Assembly: GCA_008704415.1 (NCBI GenBank)
Contig: VXIS01000041.1
Coordinates: 161,922 to 225,921, forward strand
Source: Sphaerosporella brunnea
Taxonomy: Eukaryota > Ascomycota > Pezizomycetes > Pezizales > Pyronemataceae
Length of the DNA stretch: 64,000 nucleotides
Reading direction: 5' to 3'
Numbering within the stretch: position 1 is the first letter of the stretch; each line of letters opens with the position of its first letter. Shown piece by piece: positions 1-64,000 of the stretch. Below the pieces are notes generated by a model. That model was not told the DNA's origin and made no database searches. It saw only the letters and a list, made by a program, of their open reading frames with translations. The translations under genes and the position numbers were made by a program.

Positions 1-1437
1 GACCGGTGAATTCGCGCTGTTGGTCAATGGGGAGGATACCATTGCAGACCAGCTCTGCCTTTGTGCTTGCGAAGTTGGGGAAGACAAGACCTGGGCAATC
101 GCAGAGAATGATTTTGTCTGAGAGGTGAAGGGTCTGGAAGTGCTTGGTCTTTCCTGGTGTGGAGGAAACCGAAACCTTTTTGGCACCCATCAACGCGTTA
201 ATCGTCGAGGACTTTCCGACGTTCGGGTAGCCGACCAGACCGATGGTGGTTTTGTGGGGCTTTGAGGAGCCACTTTCTTCTTCATCGTCTTCCACGGACT
301 CGACAACAGGCTCAGGGAGGTTCTCAAGGAAGATGGCTTCTAGCTCGTCTAGCGTAATGATTCGAATCCGTGGGTCTTCTTCGTCTGAAACCTGTGCATA
401 GCCTTCTTCCCGGCCCTTAAGTTTCAGCTTTGAGGTCTCTTCCGCAAGGGCTTCGTCCGTCTCCGCCGTCGCCTTCTCACCTTTCTCCGCATCCGAACCC
501 TCTTCCTCGTCCGCTTCATCACTCTCATACTCTTCCAAAGTTTGCCTCGCCAGTGCGGCCGAGAAAAACCTGTAGCTCACACCCTCCCGCTCAAAGTAGT
601 CCGCCCACTGCTTCCGCTGACTGACCGTCATCATATCCGCCTTATTCACCAGCAGCAAGTTCTGCTTATTCGGGCCGACCTCCTTGGTATATTTTTCCAG
701 ATCGACAGATCTAAAGAGCAGCGGGTTCCGGGCGTCTACGATCTGCACCACGAGATCCGAGCGCTCAATCACACGCCAGAGTTGTCTCCACACCTCCAGG
801 TTGCGCTCAAACGGGGTCATGAGCATATCAAAGTTGTCTTGTAGTTCTGCCAATCCTCGTCTCCAGTTCAAGAACGACTCGCGCTCCATCTGGTCCAGTT
901 CCAACGGGGTAGTATCGGCATTCCATTTCGGCCGGCGAGGTACCGTCAATTGTTGGGAGTGGTGCGCTTGCTTCCGCTTAACTTTTCGCTCCTGCTCCGC
1001 CGTGAGGAGATACGGGTTGAATTGGTCTTTGTGGACCACTTGCACGTTGGTCATCTTTTCGGCAGTGAAATCGGTATCCGCCATTTCCGCCGTCGCAAGG
1101 AACTCTTCGCACAGGGTCAGCACCAAAACGTAATCGTAGGCTATCCGCGGGCACACAAACCGTCCAGATCATTCTGCTCGGTGATACTGCGGATCTTGAC
1201 CCAGTCCGCCTCTTTCCTCTCGGGATTGCTAAAGGCCTATACACCGGTTAGAGCGCACGCACTCCGCGCCGACATAACAGCGCTCACCACTTCCACCGGA
1301 CCCTTGTGGGCTCCGCGACCCCGGCCACGTCCTCTTCCGCCTCCTTGACCACCACGGGAAACCCTCGTGCCTCCGCCGCGGGAGTTCATCAGCGCCCGCC
1401 CGAGACCGACTCGGTTTTTGCTTTCGGCGAGCACCAT
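1..1437 (-). CDS. LSG1: LSG1, large-subunit GTPase 1 (60S ribosome biogenesis), 3' part cut off by window edge
   Basis: This encodes the cytoplasmic GTPase that, in the known family, releases the export adaptor Nmd3 from pre-60S subunits. Three exons fit: 1288-1437, 1161-1236 and 1-1104. Their introns are 1237-1287 and 1105-1160, both GT-AG with CTAAC or CTGAC branch-like sites. About 443 residues are visible. The start at 1437 gives the typical fungal N-terminus (MVLAESKNRVGLGRALMNSR) followed by a Gly/Arg-rich stretch. The GTPase motifs appear in circularly permuted order: NKAD (G4) comes first, then an acidic linker, then GYPNVGKSS (G1) and DCPG (G3). This order is diagnostic of the YlqF/Lsg1 class. 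The reading frame runs off the left edge shortly after the G3 region, so the C-terminus is not seen. The next gene, LTV1, starts 851 bp away and is divergently transcribed; it also acts in ribosome maturation. Confidence 0.93.
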
Positions 1438-2288
1438 TGTATATTCCGAATGGTTCCGGCTATCTTTTTTTTTCTTTTTTTTCCTGGGATCAATATGTGG
1501 CTGTGGTGGGCGGTGGATGACCGAGCAGTTGGCGGGGTTGTTGCTCAGAAGACTCGTACAGAGTCTTTTCGTTTCGTCATATGTACAGAATTAGTAATCA
1601 ATAGTTACGAGTGCAGCACGTCACGTGCTCTTTTGGGTTAGGGGTGTCTGTTCCAGCAGGATCATCAATGATCCAAGATTCTACCTATCAGCCAAAATTC
1701 AAATGCTCTGAAGCCATTGGGAAAACAGATAGAGTGCTTAAGTATAGTTATAGTACTGTAGAGCATGTCAACATGTATGATACCTACCTAGGTAGTAAGT
1801 GCTCTCTCTTGGCCGGAATTCTTTTCCGTCGCTCATGGTCATATTCCACAATTTGTTCTTCATATAAAAGCGGAGGCAATGCTACCCCTCGGCTCGGAAG
1901 TCCTACTGCTGCCTGCACCTCCTTAGGAAAGGAAAGACAGAAAGTCTGGAAACATTTCACGCCTTGGCGGGCCACAGTCCAACCCGAGTGCTGCCCAGGA
2001 AAGCCATCACCGCCTCCGTACAGCGTTCACCAGCCAACAGGACCTTAATGGAGATATTCGTCCTCCGCCTCTTTTGCTTATCAGCTGTCGCCGACGCCAC
2101 TTAATTTGTTCTGGCGATTGCTTAGAATTGCTCGAATCATATTTTGTGTTTGGCGGGGTTAGCTGTGACCGACGAAACTTTCTTTCCCCTGCACACATCT
2201 TTTTGTGCCCCACAACCGCAATCTACACAGGAAACCTGACAAACCACCAACCCGCGCCGCCGTAACTACTTCACGTCTCCCACCCATC
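1438..2288. other. Intergenic, shared divergent promoter region of LSG1 and LTV1
   Basis: This stretch separates the two divergent starts. Open frames here are short, lack recognisable domains and overlap in several frames. I see pyrimidine-rich tracts near 1464-1490 but no RNA gene or repeat I can name. Confidence 0.6.
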
Positions 2289-3679
2289 ATGGCGCCTCTC
2301 AACAAACCCACCAAGAAGTGGATGTAAGTTCCTCCGCTTTTGTGCCTGCAGCCACAAGCGCTGACAAGCGAACAGCGACAAAAAGTCGGCAACCACCTTC
2401 CAAGTGCGCTACCGCTCACAGAACGATCCATTGATCCACGATGAAACGGCGACCGACTTCGTGCTCACGGAGGTCGACGCGCCAAACGCGCACAAGTCCA
2501 CCAACAAAATCAAGACTGCGGCGGACCTCGAAAACGAGCTGGACGTCACCAGCATCCGCAAAAACGAGGGAGAAGCAGCCATGTACGGTATTTACTATGA
2601 TGACACCAAGTACGACTACATGCAGCACATGCGGGAAATGGGGGGCAGCACCGAGGCCGTGTTCATCGAGGCGCCACAAGCGGCGTCCAAGCAGCGCAAG
2701 GGCAAGAAGCAGACGCTTGACGAAGCGATATTTGCACATGACCAGCCGAAGAGCACCGTCGTGCACATACCCAAGGAGCTGCTCCCCAGCGAGCAGCTGG
2801 TCAAGAAAAGTTACCAGGATATGCAGGATGTTCCTGATGCTCTGGCCGGCTTCCAGCCGGATATGGATCCGCGGCTTAGAGAGGTCCTGGAGGCCCTCGA
2901 GGATGATGCGTATGTGGATGATGATGAGGATATCTTTGCGCAGTTAGCGGAGGGCGGCGAAACTTCGGCGGGCGACTTCTTTGACCAGGGGTTTGAAGAG
3001 GAGGAAGATGACGGCTGGGCCAGCGACGCCACGGAGAAAGCGCCTGTTCGCCCATCATCGCAGCCAGCATCCTCCTCCTCCTCCTCCTCCACCACCAATG
3101 CCACGGTGGCAGAAGAAGACGCAAACGCGGACTGGATGAAAGAATTCTCCAAATTCAAAAAAGCGCAGAAAAAGGAGAAAAAAGAAGCAGCCGCGGAAGA
3201 CGACGGCGTCTCAAGTTTGGCAGACACCATGAGCTTCGGCGGTTCCAGCGCCATGACGGGCGGCACAATCAGCGTCTCTGGCCGCCGCCGCCGTAGGCGC
3301 GAAAAGAAGGCCGGTGGCGCACGCACCGCTACGTCCGGGTACTCCATGAGTTCCTCTGCACTCTTCCGGACGGAGGGATTAACACTACTAGACGACCGTT
3401 TCGACAAGGTCCCCCTTCCCTCCCCTCCCCGCCATTGCGTCACTAACTAGAACCCAGATCGAAGAGGAATACGCCGAAGACTCGGAGGAGGAAGAACGCA
3501 ACGGCGTCGTGCCAGAGACCAGAAAGGACTTTGACGCCATCATGGACGAGTTCCTGAGCGGCTACACCATGACCGGCCAGCGCTCCAAGACCCACCGCGT
3601 CAAGCGCGGGAAGAACCAGAGCGGCCTCGACCAGCTGGATGAGATCAGAAGGGAGCTGGCGAGTGCTAGGATCCGTTAA
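2289..3679 (+). CDS. LTV1: LTV1, 40S ribosomal subunit assembly factor
   Basis: Ltv1 is a non-ribosomal protein of cytoplasmic pre-40S particles that must leave before the subunit matures. Three exons join in frame: 2289-2323, 2376-3408 and 3458-3679, giving 429 residues. The first intron has a GTAAGT donor; the second has a weaker GTCCCC donor but the correct frame and a CTAAC branch-like site. The N-terminus (MAPLNKPTKKWI then DKKSATTFQVRYRSQNDPL) is the conserved Ltv1 start. Next come a Tyr-rich 'YDDTKYDYMQHMRE' segment, an acidic middle with a poly-Ser tract near 3070-3090, and a basic C-terminus (GQRSKTHRVKRGKK). The length suits the family (yeast about 460). It sits head to head with LSG1 and tail to tail with FCF2. 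Confidence 0.93.
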
Positions 3680-4428
3680 TTCACGGAGTCTGGTGGGCGA
3701 GGTGCGGTCTACAGTATTTTACGCGGCGGCGGCGGCGGCGGGGGTTTTGGAGTTAGGTCATTTCTTTGCGTGCTTGCTTGCTTGCTTGTCTGATAAACAA
3801 AAAAAGTTGGGGCTTTTGTTTCGCTTTGGGTGATTTGCTTTTGCAGCTGCAATGCAAAGTAATCACAAGGCTGCCTGCAGCCAACGTGGCGGTGGCGGTG
3901 CGAAGAGCAGGCTCTTCCCCCCACGTTGGCTGCAGCTGCAGGCTGACGCTGCTCTGTTTCAGGCTGTGAGTGATGTTCCATGTTGGATATATTGCATCAC
4001 ATTTCTGCAACTCCCCGGAGAATTTTTTTCCTCTGTCGGAGGGAGGATTTCACCAAGATCACTCGAGGGGGTGGGTGGCCATATGCATGGACAATTTCGA
4101 TATTCAACACAGAACTGGAACAAATCCACAACGCATCGTACGCTACGCACTAAGCAAAAAAAAAACGGCGAAAAAACTCAATCACACATGCATAATTGGT
4201 ATTTGCTATACTATGTGATACGGGGAGAACGTGTGCCCCGACGATTCGTCCGAGCAGCCCCCTCCTTCCAAGTAAAAGCGGACAAAAAACTTTTATACCC
4301 CCCTCCCGAAAGCAAGCAAGCCGAGATCCGAGAACGCCGTCGTATGATAGATAGAATAGCAGCGGGTATGCAAACACGAAAAAGCAAAGAATGGATGGAT
4401 GGATGGGAGAGGGCACACCACCATCTAA
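3680..4428. other. Convergent 3' region between LTV1 and FCF2
   Basis: No gene is supported here. The region holds short low-complexity tracts (a GCG run near 3722-3740, repeats of cttg near 3770-3786) and the inverted repeat listed separately at 3876-3934. It probably contains both 3' UTRs. Confidence 0.6.
3876..3934. repeat. Inverted repeat with 14-bp perfect arms (possible hairpin in LTV1 3' UTR)
   Basis: Arms at 3876-3889 (TGCAGCCAACGTGG) and 3921-3934 are exact reverse complements separated by 31 nt. Inside the loop a second pair, GAAGAGC at 3902-3908 and GCTCTTC just after it, can extend the fold. It lies about 200 nt past the LTV1 stop, so it could be a structured 3' UTR element or a decayed fold-back element. 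Confidence 0.6.
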
Positions 4429-5572
4429 TTAGTATTTGTTGGCTCCAAACTTTGCAGCAATCTTGTTGCGCTGCGCTTTAAGTTTCTTGTAAAACTCCTT
4501 TTTGCCGCTCCTCTTAGATTTCTGGACCTCTTCGTATTTGCGCTTGAAGCGCTCCTTGCTGCTGCCGTCGGCAAGCACCTCTTCTAGGATCGTCTTTTTG
4601 CGCTCCCGGCGGTTGATACGAGCGTTGAAAAATTCAGTGTTACCCTCAATTATAGTACCCACCTGCGAGTACTGAGGGATGCCAGAGTTGTCCTTCCGGT
4701 AGTGACGGTGAGGGTCCAACACGTTACGGTGCTTGATGAGCAGGAAGTCGCGTTTGAACTCGTCTGTCATCTCGGTCCGCGGCAGGTCATACCACTTGGA
4801 TCCGGCAGTAGGGGGCGGTTCCTAATGGGTGCGGATTAGCAATAAATTCACCCGGATTTTGCATGCAAGGTACAACCTAGAAAAAAGCAAGAAACAAGGC
4901 CTCAGAGTAACTATGAAAAACAAAAACTTCACGATGTCGGTATGGACAGCCAAGACGGTGTCCGTTTCCGTCAGGTTCTTTGGGATAAGATATCCTCATA
5001 GGCCATGTGGGTGAAAATGGAGGGGGCGGGGCATGCAAGGGGGAAAAAAAAAATCGTACCTTCTTTGATTTCTTGTTTGTAGTGGCAGCGACAACTGGCT
5101 GTGCGCTGTTTGCCAACGCCCGTTCGCTCTCAGGCAGCAACCGGTCCGCAATGCGGGCGACACGGCCTTCGGTCTTGATGGGAGGCTTCGGCAGTGACGC
5201 ACCGGGGTCTAATTTGGGTAGTCTGCACAAACACGTATTAGCCACACAGTCCAGACGACCGGCTAGAAGAAGTAAACAACAGGAGAGGGGATGGAATGAA
5301 ACTCACTTGATGGAAGCGATACTTTTGTTGCTGGTGATTTCCAACAGCGCCGATGAGGAGTCGGTATTCCTCATCCGCTCTTCCGCCTCTCGCAACAGCC
5401 GCGCAACCGTTTCATCTGATAGCTCATCGTCATCGTCATCGTCGCTGCGGTTGAGGACTGTGACGAGCGAAGCGGAGGCGGTGTCTGTCTCGGAGGGATG
5501 GCGGGGTGGTTGTGGAATGTCCACGTCAAAGTTGTCGCTTCGAAGGGGTGAAGCGGGGGAGGAGGAAGGCAT
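4429..5572 (-). CDS. FCF2: FCF2, pre-rRNA processing protein (small-subunit processome)
   Basis: Fcf2 family proteins act in the nucleolus in early 18S rRNA cleavages. Three exons splice in frame: 5307-5572, 5060-5222 and 4429-4821, giving 273 residues. The conserved Fcf2 block lies in the last exon: a KWYDLPRTEMTDEFKRDF stretch, RNVLDPHRHYRKD, then IEGNTEFFNARINRRERKKT. It ends in a Lys/Arg-rich tail. The first exon is acidic, with an Asp run (about residues 39-44). The start at 5572 is the first Met in frame before this acidic segment; an upstream frame continues but has no support. The gene converges with LTV1, another ribosome assembly factor. Confidence 0.92.
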
Positions 5573-8500
5573 GGCGGAAAGAAGTGAGATGCGACGTTTG
5601 ATGCGCGGCAGAAAAAAAAAGTCGGGCACGAAAAAAACCGCCAAGGGTTTCAGCCCTGGCCAGGACTTACCCGGCACATTTGACAACGAAACAACAAGAG
5701 AGGTTTGACAACATGGCATGCGGTTATCGCAGCCTCGCAGAACAACTGCGTCGGGCGGCCACCAGTTCATCCTCAATCACTCACTGATCAGTGATCACAT
5801 GTCTGCGTATTGCAGGGGGCGGCTGGTTGATGAACGTCGCACGGCGGCAATCTACCACGAGATGTTTTTTGAGACACATGCGATGTTTACCATCCCGCGT
5901 CCTTTCGGCGTCTGGTTGGCTGCGGTTGCTGGCCCCTGCTACTCGTATCATAAGAAGAGCTCATATAGCAACGATAACTGTTCGATCGTGACAAGACGCG
6001 CAGTACACATAAAATTATAATCGCCCTGTCCAATCAACTGCTGAGGCGGCCACGAAACAGTAGAATGTTTGGGACCAGTGGCCGCCTCTCGGAAAGCGAG
6101 CCTCCTTTTGGCACCAACCCTCCAAGGAATGCAAGGAGGAAATCTCTGATTCTGACACCGCATGATGAGGTCGTTACCGTCTCTGAACACCTCCCAGTTT
6201 TCGTGATGTGTCCTTACTGCGTATACTAGTTCATGCAGGCCCTCAGCTGCAGGGCTAGCTCCCCAACCAAACAACACCTGAGGAAACAACATTCACGGTT
6301 GTGTCAAAACCAACTACCGTCCAGTTGCACTGGCCTAAAACGCCCTGAACGAGAGCGGGATAAGCAAAGGCACAGACAAACGAGTGGCTCGATCTCGATG
6401 AGATACTTTGCAGCGAGCTTCGGGTAATCCGATATCCCCACACAAGTTCACCAAATCAAGTCCCATCATCTCAATACGGTTGCTGTTGGGGGATCGGGGC
6501 AGTGGATTCGAGCTCAACCCCGGTAGTGCCGAGGGTCCCCGGCCGTTTTTGACACATTTTACTAACTGGCCAGATGCTTACGAGCCAGCCACCGGCAGCA
6601 GAGCTGAAGCTCGGACGTCGACGGCGGCGGCGGGGTTGACGCTGGGGGGGCGATCATGATGTCGAGGAGCCGCCTTTAAGCAGGCGCATCAACATCTCTC
6701 CCAGCTTGGGTACCTGGCTAATCGCCCGATCCGGGTTGACCGGTCCCATAAGCTGCTGCTGCTCGGGTGGGTCCGGAGGCTCTGAGTACTTCAGGACAAA
6801 CAGCATCAATGAGGAGTGGAATCCCGGAAATGCTGCGACCAGAACAGACGGGAGAGAGGCAAGGCATTCCACTCCCATTTGAAGTCATTCTTCAACCTTG
6901 CGGGCCGGTCCAGCAGTCTGCCGCCGGACCGCTTGACCCCGGCACCAACCCGCTTGGAGGAGGCCCATGTTGAGGGGTACTATAACGCGCGCAAGCCGCC
7001 GCCGGCACACTCACATCTTTTGGGGGGGGGGGGGGGGTGTAGTGGATGCATGAGTGACCACAACATTTGTTGGACGATCGGCGTGTAGATACTAGAGAGG
7101 CTTTTTCCCTCAGATCGCCGAAGAAGCCGAGTGGGTGAGTTGAGTGCGGAGAGGGGGCTCCTAGGAGCGTGATGACACTGGGGAGATGAATGGGATCCAA
7201 GCGGGTGAAGGGTGAACATCACGATACATACTTGCTCTTTCATATGTACCGCATGTGTTCCCTCATGATGTGTTGTTGTTGGTGACTGCGCTGTGCATCA
7301 ATGCATGCGTTACGCGAAGCTGCTGGGAAGTGGTCGTACAGCACTATGACGGAGACATGGACGAGCACACAGCCAGACTAGCATACGGTTCGTGCGTGCG
7401 TACGTGCGTCCGCTGGGTCGGGATATCGAGTTTTGGCGATTATGTGTGTAGATTAAGGTGTGACGGCGAAGGCAACAGCTACGATGGTAAGCATAGTATC
7501 TACAATATGCTGCACTCACCTCACTAATTACGCAACCAGCGAGGGACATCGATACGCACGTACGCACGCAGGTAGAGTATGTACATGTATGTAAGCAGTA
7601 TCTAGAGTATCTAGAGTACAGGACGGTCGGAGAGATATCTCGCGAGCGCAGAGCGTCTGTGCCTTCCCGCAGATCCAAAGCGAAGGGCAGCCGACTAAGT
7701 AGCTGGCAGGCGGGCGCGGGACGGACGATGGGGCGGGCGAGCATGTCGAGGAAGAGCACGCACTGAGTGCGTGCATACCTGGTACCTATGTACTTAAGTA
7801 GCTATTCCGCTTGCACGTCGAGTGGAGTACCTGGACCAGATGTATGTATGTGCCTCCTTGTAGGAGTTGAACGCACGTCACGCACGGGTCTTAATTTTTT
7901 TTCGTTGCGTTCAGCCCCCGCGCGCTTTTTACCTTTCGCCTTGCGAACCTGGTGTGCACCACACCTTGACAACACCCACCACCACCACCAACTCCGCCCC
8001 TCCACCTTAACCAATCAACCCCCCCCCCCCCCCTGCCCTGCCCTGCGAACCAGCGAACCCACACTCTCCGTCATCCCTCACTCTAAATTCCTTCCGTTGG
8101 TCGATCACTTCGCTCGTTGCGCACCGTGTGCTGTGGCCCCCGACGAAACAGCTGTCGAGTGGAACGCACCCCCCCCCCCCCCCCACAAAAAAAAACGATC
8201 CTCCAAAAATCAATATCAATCAATCAATCACCCAATCACCCAATCACCCAATCAGCCAGCTCTGTCCAACCGTTGCGTTCAATCACTCGAAATCAATCAT
8301 ACTTGTCGATCATTGCCGTCGCCAGGAAAGGAACGAGCGCGAGAAATTGCTGCAAGCCAAAGCAACGACCACAGGCAAGGCAGCGAGACTTGTAAACCAG
8401 GAACAGGAACGCACTGGGCCACCCAGCTGTATTCGAACGAACGCCCTACGAGGTTGACTCGCTTCTAAATACCCATTGAACTCCTCCCGCCGTTTCTGCT

Positions 8501-8840
8501 ATCCTGCCTGCACTGCATCTCCAAAATATACCCGCTTCGTTTCACACTCCGCGGCAACGTCAACGACAACAACAACAACAACAACAACACCAACAACAAC
8601 AACACCAACAACAAAGCACACTCCAGCTGTCAGTTTGATCTTACACCGAGGAATTACGCATCCTACATTCTCCTGCTGTATTCCAAGCAAAAGGTTCTGT
8701 TCTGGGCGCCATTGGAGTAAGCGCAATCGAGTCCAGCCCCAGCCACGACAACGACGTTCAGGCCCTGTGAGACAACAAAACAGTGAGAACGGCGACTGCA
8801 CCTGTCCACGACTGCAAAACGAAACACTAGTCTTGTCACC
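5573..8840. other. 3.3 kb gene-poor stretch upstream of HAP5, with homopolymers and unassigned ORF pieces
   Basis: No recognised gene. Minus-strand open frames at 5948-6292 and 6654-6878 could be exon pieces of an unknown or decayed gene, but I could not join them convincingly or recognise a family. There is a G run near 7021-7037, C runs near 8021-8034 and 8168-8184, and an AAC-type microsatellite near 8563-8613. The part nearest HAP5 (roughly 8000-8840) is pyrimidine-rich, then A/C-rich, and contains short upstream ORFs. It is probably promoter plus a long leader. Confidence 0.5.
8563..8613. repeat. AAC-type microsatellite in the HAP5 leader
   Basis: A run of caacaa/acaaca units with a few interruptions (accaac). 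It lies about 230 bp upstream of the HAP5 start and is probably transcribed as part of the leader. Confidence 0.75.
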
Positions 8841-9972
8841 ATGGACCCCAACTATCCCGGGGCAGGCGGAAGACACGACCCATCGCAGCAACAGCAGCAG
8901 CCGTACGACATTTCCGTAATGGGACATGTAGGTCCATCTCTTGTTTGCCTGGAATTTTTTCGAAATCAGGAACTCGCAAGACTGACTGCAAGGCTTTACA
9001 ATAGTATGGAGCCAGCGCTGCGCTTGTAGCCAACTCCTCCGTGCCACAGTCCGACATATATAGCGGGGCGTTCGCGAATGTATGAACCTCAAATCTCACC
9101 GTCCGAAACAATCCGAATTGCAGGCTCTGACAATGGATCCCCAGGTATCCCAAGGCTTGCACGGTCACTACCGCGATATCCTGACTGCGTACTGGCAGCA
9201 GACTATCAACACCCTCGAAAACGAAGAACATGACTACAAAGTTCATCAGCTTCCGCTTGCGCGGATAAAAAAGGTCATGAAGGCAGATCCGGAAGTCAAG
9301 ATGATATCAGCGGAGGCGCCGATACTATTCGCGAAGGGCTGCGATATATTCATCACCGAATTGACAATGCGTGCTTGGATACATGCGGAAGAGAACAAGC
9401 GGCGGACATTGCAGCGCTCCGACATTGCATCGGCACTCACAAAGAGTGACATGTTCGATTTCCTGATCGATATAGTCCCAAGGGAGGAGGCCGCGCCAAA
9501 GCGATCCACCGGCGGTGCGTCTGGGTCCAATCAACAGCACCACCAGCAGGCCCCACCGCCTCCTCCGCCACCACCGCAGCACCAGCCCCCGCAGCAGCAG
9601 CATCAGCAGCCGCAGCACTCTCAGCACGCACAACCCCAAATGCCATCGAATGACTACCTCCATTCGGGCATTCCCGAAGAAACCGCCAGGTTTGGCCAGG
9701 GAAGCATGTATGGCGGTGGAGTAGCTCAGCCAGTAGGAGGATACCCGGGGACCCATATGTATCAGGAGGTGGAAGGGATATATGGCTATGCACCAATGCC
9801 ATCGCAACCAGTATGGAATTCCGCGCCTCTTGTCACCCATCCGGCCGCTAATCCTAGCCTGCAGATGTACATGCCAAATCAGAGAGGCCACCTCCAGGAT
9901 CCACAAGGCCCAGGCAACGACCAGAGTGATGATGCTGATGCTGAGGGGGAGCGGGATTACGAGGTGCCTTAA
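8841..9972 (+). CDS. HAP5: HAP5/NF-YC subunit of the CCAAT-binding complex
   Basis: This encodes the NF-YC-like histone-fold subunit of the heterotrimeric CCAAT-binding transcription factor (HapE in Aspergillus). Two exons fit: 8841-8927 and 9124-9972, giving 311 residues; the 196-nt intron is long for this window, so a small extra exon is possible. The histone fold is intact and contiguous: a '[12 protein letters not shown]' lead-in, [26 protein letters not shown] and [13 protein letters not shown]. These are hallmark NF-YC sequences. The C-terminal half is low-complexity, with alternating Gln, His and Pro runs, then a Tyr/Pro/Met-rich tail ending in an acidic patch. The start at 8841 is preceded by CACC and gives a Gln-run N-terminus. 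The gene is isolated by large spacers on both sides. Confidence 0.93.
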
Positions 9973-10934
9973 GGGTCCTCGGCCGAGTCGTATTGGGCGT
10001 AAGTCTCGATATTGGGTGGCAGTTTCAGTCTTTTCTTCTTTTATGATGGCTCTATGATGGGTCATGTGTTACGACATTCCTATCTCACTCGCGCCAGTTC
10101 ACAGTGTTTCCGCATTTTCCTCCTCTAACATGGTTGTGATCTGAATATTCTTTTGCTATATTTTTATTTTATTTCCGGAGCATGGGTTGATGGTTGGCAT
10201 TATGAGTGTTTTGTGTTCCCATTAGTTTTATTCCTTCTCCTTCTCGGAGTGTGTTTTGTGTATCTTTTTTTGGCGGGTCAGGGCGTGGGAACGGCAAGGT
10301 GGCCTTTACGAGATCACGGATTTTTCTTACGGTATATGGGGTTCTGTCATTCTTGGTCAGTTTTTTTTTCCGTGAATGGTTGGTGTTGGCTTATCGGTTT
10401 TTTGTTTTTTTTTTTGCGAGTTTTCTTGTTTTTTGGACTTCGGTGGAGTGGGCTGTACTCTTGTGTGGGGGGGTTGGATCTGGATTGGATCATCTAACGA
10501 TGATCCTAGATATACAAACGACAGCGCAGTAACAGGGCATGGGCGGATAGTGATGACTGAGTGGGTGGTGGGCAATTCAACTGGGCGGTGGGGAATGCCG
10601 CAGTTTCAATTCCCAGCCAGTGACTTTCCGGTACTGCCCGAGTGATATATTGTGACACGGGATTGATTTTCTGCAATGTCGATCCTTGTGGAATATTAGC
10701 CATGCGCTCAAGTTTCACGTGCATCGTACATATATCTTTGATCTGAGGTATGAAGTATGTACTCGTACTGTTGGGCTAAGGCAGATAATCTATGCGATCC
10801 ACAAAGAGGATACGTAACTTCATTCGGGGCAAGAAATGTTGGTACACCTGTCACCGGTTCGACTCCGGTTAGAGTCTGGATTTCTCCCGTCACCCCTTAT
10901 CACCGGGTTTCACTGAATAATTTTATTTGTCAAA
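9973..10934. other. Convergent 3' region between HAP5 and the F-box-like gene
   Basis: T-rich sequence (many T and TG runs, 10150-10450) without a supported gene. A tRNA-like T-arm occurs near 10853-10869, but no matching acceptor or D-arm was found (see rejected items). Confidence 0.55.
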
Positions 10935-11756
10935 TCACTCATCCCGCGGTTTTGCCAGTTTCTCGATGCGCGCCAGCGCCAGCTCCACTCCCTCCTTCAT
11001 AATCCTATAAACCTCCGCATTCTCCACCAAAATATCCTCGTTCCACGGCCTCCTCTCTATCGCAGCCGTAAGCAGGTCCTTATTCGCCCCCCTCCACTCC
11101 TCAAGTCTAAACGCAAGCTCTTCCTCCAGCTCCCGTCCACTCAACCCCACCGCCGCCAGCTCCTTTCTACGATTCTCGCACACCTCCGCCAGCAAAATCC
11201 GTGCTTCGTTCTCGCTCCCGGCAGACCGCCGTAACCGTCTCCGCGCAGCAAAAAACCCGCGCAGCTCTCTCCCCGCATGAAAGAACAAAGCAAACTCCGC
11301 GACCTTCTCCCGCACCATCCAGTTCGGCGTGCCAGGGAGTCTCCGCCCAACATTCACGCGGGCGTAGCTCTCCGGAACGCCGAAGTCGGCTGCAGCCTGT
11401 GTCAGAGATATGTAGTTGCGGTTTAAGGCCCGGTCGCACCCAGCGCTGCAGATGCCAGTTACTGCTGGGTTCAGACTGCCCATCCCGTGTGTGCGGCTGT
11501 TGCAGATCCGGCAGGGGACGGCGGTGGAGGTGAGGTATCGTGCCAGGCTGCTGCGGGTTGGGGGGAGGACGTGGGCGCTGGCGCTGTGCGAGGGGAGGTG
11601 CAGAAGGTGCTGGCAGAAGCCTTCGACGCTGTGGTGGAGCCTGCGGCACTGCTGTGAGAGCGTTACGAAAGGGTGCGGGCCCCAGAGACTTGCTGTTGCT
11701 AGGTGCGAAAGGATCTCGAAGTGGAGGTCGCGCGGGAGGGTCGCCAGGTTCGCCAT
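10935..11756 (-). CDS. F-box-like protein with an XPA-like zinc site, function unknown
   Basis: A single-exon frame of 273 residues. The N-terminus (LPRDLHFEILSHLA, about residues 7-20) looks like a fungal F-box. F-box proteins recruit substrates to SCF ubiquitin ligases. Cysteines at about 82, 85, 103 and 107 form C-x2-C-x17-C-x3-C, close to the XPA/Rad14 zinc spacing (C-x2-C-x17-C-x2-C). They are followed by 'NYISLTQAAADFGV', which resembles the segment after the XPA zinc finger. The rest is Arg/Glu-rich and helical. It is much shorter than XPA and lacks recognisable DNA-binding C-terminal features, so I do not call it a repair protein. The start at 11756 is the first Met ahead of the F-box. 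Substrate and role are unknown. Confidence 0.7.
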   Translation of the reverse strand: MANLATLPRDLHFEILSHLATASLWGPHPFVTLSQQCRRLHHSVEGFCQHLLHLPSHSASAHVLPPTRSSLARYLTSTAVPCRICNSRTHGMGSLNPAVTGICSAGCDRALNRNYISLTQAAADFGVPESYARVNVGRRLPGTPNWMVREKVAEFALFFHAGRELRGFFAARRRLRRSAGSENEARILLAEVCENRRKELAAVGLSGRELEEELAFRLEEWRGANKDLLTAAIERRPWNEDILVENAEVYRIMKEGVELALARIEKLAKPRDE

Positions 11757-13090
11757 TGTTGTTTTGAAGCAGGGGAGGAAGGTAGAGGTTTATGTAGTCG
11801 ACGTCAACATGTTGACTTGAAGATAGGGGCACCGGTAGGAGATTTCAATGGGAGGTATCGTTCGAGATATGTACGCTCAGGGCGCCACGTCGTTGCAGCT
11901 AACTATTTTGGGCGTCATCGGAGATCACTCGAACCTACCGATACCTACGTGTGAGCTGTGGTGATTGTCAAGTTGGAATGATCTGCTGTATGTCACTGGC
12001 GAACGAAGGGAGGCGTTAAGCGGTTGGAGTGATTGTCAGTGAGGCGGGCTGTAGATCGCTCCTTTTCTATCAATATCGGTATTAGTCAATTGTGGCTTCT
12101 CTCAACCGAGTCAACTCCTTGGGTTCTCAATACGGTAACCAGATGGTAAATACAACCCAATAAACACAGCACGCTTTGGATCTCTGTCGGCCAAACTACC
12201 GTTTTCCTGTCGCCGCACCTCGAGGAGGCTAGACCTTTTACCCTTCGAGGAGTGCGCGGATCGTTGAGGCTGTGGCTGTTGGAATCCTAACTCTGATCTT
12301 GAGCACGAGTGACGGTTTATAGTTACATGCGAGTGATCTGGGGTGACGCGAGCATATGATAAGGCTGCTCACCAGATCAACTACACGCCACATCCCCTTG
12401 CGATTACGTCGTCGACGGTCTTTCGTTAAGCAGCAGACAGGCAAGTCCTGGGAACAGATGTGCACGAATACTTATGGGCTGTTGACGTTATTGGGCGACG
12501 CTTATTGATGCCTTGGAGTCAGTCAGCACTCTTTTCTGAGTGCCGCTGCTGCGACAATGGCATTCTACAAAGAGCAGAAGCATGGCGCTGAGATGGCTTT
12601 CCCTCTCTCGATATTGGTAACTACGCGGTATATACTCGAGAGCTGACTTGGAGATATAGAGCGGATCAATGTGGTCTACGGAAGCCGCGCTGGTTGATGT
12701 GCAGGGGCTCCAGTAACTATGATCGATCCATTGGGAGGTGCGGTAGCTCTGGATTCCATCCTTGGGGGGAATGGTTGATCGGCCCCTCAGTAGCGAAGCC
12801 TTGAATGTTTCTGGTCCGAGGAACCACAGAGATTGCAATTGAGCGGGAATATGTCTAGTAGATTCCTGTTCGAGTTGAACGGGCAAAATGGTTTTCAAGC
12901 CTTCCTCCTGCATTAGCGCCCGAGAGAAATGTTTAAATCCGATGATTCACAACGGCTCATTCGCGCCCACACGTGCCAAGCCCAAGCCCCTAGCGCGTCC
13001 GGCGCAAGCAAGCAAGCAAGCAAGCATCATAGTTCCAACACCACTCACTCACTCACTCACTCCCACGACAGACCCTCCCACAACACCACC
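11757..13090. other. 1.3 kb intergenic between divergent genes
   Basis: No supported gene. The longest frame (12488-12913, minus) has no recognisable domain. Close to the next start there are tetranucleotide repeats (caag near 13009-13024 and cact near 13043-13062), probably promoter or leader of the V-ATPase subunit f gene. Confidence 0.55.
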
Positions 13091-13583
13091 ATGAAGCCTA
13101 TGTTTTCCGCGTAAGTCCACTTTGCGGTTCCGCAAAGCGGAATATCCAGAAGGCGCGGGCTAATTGTGCGGCACCGTCCACGAAACGATGTAGGGGCACG
13201 GCCTGGTGCTGCACCGTCCTGAGCGCGTTTGCCATCGTCATTCTCGGCGTGATCGGGCTGCTGTTCAAGAACGGGTACGTCACCCGTCACCCGTCACCGC
13301 GCCACCACCACCACCACCACCGACGTCTGCCCGAAGCTGACGGCACCCACCAGACATGAAACTATGATGGGCTCCATCCATGATCCCGAGGACGGAAAGG
13401 CGGTTGCCAACACGGTGTTTGCGAGTGTGCTCGTTTATGTGGTAGGTTTCCTATGGCTGTGGTGGGTTAGGGGGGTGGGGTTGGCTTGGGCTGATGGACG
13501 GGGGATGGTAGGCTTTCTTCGTGTTTTGTGCTGGACAGGCGTGGTTGAATATGAGGCAGCCGAGGGGGGTAGTGCTGCAGTAA
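13091..13583 (+). CDS. V-type ATPase subunit f-like protein (RNASEK/Ypr170w-b family)
   Basis: A small two-helix membrane protein of the V-ATPase Vo sector. Four exons join exactly in frame: 13091-13110, 13194-13274, 13354-13441 and 13512-13583, giving 86 residues. The sequence has the family's hallmarks: a 'TAWCCTVLSAF' first helix start, 'LFKNGHETMMGSI', 'DPEDGKAVANTV', and a second helix followed by FFVFC. This matches the yeast Ypr170w-b / metazoan RNASEK type. The gene was found by splicing, since no exon alone would be called. The intron donors are GTAAGT, GTACGT and GTAGGT. It converges with the AtuA-domain gene, 102 bp away. Confidence 0.88.
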
Positions 13584-13685
13584 AGACGGATGTGTACCGA
13601 GGTTTTGGCCTTTTTTTCGTTTTGTTTTGCTTGAGGCTGTGCGTGAAGTATATATTGTATACAACCTAGTGATATCCTATGACGC

Positions 13686-15700
13686 CTACAAGCGTGCCTT
13701 CTCCAGAAACTGCATGGGAACAGATATCCAGCGTGCGCGTATAAAATCTGCAAACCCCTTCCCCAGGCCATCCACAGAGGAAGAACTACTTACGCCCCTT
13801 CCCAACGCTCCATAGATCACGAAATGCACCGCCTGGATCTTGGGAAACTCTACACGCTCAATTACATACCCCTCCTTCCAATCCGTCCCCATCAACTGCT
13901 GTATCCGTCCCCGTGTCAGGAACCTTCGAAGCCATTCCCAGGCTCGCTTCTTGTTGTTGGCAGTCGATGGGATGAACAGTCCGATGTTGACATTTGCCCC
14001 CTTGTCCCCGCTGCGAGCAAGCGCTATGTCCCCTAGCGGCCGCAGTTCCGTGGGCCCAAAAACTTCCAGATCCTGCTGCTCTATCGGGGGGTCATAGTTT
14101 TCCCGTGGCAGCAATGCTTCGGTCACGGGAGGGTGTCCAGCATCTATGGAAGCGCCCAGCTCACCGAGGATGTGGGCCTGTTCCCGCAGCAACGACTGCT
14201 CCATCACGGCGGGGAAATACGTCAAGAAAGGTTTTGGAGCTATGGTGCGTAGATCCATACTGCAGTGGAGACCGGAAAAATGCTGCATAAAGATGGCGGT
14301 GAAGGCTTTGGCTAGCTGTGCTGCTTTTTGTGCTGTCGAGGCTTGCGCGAAACACCGGAGGTAGGTGGTGTTTCGGAGCTGTGAGGTAGGATTGAGTTCT
14401 GGGAGACCGATGCGTTGAAATTCTAGCACGTCGAAGTCGTTGAGTGCTTGTTGGAAGGAGAGCTGGGATTTGAGCTGCGTTTCGAAGAGTGTGAATTTGT
14501 GGTTTGTTGCGGCGTTTGTGCCCGTAGCGTTGAGAAGGAATTCGCATTGGTAGCCGTCGGCGAAGAAGATGGCCAGCTTTGTGGTTGGTGGTGGCGGAAA
14601 GCCGCGGATTCCCGAGACTCGTACTCTTGGCCTAATCAGCTCCTTCTACTGGCGGGATAGATGTCAGACGTACCTGTCCTTGCCCACATCCTCCACTTCG
14701 ATAGTGGAAAGATCTGCTTTGACATCACTGTTGAGATATATGTTTCCCTGCAACTCATATAGTAGTTGACACCTAATAATATCCCTGTTTACCAGCCCGT
14801 TGGTACCTTCATGCTTGGTCACCGTATGCACCCCGTTTTCTTCAATCTCAACAATCGGAAATCCAACGTCCACAAATGTTTCCAAAGGGTATGCTTCAAA
14901 CCCTGAGAAATTGGCCCCAGTGGCATAGGCAGAGCATTCAATCAGATGTCCCGCCACGAGTGCATGCGCAAGCTTTTCGAACTCTGTGTCCAACCATGAG
15001 AACCACCATCCAGCGGCGGCAATCACAGGGGACGCATCCGCCACCCGGCCACAAACCACAATGTCAGCTCCGGCATCCAGGGCTTTCCGAATGCCTCTGG
15101 CACCAAGGTAGGCATGTGCTGTAACCACCGGTTTCTGCTCCGGGTCCGCCAAAAATGTCTTCGCATTCTCGGGCACGGAAAAGGGATCGAGATGTTGCAG
15201 CCCAGTTTTTATGAGTTCTGGAAGCAGCGCAAGCACGTTGTCGCCGTCTACCCACGCCACTGTGAGGTTGTAGCCGCCCGATTGAATGGCTTGGTGGATC
15301 TCTTCTGCGAGACCCCGCGGGTTTAGCGCTCCGCCGTTGAGAATCACTTTGATACCCTTCTCGTTGAGGATTGGGAGGGTTTCGAGAAGCCCATCTCTGG
15401 CCGTGGGTTCGTAGCCCGGATGGGTTCCTGCGGCGTAGGAGCGTGCATTCAAGGCTAGGTTCAGCTCTGGTGGGTATTAGAGTGGTCCGTCTTGATAATT
15501 GGTGGACTAACCGGCCAGGTAGTCCCCTGTGATCACGTCGATAGGTCCCAAGGTGGCTTGTCGGAACATCTGGTAGCCCGGGTCGGCTGAACATATTTTA
15601 GCTTGTGAGATTAGTTATTTGGGGGGGGGGGGGATAGGGGATTACAAGTTGCTCCGGAACAGTTCCCGATGCGTATGGGACGTTGGCCTTGTTCAGACAT
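13686..15700 (-). CDS. AtuA/DUF1446 domain protein with C-terminal AtuA-like ferredoxin-fold domain
   Basis: Five exons' worth of frame reduces to four exons: 15646-15700, 15512-15586, 14674-15466 and 13686-14625, giving 620 residues. All introns are short (59, 45 and 48 nt) and GT-AG. The start at 15700 yields MSEQGQRPIRIGNCSGAT and then SDPGYQM, the classic DUF1446 N-terminus. Further family signatures follow: 'IDVITGDYLAELNLAL', 'VILNGGALNPRGLA', 'DIVVCGRVADASPV', 'HEGTNGLVN'. The C-terminal part contains 'GDIALARSGDKGANVNIGL', typical of the AtuA-like ferredoxin-fold domain. Bacterial AtuA is linked to acyclic terpene (citronellol/geraniol) utilisation. The substrate of the fungal proteins is not established, so I claim family only. 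The gene is complete and lies tail to tail with the V-ATPase subunit f gene. Confidence 0.9.
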
Positions 15701-16517
15701 GGCTTGCAGTTGCTTAGTATGAAGGTTGAGACGGAGCTCATGACGCCTTTTATCATGGTCAGAGGTTCCGGCACCCGCTGTGGTACAGCATAAGCTTTAA
15801 TCATATTGTATTCGGCCGCTTGCGGCCGTGACATATGTAAAAGAAGAGACTGTGCTACCCCTTCGGCGAGGCCGATTACTGAGGCCTGCGGCTCCTCTAA
15901 GGAAAAGGACTAAAGAAAATCGTAACATGTCGTAACAGAGAATCTCAACACATGAATTAATATGGATCAAACTCCTGCGCCCTTCGAATACCTTGATGCA
16001 GACATACTGCGAAAAAGGTGCGGTTCAAGCGAAATCCAAGAAGAGCGGTCACGGTGGAATTATGGGTGAAAAGGGAGCGGATCTGGCTGGCTGGTTTATT
16101 ATTATTATTATTTATTATCGCATAAATCAATAACTTTTTAATGACACCCGCGCGTTCGTTTAGCGGCGCGGGCAGACCAGCCTTTTCGTCATCCTCCCCT
16201 CCTCCACACCATCTTCGGCTTAATTGCCCCGCGTTTCCTCGAAAAGGACCGTGCTTTGGATCCGGTGAAATTGCCTTTGTACCGAAGCTCTACGGTACAT
16301 TGGGAAATCTACAGAAGTTTCCGGCTATCGTCAGCTACTCCATCGAGAAGGATGGCTTCCTCGTCACCGGGATTCCGGGACTGCCTATGTAACTCATGGT
16401 GCGCATGCTTTCGTGTGCAGGCCAGCCTTGTGATCCGCGCCATGAAGACCTGAGGTAGACTGCACATACATATGATTTCCATGGAAATTCCCCAAGGATC
16501 ATTTGTCTCCTTTCCCC

Positions 16518-16644
16518 CGCAGTGTCGAAAGTGCCCAATACAACTACATGACACTAAATGTATGGGAAGAGATTATAATGAGGGTGATGGGCCAATGGAC
16601 CTCGTTGATGTAACCTAGTCGCATTGGGCACTTTCGACACTGCG
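16518..16644. repeat. Perfect 22-bp inverted repeat flanking 83 bp
   Basis: The arms at 16518-16539 (begins CGCAGTGTCGAAAGTGCCCA) and 16623-16644 are exact reverse complements. The enclosed 83 bp has no frame. Outer ends read CGCAGTGTCG and CGACACTGCG, as terminal inverted repeats would. I see no clear target-site duplication, so calling it a MITE would be inference. Confidence 0.7.
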
Positions 16645-16960
16645 AGGGATAGGGATCACAAGCACACGAACTTATGGCTGTATTTTCCTGAGGAAAGTAG
16701 AAAACCGCTGTTCATACCATCCTCTCCATCACCTTCTCCCAGCATCGAGTTGACGGTAAATGGTTTGAACGCCGTTGGACTTGTTTATTGGTTGGTTCGG
16801 AGAGCAAGCGGCGGTGCCCAGCGAATTCTCAACGCGAGTTCCTCTGACTGTCTTTATCAAATACTGGATAGATTTCTTATGGCCATGTGGTTCTTTTCTT
16901 CTTTTCTCTTTTCATAATTGATTAGCCGCGTTCCTTCGAATTCCAGTTGGCCGCAGTTGA

Positions 16961-17108
16961 TACCGGATCTACTCGTCATCGTCAATAAGGAAGAGAGATA
17001 AGGTTGTGGCACAGTCACCGAGCCACCGTGGCTCACGCACCCGAGCCCGTGGCGAAGTCACTGTGCCGTGACCTTATCTCTCTGCCTTATTGGCGAGTAG
17101 ATCCGGTA
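16961..17108. repeat. 148-bp imperfect fold-back (hairpin) element
   Basis: The left arm starts TACCGGATCTACTCG (16961-16975) and the right arm ends with its exact reverse complement (17094-17108). Between them the arms keep matching through CAATAAGG, AGAGAGATAAGGT and GGCACAGT, with one 7-nt bulge and a few mismatches. The stem is therefore about 50-55 bp. The loop itself contains a small palindrome (AGCCACCGTGGCT). It ends 159 bp before the coiled-coil gene's start. It could be a MITE-like transposon remnant or a structured leader or promoter element. Confidence 0.8.
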
Positions 17109-17267
17109 CTACTCTAGGCTGTGTAACGAAGAATGACTCTGCGTGACAAAGACACAAACAAGCTCCAAGGCAGCAGCTCTACCTCGCTGCGTCCGCTTCA
17201 CCATTACTTCTCTAACTATTCTCCACAGCACCCACCACGCTGATTCCCATACTCGTCCACGGGAGCG

Positions 17268-19017
17268 ATGGAGCCCTATACGATCCAAAGCCAGTGGGGT
17301 CAGCTAGCTCTTCAACCCCGCACACCTCGGCCTCCCGTGGAGCCTATGGCACCCACCGCCGCCACGTGCACGCGAGAGCGCGTGGCAAAGCCATCCTCTT
17401 CCGACGAAACTCGCAAAAGCTGCGCCGCCGTTCAAAAGAGTCAAAAAGTCCTTTCAGATCTGTTATCGGACAATCAACAGTTATGTGGGCGAGTTCACGA
17501 GCTAGACGAAACGCTACGGGCGATGCGGAATGCTTACGCGGCCGAAAATGAGAAGCTGAAAGAAGACATTGTCGATCTCGAGGAGCGCAACGAAACGTTG
17601 AAGGCGGAGAATCTAGAACTAGTAGTAGCTGCGACTAGCGACCAGGACGCCCAAAAGCTGCAGGAAGAGAATTTCAGGCTTGTGAGGGAGTCGCTGGATA
17701 GTCTTGTCGAGATTGATCGGCTGCTTTCTGAGGTTAAGCATGCCGATGAGGAGCTGAAGAAGCTCAGGACTAAAAATCAAGAGCTGAGCGGGAAGTTGGA
17801 GAGTGGACGCAGTACCAATGCGGAGGCGTTGAAGAAGCTGGAAGCCCTGCAGAAAGAGCGGTCCCAACTGCAGGCTGAAATTGCGAAGCATAGCGAGCGA
17901 GGAGACAGCGCCGAGGTTATTCGGATGCGAACTAAGAATGAGGCTCTTCGGGAGCAGAACGAGCTTCTAAGGACTGAAAACGAGGCACTCACGCAGGAGT
18001 TGCGGACTTTACATCGAGAAGCGAGTCGTGTGCAGTCCTTGGAGAAGGAGCTGGAAGAGGCCCGGGAACAGCTACGAATTTTCCAAGGCCAGAAACCGGA
18101 TGGCAAGCCGCTGTCCAGCCAGGCAGTGCCGTTTGGGGAGTATACTGGCACGCGGCCATTATCATTTGGCGAGCTCACTCCTTCTTCCAAAGCGAAGCAA
18201 TTCCTTAGTTTCGCACTTGCCCGCTCAAGTATCCCACAAACCAACACATCTGGCCTCACAACTGCACCCACTCCAACCCCAGGCACCGATTCGGCGCACA
18301 GTAGTGGCTCGACCAGTCCTATCATGACACCGATCTCCTCGCCGCCTCAGATACCTGTAGATGGTATGGTAATTTCTCTTATGGGATGCGTGTGCTGATG
18401 GCTAATAATGTGAAGCTAAAACAGGGTCTGGAGCCTCAGCATCCTCTGTACCCAAGAATGGGCCGAGAGTTCTCTTCGGGTCCATGACACAACCGTCCGA
18501 TCACCCCTTCTCCATCTCTTCATCTGGTTCAAATACCGGATCCAACGTTGCGCCTGGGAAGATCCCCTCAATCTTCGCGGCACGTGTATCCGCCGATGCC
18601 ACTGGCGTTGACCAGAAGTCCGCAGCTACGGGATCATTGGCCTTCGACGCGATTCAAAAGGCAGCTGCACAACGCCAGGGGATGAAGCAATTTGAGATAA
18701 ATCCAACGCCCAACGATCCACCGGCATCAAAGTGGGGAGCTTGTTATATTCCAGAATTATCTGAATCCATCAACAGCATCAACCGCACCCTACTGGAAGA
18801 AAAGAAACGGTTACAGAGAGAGAACCATAAACTCACGGAAGAGGTGAAGGTTTTGCGTCCAATGGCTGATCGCGCGTGTATATTGCAGAAACAGCTGGAT
18901 GAGGTCAAGGCACAGTTGAGGGGAATCCAGCAACAACGATCGTTCGGAAAGGCACTACTACCCGTGTTTGGGGAAACTACAAAGTTTGGGGAAGAGGCTA
19001 CGAAGACGAGACCATGA
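17268..19017 (+). CDS. Coiled-coil protein of unknown function
   Basis: Two exons, 17268-18363 and 18425-19017, join in frame to 562 residues. The intron has a GTATGG donor and ACAG acceptor. After a Pro-rich start, residues about 50-290 form a long Glu/Lys/Leu-rich coiled coil (repeated 'LR.EN..L' heptads). A Ser/Thr/Pro-rich linker follows, then a second short coiled coil near the C-terminus. A motif recurs on both sides: PFGEYTGTRPLSFGELT in the first half and VFGETTKFGEEATKTRP at the very end. No catalytic domain is visible. This architecture fits a structural or scaffold protein (septum, spindle or cytoskeleton), but I do not recognise the family. Without the intron the second exon would look like a separate 177-residue gene. 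Confidence 0.75.
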
Positions 19018-19161
19018 GGGTACGGGAGTCAGATGCGTTTTTTGGAGTGGATTGGTTCAAGTCACTTTCTTCCTTCATGATTCGAATTGAGTATAAGCAG
19101 AATACGGTTATGATTTATGATATCATTTGAGCGAATGTGCGCGACAAAATTCTTCTTTCAT

Positions 19162-19789
19162 CTATCCCACCTCCTCCATCACTGCGCTACCTACACCACG
19201 CCCACCACCATCGAGCCTTGTCCCACACGGCCGAACCACATTCTCCTCATAACTCCCCACCACATTCCCCGCCGGCTGGTAATTACAAACCACCAGCTCC
19301 GACGGCTCCGTCCACGCGCCCTTGACACCGTCTGGACACCACTGAATCGCACATCCCACACGCTCAGTACCCGCCCACACCATCTGCGTGAAGTGTCCGG
19401 TCCCTGACAGTGGCGCATGGTGGTACGGATACAGGTCTCTCTCCCTTACACCCCACTGATTGCAGACAGCCTCTTCGCTCCACCCGCTGTTCGTGCCGCA
19501 GAAGAGGTTTTCGCCCATGCCTAGCGTTTGCTTAAAAACCCTTTTTAGTATATAGAGAAAGATGGAGGGGGGGGGGGCGGGTGATGTATACGGAATGCAT
19601 GAAGTTACATTTTTCGGCCCAGCTCGCGGCTGCCGCTTCGAGTGAGTCGTCCCAAATCAATGCGCCGGAGCCATGTTCGGCCCGCAGAAGGTTGTGGTGG
19701 AAGAGCATTTCGGTTTGAAAGGTGCTGCTGCTGGTGGTGGTGGCTGGGGATAGGAATAGCGGCAGCAGGGCGAAGATGGCGGTGTGCAT
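19162..19789 (-). CDS. Secreted CAP/SCP (PR-1-like) domain protein
   Basis: Two exons, 19592-19789 and 19162-19530, give 188 residues. The acceptor choice (TTTTAAG at about 19531) restores the frame through 'HSQTLGMGENLFCG', which fits the CAP consensus around the conserved HS...GENL segment. A signal peptide is evident (MHTAIFALLPLFLSP). CAP landmarks are in order: the HNLLRAEHG helix, 'WAEKC', GENL, then GTGHFTQMVWAGTERVGCA and VVCNYQPAGN. Fungal CAP proteins (the Pry family in yeast) bind sterols and fatty acids extracellularly; that role here is inferred from the family only. A longer upstream Met in frame (near 20050) would put the signal peptide internal, so 19789 is preferred. Confidence 0.88.
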
Positions 19790-20373
19790 GGTGAGGATGT
19801 GCTTATGGATTCTTTGGGACTGGCGAGGGGAGTTTATACCGTTGCTTGATTGCTCGGGATTGGCTTTCGTCTGTGGCCGGTGAAGGCAGTCACGGTGAAG
19901 GTTGTTTGGCTGTTGCACGTTTTGGAGAGGATAATATATATGAGATGAGGATGCTATGGTGTTGGAAGAAGGTTTATGGTGGTCTGCAAGAGAGGAGGAG
20001 AAGGACCTGGGAATAAATAAAACACAACCGGCTGGCCCCATGGAATTCATATGGAGTGTGTTGACTGTATCGTGCAGGACAGGTGTGCTTCACAAGCCAG
20101 CACTCGAACGCTCTTCCACTAAGTGACTCTCACTCTCCATCCCTCAATGGCACTCTCTCGCCCCTTTCAACACCGGATCTCCTCATAAGCTCGCTCTCGT
20201 TTGCTTTCCTCATTCACAAGACATCACCCGTGCTTCAGCCCCACTGTGGCAAGTGGCGTCGCTACATACATACATACGCTAACGCACCAAGAATCCTTGC
20301 ACCGCTCGATAAAAATTCACGAACACCGACACCAGCTCGCCTCACCCATCACACCCTCCTCACTCCTCCCAAA
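19790..20373. other. Divergent promoter region of the CAP gene and MAK16
   Basis: No gene supported. The sequence close to MAK16 is C/T-rich (20100-20370), as is usual for leaders in this window. Confidence 0.55.
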
Positions 20374-21488
20374 ATGTCGTCCGACGAGATCGTCTGGCAG
20401 GTGATAAACCAGCAATTCTGCGCCTTCAAGCTGAAGTAGCCATTCCCCGCACCCTCACCAAATCCCCAAGTGCCTAGGTTGATAGAAAGACAGAACCACC
20501 AAAGGCGCCAACTTCTGCCGCAACGAATACAACGTCACAGGTCTCTGCAACCGCACGTCATGTCCGCTCGCCAACAGTCGGTACGCGACCGTGCGCAGCG
20601 AAAACGGGATCCTGTACCTGTACATGAAGACGGTGGAGCGTGCGCACATGCCCAGCAAACTGTGGGAGCGGATCAAGCTCTCGGAGAACTACGCCAAGGC
20701 GCTGCAGCAGATCGACGACCGGCTGATCTACTGGCCCAAGTTCCTGATCCACAAGTGCAAGCAGCGCATGACGCGGTTGGCGCAGGTTGCGATGCGCTCG
20801 CGAAAGCTTGCGAGAGAGGAAGCCCAGATGGGCGAGAAGGTTGTGCCTAAGATCGCCCCTAAGATTAAGAGGAGAGAGGGCACGCGTGAACGTAAAGCCC
20901 TGGCTGCCGCGAAACTGGAGCGCCAGATCGAGAAGGAACTCATTGAGCGGCTTCGAAGCGGCGCATATGGTGAGCAGCCGCTCAATGTGGAGGAGAGCAT
21001 CTGGAAGAAGGTTCTGCGAGGATTGGAGAGGGGTGGCCAGGCGGAAAGGGACGTCGACTATGATGAGGAGGAGGAGGAGGAGGATGAAGAGGAACAGGAA
21101 ATCGAGGAGGAGGGTGAGGTCGAGTATGTGTCTGGCGATGAAGACCTTGAGGATGAGGAGGATGGCGACCTCGGTGACATCGAGGACTGGATCGGTTCTG
21201 GTGCTAGCGACTTCGAGGAAGATGATGATGACCTGGAGGACTCCTCCGATGAGGACGATAGCGACGAGGAGGACGAGCCCCAGACTAAGGCGCCGCAGTC
21301 CAAGGGCGACGAAAAGAAGCGCAAGCGTCCCGCGCCAGTGGTCAAGCCGAGGAAACGTGAGTCCCCCCCCTCCTTTGCCTTCTCCTGAAATTCTTGGTGC
21401 TAACTGTACCCCAGGCGGCGCAAGAGTCGAGATCGAGTACGAGGAGGAGCGGGAGGCCCTGCCTTCCCAGAAGGAGTTGGCGTTCTGA
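20374..21488 (+). CDS. MAK16: MAK16, 60S ribosome biogenesis protein
   Basis: Mak16 is an essential nucleolar factor of early pre-60S particles. Three exons join in frame: 20374-20435, 20494-21356 and 21415-21488, giving 332 residues. The N-terminal block is nearly invariant in the family: [31 protein letters not shown], then [12 protein letters not shown]. '[17 protein letters not shown]' follows. Four cysteines in this block suggest the known zinc or Fe-S site. The middle and C-terminal part is strongly acidic (Glu/Asp runs around 21064-21260), then basic (KKRKRP). The final exon supplies the 'VEIEYEEE' tail that the family conserves. It converges with LSC1, 423 bp apart. Confidence 0.95.
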
Positions 21489-21911
21489 TCCATCACCGCC
21501 TTCACCACAATCATGCGTTATGAGCTTTTCTCTGGTTTTCCTTACAACATTCTTGTATATAATACGCTTTTGCAGCTCGGCGAAAAGGGTGTGCGTTTGC
21601 AGGTTGGTTGTTTTCTCGGAATACAAAAGTGTTTTTTGTTTTTTGTATTGTTTCATGGATCATCAATCATCACCTACAGACCTTCGCATGAGTAGTGGGA
21701 CAGGTAGTCGTACCACCTCGACACAAATCGTACGATTTCTGTGGGCATTCCATAGACGAAGAAAAGAGGATATAATGGTCGCTCGCTAACTCACAGCTAT
21801 CACACCCCGCAGAAGAAACACTCGCCCTGATAAGTTTTCACCACCAAGCAGATGTTATCCACCTCTATGTAAAGCACATTTTTACCCATCCGCCATCATA
21901 TTATGCAGCAT
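21489..21911. other. Convergent 3' region between MAK16 and LSC1
   Basis: T-rich 3' UTR-type sequence; no gene or structured element seen. Confidence 0.6.
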
Positions 21912-23372
21912 TTACAACAGATCTCTGCGGATAAACTCCTGGTAAAGGGTCTTGCCCAAAGACGCAGGACTTCGCTCGACGATAGCGCCAGCACCCTCCA
22001 AGGCAGCAATCTTGCTCTCCGCGCCACCTTTACCTCCGGATATGATGGCACCAGCGTGACCCATACGACGTCCAGGGGGGGCAGAGATACCGGCGATAAA
22101 GCTGACGATAGGCTTGCCCTTAGGGTTGTTGGCCTTCAAGAACTCGGCAGCATCCTCCTCTGCAGATCCTCCAATCTCTCCGATCATGATGATTCCGTCG
22201 GTCTCCTCGTCGGCGAGGAAGACAGAGAGGGCGTCAATGAAGTTGGTACCGGCGAAAGGGTCACCACCGATTCTGGAGGTTGTTTGCTTTAGCAGCTGAT
22301 TAACCCCAGAAATTGGGAAGAGGGGGACATACCCGATAACAAGAGACTGACCGAGACCCACCTGAGTGGTCTGGTTGACGGCCTCATAGGTGAGGGTTCC
22401 GGAACGCGAGACGATACCGATACGGCCGCGCTTGTGGATGTGGCCAGGCATGATACCAATTTTGCATTGGCCGGGGGCCTAGGGGCCTGTTAGAGATGAA
22501 GATCAATGGTGGATGGGCATGCGGGTGTTTGCGTACGATGATACCGGGGCAGTTGGGACCAACGAGACTGTGAGACGTTAATGCCATGCCATCATTACGC
22601 GTCGCGGGAGTTTCGGGAAATACCGGGTCTTGCTCTGGGCCTTCAAGATGTCGACGACGCGGACCATGTCATGCTGAGGGATGCCCTCGGTGATGCAAAC
22701 AACAAGAGGGACCTCGGCGGCGATAGCCTCCTCTATTGACACCGCTGCAACGGGTGGGGGGACGAAGATAGCGCTGCGGTCTTTGTGTGAGCTCGGGGAT
22801 TTGCTCCGGAACGGCCATAACTGCGTACCTAGCATTGGCTGTTTGCAGGAAACCCTTGATCAGTGCGATTCCAGTCGAGATATGTATGCAGAGCGTAACG
22901 AACCTCCCGTCGCCTTCACGGCTTCCGCGACTGTTGCAAACACGGGTCTATCGAGATGGACAGATCCGGCTTTCTTAGGGTTGATACCACCGACGACCTT
23001 TGTGCCATACTCAATAGCTTGCTGTGCGTGGAAACTATTACCAAGCTCCCTCGATGTTAGTTGAAAATCTTGATGTGTCGCCGCCAGAGGCTCGAAGCGA
23101 ATTTATATCCTGCTTCTCGCGGCGCGGGGTCGGAGGGCAACTGCAAGCACTCACGTTCCCTGCTTTCCAGTGAATCCTACACCGCGAATACGACTCAGTA
23201 AATGCCCCACAAAGCTCGAAACAAGTTGAAAACAAGTAGATATACCTTGGAAGATGACCTTGGTGTCGCCGTTGATAAGCAGGTTCTTCGCGGTGGAGGC
23301 GTATCCGGAAGAGGAGTAGCTACGCAAACCGGACTGCGCGATGCCCGAGGAGAAACGCTTCAGGGCGAACAT
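21912..23372 (-). CDS. LSC1: LSC1, succinyl-CoA ligase alpha subunit (mitochondrial)
   Basis: The alpha subunit of the TCA-cycle enzyme that converts succinyl-CoA to succinate with formation of a nucleoside triphosphate. Eight exons fit in frame: 23246-23372, 23155-23176, 22904-23034, 22829-22838, 22624-22773, 22537-22567, 22333-22478 and 21912-22272, giving 325 residues. Exons 2, 4 and 6 are very small (22, 10 and 31 nt). The N-terminus is Ser/Arg-rich ([10 protein letters not shown]), as expected of a mitochondrial presequence. Family motifs follow: '[20 protein letters not shown]', 'VCITEGIP', '[19 protein letters not shown]', '[13 protein letters not shown]', and '[16 protein letters not shown]', which carries the phosphohistidine. 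All lie in one continuous frame only with these splice sites. Confidence 0.94.
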
Positions 23373-26300
23373 TTTTGATCTGCTTGAGGGAAAACTGACA
23401 ATGGCGGCGAAGGAGGAATTTGACGGGGGGTTTCTGCTCGGCAACCTGCGGCAAAGGTGGACTGAAGTTGCAATCTCGGCTTGGCGATCACCCCAAAATT
23501 GAAAATGCGAGTGACCGGATGAGCATCTGAGGAGATGTTTTGCCCATCTTTGTCTGACAACAGACACCGCGTTGCTCTCTCTCGGGATAAGGAGGTTGTT
23601 GCTTATTTTTCCACTTGCTCGCCCAGTGAAAGGTTCCAAAATACGATCCGCTTGTGCTTGTGGCGGTAGTAGCCGCGGGAATGCCACTTCCGCCGATTCA
23701 ATTGCAAGCAGCGGCGGTGGGGTTTTGGCATGTTACTACGTATCGGTTGGTAGGCTGGGCCGTATGATAGACGCTTGCAAGTTGGAGCATCAGAAAAAAT
23801 GATGACATGGTCACTGCATCCCAAGGACCCCAAGCTGTGGAATTGTTCGTACAAAGTATCTGGACTGTGGAGAGTGATGGCAGTGATGTTGTTAGCGCGG
23901 TTGCATACAAAGGTGTAGGTAGCAGAACCCTGCATGTGTCACGTGATACCCGAGTGAATGTTGAAGCCTTCGCCCGCCGCCTGCATACCTTCCACTACAT
24001 ACCTCCCTAGGTAGGCACTTAGCCAACTGAATTCAAAAATGTCAAATATGTAATTCAACGGTGGAAATAATTAGAGTAAATACATACTTGAATGCTCTTC
24101 GTGCGAGAATTGATTCTAATGGTATTATCGTCTAATCAGATAGAGTCTTGGGCCCCGTCCCTCCCATAAAACCCAACCGCTTTCCCTTAGCCTTTCCTCT
24201 TTCCTTAATGATGAGAGCTTACAAGCGGGGCAGGTCATTGGAGTCCGGTGATTCACTGGATGTCACTCGCCCAACACCAGCGGCATCAGCCTTCGTCGCG
24301 GAGGAAAACTTTGAAACCCGCCCAAAGATGTTGAGATGCAGGAGCACGTCTGGTCGTTGTACTATTTTCGGCTTTTCGCTGATTGGCTTAGTGGGAGTGC
24401 GGATCGGCGACGTCGAATTGACTACCACATTTCGGTTCCAACAACATGCAAACGACAGCAATATTCCATTGTGAGTTCAGTTCCGAGCAGTAGAGTCTGA
24501 TGAGAAGGCGATTAAAAGAGCGCAGCAGCCAAAAATAAAGGAAAAGGCGAATATCTACCACTGCAATGCCACCTGGTCGTCCACAATTGCGTACGTCTCC
24601 GCTATATAGCTATATTCTTCAAATTTCATGGTGACAACATGATTGGAATTTCCTCTTGCCGCCGTTCGAACTGTCACACACCTATCTCAAGCAGACAAGC
24701 CGGTATCAGAAAAGCTGATTCGGACAAGACGAGAGAACAACTGCTTGGCGGGGACAATGCTCAGGCCGCAGTTTCAGGGAAAGAAGATGGCTGTGTGTAC
24801 ATGAATACTTGGGGCTCAACAGGGGGCTGCGAATTCGAGGGATCTAGAGTATGTGTTCGTGGGTCAGAACCTGGGACTTGAAAGGAAAACGCAGTGCTTG
24901 CAGACTTACAGCTCCGTGGAATATAAACGCACACATGGGCCTGACTACCAGCGCTGTTTCGGGTAGGTACGTTTGTTCTGGAAAAAACTGTCCATGAGAG
25001 TCTTCAACATAATCGTTCAGTCACCATGAATGATTCCGGAAGCTCCGAACGAGACATAAATAAAAGGCGCAGTCTCCAAGGCTGCAGAAGTTGTAACCAG
25101 GGTGATAAGTTATGATCAAGTCCGAGGCCTTGCCGGTATTGCTATTCAAGCGAAAAAGTTCCCCGGATGACGTCGGTTTTCATCGGATGCAAGGATTGAG
25201 GGTCCCACGTTGACAGTTGCAGATGATCGCTTTGTCCCAACAGCTCCCTGCGGTCAGTAATAATTGCCAGATGGACAAACACTATCAGGTAGGCATGCGG
25301 TGCCTGACAAGAAATACGGTGTTGGTTTCGATTTCAAGAGCCATAAAATAGCCAGCAACTTTGTATCTGACACGGGCTGATAGGAAGTGACTTGCTGCAC
25401 TTTGTGTCTGCACCAGTAGAGTAATCGATTGGGCTTATCGCATACTCGTGTTCCAGAATTTCATGCCAGCACCAGTATTCAACTGCCGGACTCCCCATGT
25501 GTCTGTTGCCTTCGCGTCGAGTGACTTGTTATTGCCTTTTAGATATCTTCCATATCTCCAAAGCGGTCCCCAACGATATTGATGGCATCTTTGTGGTACC
25601 AGGAAGCGCGTTATTTGCGTTGGCCTCGAGGCTACAGCCAATGATGTGCTGTGTACATCCAGCTTCCTTCTCCGCTTTTTTTTTTCTCAACCATGCCAGC
25701 GGCGCATCTGCAGAATCTATCGCCCAGTATCTTGATCTGGTATGCGGGAGTGGTTTCGGAAACAAGAATCGCAAGGCGCCTGCCCCGACATCAATGGCAC
25801 CCGCTCTCCTTACATACATGTATCTAGCCACTTTCCCCCTGGGGACTGCAAGCGATGAGAAGACGGCAGCGCCGCAGAAAAGACACAAATGTGGATCATC
25901 TACACTCATGGAGCTGTTTGTATGGTTTGTATGGAAGGACTCTTTGTATCCATGAACCCGGACACGCATTAGTTGGAGACTTTAGGGCGACGACACGGGG
26001 GAGACGGAAGAGCTCCAGCTTAGGGAACTGTAAGAGACGGTAGCCGGGGAATGGTGTGATGGGGGTGGGGGGATTTGGGAGGATTTGGGAGAGAGGAGAA
26101 AAAAAATTGTTTAGCTAAGTAAGTACTTAGTTGGCGGCGACAATGCTGGTTTGTGCGGCGATGGGGATCTCGAGGAAGAGGTGTCCCCGGACTGCCACTC
26201 GCTGGGGAGAAGTTTTTGAGGCGAAGGACTTCCAGGACACTCGGGGTTCTAGCCACTCTCGGATAACTCAACAACATTTGAATTTTATGGCTTGGCGGGG

Positions 26301-26530
26301 AAGCCCCGCCAAAATCGCCTCTCTGACAATTCACTCCGCTCGAACGCCTTCCCATCCTCCCACCACCAGACACTGCACATCGCCATCTCCTACTTCACAT
26401 CACCCCCCCCCCCCACAACTCCCATTGCCACTCCGATTCTTGTCTCGCAATCCTCTTGCTCGACAAGTCTACTTCTCTCCCCTCAACAACCCCGCACCCA
26501 CCAGTTCGCAGAGGCAGATCTCTTGCCGCC
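23373..26530. other. 3.2 kb gene-poor stretch between divergent LSC1 and NAP1
   Basis: No intact gene supported. It holds the decayed zinc-cluster fragment listed separately and a 152-codon plus-strand frame at 25497-25955 without a recognisable domain. The C-rich NAP1 leader includes a C run near 26404-26414. Other frames are short and overlapping. Confidence 0.5.
25026..25180 (+). pseudogene. Possible decayed Zn(II)2Cys6 transcription-factor start
   Basis: A Met at 25026 opens 'KRRSLQGCRSCNQGDKL' and then hits a stop. In the same frame past the stop comes 'SSPRPCRYCYSSEK'. Together this resembles the fungal binuclear zinc cluster (C-x2-C-x6-C ... RP-x-C-x2-C) with the third Cys replaced by the Leu-stop region and the last Cys not evident. 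An open frame at 25497-25955 downstream might be part of the same decayed gene; that is inference. The match is short and could be chance. Confidence 0.35.
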
Positions 26531-28032
26531 ATGTCTGAACAGCCGATCAAGAACAAGAAGGTCGATCACCTTGCTGGAGCGCCGTGAGTAACCCCCTCTG
26601 CAGCCTGGTGTTGCAACTCGACAGCAATCAAACGCCAGTCGCGAAAACCAACATCGGGCTGATTTTCAACTGTCCAGTACCCCGCAAAACACTCCTTCGT
26701 CGGCCGCGCCTATTTCCTCTCACGCTCAGCAACCTAATGTTTCCACCATCGAAGAAGGTTTGTTGAGCCCAAAATCCCAGGTTTCTACATATAAAGTTCC
26801 CCTCGACTGACCCTTCGCCACCCATACACAGAGAAGCTTGACCGCGCCGTCGCTGCTTCTATCTTCGCCTCAAATCCCGCGCTTGTCTCCATGATCGAGG
26901 GTAAGCTCGGAAAACTTGTCGGCCGCTCGTCCGGATACATCGAGTCGCTGCCCGCCCCCGTGCGTCGCCGCATCGATGGTCTGCGAGGTGTGCAGAAGGA
27001 GCACTCCAAGCTCGAGGCGCAGTTCCAGGAGGAGGTCCTTCAGCTCGAGAAGAAGTACTTCGCCAAGTTCACTCCTCTCTACGAGAAGCGTGCCAAGATT
27101 GTGAACGGTCTTGAGGAGCCCACCGAGGAGGAAGTTGCCGCTGGTAAGGAAGACGAAGAGGAAGACGAGGAGGAGAAGGCCGAGAAGAAGGAGGAGTCGA
27201 CCGAGGTTATGAATGGTGTGCCTGAGTTCTGGCTCTCTGCGATGAAAAATAATGTCCTTCTCGCCGAGACGATCACCGAGAGGGATGAGGCTGCTCTTAA
27301 GCACCTCACCGACATTCGGTTGAGCTACCTCGACACTCCTGGCTTCAGACTGCACTTCGTGTTCGCCGACAACGAGTTCTTCACCAACAAGGAGATTACC
27401 AAGACGTATTACTACCAGGATGAGAACGGCTATGGTGGTGACTTCATCTACGACCACGCCGAGGGTGACAAGATCAACTGGAAGGAGGGCAAGGACATGA
27501 CTGTCCGAATTGAGAGCAAGAAGCAGCGCAACAAGAGTATGTTTCTATTTCATTTATGTGTCTTGTCCGCAGCAAAGCTAATGCCGTGGATCATGAGCAG
27601 ACACCAAGCAGACCCGTGTCGTCAAGCGGACTGTTCCCACAGAGAGCTTCTTCAACTTCTTCACTCCTCCTAAGCCCCCGACCGACTTCGATGAGGATGA
27701 CGAAGACCAGGAGGACATCGAGGACCGCCTGGAGCTCGACTACCAGCTCGGTGAGGACATCAAGGAAAAGCTCATTCCCCGTGCCATCGACTGGTTCACC
27801 GGCGAGGCCCGCCAGTTTGAGGGTATGGGCGGTGATATGGAGGGCGAGTTCGAGGATGACGATGATGAGGACGAGGATCTGAGTGACGACGACCGGGACG
27901 AGGATGACGATGAGTCCGATGACGAGGTAAGTTGCTTTAATGCCCTTGCCATGGTATAGTATCCAGCTGACTCGCGCTTAGAACGACGGCACGAAACCCA
28001 AGCAGGAGGCTGCTGAGTGCAAGCAGAGCTAA
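26531..28032 (+). CDS. NAP1: NAP1, nucleosome assembly protein 1 (left-arm copy, intact)
   Basis: A histone H2A-H2B chaperone that also shuttles between nucleus and cytoplasm. Five exons join in frame: 26531-26583, 26678-26757, 26832-27536, 27601-27926 and 27982-28032, giving 404 residues. The NAP domain is complete: a long helix (about residues 60-110) with '[20 protein letters not shown]', then '[13 protein letters not shown]', '[18 protein letters not shown]' and '[10 protein letters not shown]'. The C-terminal tail is highly acidic (Asp/Glu runs near 27850-27926), as in yeast Nap1. The part from 27391 onward recurs in reverse complement at 63,363-64,000, where it is heavily damaged. The 5' half has no partner inside the window because the right arm is cut at 64,000. 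Confidence 0.95.
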
Positions 28033-28296
28033 ATTAGTCGTTCTTGATCATTCAACTGGTGTCAGTCCGGCCTTTTTCGTGGCATCTGAATAAAATGGTT
28101 CTGGTTCGGGGTATTTGGCTGGTTTTTTACGCTAGGGGGATGATTTGACCTGAGACGCAAAAATGGGTATAAATGGCCGCAATGCTCTGTTAATGAACGC
28201 AATCGTGAATTCCTTTTTTCTTTTCTCTTTCCTCTCTGACATGACATGTAATAAAGCTCATCTTACAAGTCTGTTAGTGCTTTGAAGGGGTTTCTT

Positions 28297-28328
<32 letters not shown>

Positions 28329-31300
28329 CACTCCCCTTTTGCAGACGGAGTAGGTGGTCAACTTTCCCTGTTATGCGTTATTCCTTTCAGTTTCTACAAG
28401 TCTGTTTTTGCATCCTTTCCATCTGTATCTATCCTTTCTGTTCCTCGAGAGGTTGCTATTCCTCATTTTTCCCCTCCCCTTCCCCCTCCCCCGCCAGGGT
28501 ATCTATGATATAGTGACGTGTCGTGTTGTGCGCGTTGAAGGACTGATTGGTTGATTGTCCTCCTACATAAGGAATTCTACAAGTTTGCAGTGTGACATTC
28601 ATCTTTTGAGGATGGCAACGGTTTGGTTTGATGGTCGGCTGAAACACTCGACTCCCACAGCTACGGCTTTTGTAGTATCTACTGCGTTATACTTTCGATC
28701 ACCTGGATTATTTACTAGCGAGCCATGGCGAGTAAGACATTTACTCGATGGTACTCGGAGGTCGAAGCAGTCTGAATGAATATCTTAGGGTGAGATCTTG
28801 CATCCGCAGTTGACCACGTCGAGGTTTTTGTTTGGCATATTGTTTCATATACTTTGTGTACTTGTCGTTGTGGATGAACACCAACTTCAACTCGGTGTTT
28901 CCGGAGTTCCGGAAGCAGTGATGCGTCATGAATGAAGGGAAGGAGGTGTTCCGAGCCGGCGCAGTGACTTAGCCACAATTTTTGGTCGTCGGGGCAGGCT
29001 AACAGCTGCAGATCGCATCGTGTGCTTTGACCATCTTGCGCACACTTATGCAGAGCCTCCACATGGCAACATGCATTCGTTCGAGTCACGATTCTGGGCT
29101 GCAAAGGGCAAGTTTATCCGGCATCTTCTTTGTATTGAGGAACCATTAAATGGGAAGAAACGAAGGTTTGAATTGTGAAGAGAGAAAGATGGATGTCGAA
29201 TTGACGATCTCTACTATTTACTGTATTTTTAATTGGCGAGAAAGAGACTGCCCTTTTTTTCCAAGTGTTTTCCGTCCGAGTGATTTCAGCGTTATTCGTC
29301 CAAGAAGTGTCCCGGCATACTTGAATATTATGGCAAGCGTTTCGTAGCTGTTCCGCACTGGATCCATCTTGTGATAAAACCCGAGTATCTTCTAATCCTT
29401 CCAGAAGCTCATCGACATGGACCTCAGCGTCGTTTCAGGTTCCACCTTCCAGTGCACTGATGATGAGTTACGGACGAAGGCCTGCGGTGACACTTTTGGT
29501 CAACAGACGAGGTGGCTGGCGATAGTGGCTGCTGTTTTTCGTGATCCAGATGGGTTTGATCACCTTCACGATGGTGTTTCGCATGCGGCATAATATTACT
29601 CCCCAATACTGCGCGGGCAGGCTAGTTGCTCCATATAGTTTCTGTATTGCCAACGGGAAACATAGGCGTGTTGATAGGTACTGCTCTCCCTTTCCCTAGA
29701 GGTATGCATTAGTTTCCGGCAGTTACCTAACACTGGCAGCAGCAGCTCCTAAAGAAACAAAATCTAAAACCTGTCCGAATCGGTATGGTTGAATGGCCGC
29801 AATGCAGTGATAGTAGCGGCAGTTCCTCCCAGTCAATCGGTTGAGTATTGATAGAAAACTCAAAGCTATCGCGCATCTTTTTCTCAACTGCAACAAAATA
29901 TTAGCGGTTTATTTTTAAAATATCCTGCTAGGTAATTTGAAGATGAATTACCGTGGGAGCCAGTTGTCCTGGCGTTGGGGTTGCAATTGCCGGGAGCACG
30001 TGAACTTCACCAGGTATCATCACTCGATGCCAAGCCCTGTGATAGTACTGGCACTCAGGCGACAGGCGGTCCGTATCTACCTGGAATTTGATGGCATCTA
30101 TGAAAGGACATTTTGATGAAGTCTTGCAATGAGCAGTCATGTAGCTACAGATTAACCTCCGGAGGTCTTAAGTTTGCAACTCATTTTTCTGTACTATCTA
30201 TCCCAGAAGGCATACATAACGTGTTGCCGTCAACGTTGTTGTCCCTCCCCTCGGGGAACTTGTCCACTCCATGGGAGCGCACCTTTGTCTTTTGCACTCA
30301 CTCACGTACGTTGGATCCGGATTGACGGCAAGTATTTTGGATGCGTGGGCCTGGGGTTATCGAGTAGCATTGGCTGGGCTTTTCGAGCGGGAGGAAACCC
30401 GAAAAAAAGGTTTTTTAATTTGTGGGCGACACCGTGAACCAAAGCGAAAGGATGTAACGTCAACGTTAACTTTAAATTTGGAGAGGGTCCAGTGTCCCTG
30501 AACACAGCTCCCCTTTTTTTTCCTGCTCAGCCGCGCCTGACAATGCGGTTTCTGTTCGAAAGCTGAATAGTGCTCGAGCCTCGTGGAAAAGATCGGTACC
30601 TGCCCGTCGCTCCCATCCTGGCAGCTGTTCGCTGAGGGAAACGGGGAAACGCCACTTCTTGTCCACGAGCAGTTGGTCCCTGACAACTCGCTCCCTGCAC
30701 TAACCCAGAAAACTCCCCAAGCTACTCCTCCAGCCTCCTTTCGTCTTTGCTGCTACCGCTACCAACTGCTGGCTTCTGCTGGCTTCATCCCACAGCCCGC
30801 CCCCCCCCCCCCCCCTCCTCCACCGCCCATCACCGCAACCACCGCGACGAACCCGTCAACTGCTAATCAACTGCTGCCACCTGACTTGAACCTCCTTCCC
30901 CCCCTCCGAAAGAACTTCCTCCTGCTCCTCCTTCTCCTCCTCCTCCTTTCCCTCCTCCCTCCCAAAGCCGGTCAGCACGCGATTCCTCTCAGACCCTTCT
31001 TCGACAACGTTTAATATTCCATACCCGGACCCTCCTTTTAACTCTTAGTTACACCGCTTCTCACTCCTCAAGAATCCACATTTACATTCCAATTGCGTTA
31101 CCTTCATTTGTTGTACCATACCCGCTCCGTTAGTTCGACAACGACCCCCCTCCGGAAACCACCAAATCCGGGGAAAGGAGATACCTGGTACCCCAAATCA
31201 TCGAGAGGCTTCCAGTAAACTCTGGCTGCCTCATACTGCTTCGCGAAATCAATAGAGTACCGACACACCACACAACTAACCACAGCGACTTGCTCGGGAA

Positions 31301-31333
31301 TCCCTCCTGAGCGCTTTCTACAACTGAGCGGCG
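28033..31333. other. 3.3 kb spacer between NAP1 and the class V myosin gene
   Basis: Mostly unassigned. It has a T run of about 30 nt near 28300-28329, one minus-strand candidate ORF (28715-29104, listed separately), and a C/T-rich stretch (30680-31010) that is probably the myosin promoter and leader. The right-arm counterpart lacks the long T run. Confidence 0.5.
28715..29104 (-). CDS. Unassigned ORF (possible exon of an unknown gene)
   Basis: About 129 codons open on the minus strand, Cys/His-containing, beginning just after a CTTTGCAG that could be a splice acceptor; no in-frame ATG lies at its 5' end. I recognise no domain. The mirrored copy in the right arm (about 62336-62719, plus strand) is interrupted by indels. 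It could be a real small gene, a gene relic or chance. Confidence 0.25.
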   Translation of the reverse strand: MQPRIVTRTNACCHVEALHKCAQDGQSTRCDLQLLACPDDQKLWLSHCAGSEHLLPFIHDASLLPELRKHRVEVGVHPQRQVHKVYETICQTKTSTWSTADARSHPKIFIQTASTSEYHRVNVLLAMAR

Positions 31334-34300
31334 ATGGCACACACTTATAATGTTGACACCGGGGCGTGGATTCAGGATCCAACGGATGGGTGGGTTTCAT
31401 CGAAGGTCATCTCAAAAAATATCGACGGAGATAAGGCCACGTTAGTTTTCGAGATTACCTCTGGTTCCAGAGAAGGCGAGGTGCGTTGTGTTGCTACTTC
31501 CCCTGGGTTGCAGGATTGTGGGGAAACAGGGGAAACAACCTATACCTCTGGAACCCAGCGCTGACTCGGCCTCCGTATGTAGAAAGTGGAGAAGACAACG
31601 AAACTCGCGGTGCTAGAAGGCAATGCGGAGGATAAAAACCTGCCGCCATTGATGAACCCGCCAGTGCTTGAAGCTTCGGATGATTTGACAAGTTTATCCC
31701 ATCTGAACGAGCCTGCTGGTACGGTGTCCTGGCCCCTTTGAGCACCTCCGCTCCCTCTCCCTGTAGCATATCGAGAGCATCAACGTCTAATGCTTTGTAT
31801 TCCCGAACAACAGTGCTTCAAGCCATTAAGCTTCGATATGCAAAGCGCGAGATTTACACATACTCCGGTATCGTCCTCATTGCGACGAATCCGTTCGATC
31901 GGATGGACTTTCTTTACGATCCAGGACTTGTTCAGGCCTACGCTGGCAAACGAAGGGAGGATCAAGATCCCCATCTGTTCGCTATTGCCGATACCGCCTA
32001 CCAGGCCATGGTGCGTGACCAGAAGAACCAGACAATCGTCGTGTCCGGAGAATCCGGAGCCGGAAAGACGGTTAGTGCTAAGTACATCATGCGATACTTC
32101 GCTACGGTGGAGGACCCAACCCGGCCAGGCAAGCGGCGGAAAGGCGGTCAGGGTACGGCCATGAAGATGAGCAAGACCGAAGAACAAATTTTGGCTACCA
32201 ACCCTATCATGGAAGCCTTCGGTAACGCAAAGACCACCCGTAATGACAATTCCTCGCGTTTTGGAAAGTACATTGAGATCATGTTCGACAAGGACGTTGA
32301 CATCGTTGGCGCCAAAATCCGTACCTACCTCCTGGAACGCGCCAGATTGGTGTTCCAGCCGGCCACTGAGCGTAACTACCACATCTTCTACCAGCTGATC
32401 GCCGGTGCCACGGATGAGGAGAAGCAAGCGCTGGGACTGAAGTCTGTGGAAGAGTTCAACTTTACCAACCAGGGCGGCGATCCAACGGTTCCCAACATGG
32501 ATGACGCGGCGGAGTTCAAGCTCACCAGAGATTCGCTAACAACCATTGGTGTGCCTGAGGAGACACAATCGCACATCTGGAAAGTCCTGGCGGCGCTTCT
32601 TCATCTCGGTAACACTGAGATTGGTGCTGTACGCAATGGCTCCGTACTCAACTCAGACGAGCCCAACTTGGTCCGCGCTGCCGAACTTCTCGGAGTCAAG
32701 GCTGACGAGTTCGCCAAGTGGACGACTAAGAAGCAACTTGTCATGCGGAATGAGAAGACCGTTACCCCACTTAGTCAAAAGCAAGCCATCGTTGTGCGAG
32801 ATTCGATTGCCAAGTTCATTTACTCATCGCTGTTTGACTGGCTCGTGGAGATCATCAATGAAAGTTTGGCCACGGAGGAGGTTCGCAGCAGAGTTACCTC
32901 ATTCATTGGTGTTTTGGATATCTATGGTTTTGAGCATTTCAAGCGCAATTCGTTCGAACAGTTTTGCATCAACTATGCCAACGAGAAGCTGCAGCAGGAG
33001 TTCAACCAGCACGTGTTCAAGTTGGAACAGGAAGAGTACGCGCGCGAGCAAATTAACTGGCAATACATCGAGTTCTCTGATAACAGACCTTGTATCGACT
33101 TGATCGAGGGTAAATTGGGTATTTTGAGTCTGTTGGACGAAGAATCGCGTCTTCCAGCCGGATCTGATGACTCCCTCATCACCAAGCTGCACCAGAACTT
33201 CAGCAACAAGGGCAAGGACTTCCCCTACCAGCAGCCGCGTTTCGGAAAATCGTCTTTCACCGTCTGCCATTATGCGGTAGATGTCACCTACGACTCGGAA
33301 GGTTTCGTGGAGAAGAACAGGGATACCGTGCCGGATGAGCATCTCGAGCTCCTGAGGGCCGCGACTAACCCCTTCTTGACCACTGTTCTCCAGGCATCTG
33401 CTTCTCTTCGAGACAAGGTGAGATATTGAGGCCCAGAGAGACCGTCATTCCCCATCTAACATAGCGCAGGAAACCGGTGGTGCTCCATCGAAGACTGCCA
33501 TTCCTCCTCCAGGCCGTAAGTTGGCTCTGCAGTCCACGCGCAAACCGACTCTTGGAGGTATCTTCAAGCACTCTTTGATCGAGTTGATGAACACCATTGG
33601 CTCGACTAATGTCCACTACATTCGTTGCATCAAGCCGAACGAGGCTAAGGTTGCTTGGAAGTTTGAGGGCCCTATGGTTCTCTCTCAGCTGCAGGCCTGT
33701 GGTGTTTTGGAAACCGTCAAGATCAGTTGCGCTGGGTACCCTACTCGATGGACTTATGAGGAATTTGCGAGCCGCTACTACATGTTGATTCACTCCGACG
33801 AGCTGAGAACCGGGAACATCCGGGAGGTTGGCTTGAAGATCCTGAAGAAGACCGTGCCTGCGGACGGTCATCCCCATGAGGGACAGAAGGACGGCAAGGA
33901 TAAGTACCAATTGGGAATGTCAAAGATCTTCTTCCGTGCGGGAATGGTAAGTATCTTGTTTCACTGATCACAGTTGATTTGCTGATGACGCTTTGTAGTT
34001 GGCGTTCTTGGAAAATCTGCGCACACGCCGCCTGAATGAATGTGCGGTTCTGATTCAGAAGAATCTCAAGGCGAAGTTCTACAGACGCAAGTACCTGGAG
34101 GCTCGTGAGGCCATCCTCAAATCGCAGGCATATGCCCGTGGTTACCTTGCTCGCAAGACTGCCCAGGAACTGCGAATCGTCAAGGCTGCTACTACTATCC
34201 AAAGGGTGTGGCGCGGTTCCAAGCAGCGCGAATGCTACCACGCTATCCGCAACAGCGTCATCAAGGTACAGGCGGCGGCGAAGGGTTATCTGTGCAGGAA

Positions 34301-36464
34301 AAGTATTACCGACCGCATGCTGGGCAACGCTGCTCGGTACATCCAGACTGCGTGGAGATCCAGACGATTCCTTCGGGCTTGGAGTTTGTACCGCAAGCGC
34401 GTCGTATATCTCCAGAGTATCTGGCGTGGTAAGGTTGCTCGCCGAGAGTACAAGAAGATTCGTGAAGAAGCCCGAGACCTCAAGCAGATTTCGTACAAGC
34501 TTGAAAACAAGGTCGTCGAACTTACTCAGAATATCGGAATGCTCAAGAAGGAAAACAAACTTCTTCTAGAGAAAGTCGAGAGTTTCGACAACCAGGTGAA
34601 GACCTGGAGGCAGAAGCACGCAAACCTTGAGAACCGGAACAAGGAGCTTCAGATTGAGGCGAATCAGGCTGGTATCGCGGCCGCAAGGCTACAGCAGATG
34701 GACGAAGAGATGAAGAACCTTCAGAAGCAGTTCGAGGAGTCGACTGCCAACATGAAGAGGTTACAAGAGGAGGGCAAGTCTCTGCGGGAGTCCCTTACGC
34801 AGCGTACCACGGAGCTTGACAACTACAAGCTTCGGGACAAGGCGCACGAGGAAGAAAAGCTTTCGCTCAGGCAGCAGATCCAGGCACTGGAGGATCAGTT
34901 GCAGAATGCTGGCCCGCCATTGGAAGACCCAAGCATGGCGGAGAAGTCATCTGGCGGCCTCACAAATGGTCTCATCCACTTTGTTACCAACAAGAAGCCG
35001 AAGCGACGAAGTGCGGAAATTGTGGGGATGGGACGATTGGAGCAGGATGGTATGTACCGGTCGTCTTACCAGACTCGACCTGTGTCCATGATGCCCACCA
35101 GCCAGCCTATGCGTCCTCGGGAGTTCGAGCATTTTGCCCCAACAGCCGAGAACAGCGAGGAAGAGATGTTGCGCATACTAGAGGAAGAGGACTCGCTGAG
35201 CGACGAGGTTTCGATCGGCCTGATCAAGAACCTCAAGGTGCCGCCTCTCAACTCGCAGACTCCGCCCCAATACAAGGAAGTTATGTTCCCCGCCTACCTC
35301 ATCAACTTGGTTACGTCCGAGATGTGGAACAATGGATTCGTCAAGGAGTCGGAACGATTCCTAGCCAACGTCATGCAAAGTATTCAGCACGAGGTCATGA
35401 TGAACCACGACGAGGACGCTATTACGCATGGCGCCTTCTGGCTTTCTAACGTGCACGAGATGCTGTCCTTTGTGTTCCTTGCCGAGGACTGGTATGAGCT
35501 TCAGAAGAAGGATGATTACGAGTACGATCGGCTGCTCGAGATTGTCAAGCACGACTTGGAATCTCTAGAGTTCAACATTTACCACACCTGGATGAAGGTT
35601 CTTAAGAAGAAGCTGCAGAAGATGATCATTCCCGCAATCATCGAATCGCAGTCTCTGCCCGGTTTCGTCACCAACGACGGAAACCGGTTCCTCAACAAGC
35701 TGCTGCAGACAAACAGCCAGCCGCAGTTCAGCATGGACGACCTGTTGAGCTTGCTCAACAAGGTCTACAAGGCCATGAAGACTTACTATGTCGAGGAATC
35801 GATCATCCTCCAGACGGTAACCGAGCTTCTCAAGCTTGTTGGTGTCACGGCGTTCAACGACCTCCTGTTGCGACGAAACTTCCTGTCTTGGAAGCGTGGT
35901 CTGCAGATCAACTACAACATCACCCGTATTGAGGAATGGTGCAAGAGCAATGACATGCCCGAGGGTATCTTGCAGCTCGAGCACCTCATGCAGGCAACGA
36001 AGCTGCTACAGCTCAAGAAGGCCACGCTCAGCGATATCGAGATCATTCAGGACATCTGCTGGATGCTCTCGCCCAACCAGATCCAGAAGCTGCTGAATCA
36101 GTACCTGGTCGCCGACTACGAGCAGCCCATCAACGGCGAAATAATGAAGGCGGTGGCAAGTCGGGTTACCGAGAAGAGCAACGACGTGCTGCTGCTGCAA
36201 GCTATCGACATGGAGGACAGCGGCCCGTACGAGATCCCAGAGCCCCGTAACATTGGCGCTCTGGAGACGTACTGCCCGTCGTACCTGCAGACGCCGAAGC
36301 TGCGGCGGTTGGCGGATGTGGTGGCGGCCCAGGCGCAGCAGAGGGCGGAGGAGGCGGCGGCGGCCGAGGCTGCCGAGGAGGAGGAAGTGGATGGAGAGGG
36401 AGAGGGTGACGCCAATGGTACTCCTGACGACAACACGCTCGTGGAGGAGACCGCAGAGGCTTAA
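31334..36464 (+). CDS. MYO2: Class V myosin heavy chain (left-arm copy, intact)
   Basis: An actin-based motor that carries secretory vesicles and organelles to growing tips (MyoE in Aspergillus, Myo2 in yeast). Five exons join in frame: 31334-31480, 31583-31718, 31814-33417, 33470-33946 and 33999-36464, giving 1609 residues. An SH3-like N-terminus precedes the motor head. The P-loop GESGAGKT is at about residue 173, with switch motifs 'NDNSSRFGKY' and 'DIYGFEHF'. 'RCIKPNE' lies near the end of the head. Six IQ motifs follow (from 'AVLIQKNLKAKFYRRKYL' to 'VVYLQSIWRGKVARREYK'), then a coiled coil, then the C-terminal DIL/globular cargo domain ('MLSFVFLAEDW', 'LLLRRNFLSWKRGLQINYNI'). The length fits the family. 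The first three exons read cleanly here, unlike in the right arm. Confidence 0.95.
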
Positions 36465-38733
36465 CGATTTTGGTATACTTCCATATCTTACCCTTCCCGA
36501 ATATAGCAAGCTAACTACGCATGCAGCTTTGTATTACGAGTTCATGAAACGCTGAATGACTGGAGTCACAGCAAACCCGGGCCATGGGAGTAGAGAAAAA
36601 TACAGGATGGAAGGAATGAAGGAAGGAGTCTCAGTTTGATGCGTCTCGGTCTTACTGCCGCGGGTTTTTGATACGAGTATACTATATAGTTCTCTTCGAT
36701 GGTTGTTCTTTCTAGGGGTGGTAGCCGTCTCATTTCTTTTTTTTATTTTATTTTTTCTCTACGGAGCATCTTCCCATGTCGTTTGGTTTTCTTTGGATAT
36801 GCAGCTGTTGTCTACTAGCGATTGTTTGATACTCATTGCGAGAAAGAACATTCATTCATTTCTTGGTTGAGTGTGCGTGGCATGTATAGGGTGCGGGTGA
36901 CATCTTTTGGTTCCATTTTGTTGGGTTTTAGCATCTAGAGTTTCATATGGATCAACCGTAAAGTTTCACATCATGAGCAGGTGGCTTGAACAGGCATATG
37001 GTAATAGGGTCCGGAGCTCGAGGCGATAACTTCTACTATGCCACCGCTAGGAACACTGACCACAAGAAGTATGTACAAGTATTTACATACAAGTTGGAAG
37101 TGATGGTCAATGAAGCTTCGAAGCAGCCTTGAAGTCGTCTAGCGCTCACAACACGCACCTTGTTCATAACTGATGCTTGATACTTGATCGAAACAGACCA
37201 GGCCAAAACAAAAAGAGCGGTTCGAACTGGAATATCTCAATGAGCAGCTCGGGTCTTGGATAAGTGATGCGTGCGAATGGGAAACTTGCTAGGAGGTACC
37301 AGACGCCGATATATCGAGCGGTTAACTCTGGATGATGATTTTTCTTTGCGGTTTTCAGTTCACGGATCGGGTTTGGGAAAGCTCTCCAGGAGATATCAGA
37401 CATGTTTCCGTAAAACAAAGGTTACCGACTGCAAAAAAAAGCTATTGAGCTGCTGAGGACGATGGGTTTGGTATTCCGGTGCTGGTTTGTGTAGGTTTGA
37501 TGAGTGGAACGCCATGGGAGAGACGGTACTTGGGTCTCGGACGAAATGTAAAAGTAACTTGATGTTAAAGTTGACGGCGAGCAAAGGGAGTGATTGCTAG
37601 TGAAGCATTGAATATTTATATAAATCTACTCTACACGGCGGGGGGTGTATGTTGCCAACTGGGGCACAAACCCGGGAATTCAAAATGCTTTTTTTACCTG
37701 TAACCAACTCTTCATCAAAGGGTGTAGGGGTAATATCTGTTCTTACCACTTTGACCCCATCAAACGCAGCTTAAAAACAAAAACAACCTGAGGGGTTTTA
37801 AAATGCGGGTTTCTTTGAGTAATAAAGGGAACTTTTGATGATGATAACGGAACATCTACTGGAACCCGCCAGCACTGACAAGCGAGTGAAAGGGACACAT
37901 GAGCTGTGTAGCAACACGGTTGATGTTGATTGCTAACGGCCCACATGTTTTGCCTCCCCAACAGAATGCCGAGATCCTCCAGGAGATCGGCAGGTGCGTG
38001 TAGCGGCCAACGGGCTTTCCGAGGGAAGGGTTTCGAGGGTCGGAGGGTTAACGGGGCGGAACGGAGTTGTTTTGTTTCCTCCGTCTCCTTGCTTTGTTTG
38101 GGAGGACCGCTGGTCTTTATTCTTTATTCGTGGGGGTGGGAATGAAGCATTGTATCGTGGTCTGACAACAGTGGTGGCGGCTGCTCTGTCATGCGAACCC
38201 CACGAGTAACGATCACTGGCTGGACGAGCTGCTGGGGGGGCGTCTTTTTTCTTCCACCGAGACGATTGCTTGGATTCCTCGCAATGCGCAGTTCCATTCT
38301 TTTATGTAATAGCACGTCTAGCAGCTCTTATTGCACCCGTTTGTATTCCATGTATCTATTTTGCTCCACACGAGCTGAAGTGCTTCTTCTTTGAGCCCCG
38401 CCATCCGCCGTCCAATCCAAGTCCAGACCCACGCTTGTGCTAGGTACCACTTCCAACACACGACACACTCAACCCCAGCAAGCACTCCTCTGGACCCGGA
38501 CTCCCAACTCCCACAACCAACTACCACCACCACCACCACCACCACCACCACCACCACCCTGCCGCTTCTCTCTTGACTTTGACCTCTACCAGCGCACCCA
38601 TCAAGTCGAACCCTCTCTCGCCAAGCTCGCTCTATATCAGGCCAACAACCCTCCTGAACCTGCAGCCTTCCCCCCCCTCTTCGACACTTTCGAACAACCG
38701 CCACAACCGCAGGACATAGCACGCCAAACGATC
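36465..38733. other. 2.3 kb spacer between myosin and CDC34 (left arm)
   Basis: No gene supported. T/A-rich 3' sequence follows the myosin stop. The CDC34 leader carries a CCA/ACC microsatellite at about 38523-38559. The mirrored sequence is at about 52689-54989. Confidence 0.55.
38523..38559. repeat. ACC-type microsatellite in the CDC34 leader (left arm)
   Basis: About twelve consecutive ACC units. The right-arm counterpart near 52866-52900 is the complementary GGT run of similar length. Confidence 0.85.
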
Positions 38734-39677
38734 ATGTCTGTCGACGAGCGTAAGATCGCAGAACGGATGCTCATGCTTGAGCTCAAGGAGATTCAGAAGG
38801 AGAACTGGGTGAACGCCGAGGTGAGTCTCGCCAGCCCCCTCGGCGCGGCTGGAGTCAGCAGGGTGGCTGACATGTTGCTTCTATTGGACAGGCTCAAAAC
38901 GGTAATCTCTTCTGTGGGATGTGGCACTGGTAGTGTTGAATCCTACCAGCTTGTACCATGGAGCCTACCTCAAGGTTCGTATTCTCCCTTTTTGCTTCTT
39001 CGCGATACCTTCAAGCATGCTGACCTTACGATTGTGTGGTTGTCCAGCCGAGCTCAAATCCCCAAAGACTACCCCATGAGCCCCCCCGAATTCCGTTTCC
39101 TGCGACCCCTGTTCCATCCAAACATCTACAAGACGGAAAGCTATGTATCTCTATCCTGCACCAGCCCGGCGAGGACGAATGTCGGGCGAGCTTGCTTCGG
39201 TTCGTTTCCCTCTCCCTCCGCCCCTTCTCCGAAGCTGTGCAGAGCTGACGACATATGGGCAGGAACGTTGGAGTGCCGCTCAACGTATCTTCACGGTGTT
39301 GATTTCCATTCTATCCTTACTGGACGACGCGGAAGTTTCCTCCGCGGCGAACGTTGACGCTTCGGTCATGCTGCGCCAGGATCCGGAAGGCTACAGCGCA
39401 TCGTGAAGGAAAACGTCGAGACCAGCAAGCGCGACATCCCCGCCGGCTTTCAGATGCCAACTTCCATGGATAACAAGCCGCCTCCGAAGGAAGAGGAGGA
39501 CGACGATTTTTGGTGCGATTCCGGAGATTCGGACTTTGGCGCTGATAGTGACGAGGACATGATCTTTGGTAGGGTTTTCTCGGCATGTGGAAGCAGATGG
39601 CAGGCGGCTGACTAAGGGCTTGCAGAGGAGATGACGATGAGAGTGATCCCGACGAGGAGGGCAACCAGGAGAAATAG
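38734..39677 (+). pseudogene. CDC34: CDC34-like E2 gene, left-arm copy broken by frameshifts
   Basis: Same gene as 51734-52688 on the minus strand, but the reading frame fails here. Against the right copy it lacks single bases near 38910 (TTCTGT for TTCCTGT), 39047 and 39058 (GCC and AAA runs shortened), 39130 (ACAAG for ACAAAG), 39179, 39393 and 39631. It also has one substitution (CGCCAG for CGCAAG near 39375). Nearly all are losses from short homopolymers. I read them as sequencing or consensus errors rather than evolved mutations, since the pattern is indel-only. If the palindrome is real and the sequence correct, this copy would be a pseudogene. Confidence 0.85.
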
Positions 39678-40347
39678 ACGGCTACCTCCTGTGCATACAA
39701 TGCCAACTCAGTATCACACAACACTCGGTCGCGGAACAAGTTAGCGTTTTGGGGGGGACATAATACAACTGCAATCTGGACTGCAACATGTTGAAGGACG
39801 GTGGACGGGAGGGTACGATACGGGGTTTACTATTCTTACCATTTGCATTTGGTTCTTTTCTTGCTTTGCTGCTTCTTAGCGGTTTCGGTGGTGCATGGTG
39901 CCTGGATTCTTGCTGTTCTGCTAATTTATGATTTTTTTGTTTGTGGTTTTTCTCTGTCTTCTGTTGGTCTGTTCTGCATATGGGGTATCCTTTGAGTTTT
40001 CTTCCGCGAAACGGAGCGTGGAGTGTGGGTGGATAGATATTCTTTTCTCATGTTCCCTTTTCCCTCCGTGCTTGTCCAAGGGCTTGCCTCGGGGGAGATG
40101 CGCATCGGAATTATTTCAAACTGATTATACGGCGTGTCCGACGGGTAGATTTTACGGTACATCACCCGCCGGATGAGCAGGGTAAGAGATTAATCATGGA
40201 CATACTTGGAAATACTTGGAAAACAAACAAACGAACGCTGCAAACGAAAACAGAAAACAAAGAACAACAGCACCAGAGGAATGGTATGCAAAAAAAATGG
40301 TCAAACTATACACCATCCCCATTCCCATCCGCGCGGCGAGACAAAAT
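39678..40347. other. Convergent 3' region between CDC34 and VPS41 (left arm)
   Basis: T-rich then A-rich 3' UTR-type sequence with no gene. The mirrored stretch (51038-51733) carries an A run of about 18 nt near 51570 where this arm has only a three-base T run. Confidence 0.6.
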
Positions 40348-43300
40348 CTAAACCATGATCTCGCCTTCCGTCTCTGCGCGCACACGCCGCAACGCGCTTT
40401 ACCTGCTCTCCGACCATTGCCGCTCTCGTAACCTTTGCGCCAACACTCCTGCCCATACCCTTGCACTTCCTCCTCCTCCTCCTCTTCTTCTTCCCCTTCC
40501 TCTCACCACTTGTGGGTTCGTGATGCAGCGGAGGTGGAACACGTGGCCGCATGCGAAGGCGACGAGTGTTTTCTGTGCACCTGCTGATTGTCAGCAACCA
40601 CTCCTCCGGGGTGTGGCAAAGAGGGGGGGAGGAAAGGGGGCATACCGCCTCCAAACGCTTCTTACAACGCCGCAGGCCTCACTACTACCGACCTCCTCCT
40701 CCTCTTCTCCCTCCGCAGCTGCAGGAACACCGCCAACCGAGAACTTTACGCCCCGCCGCTGTCCATGCCGCAGCCTATCCATTCCTCTGGCGACCTCTGA
40801 GCTCAAAGCCTTGGCCACGCCATCGCAAATACTCCATTGGACGCCATACTCCTTCAGGATTTTTGCCAAGCGCAGGTTTGAGGCCCTCGATCTGCAGGCC
40901 CGCCGGGATCCGGCGGACGAGGGTAATGGGGTCGATAGCTGTGCCTACGTTCTCCAGCAGGCCGCGGATGAACGCAGGTTTGTCCATGCTGTAGTCCAGA
41001 AGATCGGCCCACAGGTCAGGGTCGTCCTGCAGCTTCGCGAATGCGATGGCCTGCGCCACGTCCGCGAGCTTGTCGATGATGAGGAAGAGCGCGCGTTTGG
41101 TCTGGCCGTTTTTTGAGAGCAGGTGGACGAGTTCCGGGATGTAATTCCTGCGCTCGCAGACCGAAGATGCTTTTTTCGAGAGAGTAGTTGTGGGAGTCGC
41201 GAAGGAACTCCATAACAGCGGACGGTCGTACTCGGCGAATAGCTCCACCATGAGGTCTTCAAACTCCGCCAGAAAATCCGCCGGAGGCGGTTAGGATTTG
41301 GGTTTCGTTCTGCGAACATTTCCAAAGGCGGCGGAGGTAGAAAAGAGGAATAGTTTGCCTGCCGCGACTTTGGGGGATTGCAGCTGTTCCACCACTTTGT
41401 GGGGTGTGAGGATCCCTCGCTCGGCTTCGTCGATAAGAAGCGTTATTGCTTCGCGGGTTGCTACCTCGAGCTCTGGGATTGTGGCTGTGGCTAATTGCTC
41501 GTCTGATACTCGCAGCAGTATCAGGGAGGCGATTTCGTCCCGGATAGCATCAAAGAGCCGGTATTCTCGGATCAGATAGAATGCTTCGTCGGCGTTTCTT
41601 GAGGATCATGTAGCGCTTCAAGGCGTTCCTAGGCTCCTGAAGGACCATGTAGAGCTTCGCTAGGCATTCTTGAAGTAGCTTCCAGTCCGTGTCCCCTGTG
41701 TGGATCTCGTCTTCGCGGTTACTGATCTTGAGGATTATCGTGTCTACCAGCGTGCGTGCGTCATAGAGGGTACGTGTGCCTTTCGGCTTCCAGCGCTCCA
41801 GGAGGAGTTCGCGGAACTTTTTCAGGTCATGGTTGAGGTAGTGCGCCAGGACGATCTCGTAGATGACACTGGGCAACGGAGGAGACAGCTGCGTCGTCGG
41901 GATGTAGGCCGTAATTTCCTTTATCCTTCCTGCGGCTTCAAATACCCAAACCCAATATTCCCATCGGGACGACGTGCCCAGAACCTGTCCGCAAACTTCA
42001 CCAGCGTGGGTCCATTCACCGTTGTCAATAAGAGTCCGTAGCCAGAGCTCGCCAATCCGCCGCTTCTCTTTCTCCGCGGTCGAATAACGCCTGATACTGG
42101 TCTGCTTCTGCCCAGTTGTGGAATCGGATTCGTAGCCAGCGTCGATTTGGACAGGCTTTCGCTCCTCCTCGTCGTACATCGTCAAGGACGCCGTATCCGG
42201 ATCCACTACCTCCGGATGTCGGTCGATCAGATGCCATGCTTCCGCATACTTCTTCCTGTCCAACATCCAGTTCAGATGGTCGCTCTGACTCCTCTCGGTG
42301 GCAAAGGACAACATCGTATGGACTGATAATGTAGATCTTTGTTCCTTTTTCATCCTCGCCCCATTTCACCTCTTTCTCCGCCCTTCCTTTGCCTCCACGC
42401 TGTGTTGTTACACTGCTTCCGGCGATACTGTCTCTCCTTGAGAGGTCACCAAAGCTCCTAACGCTCTGGCCGCTAGAGAAAAGATGGGTAGGCGCAAAAG
42501 CGGCTGCCCAGAGCCCTGCACCCAGACCCATCCCGCCCTCTGCATTCTCAGGGGGTTGCTGTACACTTGTCGGGGTGGCTGGTAAAAGCCCAAGATGATA
42601 ATCGCCCACATATAGGCTCTCGTACCGGCTCATCATCAGCTCATCCGCGCTTACTTCTTCTGTTGTTTCGAGGTCAATAAAGCGCAGCTCGGGTATCAGA
42701 GCATCAGTCCGCCCCCGACGGAATTTAGGTGAGGCTACTGGGCTCTTTGGTGAAGAGGGAACTGTAGGCGGTGGAGGAGGTTCTGGCTCCTCGTTCGCGC
42801 TTTCATTTTGTAGATATGAGAGAAGCAGCAGCAGAGACGGCGTGTACATGTGGATACCGGCAATGATGCAGTCGGTTTGGAGGATGTGTACTATCTCGGC
42901 ATAGCCATTACTCCTGTCTCCTGTTTCTTGCTCCGATCCTGGATATACGTCAATCACCCATACCGTTCCGCCCCAGCCAACAAGCAGCTTCTCCTTGTCG
43001 CCCCAATCGATGTCTTGGACATTCAGAGTAGAGCCCGCGGCTGCATCCGCTGGTTCACTCGTAAGAAGCGCGCGTCTGTCTATCCACTCTAGTCGGGGTT
43101 TGTGTAGGGAAGCCAATTCTTCAGGTACGCTTTCTGGCCTCTCCATTGCAGAGATCCTCTTCCAGGCCACCTCATGTGCTGGCTTGCCGCCGCTCCCAAA
43201 ACCGGGTATCCATCCCGTTACACCAGGGAGTGCTGCTGCTTCCTCGGAGCTCTGAGTGCCAGGTTTCTGCAATGCTGGCGGGATTATGTGCGATCTCATG

Positions 43301-44219
43301 ATTTTGAGTCCCTGCTCATTGGCCCAAGCCACATACCGCGGTGTTTCCTTGGACCAGGCAATTGCAGATATCGTGCCTTCTCCAGAGTGTAGGATAGTGT
43401 CTTTTATACCTCCCATCCCCAACGACATCCAGCCACCGCCATGGACATTACCCGCCGGCGCAACGGAGAGCACCAGGTTTCCGGCAAGGCCACCGGATAG
43501 AAAACGTTCGGTCAGCGCGGAAATTTGGCGACAGTGCGACGGCCTGAATCGGGCGTTTAAAATTCTTCAACGTTATTTCGGACTTCGCATACGGCACCGT
43601 CGAAGGCGACTGCCCCGGCGCTGGTGATGTAGATGGCAGCAATGGCACGGCGCACACCAAGCCATCGATTGAGGCGCTCGCGATACTGATGTTGCGATCA
43701 CTATACGCGTCTTTATGGCGACGTGTCGGGATCGCGGCTGGTGGAGGCGGAGGTGGAGAGATGGAGATGCACGTCACGGAAGCGGAATGCGCGTGGTAGG
43801 TTCGCAGGGGAGCCAGCGACGGAAGACTGAGGACATGCTGCAGCACAATACGTCAGACTTCTACTGGCTCGTGGAGTAAACGGAGGTGTTGGTAGAAACC
43901 GACGATGTTGCCGTTGTGGGTACCTATGGCCTACACATGCAGCCCAGGCGCGTTAGCTTTCCCACATTTATCCCAGAGCTTCACGATAGGAAAATGAATT
44001 AGATTCGGACCATGCGATCTCCAAAAACGACGCTGTGGAAACAGCATCCCCATTGCGATAAACTCCCGCGAGCGATTTCGTGAGTCGTGTGTACTTCAGT
44101 CGGGGCTCCTCGTCGTCTTCTTCCTCCGAGTCGACCTCCCCCTCGCCCGCTTCGGAGCTGTAGACTCCTTCTTGATCGTGATCGCGGTCATGCTTGGTCA
44201 GGTCGGGCGGGGGTGTCAT
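40348..44219 (-). pseudogene. VPS41: VPS41 gene, left-arm copy broken by frameshifts
   Basis: Reverse-complement copy of the intact gene at 47161-51037. The frame breaks into at least four pieces (about 43448-43846, 42025-43473, 41550-42353 and 40775-41251). Differences include a missing C near 44031, an extra base in AAAA near 43502, an extra base in the run near 42304, an extra T near 41600, and extra bases near 41170 and 41210. There is a Tyr/Ser-changing substitution near 42613. Indels dominate. As for CDC34, I infer consensus errors more than true decay; all regions of the protein are otherwise still recognisable. Confidence 0.85.
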
Positions 44220-44843
44220 GGTTGGCCCAGGTTGGGTGGCTGGTGGTTGGTTGGTGTTGTTGAGCAGTTGGAACCACGAGGGAGCGAAGCTTGCATAGCA
44301 CGCATACACAGCATCATCGCTTACTAGTATCTACATTTGGTTTCACTGGCAAAAAAGCGACCGTTGAAAATGCGATGTTATTATTCAAGTTGCTGCTGCG
44401 TTCCAGTTTACCAATACCCCCCGGGGTCTCGCGCGAGGCACAGTGAACAAGACCTTTGCAGTAGGGATGTCAGCTTGACGTGATACAGTATCGTCACGTA
44501 CTCTACTGTATGGTCACGTATTGTAGGTAACGAGCTGTAAAGAGTATCGATAAACGCCAAGCGGCTGGTTCTGTGGTTCAGCAAGGGGGGAGCTTGCAAC
44601 GGCCTGCCGGGCACACAAAACACAAAAAGCAGAGTTGTTGCGATGGTTTGGTGGGGGATAGGAAGCTTTGTCTAGACCCAGCGAAGAGTATTGCGCACAG
44701 ATCATCACTCGGTAGGACTTCTTTCTGTTTGTGGTTCCTGTCGATGTCGTCGCCGCACTAACCTATTTCCTATCATCCCGCCTGACAGGCCGTACGGAAG
44801 CCACGGAACCCCGTCCTGAGCACAGCCCGGAAAAACAACCTCA

Positions 44844-45155
44844 ATGGTGTGCTTTCTCACCATTCTTAATGAATGGCCTGACGTCGATCGCACACATGCA
44901 TACATGTTCCACAACTTCAAATTGTACTGCACGACTTCTGATAAGCTCAAGGGCTACCCGACGTGCTCGTCCTTTGTAACAGGGCCGCGCCTTCCGAGAG
45001 CCACCTTTGATGATTGGAAATATCGGATTAATGTGCAGCTCGTCTTCCGAACACCAGCAACATGCGGGTTTGCTGTAAGGTTACAACTGCCGGGACAAGT
45101 CGGTGCCGGTTCTGCAAGGCTCGGGAATTCACCGAAAGCATCTGAGAAGACATGA
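44844..45155 (+). CDS. Unassigned ORF near the palindrome centre (left arm)
   Basis: A 103-codon frame that I do not recognise (contains 'HAYMFHNFKLYC' and 'RATFDDWKYRINVQLVF'). It is repeated at 46233-46535 on the minus strand, where an indel near the end changes the last residues. It has balanced composition, unlike the low-complexity frames around it, so it may be a real small protein or an exon. No start context or splice sites decide this. Confidence 0.3.
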   Translation: MVCFLTILNEWPDVDRTHAYMFHNFKLYCTTSDKLKGYPTCSSFVTGPRLPRATFDDWKYRINVQLVFRTPATCGFAVRLQLPGQVGAGSARLGNSPKASEKT

Positions 45156-45686
45156 CTTCAACTGCTTTGGAACTTAGAATATCGTTGTCTGCATCGTAGT
45201 TTAGAGTCCCCGAAGCGTCAGGACTTCATGACGCTCCTAAGGAATCATAGACTGTAATGATATCCCTCAAAAAAAGGGGATCCGGTGATGAAGATTCCTC
45301 ACATTTATGGAGAAGTACTGGGCTAAGAAGCCCCCAATGTTCGGCCATGATTCAAAGCCTTACAGTTGCCCTTTTTGGTCACAACTCGCCTAATATCCAG
45401 TCCGGGAGCCTTTTCTTATCGAAAGAAGTGGTGGTAGTGTCGGCGGTGTCGTGCATGAGGCCAAACAGTACACTGCATGGTCGCGGTAGAAGGGCCTCGA
45501 ATTCGCAACTTTACGTTTTGCACGCCTACACACGTGTACAAAACCGAATGTATCAGTGACTCAATTATCATCATGGAGTGTCTGTGAACAGTTAACAGCT
45601 CACTGTTCACGGTGTTTACCTCAAGGCTTGCGTGGCCTCAACTCCCGCTATAAGCGCAATGCAAAGGTATCATTGGTCCAGTGGAC

Positions 45687-45695
45687 ACAGCCGAA
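45687..45695. other. Palindrome centre: 9-nt spacer between the arms
   Basis: The spacer ACAGCCGAA separates 45672-45686 (ATTGGTCCAGTGGAC) from its exact reverse complement at 45696-45710. The next difference is one missing A in the left arm, 15 bp out. No telomere repeat, transposon end or gene boundary lies at the junction. The innermost arm sequence GTCCAGTGGAC is itself nearly self-complementary, which could favour fold-back priming. Confidence 0.95.
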
Positions 45696-46232
45696 GTCCA
45701 CTGGACCAATTGATACCTTTGCATTGCGCTTATAGCGGGAGTTGAGGCCACGCAAGCTTGAGGTAAACACCGTGAACAGTGAGCTGTTACTGTTCACAGA
45801 CACTCCATGATGATAATTGAGTCACTGATACATTCGGTTTGTACACGTGTGTAGGCGTGCAAACGTAAAGTTGCGAATTCGAGGCCCTTCTACCGCGACC
45901 ATGCAGTGTACTGTTTGCCTCATGCACGACACCGCCGAACTACCACCACTTCTTTCGATAAGAAAAGGCTCCCGGACTGGATAGTAGGCGAGTTGTGACC
46001 AAAAGGGCAACTGTAAGGCTTTGAATCATGGCCGAACATTGGGGGCTTCTTAGCCAAGTACTTCTCCATAAATGTGAGGAATCTTCATCACCGGATCCCC
46101 TTTTTTGAGGGATATCATTACCAGTCTATGATGCCTTAGGAGCGTCATGAAGTCCTGACGCTTCCGGGGGACTCTAAACTACGATGCAGACAACGATATT
46201 CTAAGTTCCAAAGCAGTTGAAGTCATGTCTTC

Positions 46233-46535
46233 TCAGATGGCTTTCGGTGAATTCCCGAGCCTTGCAGAACCGGCACCGACTTGTCCCGGCAGTTGTAACC
46301 TTACAGCAAACCCGCATGTTGCTGGTGTTCGGAAGACGAGCTGCACATTAATCCGATATTTCCAATCATCAAAGGTGGCTCTCGGAAGGCGCGGCCCTGT
46401 TACAAAGGACGAGCACGTCGGGTAGCCCTTGAGCTTATCAGAAGTCGTGCAGTACAATTTGAAGTTGTGGAACATGTATGCATGTGTGCGATCGACGTCA
46501 GGCCATTCATTAAGAATGGTGAGAAAGCACACCAT
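46233..46535 (-). CDS. Unassigned ORF near the palindrome centre (right arm)
   Basis: Mirror of the frame at 44844-45155; identical for the first 98 residues, then divergent because of one indel near 46237. Same comments: no recognised family, possibly a small protein or exon. Confidence 0.3.
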   Translation of the reverse strand: MVCFLTILNEWPDVDRTHAYMFHNFKLYCTTSDKLKGYPTCSSFVTGPRLPRATFDDWKYRINVQLVFRTPATCGFAVRLQLPGQVGAGSARLGNSPKAI

Positions 46536-47160
46536 TGAGGTTGTTTTTCCGGGCTGTGCTCAGGACGGGGTTCCGTGGCTTCCGTACGGCCTGTCAGGCG
46601 GGATGATAGGAAATAGGTTAGTGCGGCGACGACATCGACAGGAACCACAAACAGAAAGAAGTCCTACCGAGTGATGATCTGTGCGCAATACTCTTCGCTG
46701 GGTCTAGACAAAGCTTCCTATCCCCACCAAACCATCGCAACAACTCTGCTTTTTGTGTTTTGTGTGCCCGGCAGGCCGTTGGCAAGCTCCCCCCCTTGCT
46801 GAACCACAGAACCAGCCGCTTGGCGTTTATCGATACTCTTTACAGCTCGTTACCTACAATACGTGACCATACAGTAGAGTACGTGACGATACTGTATCAC
46901 GTCAAGCTGACATCCCTACTGCAAAGGTCTTGTTCACTGTGCCTCGCGCGAGACCCCGGGGGGTATTGGTAAACTGGAACGCAGCAGCAACTTGAATAAT
47001 AACATCGCATTTTCAACGGTCGCTTTTTTGCCAGTGAAACCAAATGTAGATACTAGTAAGCGATGATGCTGTGTATGCGTGCTATGCAAGCTTCGCTCCC
47101 TCGTGGTTCCAACTGCTCAACAACACCAACCAACCACCAGCCACCCAACCTGGGCCAACC

Positions 47161-50100
47161 ATGACACCCCCGCCCGACCTGACCAAGCATGACCGCGATC
47201 ACGATCAAGAAGGAGTCTACAGCTCCGAAGCGGGCGAGGGGGAGGTCGACTCGGAGGAAGAAGACGACGAGGAGCCCCGACTGAAGTACACACGACTCAC
47301 GAAATCGCTCGCGGGAGTTTATCGCAATGGGGATGCTGTTTCCACCAGCGTCGTTTTTGGAGATCGCATGGTCCGAATCTAATTCATTTTCCTATCGTGA
47401 AGCTCTGGGATAAATGTGGGAAAGCTAACGCGCCTGGGCTGCATGTGTAGGCCATAGGTACCCACAACGGCAACATCGTCGGTTTCTACCAACACCTCCG
47501 TTTACTCCACGAGCCAGTAGAAGTCTGACGTATTGTGCTGCAGCATGTCCTCAGTCTTCCGTCGCTGGCTCCCCTGCGAACCTACCACGCGCATTCCGCT
47601 TCCGTGACGTGCATCTCCATCTCTCCACCTCCGCCTCCACCAGCCGCGATCCCGACACGTCGCCATAAAGACGCGTATAGTGATCGCAACATCAGTATCG
47701 CGAGCGCCTCAATCGATGGCTTGGTGTGCGCCGTGCCATTGCTGCCATCTACATCACCAGCGCCGGGGCAGTCGCCTTCGACGGTGCCGTATGCGAAGTC
47801 CGAAATAACGTTGAAGAATTTTAAACGCCCGATTCAGGCCGTCGCACTGTCGCCAAATTTCCGCGCTGACCGAACGTTTCTATCCGGTGGCCTTGCCGGA
47901 AACCTGGTGCTCTCCGTTGCGCCGGCGGGTAATGTCCATGGCGGTGGCTGGATGTCGTTGGGGATGGGAGGTATAAAAGACACTATCCTACACTCTGGAG
48001 AAGGCACGATATCTGCAATTGCCTGGTCCAAGGAAACACCGCGGTATGTGGCTTGGGCCAATGAGCAGGGACTCAAAATCATGAGATCGCACATAATCCC
48101 GCCAGCATTGCAGAAACCTGGCACTCAGAGCTCCGAGGAAGCAGCAGCACTCCCTGGTGTAACGGGATGGATACCCGGTTTTGGGAGCGGCGGCAAGCCA
48201 GCACATGAGGTGGCCTGGAAGAGGATCTCTGCAATGGAGAGGCCAGAAAGCGTACCTGAAGAATTGGCTTCCCTACACAAACCCCGACTAGAGTGGATAG
48301 ACAGACGCGCGCTTCTTACGAGTGAACCAGCGGATGCAGCCGCGGGCTCTACTCTGAATGTCCAAGACATCGATTGGGGCGACAAGGAGAAGCTGCTTGT
48401 TGGCTGGGGCGGAACGGTATGGGTGATTGACGTATATCCAGGATCGGAGCAAGAAACAGGAGACAGGAGTAATGGCTATGCCGAGATAGTACACATCCTC
48501 CAAACCGACTGCATCATTGCCGGTATCCACATGTACACGCCGTCTCTGCTGCTGCTTCTCTCATATCTACAAAATGAAAGCGCGAACGAGGAGCCAGAAC
48601 CTCCTCCACCGCCTACAGTTCCCTCTTCACCAAAGAGCCCAGTAGCCTCACCTAAATTCCGTCGGGGGCGGACTGATGCTCTGATACCCGAGCTGCGCTT
48701 TATTGACCTCGAAACAACAGAAGAAGTAAGCGCGGATGAGCTGATGATGAGCCGGTACGAGAGCCTATCTGTGGGCGATTATCATCTTGGGCTTTTACCA
48801 GCCACCCCGACAAGTGTACAGCAACCCCCTGAGAATGCAGAGGGCGGGATGGGTCTGGGTGCAGGGCTCTGGGCAGCCGCTTTTGCGCCTACCCATCTTT
48901 TCTCTAGCGGCCAGAGCGTTAGGAGCTTTGGTGACCTCTCAAGGAGAGACAGTATCGCCGGAAGCAGTGTAACAACACAGCGTGGAGGCAAAGGAAGGGC
49001 GGAGAAAGAGGTGAAATGGGGCGAGGATGAAAAAGGAACAAAGATCTACATTATCAGTCCATACGATGTTGTCTTTGCCACCGAGAGGAGTCAGAGCGAC
49101 CATCTGAACTGGATGTTGGACAGGAAGAAGTATGCGGAAGCATGGCATCTGATCGACCGACATCCGGAGGTAGTGGATCCGGATACGGCGTCCTTGACGA
49201 TGTACGACGAGGAGGAGCGAAAGCCTGTCCAAATCGACGCTGGCTACGAATCCGATTCCACAACTGGGCAGAAGCAGACCAGTATCAGGCGTTATTCGAC
49301 CGCGGAGAAAGAGAAGCGGCGGATTGGCGAGCTCTGGCTACGGACTCTTATTGACAACGGTGAATGGACCCACGCTGGTGAAGTTTGCGGACAGGTTCTG
49401 GGCACGTCGTCCCGATGGGAATATTGGGTTTGGGTATTTGAAGCCGCAGGAAGGATAAAGGAAATTACGGCCTACATCCCGACGACGCAGCTGTCTCCTC
49501 CGTTGCCCAGTGTCATCTACGAGATCGTCCTGGCGCACTACCTCAACCATGACCTGAAAAAGTTCCGCGAACTCCTCCTGGAGCGCTGGAAGCCGAAAGG
49601 CACACGTACCCTCTATGACGCACGCACGCTGGTAGACACGATAATCCTCAAGATCAGTAACCGCGAAGACGAGATCCACACAGGGGACACGGACTGGAAG
49701 CTACTTCAAGAATGCCTAGCGAAGCTCTACATGGTCCTTCAGGAGCCTAGGAACGCCTTGAAGCGCTACATGATCCTCAAGAACGCCGACGAAGCATTCT
49801 ATCTGATCCGAGAATACCGGCTCTTTGATGCTATCCGGGACGAAATCGCCTCCCTGATACTGCTGCGAGTATCAGACGAGCAATTAGCCACAGCCACAAT
49901 CCCAGAGCTCGAGGTAGCAACCCGCGAAGCAATAACGCTTCTTATCGACGAAGCCGAGCGAGGGATCCTCACACCCCACAAAGTGGTGGAACAGCTGCAA
50001 TCCCCCAAAGTCGCGGCAGGCAAACTATTCCTCTTTTTCTACCTCCGCCGCCTTTGGAAATGTTCGCAGAACGAAACCCAAATCCTAACCGCCTCCGGCG

Positions 50101-51037
50101 GATTTCTGGCGGAGTTTGAAGACCTCATGGTGGAGCTATTCGCCGAGTACGACCGTCCGCTGTTTATGGAGTTCCTTCGCGACTCCCACAACTACTCTCT
50201 CGAAAAAGCATCTTCGGTCTGCGAGCGCAGGAATTACATCCCGGAACTCGTCCACCTGCTCTCAAAAACCGGCCAGACCAAACGCGCGCTCTTCCTCATC
50301 ATCGACAAGCTCGCGGACGTGGCGCAGGCCATCGCATTCGCGAAGCTGCAGGACGACCCTGACCTGTGGGCCGATCTTCTGGACTACAGCATGGACAAAC
50401 CTGCGTTCATCCGCGGCCTGCTGGAGAACGTAGGCACAGCTATCGACCCCATTACCCTCGTCCGCCGGATCCCGGCGGGCCTGCAGATCGAGGGCCTCAA
50501 ACCTGCGCTTGGCAAAATCCTGAAGGAGTATGGCGTCCAATGGAGTATTTGCGATGGCGTGGCCAAGGCTTTGAGCTCAGAGGTCGCCAGAGGAATGGAT
50601 AGGCTGCGGCATGGACAGCGGCGGGGCGTAAAGTTCTCGGTTGGCGGTGTTCCTGCAGCTGCGGAGGGAGAAGAGGAGGAGGAGGTCGGTAGTAGTGAGG
50701 CCTGCGGCGTTTGTAAGAAGCGTTTTGGAGGCGGTATGCCCCCCTTTCCCTCCCCCCCCTCTTTGCCCACACCCCGGAGGAGTGGTACTGACAATCAGCA
50801 GGTGCACAGAAAACACTCGTCGCCTTCGCATGCGGCCACGTGTTCCACCTCCGCTGCATCACGAACCCACCAAGTGGTGAAGAGGAAGGGGAAGAAGAAG
50901 AGGAGGAGGAGGAGGAAGTGCAAGGGTATGGCAGGAGTGTTGGCGCAAAGGTTACGAGAGCGGCAATGGTCGGAGAGCAGGTAAAGCGCGGTTGCGGCGT
51001 GTGCGCGCAGAGACGGAAGGCCGAGATCATGGTTTAG
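47161..51037 (+). CDS. VPS41: VPS41, HOPS tethering complex subunit (right-arm copy, intact)
   Basis: Vps41 tethers endosomes and AP-3 vesicles to the vacuole as part of HOPS. Four exons join in frame: 47161-47370, 47451-47477 (27 nt), 47544-50733 and 50802-51037, giving 1220 residues. The acidic start (MTPPPDLTKHDRDHD) leads into the N-terminal beta-propeller, where splicing restores AIGTHNGNI followed by HVLSLPSLAPLRTYHAHS. After a variable linker comes the alpha-solenoid with the clathrin-heavy-chain-type repeat: 'FMEFLRDSHNYSLEKA', 'ERRNYIPELVHLL', 'DLLDYSMDKPAFIRGLL' and 'GTAIDPITLVRRIP'. The last exon supplies a RING-H2-like end: CGVC, then CGHVFHLRC, an acidic stretch and CGVC. The start at 47161 is preferred over an upstream in-frame Met at 47071. 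Its left-arm twin is broken. Confidence 0.92.
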
Positions 51038-51733
51038 ATTTTGTCTCGCCGCGCGGGATGGGAATGGGGATGGGTGTATAGTTTGACCATTTTTTTTTGC
51101 ATACCATTCCTCTGGTGCTGTTTGTTCTTTGTTTTTCTGTTTTCGTTTGCAGCGTTTCGTTTGTTTGTTTTCCAAGTATTTCCAAGTATGTCCATGATTA
51201 ATCTCTTACCCTGCTCATCCGGCGGGTGATGTACCGTAAAATCTACCCGTCGGACACGCCGTATAATCAGTTTGAAATAATTCCGATTGCGCATCTCCCC
51301 CGAGGCAAGCCCTTTGGACAAGCACGGAGGGAAAAGGGAACATGAGAAAAGAATATCTATCCACCCACACTCCACGCTCCGTTTCGCGGAAGAAAACATC
51401 AAAGGATACCCCATATGCAGAACAGACCAACAGAAGACAGAGAAAAACCACAAACAAAAAAAATCATAAATTAGCAGAACAGCAAGAATCCAGGCACCAT
51501 GCACCACCGAAACCGCTAAGAAGCAGCAAAGCAAGAAAAGAACCAAATGCAAATGGTAAGAATAGTAAAAAAAAAAAAAAAAAAACCCCGTATCGTACCC
51601 TCCCGTCCACCGTCCTTCAACATGTTGCAGTCCAGATTGCAGTTGTATTATGTCCCCCCAAAACGCTAACTTGTTCCGCGACCGAAGTGTTGTGTGATAC
51701 TGAGTTGGCATTGTATGCACAGGAGGTAGCCGT

Positions 51734-52688
51734 CTATTTCTCCTGGTTGCCCTCCTCGTCGGGATCACTCTCATCGTCATCTTCCTCTGCAAGCCCTTAG
51801 TCAGCCGCCTGCCATCTGCTTCCACATGCCGAGAAAACCCTACCAAAGATCATGTCCTCGTCACTATCAGCGCCAAAGTCCGAATCTCCGGAATCGCACC
51901 AAAAATCGTCGTCCTCCTCTTCCTTCGGAGGCGGCTTGTTATCCATGGAAGTTGGCATCTGAAAGCCGGCGGGGATGTCGCGCTTGCTGGTCTCGACGTT
52001 TTCCTTCACGATGCGCTTGTAGCCTTCCGGATCCTTGCGCAGCATGACCGAAGCGTCAACGTTCGCCGCGGAGGAAACTTCCGCGTCGTCCAGTAAGGAT
52101 AGAATGGAAATCAACACCGTGAAGATACGTTGAGCGGCACTCCAACGTTCCTGCCCATATGTCGTCAGCTCTGCACAGCTTCGGAGAAGGGGCGGAGGGA
52201 GAGGGGAAACGAACCGAAGCAAGCTCGCCCGACATTTCGTCCTCGCCGGGCTGGTGCAGGATAGAGATACATAGCTTTCCGTCTTTGTAGATGTTTGGAT
52301 GGAACAGGGGTCGCAGGAAACGGAATTCGGGGGGGCTCATGGGGTAGTCTTTGGGGATTTTGAGCTCGGCCTGGACAACCACACAATCGTAAGGTTCAGC
52401 ATGCTTGAAGGTATCGCGAAGAAGCAAAAAGGGAGAATACGAACCTTGAGGTAGGCTCCATGGTACAAGCTGGTAGGATTCAACACTACCAGTGCCACAT
52501 CCCACAGGAAGAGATTACCGTTTTGAGCCTGTCCAATAGAAGCAACATGTCAGCCACCCTGCTTGAACTCCAGCCGCGCCGAGGGGGCTGGCGAGACTCA
52601 CCTCGGCGTTCACCCAGTTCTCCTTCTGAATCTCCTTGAGCTCAAGCATGAGCATCCGTTCTGCGATCTTACGCTCGTCGACAGACAT
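51734..52688 (-). CDS. CDC34: CDC34/UBE2R-type E2 ubiquitin-conjugating enzyme (right-arm copy, intact)
   Basis: The E2 that works with SCF ubiquitin ligases, for example in cell-cycle protein turnover. Five exons join in frame: 52602-52688, 52445-52528, 52215-52370, 51844-52150 and 51734-51786, giving 228 residues. The UBC fold is complete. It has the HPN motif at about residues 81-83 and the catalytic cysteine at about 91 in 'DGKLCISILHQ'. The insert after it (PGEDEMSGE) is the acidic loop that marks Cdc34/Ube2R enzymes. 'AANVDASVMLRKD' and a long acidic C-terminal tail also fit. It converges with VPS41. The left-arm copy has at least seven frameshifting deletions. Confidence 0.9.
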
Positions 52689-54989
52689 GATCGTTTGGCG
52701 TGCTATGTCCTGCGGTTGTGGCGGTTGTTCGAAAGTGTCGAAGAGGGGGGGGAAGGCTGCAGGTTCAGGAGGGTTGTTGGCCTGATATAGAGCGAGCTTG
52801 GCGAGAGAGGGTTCGACTTGATGGGTGCGCTGGTAGAGGTCAAAGTCAAGAGAAGAAGCGGCAGGGTGGTGGTGGTGGTGGTGGTGGTGGTGGTGGTGGT
52901 AGTTGGTTGTGGGAGTTGGGAGTCCGGGTCCAGAGGAGTTGCTTGCTGGGTTGAGTGTGTCGTGTGTTGGAAGTGGTACCTAGCACAAGCGTGGGTCTGG
53001 ACTTGGATTGGACGGCGGATGGCGGGGCTCAAAGAAGAAGCACTTCAGCTCGTGTGGAGCAAAATAGATACATGGAATACAACGGGTGCAATAAGAGCTG
53101 CTAGACGTGCTATTACATAAAAGAATGGAACTGCGCATTTGCGAGGAATCCAAGCAATCGTCTCGGTGGAAGAAAAAAAGACGCCCCCCCAGCAGCTCGT
53201 CCAGCCAGTGATCGTTACTCGTGGGTTCGCATGAACAGAGCAGCCGCCACCACTGTTGTCAGACCACGATACAATGCTTCATTCCACCCCCACGAATAAA
53301 GAATAAAGACCAGCGGTCCTCCCCAAACAAAGCAAGGAGACGGAGGAAAAAAAAAAAAAAAAAAAAAAAAAAAACAACTCCGTTCCGCCCCGTTAACCCT
53401 CCGACCCTCCGAAACCCTTCCCTCGGAAAGCCCGTTGGCCGCTACACGCACCTGCCGATCTCCTGGAGGATCTCGGCATTTCTGTTGGGGGAGGCAAAAC
53501 ATGTGGGCCGTTAGCAATCAACATCAACCGTGTTTGCTACACAGCTCATGTGTCCCTTTTCACTCGCTTGTCCGTGCTGGCGGGTTCCAGTAGATGTTCC
53601 GTTATCATCATCAAAAGTTCCCTTTATTACTCAAAGAAACCCGCATTTTAAAACCCCTCAGGTTGTTTTTGTTTTTAAGCTGCGTTTGATGGGGTCAAAG
53701 TGGTAAGAACAGATATTACCCCTACACCCTTTGATGAAGAGTTGGTTACAGGTAAAAAAAGCATTTTTGAATTCCCGGGTTTGTGCCCCAGTTGGCAACA
53801 TACACCCCCCGCCGTGTAGAGTAGATTTATATAAATATTCAATGCTTCACTAGCAATCACTCCCTTTGCTCGCCGTCAACTTTAACATCAAGTTACTTTT
53901 ACATTTCGTCCGAGACCCAAGTACCGTCTCTCCCATGGCGTTCCACTCATCAAACCTACACAAACCAGCACCGGAATACCAAACCCATCGTCCTCAGCAG
54001 CTCAATAGCTTTTTTTTTGCAGTCGGTAACCTTTGTTTTACGGAAACATGTCTGATATCTCCTGGAGAGCTTTCCCAAACCCGATCCGTGAACTGAAAAC
54101 CGCAAAGAAAAATCATCATCCAGAGTTAACCGCTCGATATATCGGCGTCTGGTACCTCCTAGCAAGTTTCCCATTCGCACGCATCACTTATCCCAAGACC
54201 CGAGCTGCTCATTGAGATATTCCAGTTCGAACCGCTCTTTTTGTTTTGGCCTGGTCTGTTTTCGATCAAGTATCAAGCATCAGTTATGAACAAGGTGCGT
54301 GTTGTGAGCGCTAGACGACTTCAAGGCTGCTTCGAAGCTTCATTGACCATCACTTCCAACTTGTATGTAAATACTTGTACATACTTCTTGTGGTCAGTGT
54401 TCCTAGCGGTGGCATAGTAGAAGTTATCGCCTCGAGCTCCGGACCCTATTACCATATGCCTGTTCAAGCCACCTGCTCATGATGTGAAACTTTTACGGTT
54501 GATCCATATGAAACTCTAGATGCTAAAACCCAACAAAATGGAACCAAAAGATGTCACCCGCACCCTATACATGCCACGCACACTCAACCAAGAAATGAAT
54601 GAATGTTCTTTCTCGCAATGAGTATCAAACAATCGCTAGTAGACAACAGCTGCATATCCAAAGAAAACCAAACGACATGGGAAGATGCTCCGTAGAGAAA
54701 AAATAAAATAAAAAAAAGAAATGAGACGGCTACCACCCCTAGAAAGAACAACCATCGAAGAGAACTATATAGTATACTCGTATCAAAAACCCGCGGCAGT
54801 AAGACCGAGACGCATCAAACTGAGACTCCTTCCTTCATTCCTTCCATCCTGTATTTTTCTCTACTCCCATGGCCCGGGTTTGCTGTGACTCCAGTCATTC
54901 AGCGTTTCATGAACTCGTAATACAAAGCTGCATGCGTAGTTAGCTTGCTATATTCGGGAAGGGTAAGATATGGAAGTATACCAAAATCG
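52689..54989. other. Spacer between CDC34 and myosin (right arm)
   Basis: Mirror of 36465-38733. It carries the GGT microsatellite near 52866-52900 and an A run of about 28 nt at about 53347-53374. The left arm has only a short AAACAAAA-like sequence at the place of that run. No gene supported. Confidence 0.6.
53347..53374. repeat. A28-type homopolymer present only in the right arm
   Basis: An uninterrupted run of about 28 A between GGAGG and CAACTCCG. At the mirrored position (about 38071-38080) the left arm has only a few A residues around a C. Such an expansion between otherwise near-identical arms suggests consensus error. Confidence 0.8.
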
Positions 54990-57900
54990 TTAAGCCTCTG
55001 CGGTCTCCTCCACGAGCGTGTTGTCGTCAGGAGTACCATTGGCGTCACCCTCTCCCTCTCCATCCACTTCCTCCTCCTCGGCAGCCTCGGCCGCCGCCGC
55101 CTCCTCCGCCCTCTGCTGCGCCTGGGCCGCCACCACATCCGCCAACCGCCGCAGCTTCGGCGTCTGCAGGTACGACGGGCAGTACGTCTCCAGAGCGCCA
55201 ATGTTACGGGGCTCTGGGATCTCGTACGGGCCGCTGTCCTCCATGTCGATAGCTTGCAGCAGCAGCACGTCGTTGCTCTTCTCGGTAACCCGACTTGCCA
55301 CCGCCTTCATTATTTCGCCGTTGATGGGCTGCTCGTAGTCGGCGACCAGGTACTGATTCAGCAGCTTCTGGATCTGGTTGGGCGAGAGCATCCAGCAGAT
55401 GTCCTGAATGATCTCGATATCGCTGAGCGTGGCCTTCTTGAGCTGTAGCAGCTTCGTTGCCTGCATGAGGTGCTCGAGCTGCAAGATACCCTCGGGCATG
55501 TCATTGCTCTTGCACCATTCCTCAATACGGGTGATGTTGTAGTTGATCTGCAGACCACGCTTCCAAGACAGGAAGTTTCGTCGCAACAGGAGGTCGTTGA
55601 ACGCCGTGACACCAACAAGCTTGAGAAGCTCGGTTACCGTCTGGAGGATGATCGATTCCTCGACATAGTAAGTCTTCATGGCCTTGTAGACCTTGTTGAG
55701 CAAGCTCAACAGGTCGTCCATGCTGAACTGCGGCTGGCTGTTTGTCTGCAGCAGCTTGTTGAGGAACCGGTTTCCGTCGTTGGTGACGAAACCGGGCAGA
55801 GACTGCGATTCGATGATTGCGGGAATGATCATCTTCTGCAGCTTCTTCTTAAGAACCTTCATCCAGGTGTGGTAAATGTTGAACTCTAGAGATTCCAAGT
55901 CGTGCTTGACAATCTCGAGCAGCCGATCGTACTCGTAATCATCCTTCTTCTGAAGCTCATACCAGTCCTCGGCAAGGAACACAAAGGACAGCATCTCGTG
56001 CACGTTAGAAAGCCAGAAGGCGCCATGCGTAATAGCGTCCTCGTCGTGGTTCATCATGACCTCGTGCTGAATACTTTGCATGACGTTGGCTAGGAATCGT
56101 TCCGACTCCTTGACGAATCCATTGTTCCACATCTCGGACGTAACCAAGTTGATGAGGTAGGCGGGGAACATAACTTCCTTGTATTGGGGCGGAGTCTGCG
56201 AGTTGAGAGGCGGCACCTTGAGGTTCTTGATCAGGCCGATCGAAACCTCGTCGCTCAGCGAGTCCTCTTCCTCTAGTATGCGCAACATCTCTTCCTCGCT
56301 GTTCTCGGCTGTTGGGGCAAAATGCTCGAACTCCCGAGGACGCATAGGCTGGCTGGTGGGCATCATGGACACAGGTCGAGTCTGGTAAGACGACCGGTAC
56401 ATACCATCCTGCTCCAATCGTCCCATCCCCACAATTTCCGCACTTCGTCGCTTCGGCTTCTTGTTGGTAACAAAGTGGATGAGACCATTTGTGAGGCCGC
56501 CAGATGACTTCTCCGCCATGCTTGGGTCTTCCAATGGCGGGCCAGCATTCTGCAACTGATCCTCCAGTGCCTGGATCTGCTGCCTGAGCGAAAGCTTTTC
56601 TTCCTCGTGCGCCTTGTCCCGAAGCTTGTAGTTGTCAAGCTCCGTGGTACGCTGCGTAAGGGACTCCCGCAGAGACTTGCCCTCCTCTTGTAACCTCTTC
56701 ATGTTGGCAGTCGACTCCTCGAACTGCTTCTGAAGGTTCTTCATCTCTTCGTCCATCTGCTGTAGCCTTGCGGCCGCGATACCAGCCTGATTCGCCTCAA
56801 TCTGAAGCTCCTTGTTCCGGTTCTCAAGGTTTGCGTGCTTCTGCCTCCAGGTCTTCACCTGGTTGTCGAAACTCTCGACTTTCTCTAGAAGAAGTTTGTT
56901 TTCCTTCTTGAGCATTCCGATATTCTGAGTAAGTTCGACGACCTTGTTTTCAAGCTTGTACGAAATCTGCTTGAGGTCTCGGGCTTCTTCACGAATCTTC
57001 TTGTACTCTCGGCGAGCAACCTTACCACGCCAGATACTCTGGAGATATACGACGCGCTTGCGGTACAAACTCCAAGCCCGAAGGAATCGTCTGGATCTCC
57101 ACGCAGTCTGGATGTACCGAGCAGCGTTGCCCAGCATGCGGTCGGTAATACTTTTCCTGCACAGATAACCCTTCGCCGCCGCCTGTACCTTGATGACGCT
57201 GTTGCGGATAGCGTGGTAGCATTCGCGCTGCTTGGAACCGCGCCACACCCTTTGGATAGTAGTAGCAGCCTTGACGATTCGCAGTTCCTGGGCAGTCTTG
57301 CGAGCAAGGTAACCACGGGCATATGCCTGCGATTTGAGGATGGCCTCACGAGCCTCCAGGTACTTGCGTCTGTAGAACTTCGCCTTGAGATTCTTCTGAA
57401 TCAGAACCGCACATTCATTCAGGCGGCGTGTGCGCAGATTTTCCAAGAACGCCAACTACAAAGCGTCATCAGCAAATCAACTGTGATCAGTGAAACAAGA
57501 TACTTACCATTCCCGCACGGAAGAAGATCTTTGACATTCCCAATTGGTACTTATCCTTGCCGTCCTTCTGTCCCTCATGGGGATGACCGTCCGCAGGCAC
57601 GGTCTTCTTCAGGATCTTCAAGCCAACCTCCCGGATGTTCCCGGTTCTCAGCTCGTCGGAGTGAATCAACATGTAGTAGCGGCTCGCAAATTCCTCATAA
57701 GTCCATCGAGTAGGGTACCCAGCGCAACTGATCTTGACGGTTTCCAAAACACCACAGGCCTGCAGCTGAGAGAGAACCATAGGGCCCTCAAACTTCCAAG
57801 CAACCTTAGCCTCGTTCGGCTTGATGCAACGAATGTAGTGGACATTAGTCGAGCCAATGGTGTTCATCAACTCGATCAAAGAGTGCTTGAAGATACCTCC

Positions 57901-60123
57901 AAGAGTCGGTTTGCGCGTGGACTGCAGAGCCAACTTACGGCCTGGAGGAGGAATGGCAGTCTTCGATGGAGCACCACCGGTTTCCTGCGCTATGTTAGAT
58001 GGGGAATGACGGTCTCTCTGGGCCTCAATATCTCACCTTGTCTCGAAGAGAAGCAGATGCCTGGAGAACAGTGGTCAAGAAGGGGTTAGTCGCGGCCCTC
58101 AGGAGCTCGAGATGCTCATCCGGCACGGTATCCCTGTTCTTCTCCACGAAACCTTCCGAGTCGTAGGTGACATCTACCGCATAATGGCAGACGGTGAAAG
58201 ACGATTTTCCGAAACGCGGCTGCTGGTAGGGGAAGTCCTTGCCCTTGTTGCTGAAGTTCTGGTGCAGCTTGGTGATGAGGGAGTCATCAGATCCGGCTGG
58301 AAGACGCGATTCTTCGTCCAACAGACTCAAAATACCCAATTTACCCTCGATCAAGTCGATACAAGGTCTGTTATCAGAGAACTCGATGTATTGCCAGTTA
58401 ATTTGCTCGCGCGCGTACTCTTCCTGTTCCAACTTGAACACGTGCTGGTTGAACTCCTGCTGCAGCTTCTCGTTGGCATAGTTGATGCAAAACTGTTCGA
58501 ACGAATTGCGCTTGAAATGCTCAAAACCATAGATATCCAAAACACCAATGAATGAGGTAACTCTGCTGCGAACCTCCTCCGTGGCCAAACTTTCATTGAT
58601 GATCTCCACGAGCCAGTCAAACAGCGATGAGTAAATGAACTTGGCAATCGAATCTCGCACAACGATGGCTTGCTTTTGACTAAGTGGGGTAACGGTCTTC
58701 TCATTCCGCATGACAAGTTGCTTCTTAGTCGTCCACTTGGCGAACTCGTCAGCCTTGACTCCGAGAAGTTCGGCAGCGCGGACCAAGTTGGGCTCGTCTG
58801 AGTTGAGTACGGAGCCATTGCGTACAGCACCAATCTCAGTGTTACCGAGATGAAGAAGCGCCGCCAGGACTTTCCAGATGTGCGATTGTGTCTCCTCAGG
58901 CACACCAATGGTTGTTAGCGAATCTCTGGTGAGCTTGAACTCCGCCGCGTCATCCATGTTGGGAACCGTTGGATCGCCGCCCTGGTTGGTAAAGTTGAAC
59001 TCTTCCACAGACTTCAGTCCCAGCGCTTGCTTCTCCTCATCCGTGGCACCGGCGATCAGCTGGTAGAAGATGTGGTAGTTACGCTCAGTGGCCGGCTGGA
59101 ACACCAATCTGGCGCGTTCCAGGAGGTAGGTACGGATTTTGGCGCCAACGATGTCAACGTCCTTGTCGAACATGATCTCAATGTACTTTCCAAAACGCGA
59201 GGAATTGTCATTACGGGTGGTCTTTGCGTTACCGAAGGCTTCCATGATAGGGTTGGTAGCCAAAATTTGTTCTTCGGTCTTGCTCATCTTCATGGCCGTA
59301 CCCTGACCGCCTTTCCGCCGCTTGCCTGGCCGGGTTGGGTCCTCCACCGTAGCGAAGTATCGCATGATGTACTTAGCACTAACCGTCTTTCCGGCTCCGG
59401 ATTCTCCGGACACGACGATTGTCTGGTTCTTCTGGTCACGCACCATGGCCTGGTAGGCGGTATCGGCAATAGCGAACAGATGGGGATCTTGATCCTCCCT
59501 TCGTTTGCCAGCGTAGGCCTGAACAAGTCCTGGATCGTAAAGAAAGTCCATCCGATCGAACGGATTCGTCGCAATGAGGACGATACCGGAGTATGTGTAA
59601 ATCTCGCGCTTTGCATATCGAAGCTTAATGGCTTGAAGCACTGTTGTTCGGGAATACAAAGCATTAGACGTTGATGCTCTCGATATGCTACAGGGAGAGG
59701 GAGCGGAGGTGCTCAAAGGGGCCAGGACACCGTACCAGCAGGCTCGTTCAGATGGGATAAACTTGTCAAATCATCCGAAGCTTCAAGCACTGGCGGGTTC
59801 ATCAATGGCGGCAGGTTTTTTATCCTCCGCATTGCCTTCTAGCACCGCGAGTTTCGTTGTCCTTCTCCACTTTCTACATACGGAGGCCGAGTCAGCGCTG
59901 GGTTCCAGAGGTATAGGTTGTTTCCCCTGTTTCCCCACAATCCTGCAACCCAGGGGAAGTAGCAACACAACGCACCTCGCCTTCTCTGTGAACCAGAGGT
60001 AATCTCGAAAACTAACGTGGCCTTATCTCCGTCGATATTTTTTGAGATGACCTTCGATGAAACCCACCCATCCGTTGGATCCTGAATCCACGCCCCGGTG
60101 TCAACATTATAAGTGTGTGCCAT
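54990..60123 (-). pseudogene. MYO2: Class V myosin, right-arm copy with frameshifts in exons 1-2
   Basis: Mirror of 31334-36464. Exons 3-5 (58037-59640, 57508-57984 and 54990-57455) are identical to the left arm and encode the intact head, IQ motifs, coiled coil and DIL domain. The first two exons carry three single-base insertions: near 59990 (TTCACAG for TTCCAG), near 59868 (GAAGGACAAC for GAAGACAAC) and near 59819 (an A run lengthened by one). Each shifts the frame, so the gene cannot be read from its start as written. The clustering at the distal side of the gene marks where this arm's sequence quality begins to fall. Confidence 0.88.
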
Positions 60124-63100
60124 CGCCGCTCAGTTGTAGAAAGCGCTCAGGAGGGATTCCCGAGCAAGTCGCTGTGGTTAGTTGTGTGGTGTGTCGGTAC
60201 TCTATTGATTTCGCGAAGCAGTATGAGGCAGCCAGAGTTTACTGAAGCCTCTCGATGATTTGGGGTACCAGGTATCTCCTTTCCCCGGATTTGGTGGTTT
60301 CCGGAGGGGGGTCGTTGTCGAACTAACGGAGCGGGTATGGTACAACAAATGAAGGTAACGCAATTGGAATGTAAATGTGGATTCTTGAGGAGTGAGAAGC
60401 GGTGTAACTAAGAGTTAAAAGGAGGGTCCGGGTATGGAATATTAAACGTTGTCGAGAAGGGTCTGAGAGGAATCGCGTGCTGACCGGCTTTGGGAGGGAG
60501 GAGGGAAAGGAGGAGGAGGAGAAGGAGGAGCAGGAGGAAGTTCTTTCGGAGGGGGGGAAGGAGGTTCAAGTCAGGTGGCAGCAGTTGATTAGCAGTTGAC
60601 GGTTCGTCGCGGTGGTTGCGGTGATGGGCGGTGGAGGAGCGGGCTGTGGGATGAAGCCAGCAGAAGCCAGCAGTTGGTAGCGGTAGCAGCAAAGACGAAA
60701 GGAGGCTGGAGGAGTAGCTTGGGGAGTTTTCTGGGTTAGTGCAGGGAGCGAGTTGTCAGGGACCAACTGCTCGTGGACAAGAAGTGGCGTTTCCCCGTTT
60801 CCCTCAGCGAACAGCTGCCAGGATGGGAGCGACGGGCAGGTACCGATCTTTTCCACGAGGCTCGAGCACTATTCAGCTTTCGAACAGAAACCGCATTGTC
60901 AGGCGCGGCTGAGCAGGAAAAAAAAAGGGGAGCTGTGTTCAGGGACACTGGACCCTCTCCAAATTTAAAGTTAACGTTGACGTTACATCCTTTCGCTTTG
61001 GTTCACGGTGTCGCCCACAAATTAAAAAACCTTTTTTTCGGGTTTCCTCCCGCTCGAAAAGCCCAGCCAATGCTACTCGATAACCCCAGGCCCACGCATC
61101 CAAAATACTTGCCGTCAATCCGGATCCAACGTACGTGAGTGAGTGCAAAAGACAAAGGTGCGCTCCCATGGAGTGGACAAGTTCCCCGAGGGGAGGGACA
61201 ACAACGTTGACGGCAACACGTTATGTATGCCTTCTGGGATAGATAGTACAGAAAAATGAGTTGCAAACTTAAGACCTCCGGAGGTTAATCTGTAGCTACA
61301 TGACTGCTCATTGCAAGACTTCATCAAAATGTCCTTTCATAGATGCCATCAAATTCCAGGTAGATACGGACCGCCTGTCGCCTGAGTGCCAGTACTATCA
61401 CAGGGCTTGGCATCGAGTGATGATACCTGGTGAAGTTCACGTGCTCCCGGCAATTGCAACCCCAACGCCAGGACAACTGGCTCCCACGGTAATTCATCTT
61501 CAAATTACCTAGCAGGATATTTTAAAAATAAACCGCTAATATTTTGTTGCAGTTGAGAAAAAGATGCGCGATAGCTTTGAGTTTTCTATCAATACTCAAC
61601 CGATTGACTGGGAGGAACTGCCGCTACTATCACTGCATTGCGGCCATTCAACCATACCGATTCGGACAGGTTTTAGATTTTGTTTCTTTAGGAGCTGCTG
61701 CTGCCAGTGTTAGGTAACTGCCGGAAACTAATGCATACCTCTAGGGAAAGGGAGAGCAGTACCTATCAACACGCCTATGTTTCCCGTTGGCAATACAGAA
61801 ACTATATGGAGCAACTAGCCTGCCCGCGCAGTATTGGGGAGTAATATTATGCCGCATGCGAAACACCATCGTGAAGGTGATCAAACCCATCTGGATCACG
61901 AAAAACAGCAGCCACTATCGCCAGCCACCTCGTCTGTTGACCAAAAGTGTCACCGCAGGCCTTCGTCCGTAACTCATCATCAGTGCACTGGAAGGTGGAA
62001 CCTGAAACGACGCTGAGGTCCATGTCGATGAGCTTCTGGAAGGATTAGAAGATACTCGGGTTTTATCACAAGATGGATCCAGTGCGGAACAGCTACGAAA
62101 CGCTTGCCATAATATTCAAGTATGCCGGGACACTTCTTGGACGAATAACGCTGAAATCACTCGGACGGAAAACACTTGGAAAAAAAGGGCAGTCTCTTTC
62201 TCGCCAATTAAAAATACAGTAAATAGTAGAGATCGTCAATTCGACATCCATCTTTCTCTCTTCACAATTCAAACCTTCGTTTCTTCCCATTTAATGGTTC
62301 CTCAATACAAAGAAGATGCCGGATAAACTTGCCCTTTGCAGCCCAGAATCGTGACTCGAACGAATGCATGTTGCCATGTGGAGGCTCTGCATAAGTGTGC
62401 GCAAGATGGTCAAAGCACACGATGCGATCTGCAGCTGTTAGCTGCCCCGACGACCAAAATTGTGGCTAAGTCACTGCGCCGGCTCGGAACACCTCCTTCC
62501 CTTCATTCATGACGCATCACTGCTTCCGAACTCCGGAAACACCGAGTTGAAGTTGGTGTTTCATCCACAACGACAAGTACACAAAGTATATGAACAATCT
62601 GCAAACAAAAACCTCGACGTGGTCAACTGCGGATGCAGATCTCAACCTAAGATATTCCTTCAGACTGCTTCGGACTCCGAGTACATCGAGTAAAATGTCT
62701 TACTCGCCATGCTCGCTAGTAATAATCCAGTGATCGAAAGTATAACGCAGTAGATCTCCAAAAGTCCGTAGCTGTGGGAGTCGAGTGTTTCAGCCGACCA
62801 TCAAACCAAACCGTTGCCATCCTCAAAAGATGAATGTCACACTGCAAACTTGTAGAATTCCTTATGTAGGAGGACAATCAACCAATCAGTCCTTCACGCG
62901 CACAACACGACACGTCACTATATCATAGATACCCTGGCGGGGGAGGGGGAAGGGGAGGGGAAAATGAGGAATAGCAACCTCTCGAGGAACAGAAAGGATA
63001 GATACAGATGGAAAGGATGCAAAACAGACTTGTAGAAACTGAAAGGAATGACGCATACCAGGAAAGGTGACCACCTACTCCGTCTGCACAAACGAGTGAA

Positions 63101-63362
63101 AATCAAGAACCCTTCAAGCACTAAGCAGATACTTGTAATGATGAGCTTTATACATGTCATGTCCGAGAGAATGAGAAGAAGAAAAAGGGAATTCACGATT
63201 GCGTTCATTAACAGTAGCATTGCGGGCTTTATACCTTTGTGCGTCTCCGATCAATCATCCCTAGCGTAAAAAACCCAGCCAATACCCCGAACCAGAACCA
63301 TTTTATTCAGATGCCACGAACAGGCCGGACTGACACCAGTTGAATGATCAAGAACGCCTAAT
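60124..63362. other. Spacer between myosin and NAP1 (right arm)
   Basis: Mirror of 28033-31333 with scattered differences that become frequent after about 62400. The unassigned ORF of the left arm (28715-29104) is here at about 62336-62719 on the plus strand and is interrupted. No gene supported. Confidence 0.55.
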
Positions 63363-64000
63363 TTAGCTCTGCTTGCACTCAGCAGCCTCCTGCTTGGTCG
63401 TGGCCGTCGTTCTAAGCGCGAGTCAGCTGGATACTATACCATGGCAAGGTGCATGTAAAGCACTTCCTCGTCATCGTACTCATCGTCATCCTCGTCCCGT
63501 CGTCGTCACTCAGAGCCCTCGTCTCATCCTCGTCATCCTCGAACTCGCCCTCCATATCAGCGCCATACCTCAAACGGGCGGGCACCTCGCGGTGAACCAG
63601 CGATGGCACGGGGAATGAGCTTTCCTGATGGCCTCACCGAGCTGGTAGTCGAGCTCCAGTGCGGTCCTCGATGTCCTCCTGCTCGTCGTCATCCTCAGCG
63701 AAGTCGTCGGGGGCTTGGAGGGTGCAGAAGTTGAAGAAGCTCTCGTGGGAACAGTCCGCTTGACGCCACGGTCTGCTTGGTGTCTGACTCATGGATCCAC
63801 GCATTAGCTTGGCTGCGGACAAGACACATAAATGAAATAGAAACATACTCATTGTTGCGCGGCTTCTTGCTCTCAATTCGGACAGTCATGGCCCTTGCCC
63901 TCCTTCCAGTTGCTCTTGTCACCCTCGGCGTGGTCGTAGATGAAGTCACACCATAGCCGTTAGTCTCATCCTGCGGTAGTAATACGTCTTGGTAATCTCC
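63363..64000 (-). pseudogene. NAP1: NAP1 3' half, right-arm copy, heavily disrupted and cut by window end
   Basis: Reverse complement of 27391-28032. Even the most conserved stretches are interrupted by substitutions and indels (for example around 63440-63480 and 63870-63990). The damage is much denser than anywhere else in the arms and affects intron and exon alike. A gene decaying under no selection would not leave the neighbouring arm sequence identical, so I read this as raw-read-level sequence near an assembly end. Confidence 0.88.

Follow-up and report, generated by a model that had tools for sequence, protein, structure and literature searches.

A gene-doubling palindrome at a contig end of the Sphaerosporella brunnea assembly is probably a fold-back artefact

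The window analysed here, 64,000 nucleotides spanning positions 161922-225921 of contig C346 of the Sphaerosporella brunnea assembly, closes with a large palindrome whose right arm is very probably an artefact and no separate locus in the fungus. The arm probably derives from fold-back DNA molecules that were formed in low-input library preparation and carried into the assembly. The near-perfect palindrome at 27391..64000 described by the first-pass annotation, with arms of at least 18.3 kb and a 9-nt spacer, was confirmed by self-alignment (the check that annotation had proposed, in which the inverted match was present), by arm-to-arm alignment and by the exact stem. Its parts are as follows.

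27391..45686, + strand: left arm, joined to the rest of the contig (arm-to-arm alignment; self-alignment)
45687..45695, no strand: 9-base spacer, fold-back junction (innermost exact stem)
45696..64000, - strand: right arm, the mirror of the left, reaching the contig's last base (self- and arm-to-arm alignment; contig end)
63099..64000, - strand: outer 0.9-kb end of the right arm, where identity with 27391-28303 drops to 91% (self-alignment; difference positions)

In the BLASTN arm-to-arm alignment, 27391-45686 and 64000-45696 were reverse complements with 98.46% identity over 18,421 columns, a match far beyond chance. A single match covered both arms and contained 43 mismatches, 6 of them transitions, and 157 indels. 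Self-alignment returned an inner inverted match at 28325-63102 (98.96%, each difference being counted twice) and an outer pair, 27391-28303 and 63099-64000, with 91.3% identity. The exact stem stops at 45686 and resumes at 45696. Sums of mirrored coordinates ranged from 91375 to 91457; the upper limit of the earlier range (91380-91457) thus stood, and the lower limit did not. Similarity between the arms was uneven: 31633-36959 (5.3 kb) showed zero differences, patches elsewhere were dense in single-base indels, and of the 200 difference events 80 fell within the final kilobase of the contig. Window and contig finish at the same base (contig position 225,921), so the 18.3 kb are the whole arm present in the assembly and the right arm has no unique outer flank, the contig stopping together with the arm.

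The doubled stretch carries the following genes, for which Pfam detected myosin head, DIL, ubiquitin-conjugating enzyme, Vps41 and NAP domains.

26795..27673, + strand: NAP1 open frame, the part from 27391 on being mirrored at the contig end (Pfam NAP; arm limits)
31684..36464, + strand: class V myosin, left copy, with head, IQ and DIL domains (open frames; domains scanned on the mirror copy)
54990..59770, - strand: class V myosin, right copy, with zero differences from the left copy here (aligned differences; open frames; Pfam)
52056..52514, - strand: ubiquitin-conjugating enzyme frame, right copy, mirrored at about 38905-39360 (Pfam UQ_con; mirror from aligned differences)
40373..44219, - strand: VPS41, left copy, split over several frames, corresponding to the deposited 995-aa protein P0125 (tblastn; protein record)
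47161..51034, + strand: VPS41, right copy, nearly continuous, corresponding to the deposited 1220-aa protein P0121 (open frame; Pfam; tblastn; record)

Four genes had been reported as doubled. Pfam domains fit the myosin, the ubiquitin-conjugating enzyme and VPS41; the NAP1 frame begins at 26795, outside the arm, and therefore only its part from 27391 onward is doubled. The name CDC34 for the ubiquitin-conjugating enzyme frame is the label of the first-pass annotation, Pfam support being for UQ_con. No frame of at least 90 aa crosses the centre of the window. The right VPS41 copy contains an open frame of 1151 aa (47529-50984), and the left copy aligned by tblastn with P0123 of Trichophaea hybrida in 6 pieces across 3 frames. 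Residues 1-59 and 130-539 of P0125 matched the left copy at 100%, and both P0121 and P0125 are separate database proteins on the 225,921-base contig. Reading frames were also damaged on one arm elsewhere: like the left VPS41, the outer catalase frame of contig C417 is impaired, fitting only the later part of its profile.

Similar terminal palindromes were found at 5 of the 20 contig starts fetched (C1, C97, C417, C449 and C640), all reaching base 1 of their own contig, with arms of 2.55-9.5 kb. In all six cases, the window included, the edge of the palindrome coincides with the contig terminus and unique outer flank is absent. Spacers, measured from the innermost exact stems, were 9, 69, 11, 17, 40 and 536 bases; stems were used because the cut point in the script limits how closely the arm alignment approaches the centre in C97, C417 and C449. 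When 581 to 1301 bases around each centre were searched against the whole assembly and the best candidates scored, matches of at least 94% were confined to the contig of origin, weaker matches lay elsewhere for the centres of C449 (67-84%) and C1 (70-83%), and no third copy showing a true continuation past any of the six centres was found. The arms carry different genes, with Pfam matches to catalase (C417), reverse transcriptase (C449) and aminotransferase (C640); the scanned arm frames of C1 and C97 gave no Pfam match. A gene split by a fold-back might have its other half on another contig. A frame extending into the C1 centre resembles a zinc finger by its cysteine/histidine pattern, without a Pfam match; partial relatives of it occur at other places in the assembly, and a single relative was found for a neighbouring 503-aa frame, so no such half was identified.

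Differences between arms were dominated by indels. Over 43,014 aligned columns, the six palindromes held 261 indels vs 49 mismatches; 239 of the indels were of one base and 219 adjoined the same base. Four other inverted repeats (two overlapping in L036, one in L019 and one in L016) together gave 23 indels vs 48 mismatches (Fisher p 3e-17 against the six palindromes), although in the L016 repeat (84.5%) indels outnumbered mismatches, 20 to 16. The counts come from the BLASTN arm-to-arm alignment, the scoring of which favours gaps. Default BLASTN scoring gave 46 mismatches vs 218 gaps, counted twice, plus 24 vs 50 in the outer stretch; a MAFFT alignment of the window arms, which was not the basis of the counts, split the differences into 300 events and placed strings of substitutions in the outer 1-2 kb. 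Differences crowd the last kilobase in C346 only, and those of C1 peak near the centre, which counts against an artefact. A palindromic stretch at the C640 end (L036:1610-3445) is not terminal and is mismatch-rich, and likewise speaks against an artefact; it was left out of the control count, as were two smaller L036 pairs and L020.

The first-pass annotation had left two options, a fold-back or assembly artefact and a very recent inverted duplication. The former is well supported, since the palindromes are contig-terminal and present at 5 of 20 starts, their differences are indel-dominated and break frames, and the library was a low-input PacBio one; the latter was not supported. A genuine, very recent duplication in S. 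brunnea with its second arm cut by the contig end is very improbable. The arms are long and nearly identical, with 5.3 kb free of any difference, and where a palindrome is genuine, a contig may still break off partway along the second arm. However, this explanation demands many independent palindromes, and the six observed all lie at contig termini, have unrelated centres and show unique outer flank in none. In ascomycetes, duplicated DNA decays by C-to-T change through RIP; decay of a real duplication by RIP or other mutation was rejected, as mismatches were few and rarely transitions (the window has 157 indels against 43 mismatches, of which 6 are transitions). Indels alone are not decisive, because a real palindrome in the same pipeline might be polished badly too. 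Fold-backs copied in the living cell at many broken or hairpin-ended chromosome ends of the mycelium, which would make the contig ends true fold-back sites and partly overlaps with a real duplication, are likewise very improbable.

Two further explanations fall within the artefact class. In the window, C417 and C449, the turn coincides with a short self-complementary sequence, and finisherSC was used, so that finisherSC or Falcon could have joined the opposite strand at a short inverted repeat with no chimeric molecule involved. Three of the six centres turn within 9-17 bases by exact stems, which suggests a read turning there, and stems of this size should be too short for long reads to overlap by. 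An error of the assembler or finisher alone is quite unlikely. Somewhat less unlikely, though still doubtful, is a missed SMRTbell adapter, in which the adapter goes unrecognised and both strands of one insert are read. Scored locally against what we take to be the SMRTbell adapter sequence (perfect match, 90), the centres reached 12 (C346), 15 (C1), 12 (C417), 15 (C97), 26 (C449) and 24 (C640), and 154, 91, 153, 29, 1 and 7 of 200 shuffles, respectively, scored as high. The adapter is least excluded at C449 and C640, where the centres are GA-rich. The data are PacBio, and missed adapters are known to yield palindromic reads of this shape, according to PMC6218980, but no clear adapter trace was present at the six centres.

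Fold-back molecules from the library are favored because the junctions are unrelated, share their place at contig termini and come from a low-input library. The S. brunnea genome (BioProject PRJNA554466) was sequenced from a PacBio 10 kb library and assembled by Falcon, finisherSC and Arrow, with SRP214822 and SRP215074 as the named read sets (PMC6908789); the wording of that paper is "low-input protocol", and amplification of DNA is not stated. Our literature search found no paper combining Joint Genome Institute low-input 10-kb PacBio sequencing, amplification and palindromes. At the library stage, a strand end may have been copied from its own complement, or from an opposite strand close by, to yield an arm, a short spacer and the reverse complement. 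The Falcon/finisherSC path would enter such a read, return along its own sequence and stop, leaving a contig that ends in its own reverse complement. The 18.3-kb arms exceed the 10-kb library, which counts against an artefact; such a length would fit if genuine opposite-strand reads extended the path beyond the read that folds back. Polishing could then have corrected patches of either arm, as the mosaic of differences suggests, and C346 would lack the genuine sequence rightward of about 45690. Also against an artefact, a terminal fold-back was found in 0 of 11 contig ends searched (4 kb each) vs 5 of 19 non-focal starts, a difference that is not significant (p 0.13), and a 4-kb span would have revealed 3 of the 5 contig-start palindromes.

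Genuine large palindromes, reportedly described in a willow sex-chromosome paper, likewise have long inverted arms that double genes. Unlike these, the present ones have no outer flank, lie at contig termini in six of six cases and differ mostly by one-base indels. A closer likeness is found in palindromic long reads after whole-genome amplification, which, according to PMC6218980 (Pacasus) and PMC1855051 (MDA), consist of an arm followed by its reverse complement, are abundant and, in PacBio data, impair assembly, whereas ours are known from the finished assembly alone. PMC1855051 excludes hairpin self-priming as a major MDA route, which weighs against an artefact. In the fold-back reads of Breakinator (PMC12870357), the later segment aligns with the locus of the first but on the other strand, and frequently next to no sequence separates the two; among our six spacers, the one of 536 bases is longer than the 200-base rule given there. 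Those reads are mainly Nanopore, and fold-backs are virtually absent from PacBio HiFi and MAS-Seq and reach 0.03% in Iso-Seq, which again speaks against an artefact here.

An artefact of this kind is already known in print and is biologically ordinary. Its importance is that of a data-quality warning, in that genes are doubled near contig ends of the S. brunnea assembly, and one damaged duplicate of VPS41 stands as a separate database protein. Masking contig-terminal self-inverted stretches before studies of gene families or duplication would prevent false duplicates in S. brunnea.

The S. brunnea assembly comprises 50,565,648 bases in 640 contigs, and the window covers positions 161922-225921 of contig C346, its last base being the end of that contig (base 225,921). 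Arm-to-arm alignment confirmed the giant inverted match described in the first-pass annotation, with 27391-45686 matching 64000-45696 at 98.46% over 18,421 columns, and the proposed 9-nt spacer was recovered at 45687-45695. Four genes had been described as carried twice. Pfam domains for myosin head/DIL, ubiquitin-conjugating enzyme, Vps41 and NAP were in agreement with this, except that the NAP1 frame starts outside the arm and NAP1 is therefore doubled only in part.

A 10-kb stretch was taken from the start of each of 20 contigs, picked by number and unseen (mostly every 32nd contig, with C17, C640 and the beginning of the focal contig added), and aligned with its own reverse complement. Terminal palindromes were present at 5 of the 20 starts, all beginning at base 1 of the contig; two of the five were extended beyond 10 kb before their spans were fixed.

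Terminal palindromes at contig starts (contig and span; fetched stretches)
C1:1-19017; L004 and L024
C417:1-12765; L018 and L025
C97:1-5103; L008
C449:1-6121; L019
C640:1-6681; L023

The other 15 starts, including that of the focal contig, had no terminal palindrome within 10 kb, a span that centres farther in would escape. Two contig starts, L016 and L020, contained short inverted repeats. The 95% interval for the non-focal starts (5/19) was 9-51%. No terminal fold-back was found in 4 kb at each of 11 contig ends (from the 19 non-focal contigs), a search that would detect only three of the five start palindromes, and the difference between starts (5/19) and ends (0/11) was not significant (p = 0.13). 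The end of C640 (L036; 132563-136562) carried a cluster of inverted repeats, 95-98% alike, at 693-3899 of the stretch; within it, 1610-3445 and shorter pairs formed a palindromic stretch, differing mostly by mismatches and stopping about 100 bases short of the contig end. This cluster, substitution-dominated unlike the fold-backs, is possibly a genuine repeat array.

Spacers at the six centres were taken between the innermost exact stems of at least 14 bases.

Spacer lengths (bases)
C346, 9
C1, 69
C417, 11
C97, 17
C449, 40
C640, 536

When the centres were compared with the whole assembly, matches of at least 94% were confined to the contig of origin, and the C449 and C1 centres had extra matches elsewhere at 67-84%. 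A putative dispersed repeat adjoins the C449 centre, since parts of L019:2662-3461 show 67-84% identity to numerous sites across the assembly (89 listed matches, two of which are the stretch itself). An open reading frame at L019:4153-6237, in which an RVT_2 reverse-transcriptase domain was recognised, also runs from single-copy sequence into the C449 arm. None of the six centres clearly resembled the SMRTbell adapter sequence (scores 12-26; perfect, 90). The highest scores were those of C449 (equalled by 1 of 200 shuffles) and C640 (7 of 200), where both centres are GA-rich.

Across 43,014 aligned columns, the arms of the six palindromes differed by 261 indels versus 49 mismatches, 8 of them transitions; 239 indels were single-base and 219 adjoined the same base. 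By comparison, four other inverted repeats (two overlapping) in the same fetched sequence had 48 mismatches and 23 indels; L016 was the sole control with more indels (20) than mismatches (16), and the remainder had 3 indels and 32 mismatches. In the four shorter palindromes, 38 of the 45 indels were bases missing from the outer arm, and the two longest had a mixture of sides (98 outer, 118 inner). Differences in the window were patchy, with none in 31633-36959 and dense runs in other places, and 80 of 200 events fell within the contig's last kilobase. This terminal peak was absent from the other five palindromes, C1 peaking near its centre. In the MAFFT alignment, long homopolymers of 15 C, 20 T and 16 T (window ~30800-30814, 38069 and 39825) occurred in one arm only.

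Frame damage was evident when the two VPS41 copies (40373-44219, left arm; 47161-51034, right arm) were compared. Trichophaea hybrida VPS41 aligned in six pieces and three frames on the left arm and in two pieces on the right. A protein search with the right-arm frame returned two S. brunnea proteins.

S. brunnea VPS41 proteins
FN846DRAFT_937589 (P0121), 1220 aa; right arm, three pieces at 100%, 98% and 100%
FN846DRAFT_1027151 (P0125), 995 aa; left arm, residues 130-539 at 100%, five further pieces at 74-100%

The five further pieces of P0125 lie where its gene model and the left-arm frames part. VPS41 has been deposited twice as separate proteins, the 995-aa entry corresponding to the damaged left arm. 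On the inner arm of C417, the catalase frame covered positions 1-379 of its profile; the outer-arm frame covered 120-379.

The S. brunnea genome was sequenced from a 10-kb low-input PacBio library and assembled with Falcon, finisherSC and Arrow; the available sections of the genome paper mention neither palindromes nor fold-backs (PMC6908789). Palindromic PacBio reads after amplification have been reported to account for 47.8% and 43.6% of the reads from two Arabidopsis data sets of amplified DNA, with missed adapters also named as a possible source (PMC6218980). A study of the amplification mechanism found that >85% of rearrangements were inverted sequences with intervening deletions and that >70% of junctions were primed at 2-21 complementary bases, and reasoned that self-priming by hairpins is not a main route (PMC1855051). 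Fold-back reads were found chiefly in Nanopore data and virtually never in PacBio HiFi, with a warning that they may tangle assembly graphs (PMC12870357); such reads were also described in Nanopore ligation libraries and amplified DNA (PMC13141652; PMC13265396).

Taken together, the evidence fits fold-back molecules carried into the assembly: the junctions are unrelated, the palindromes share a position at the contig terminus, none of the six has an outer flank, frame-breaking single-base indels are present, and the PacBio library was a low-input one. The indels support an artefact only jointly with position and the number of cases, because ambiguous mapping would affect a real palindrome too. 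The fold-back molecules would have arisen during library preparation, genuine opposite-strand reads may have extended the second arm past a 10-kb read, and polishing was probably hampered by ambiguous mapping.
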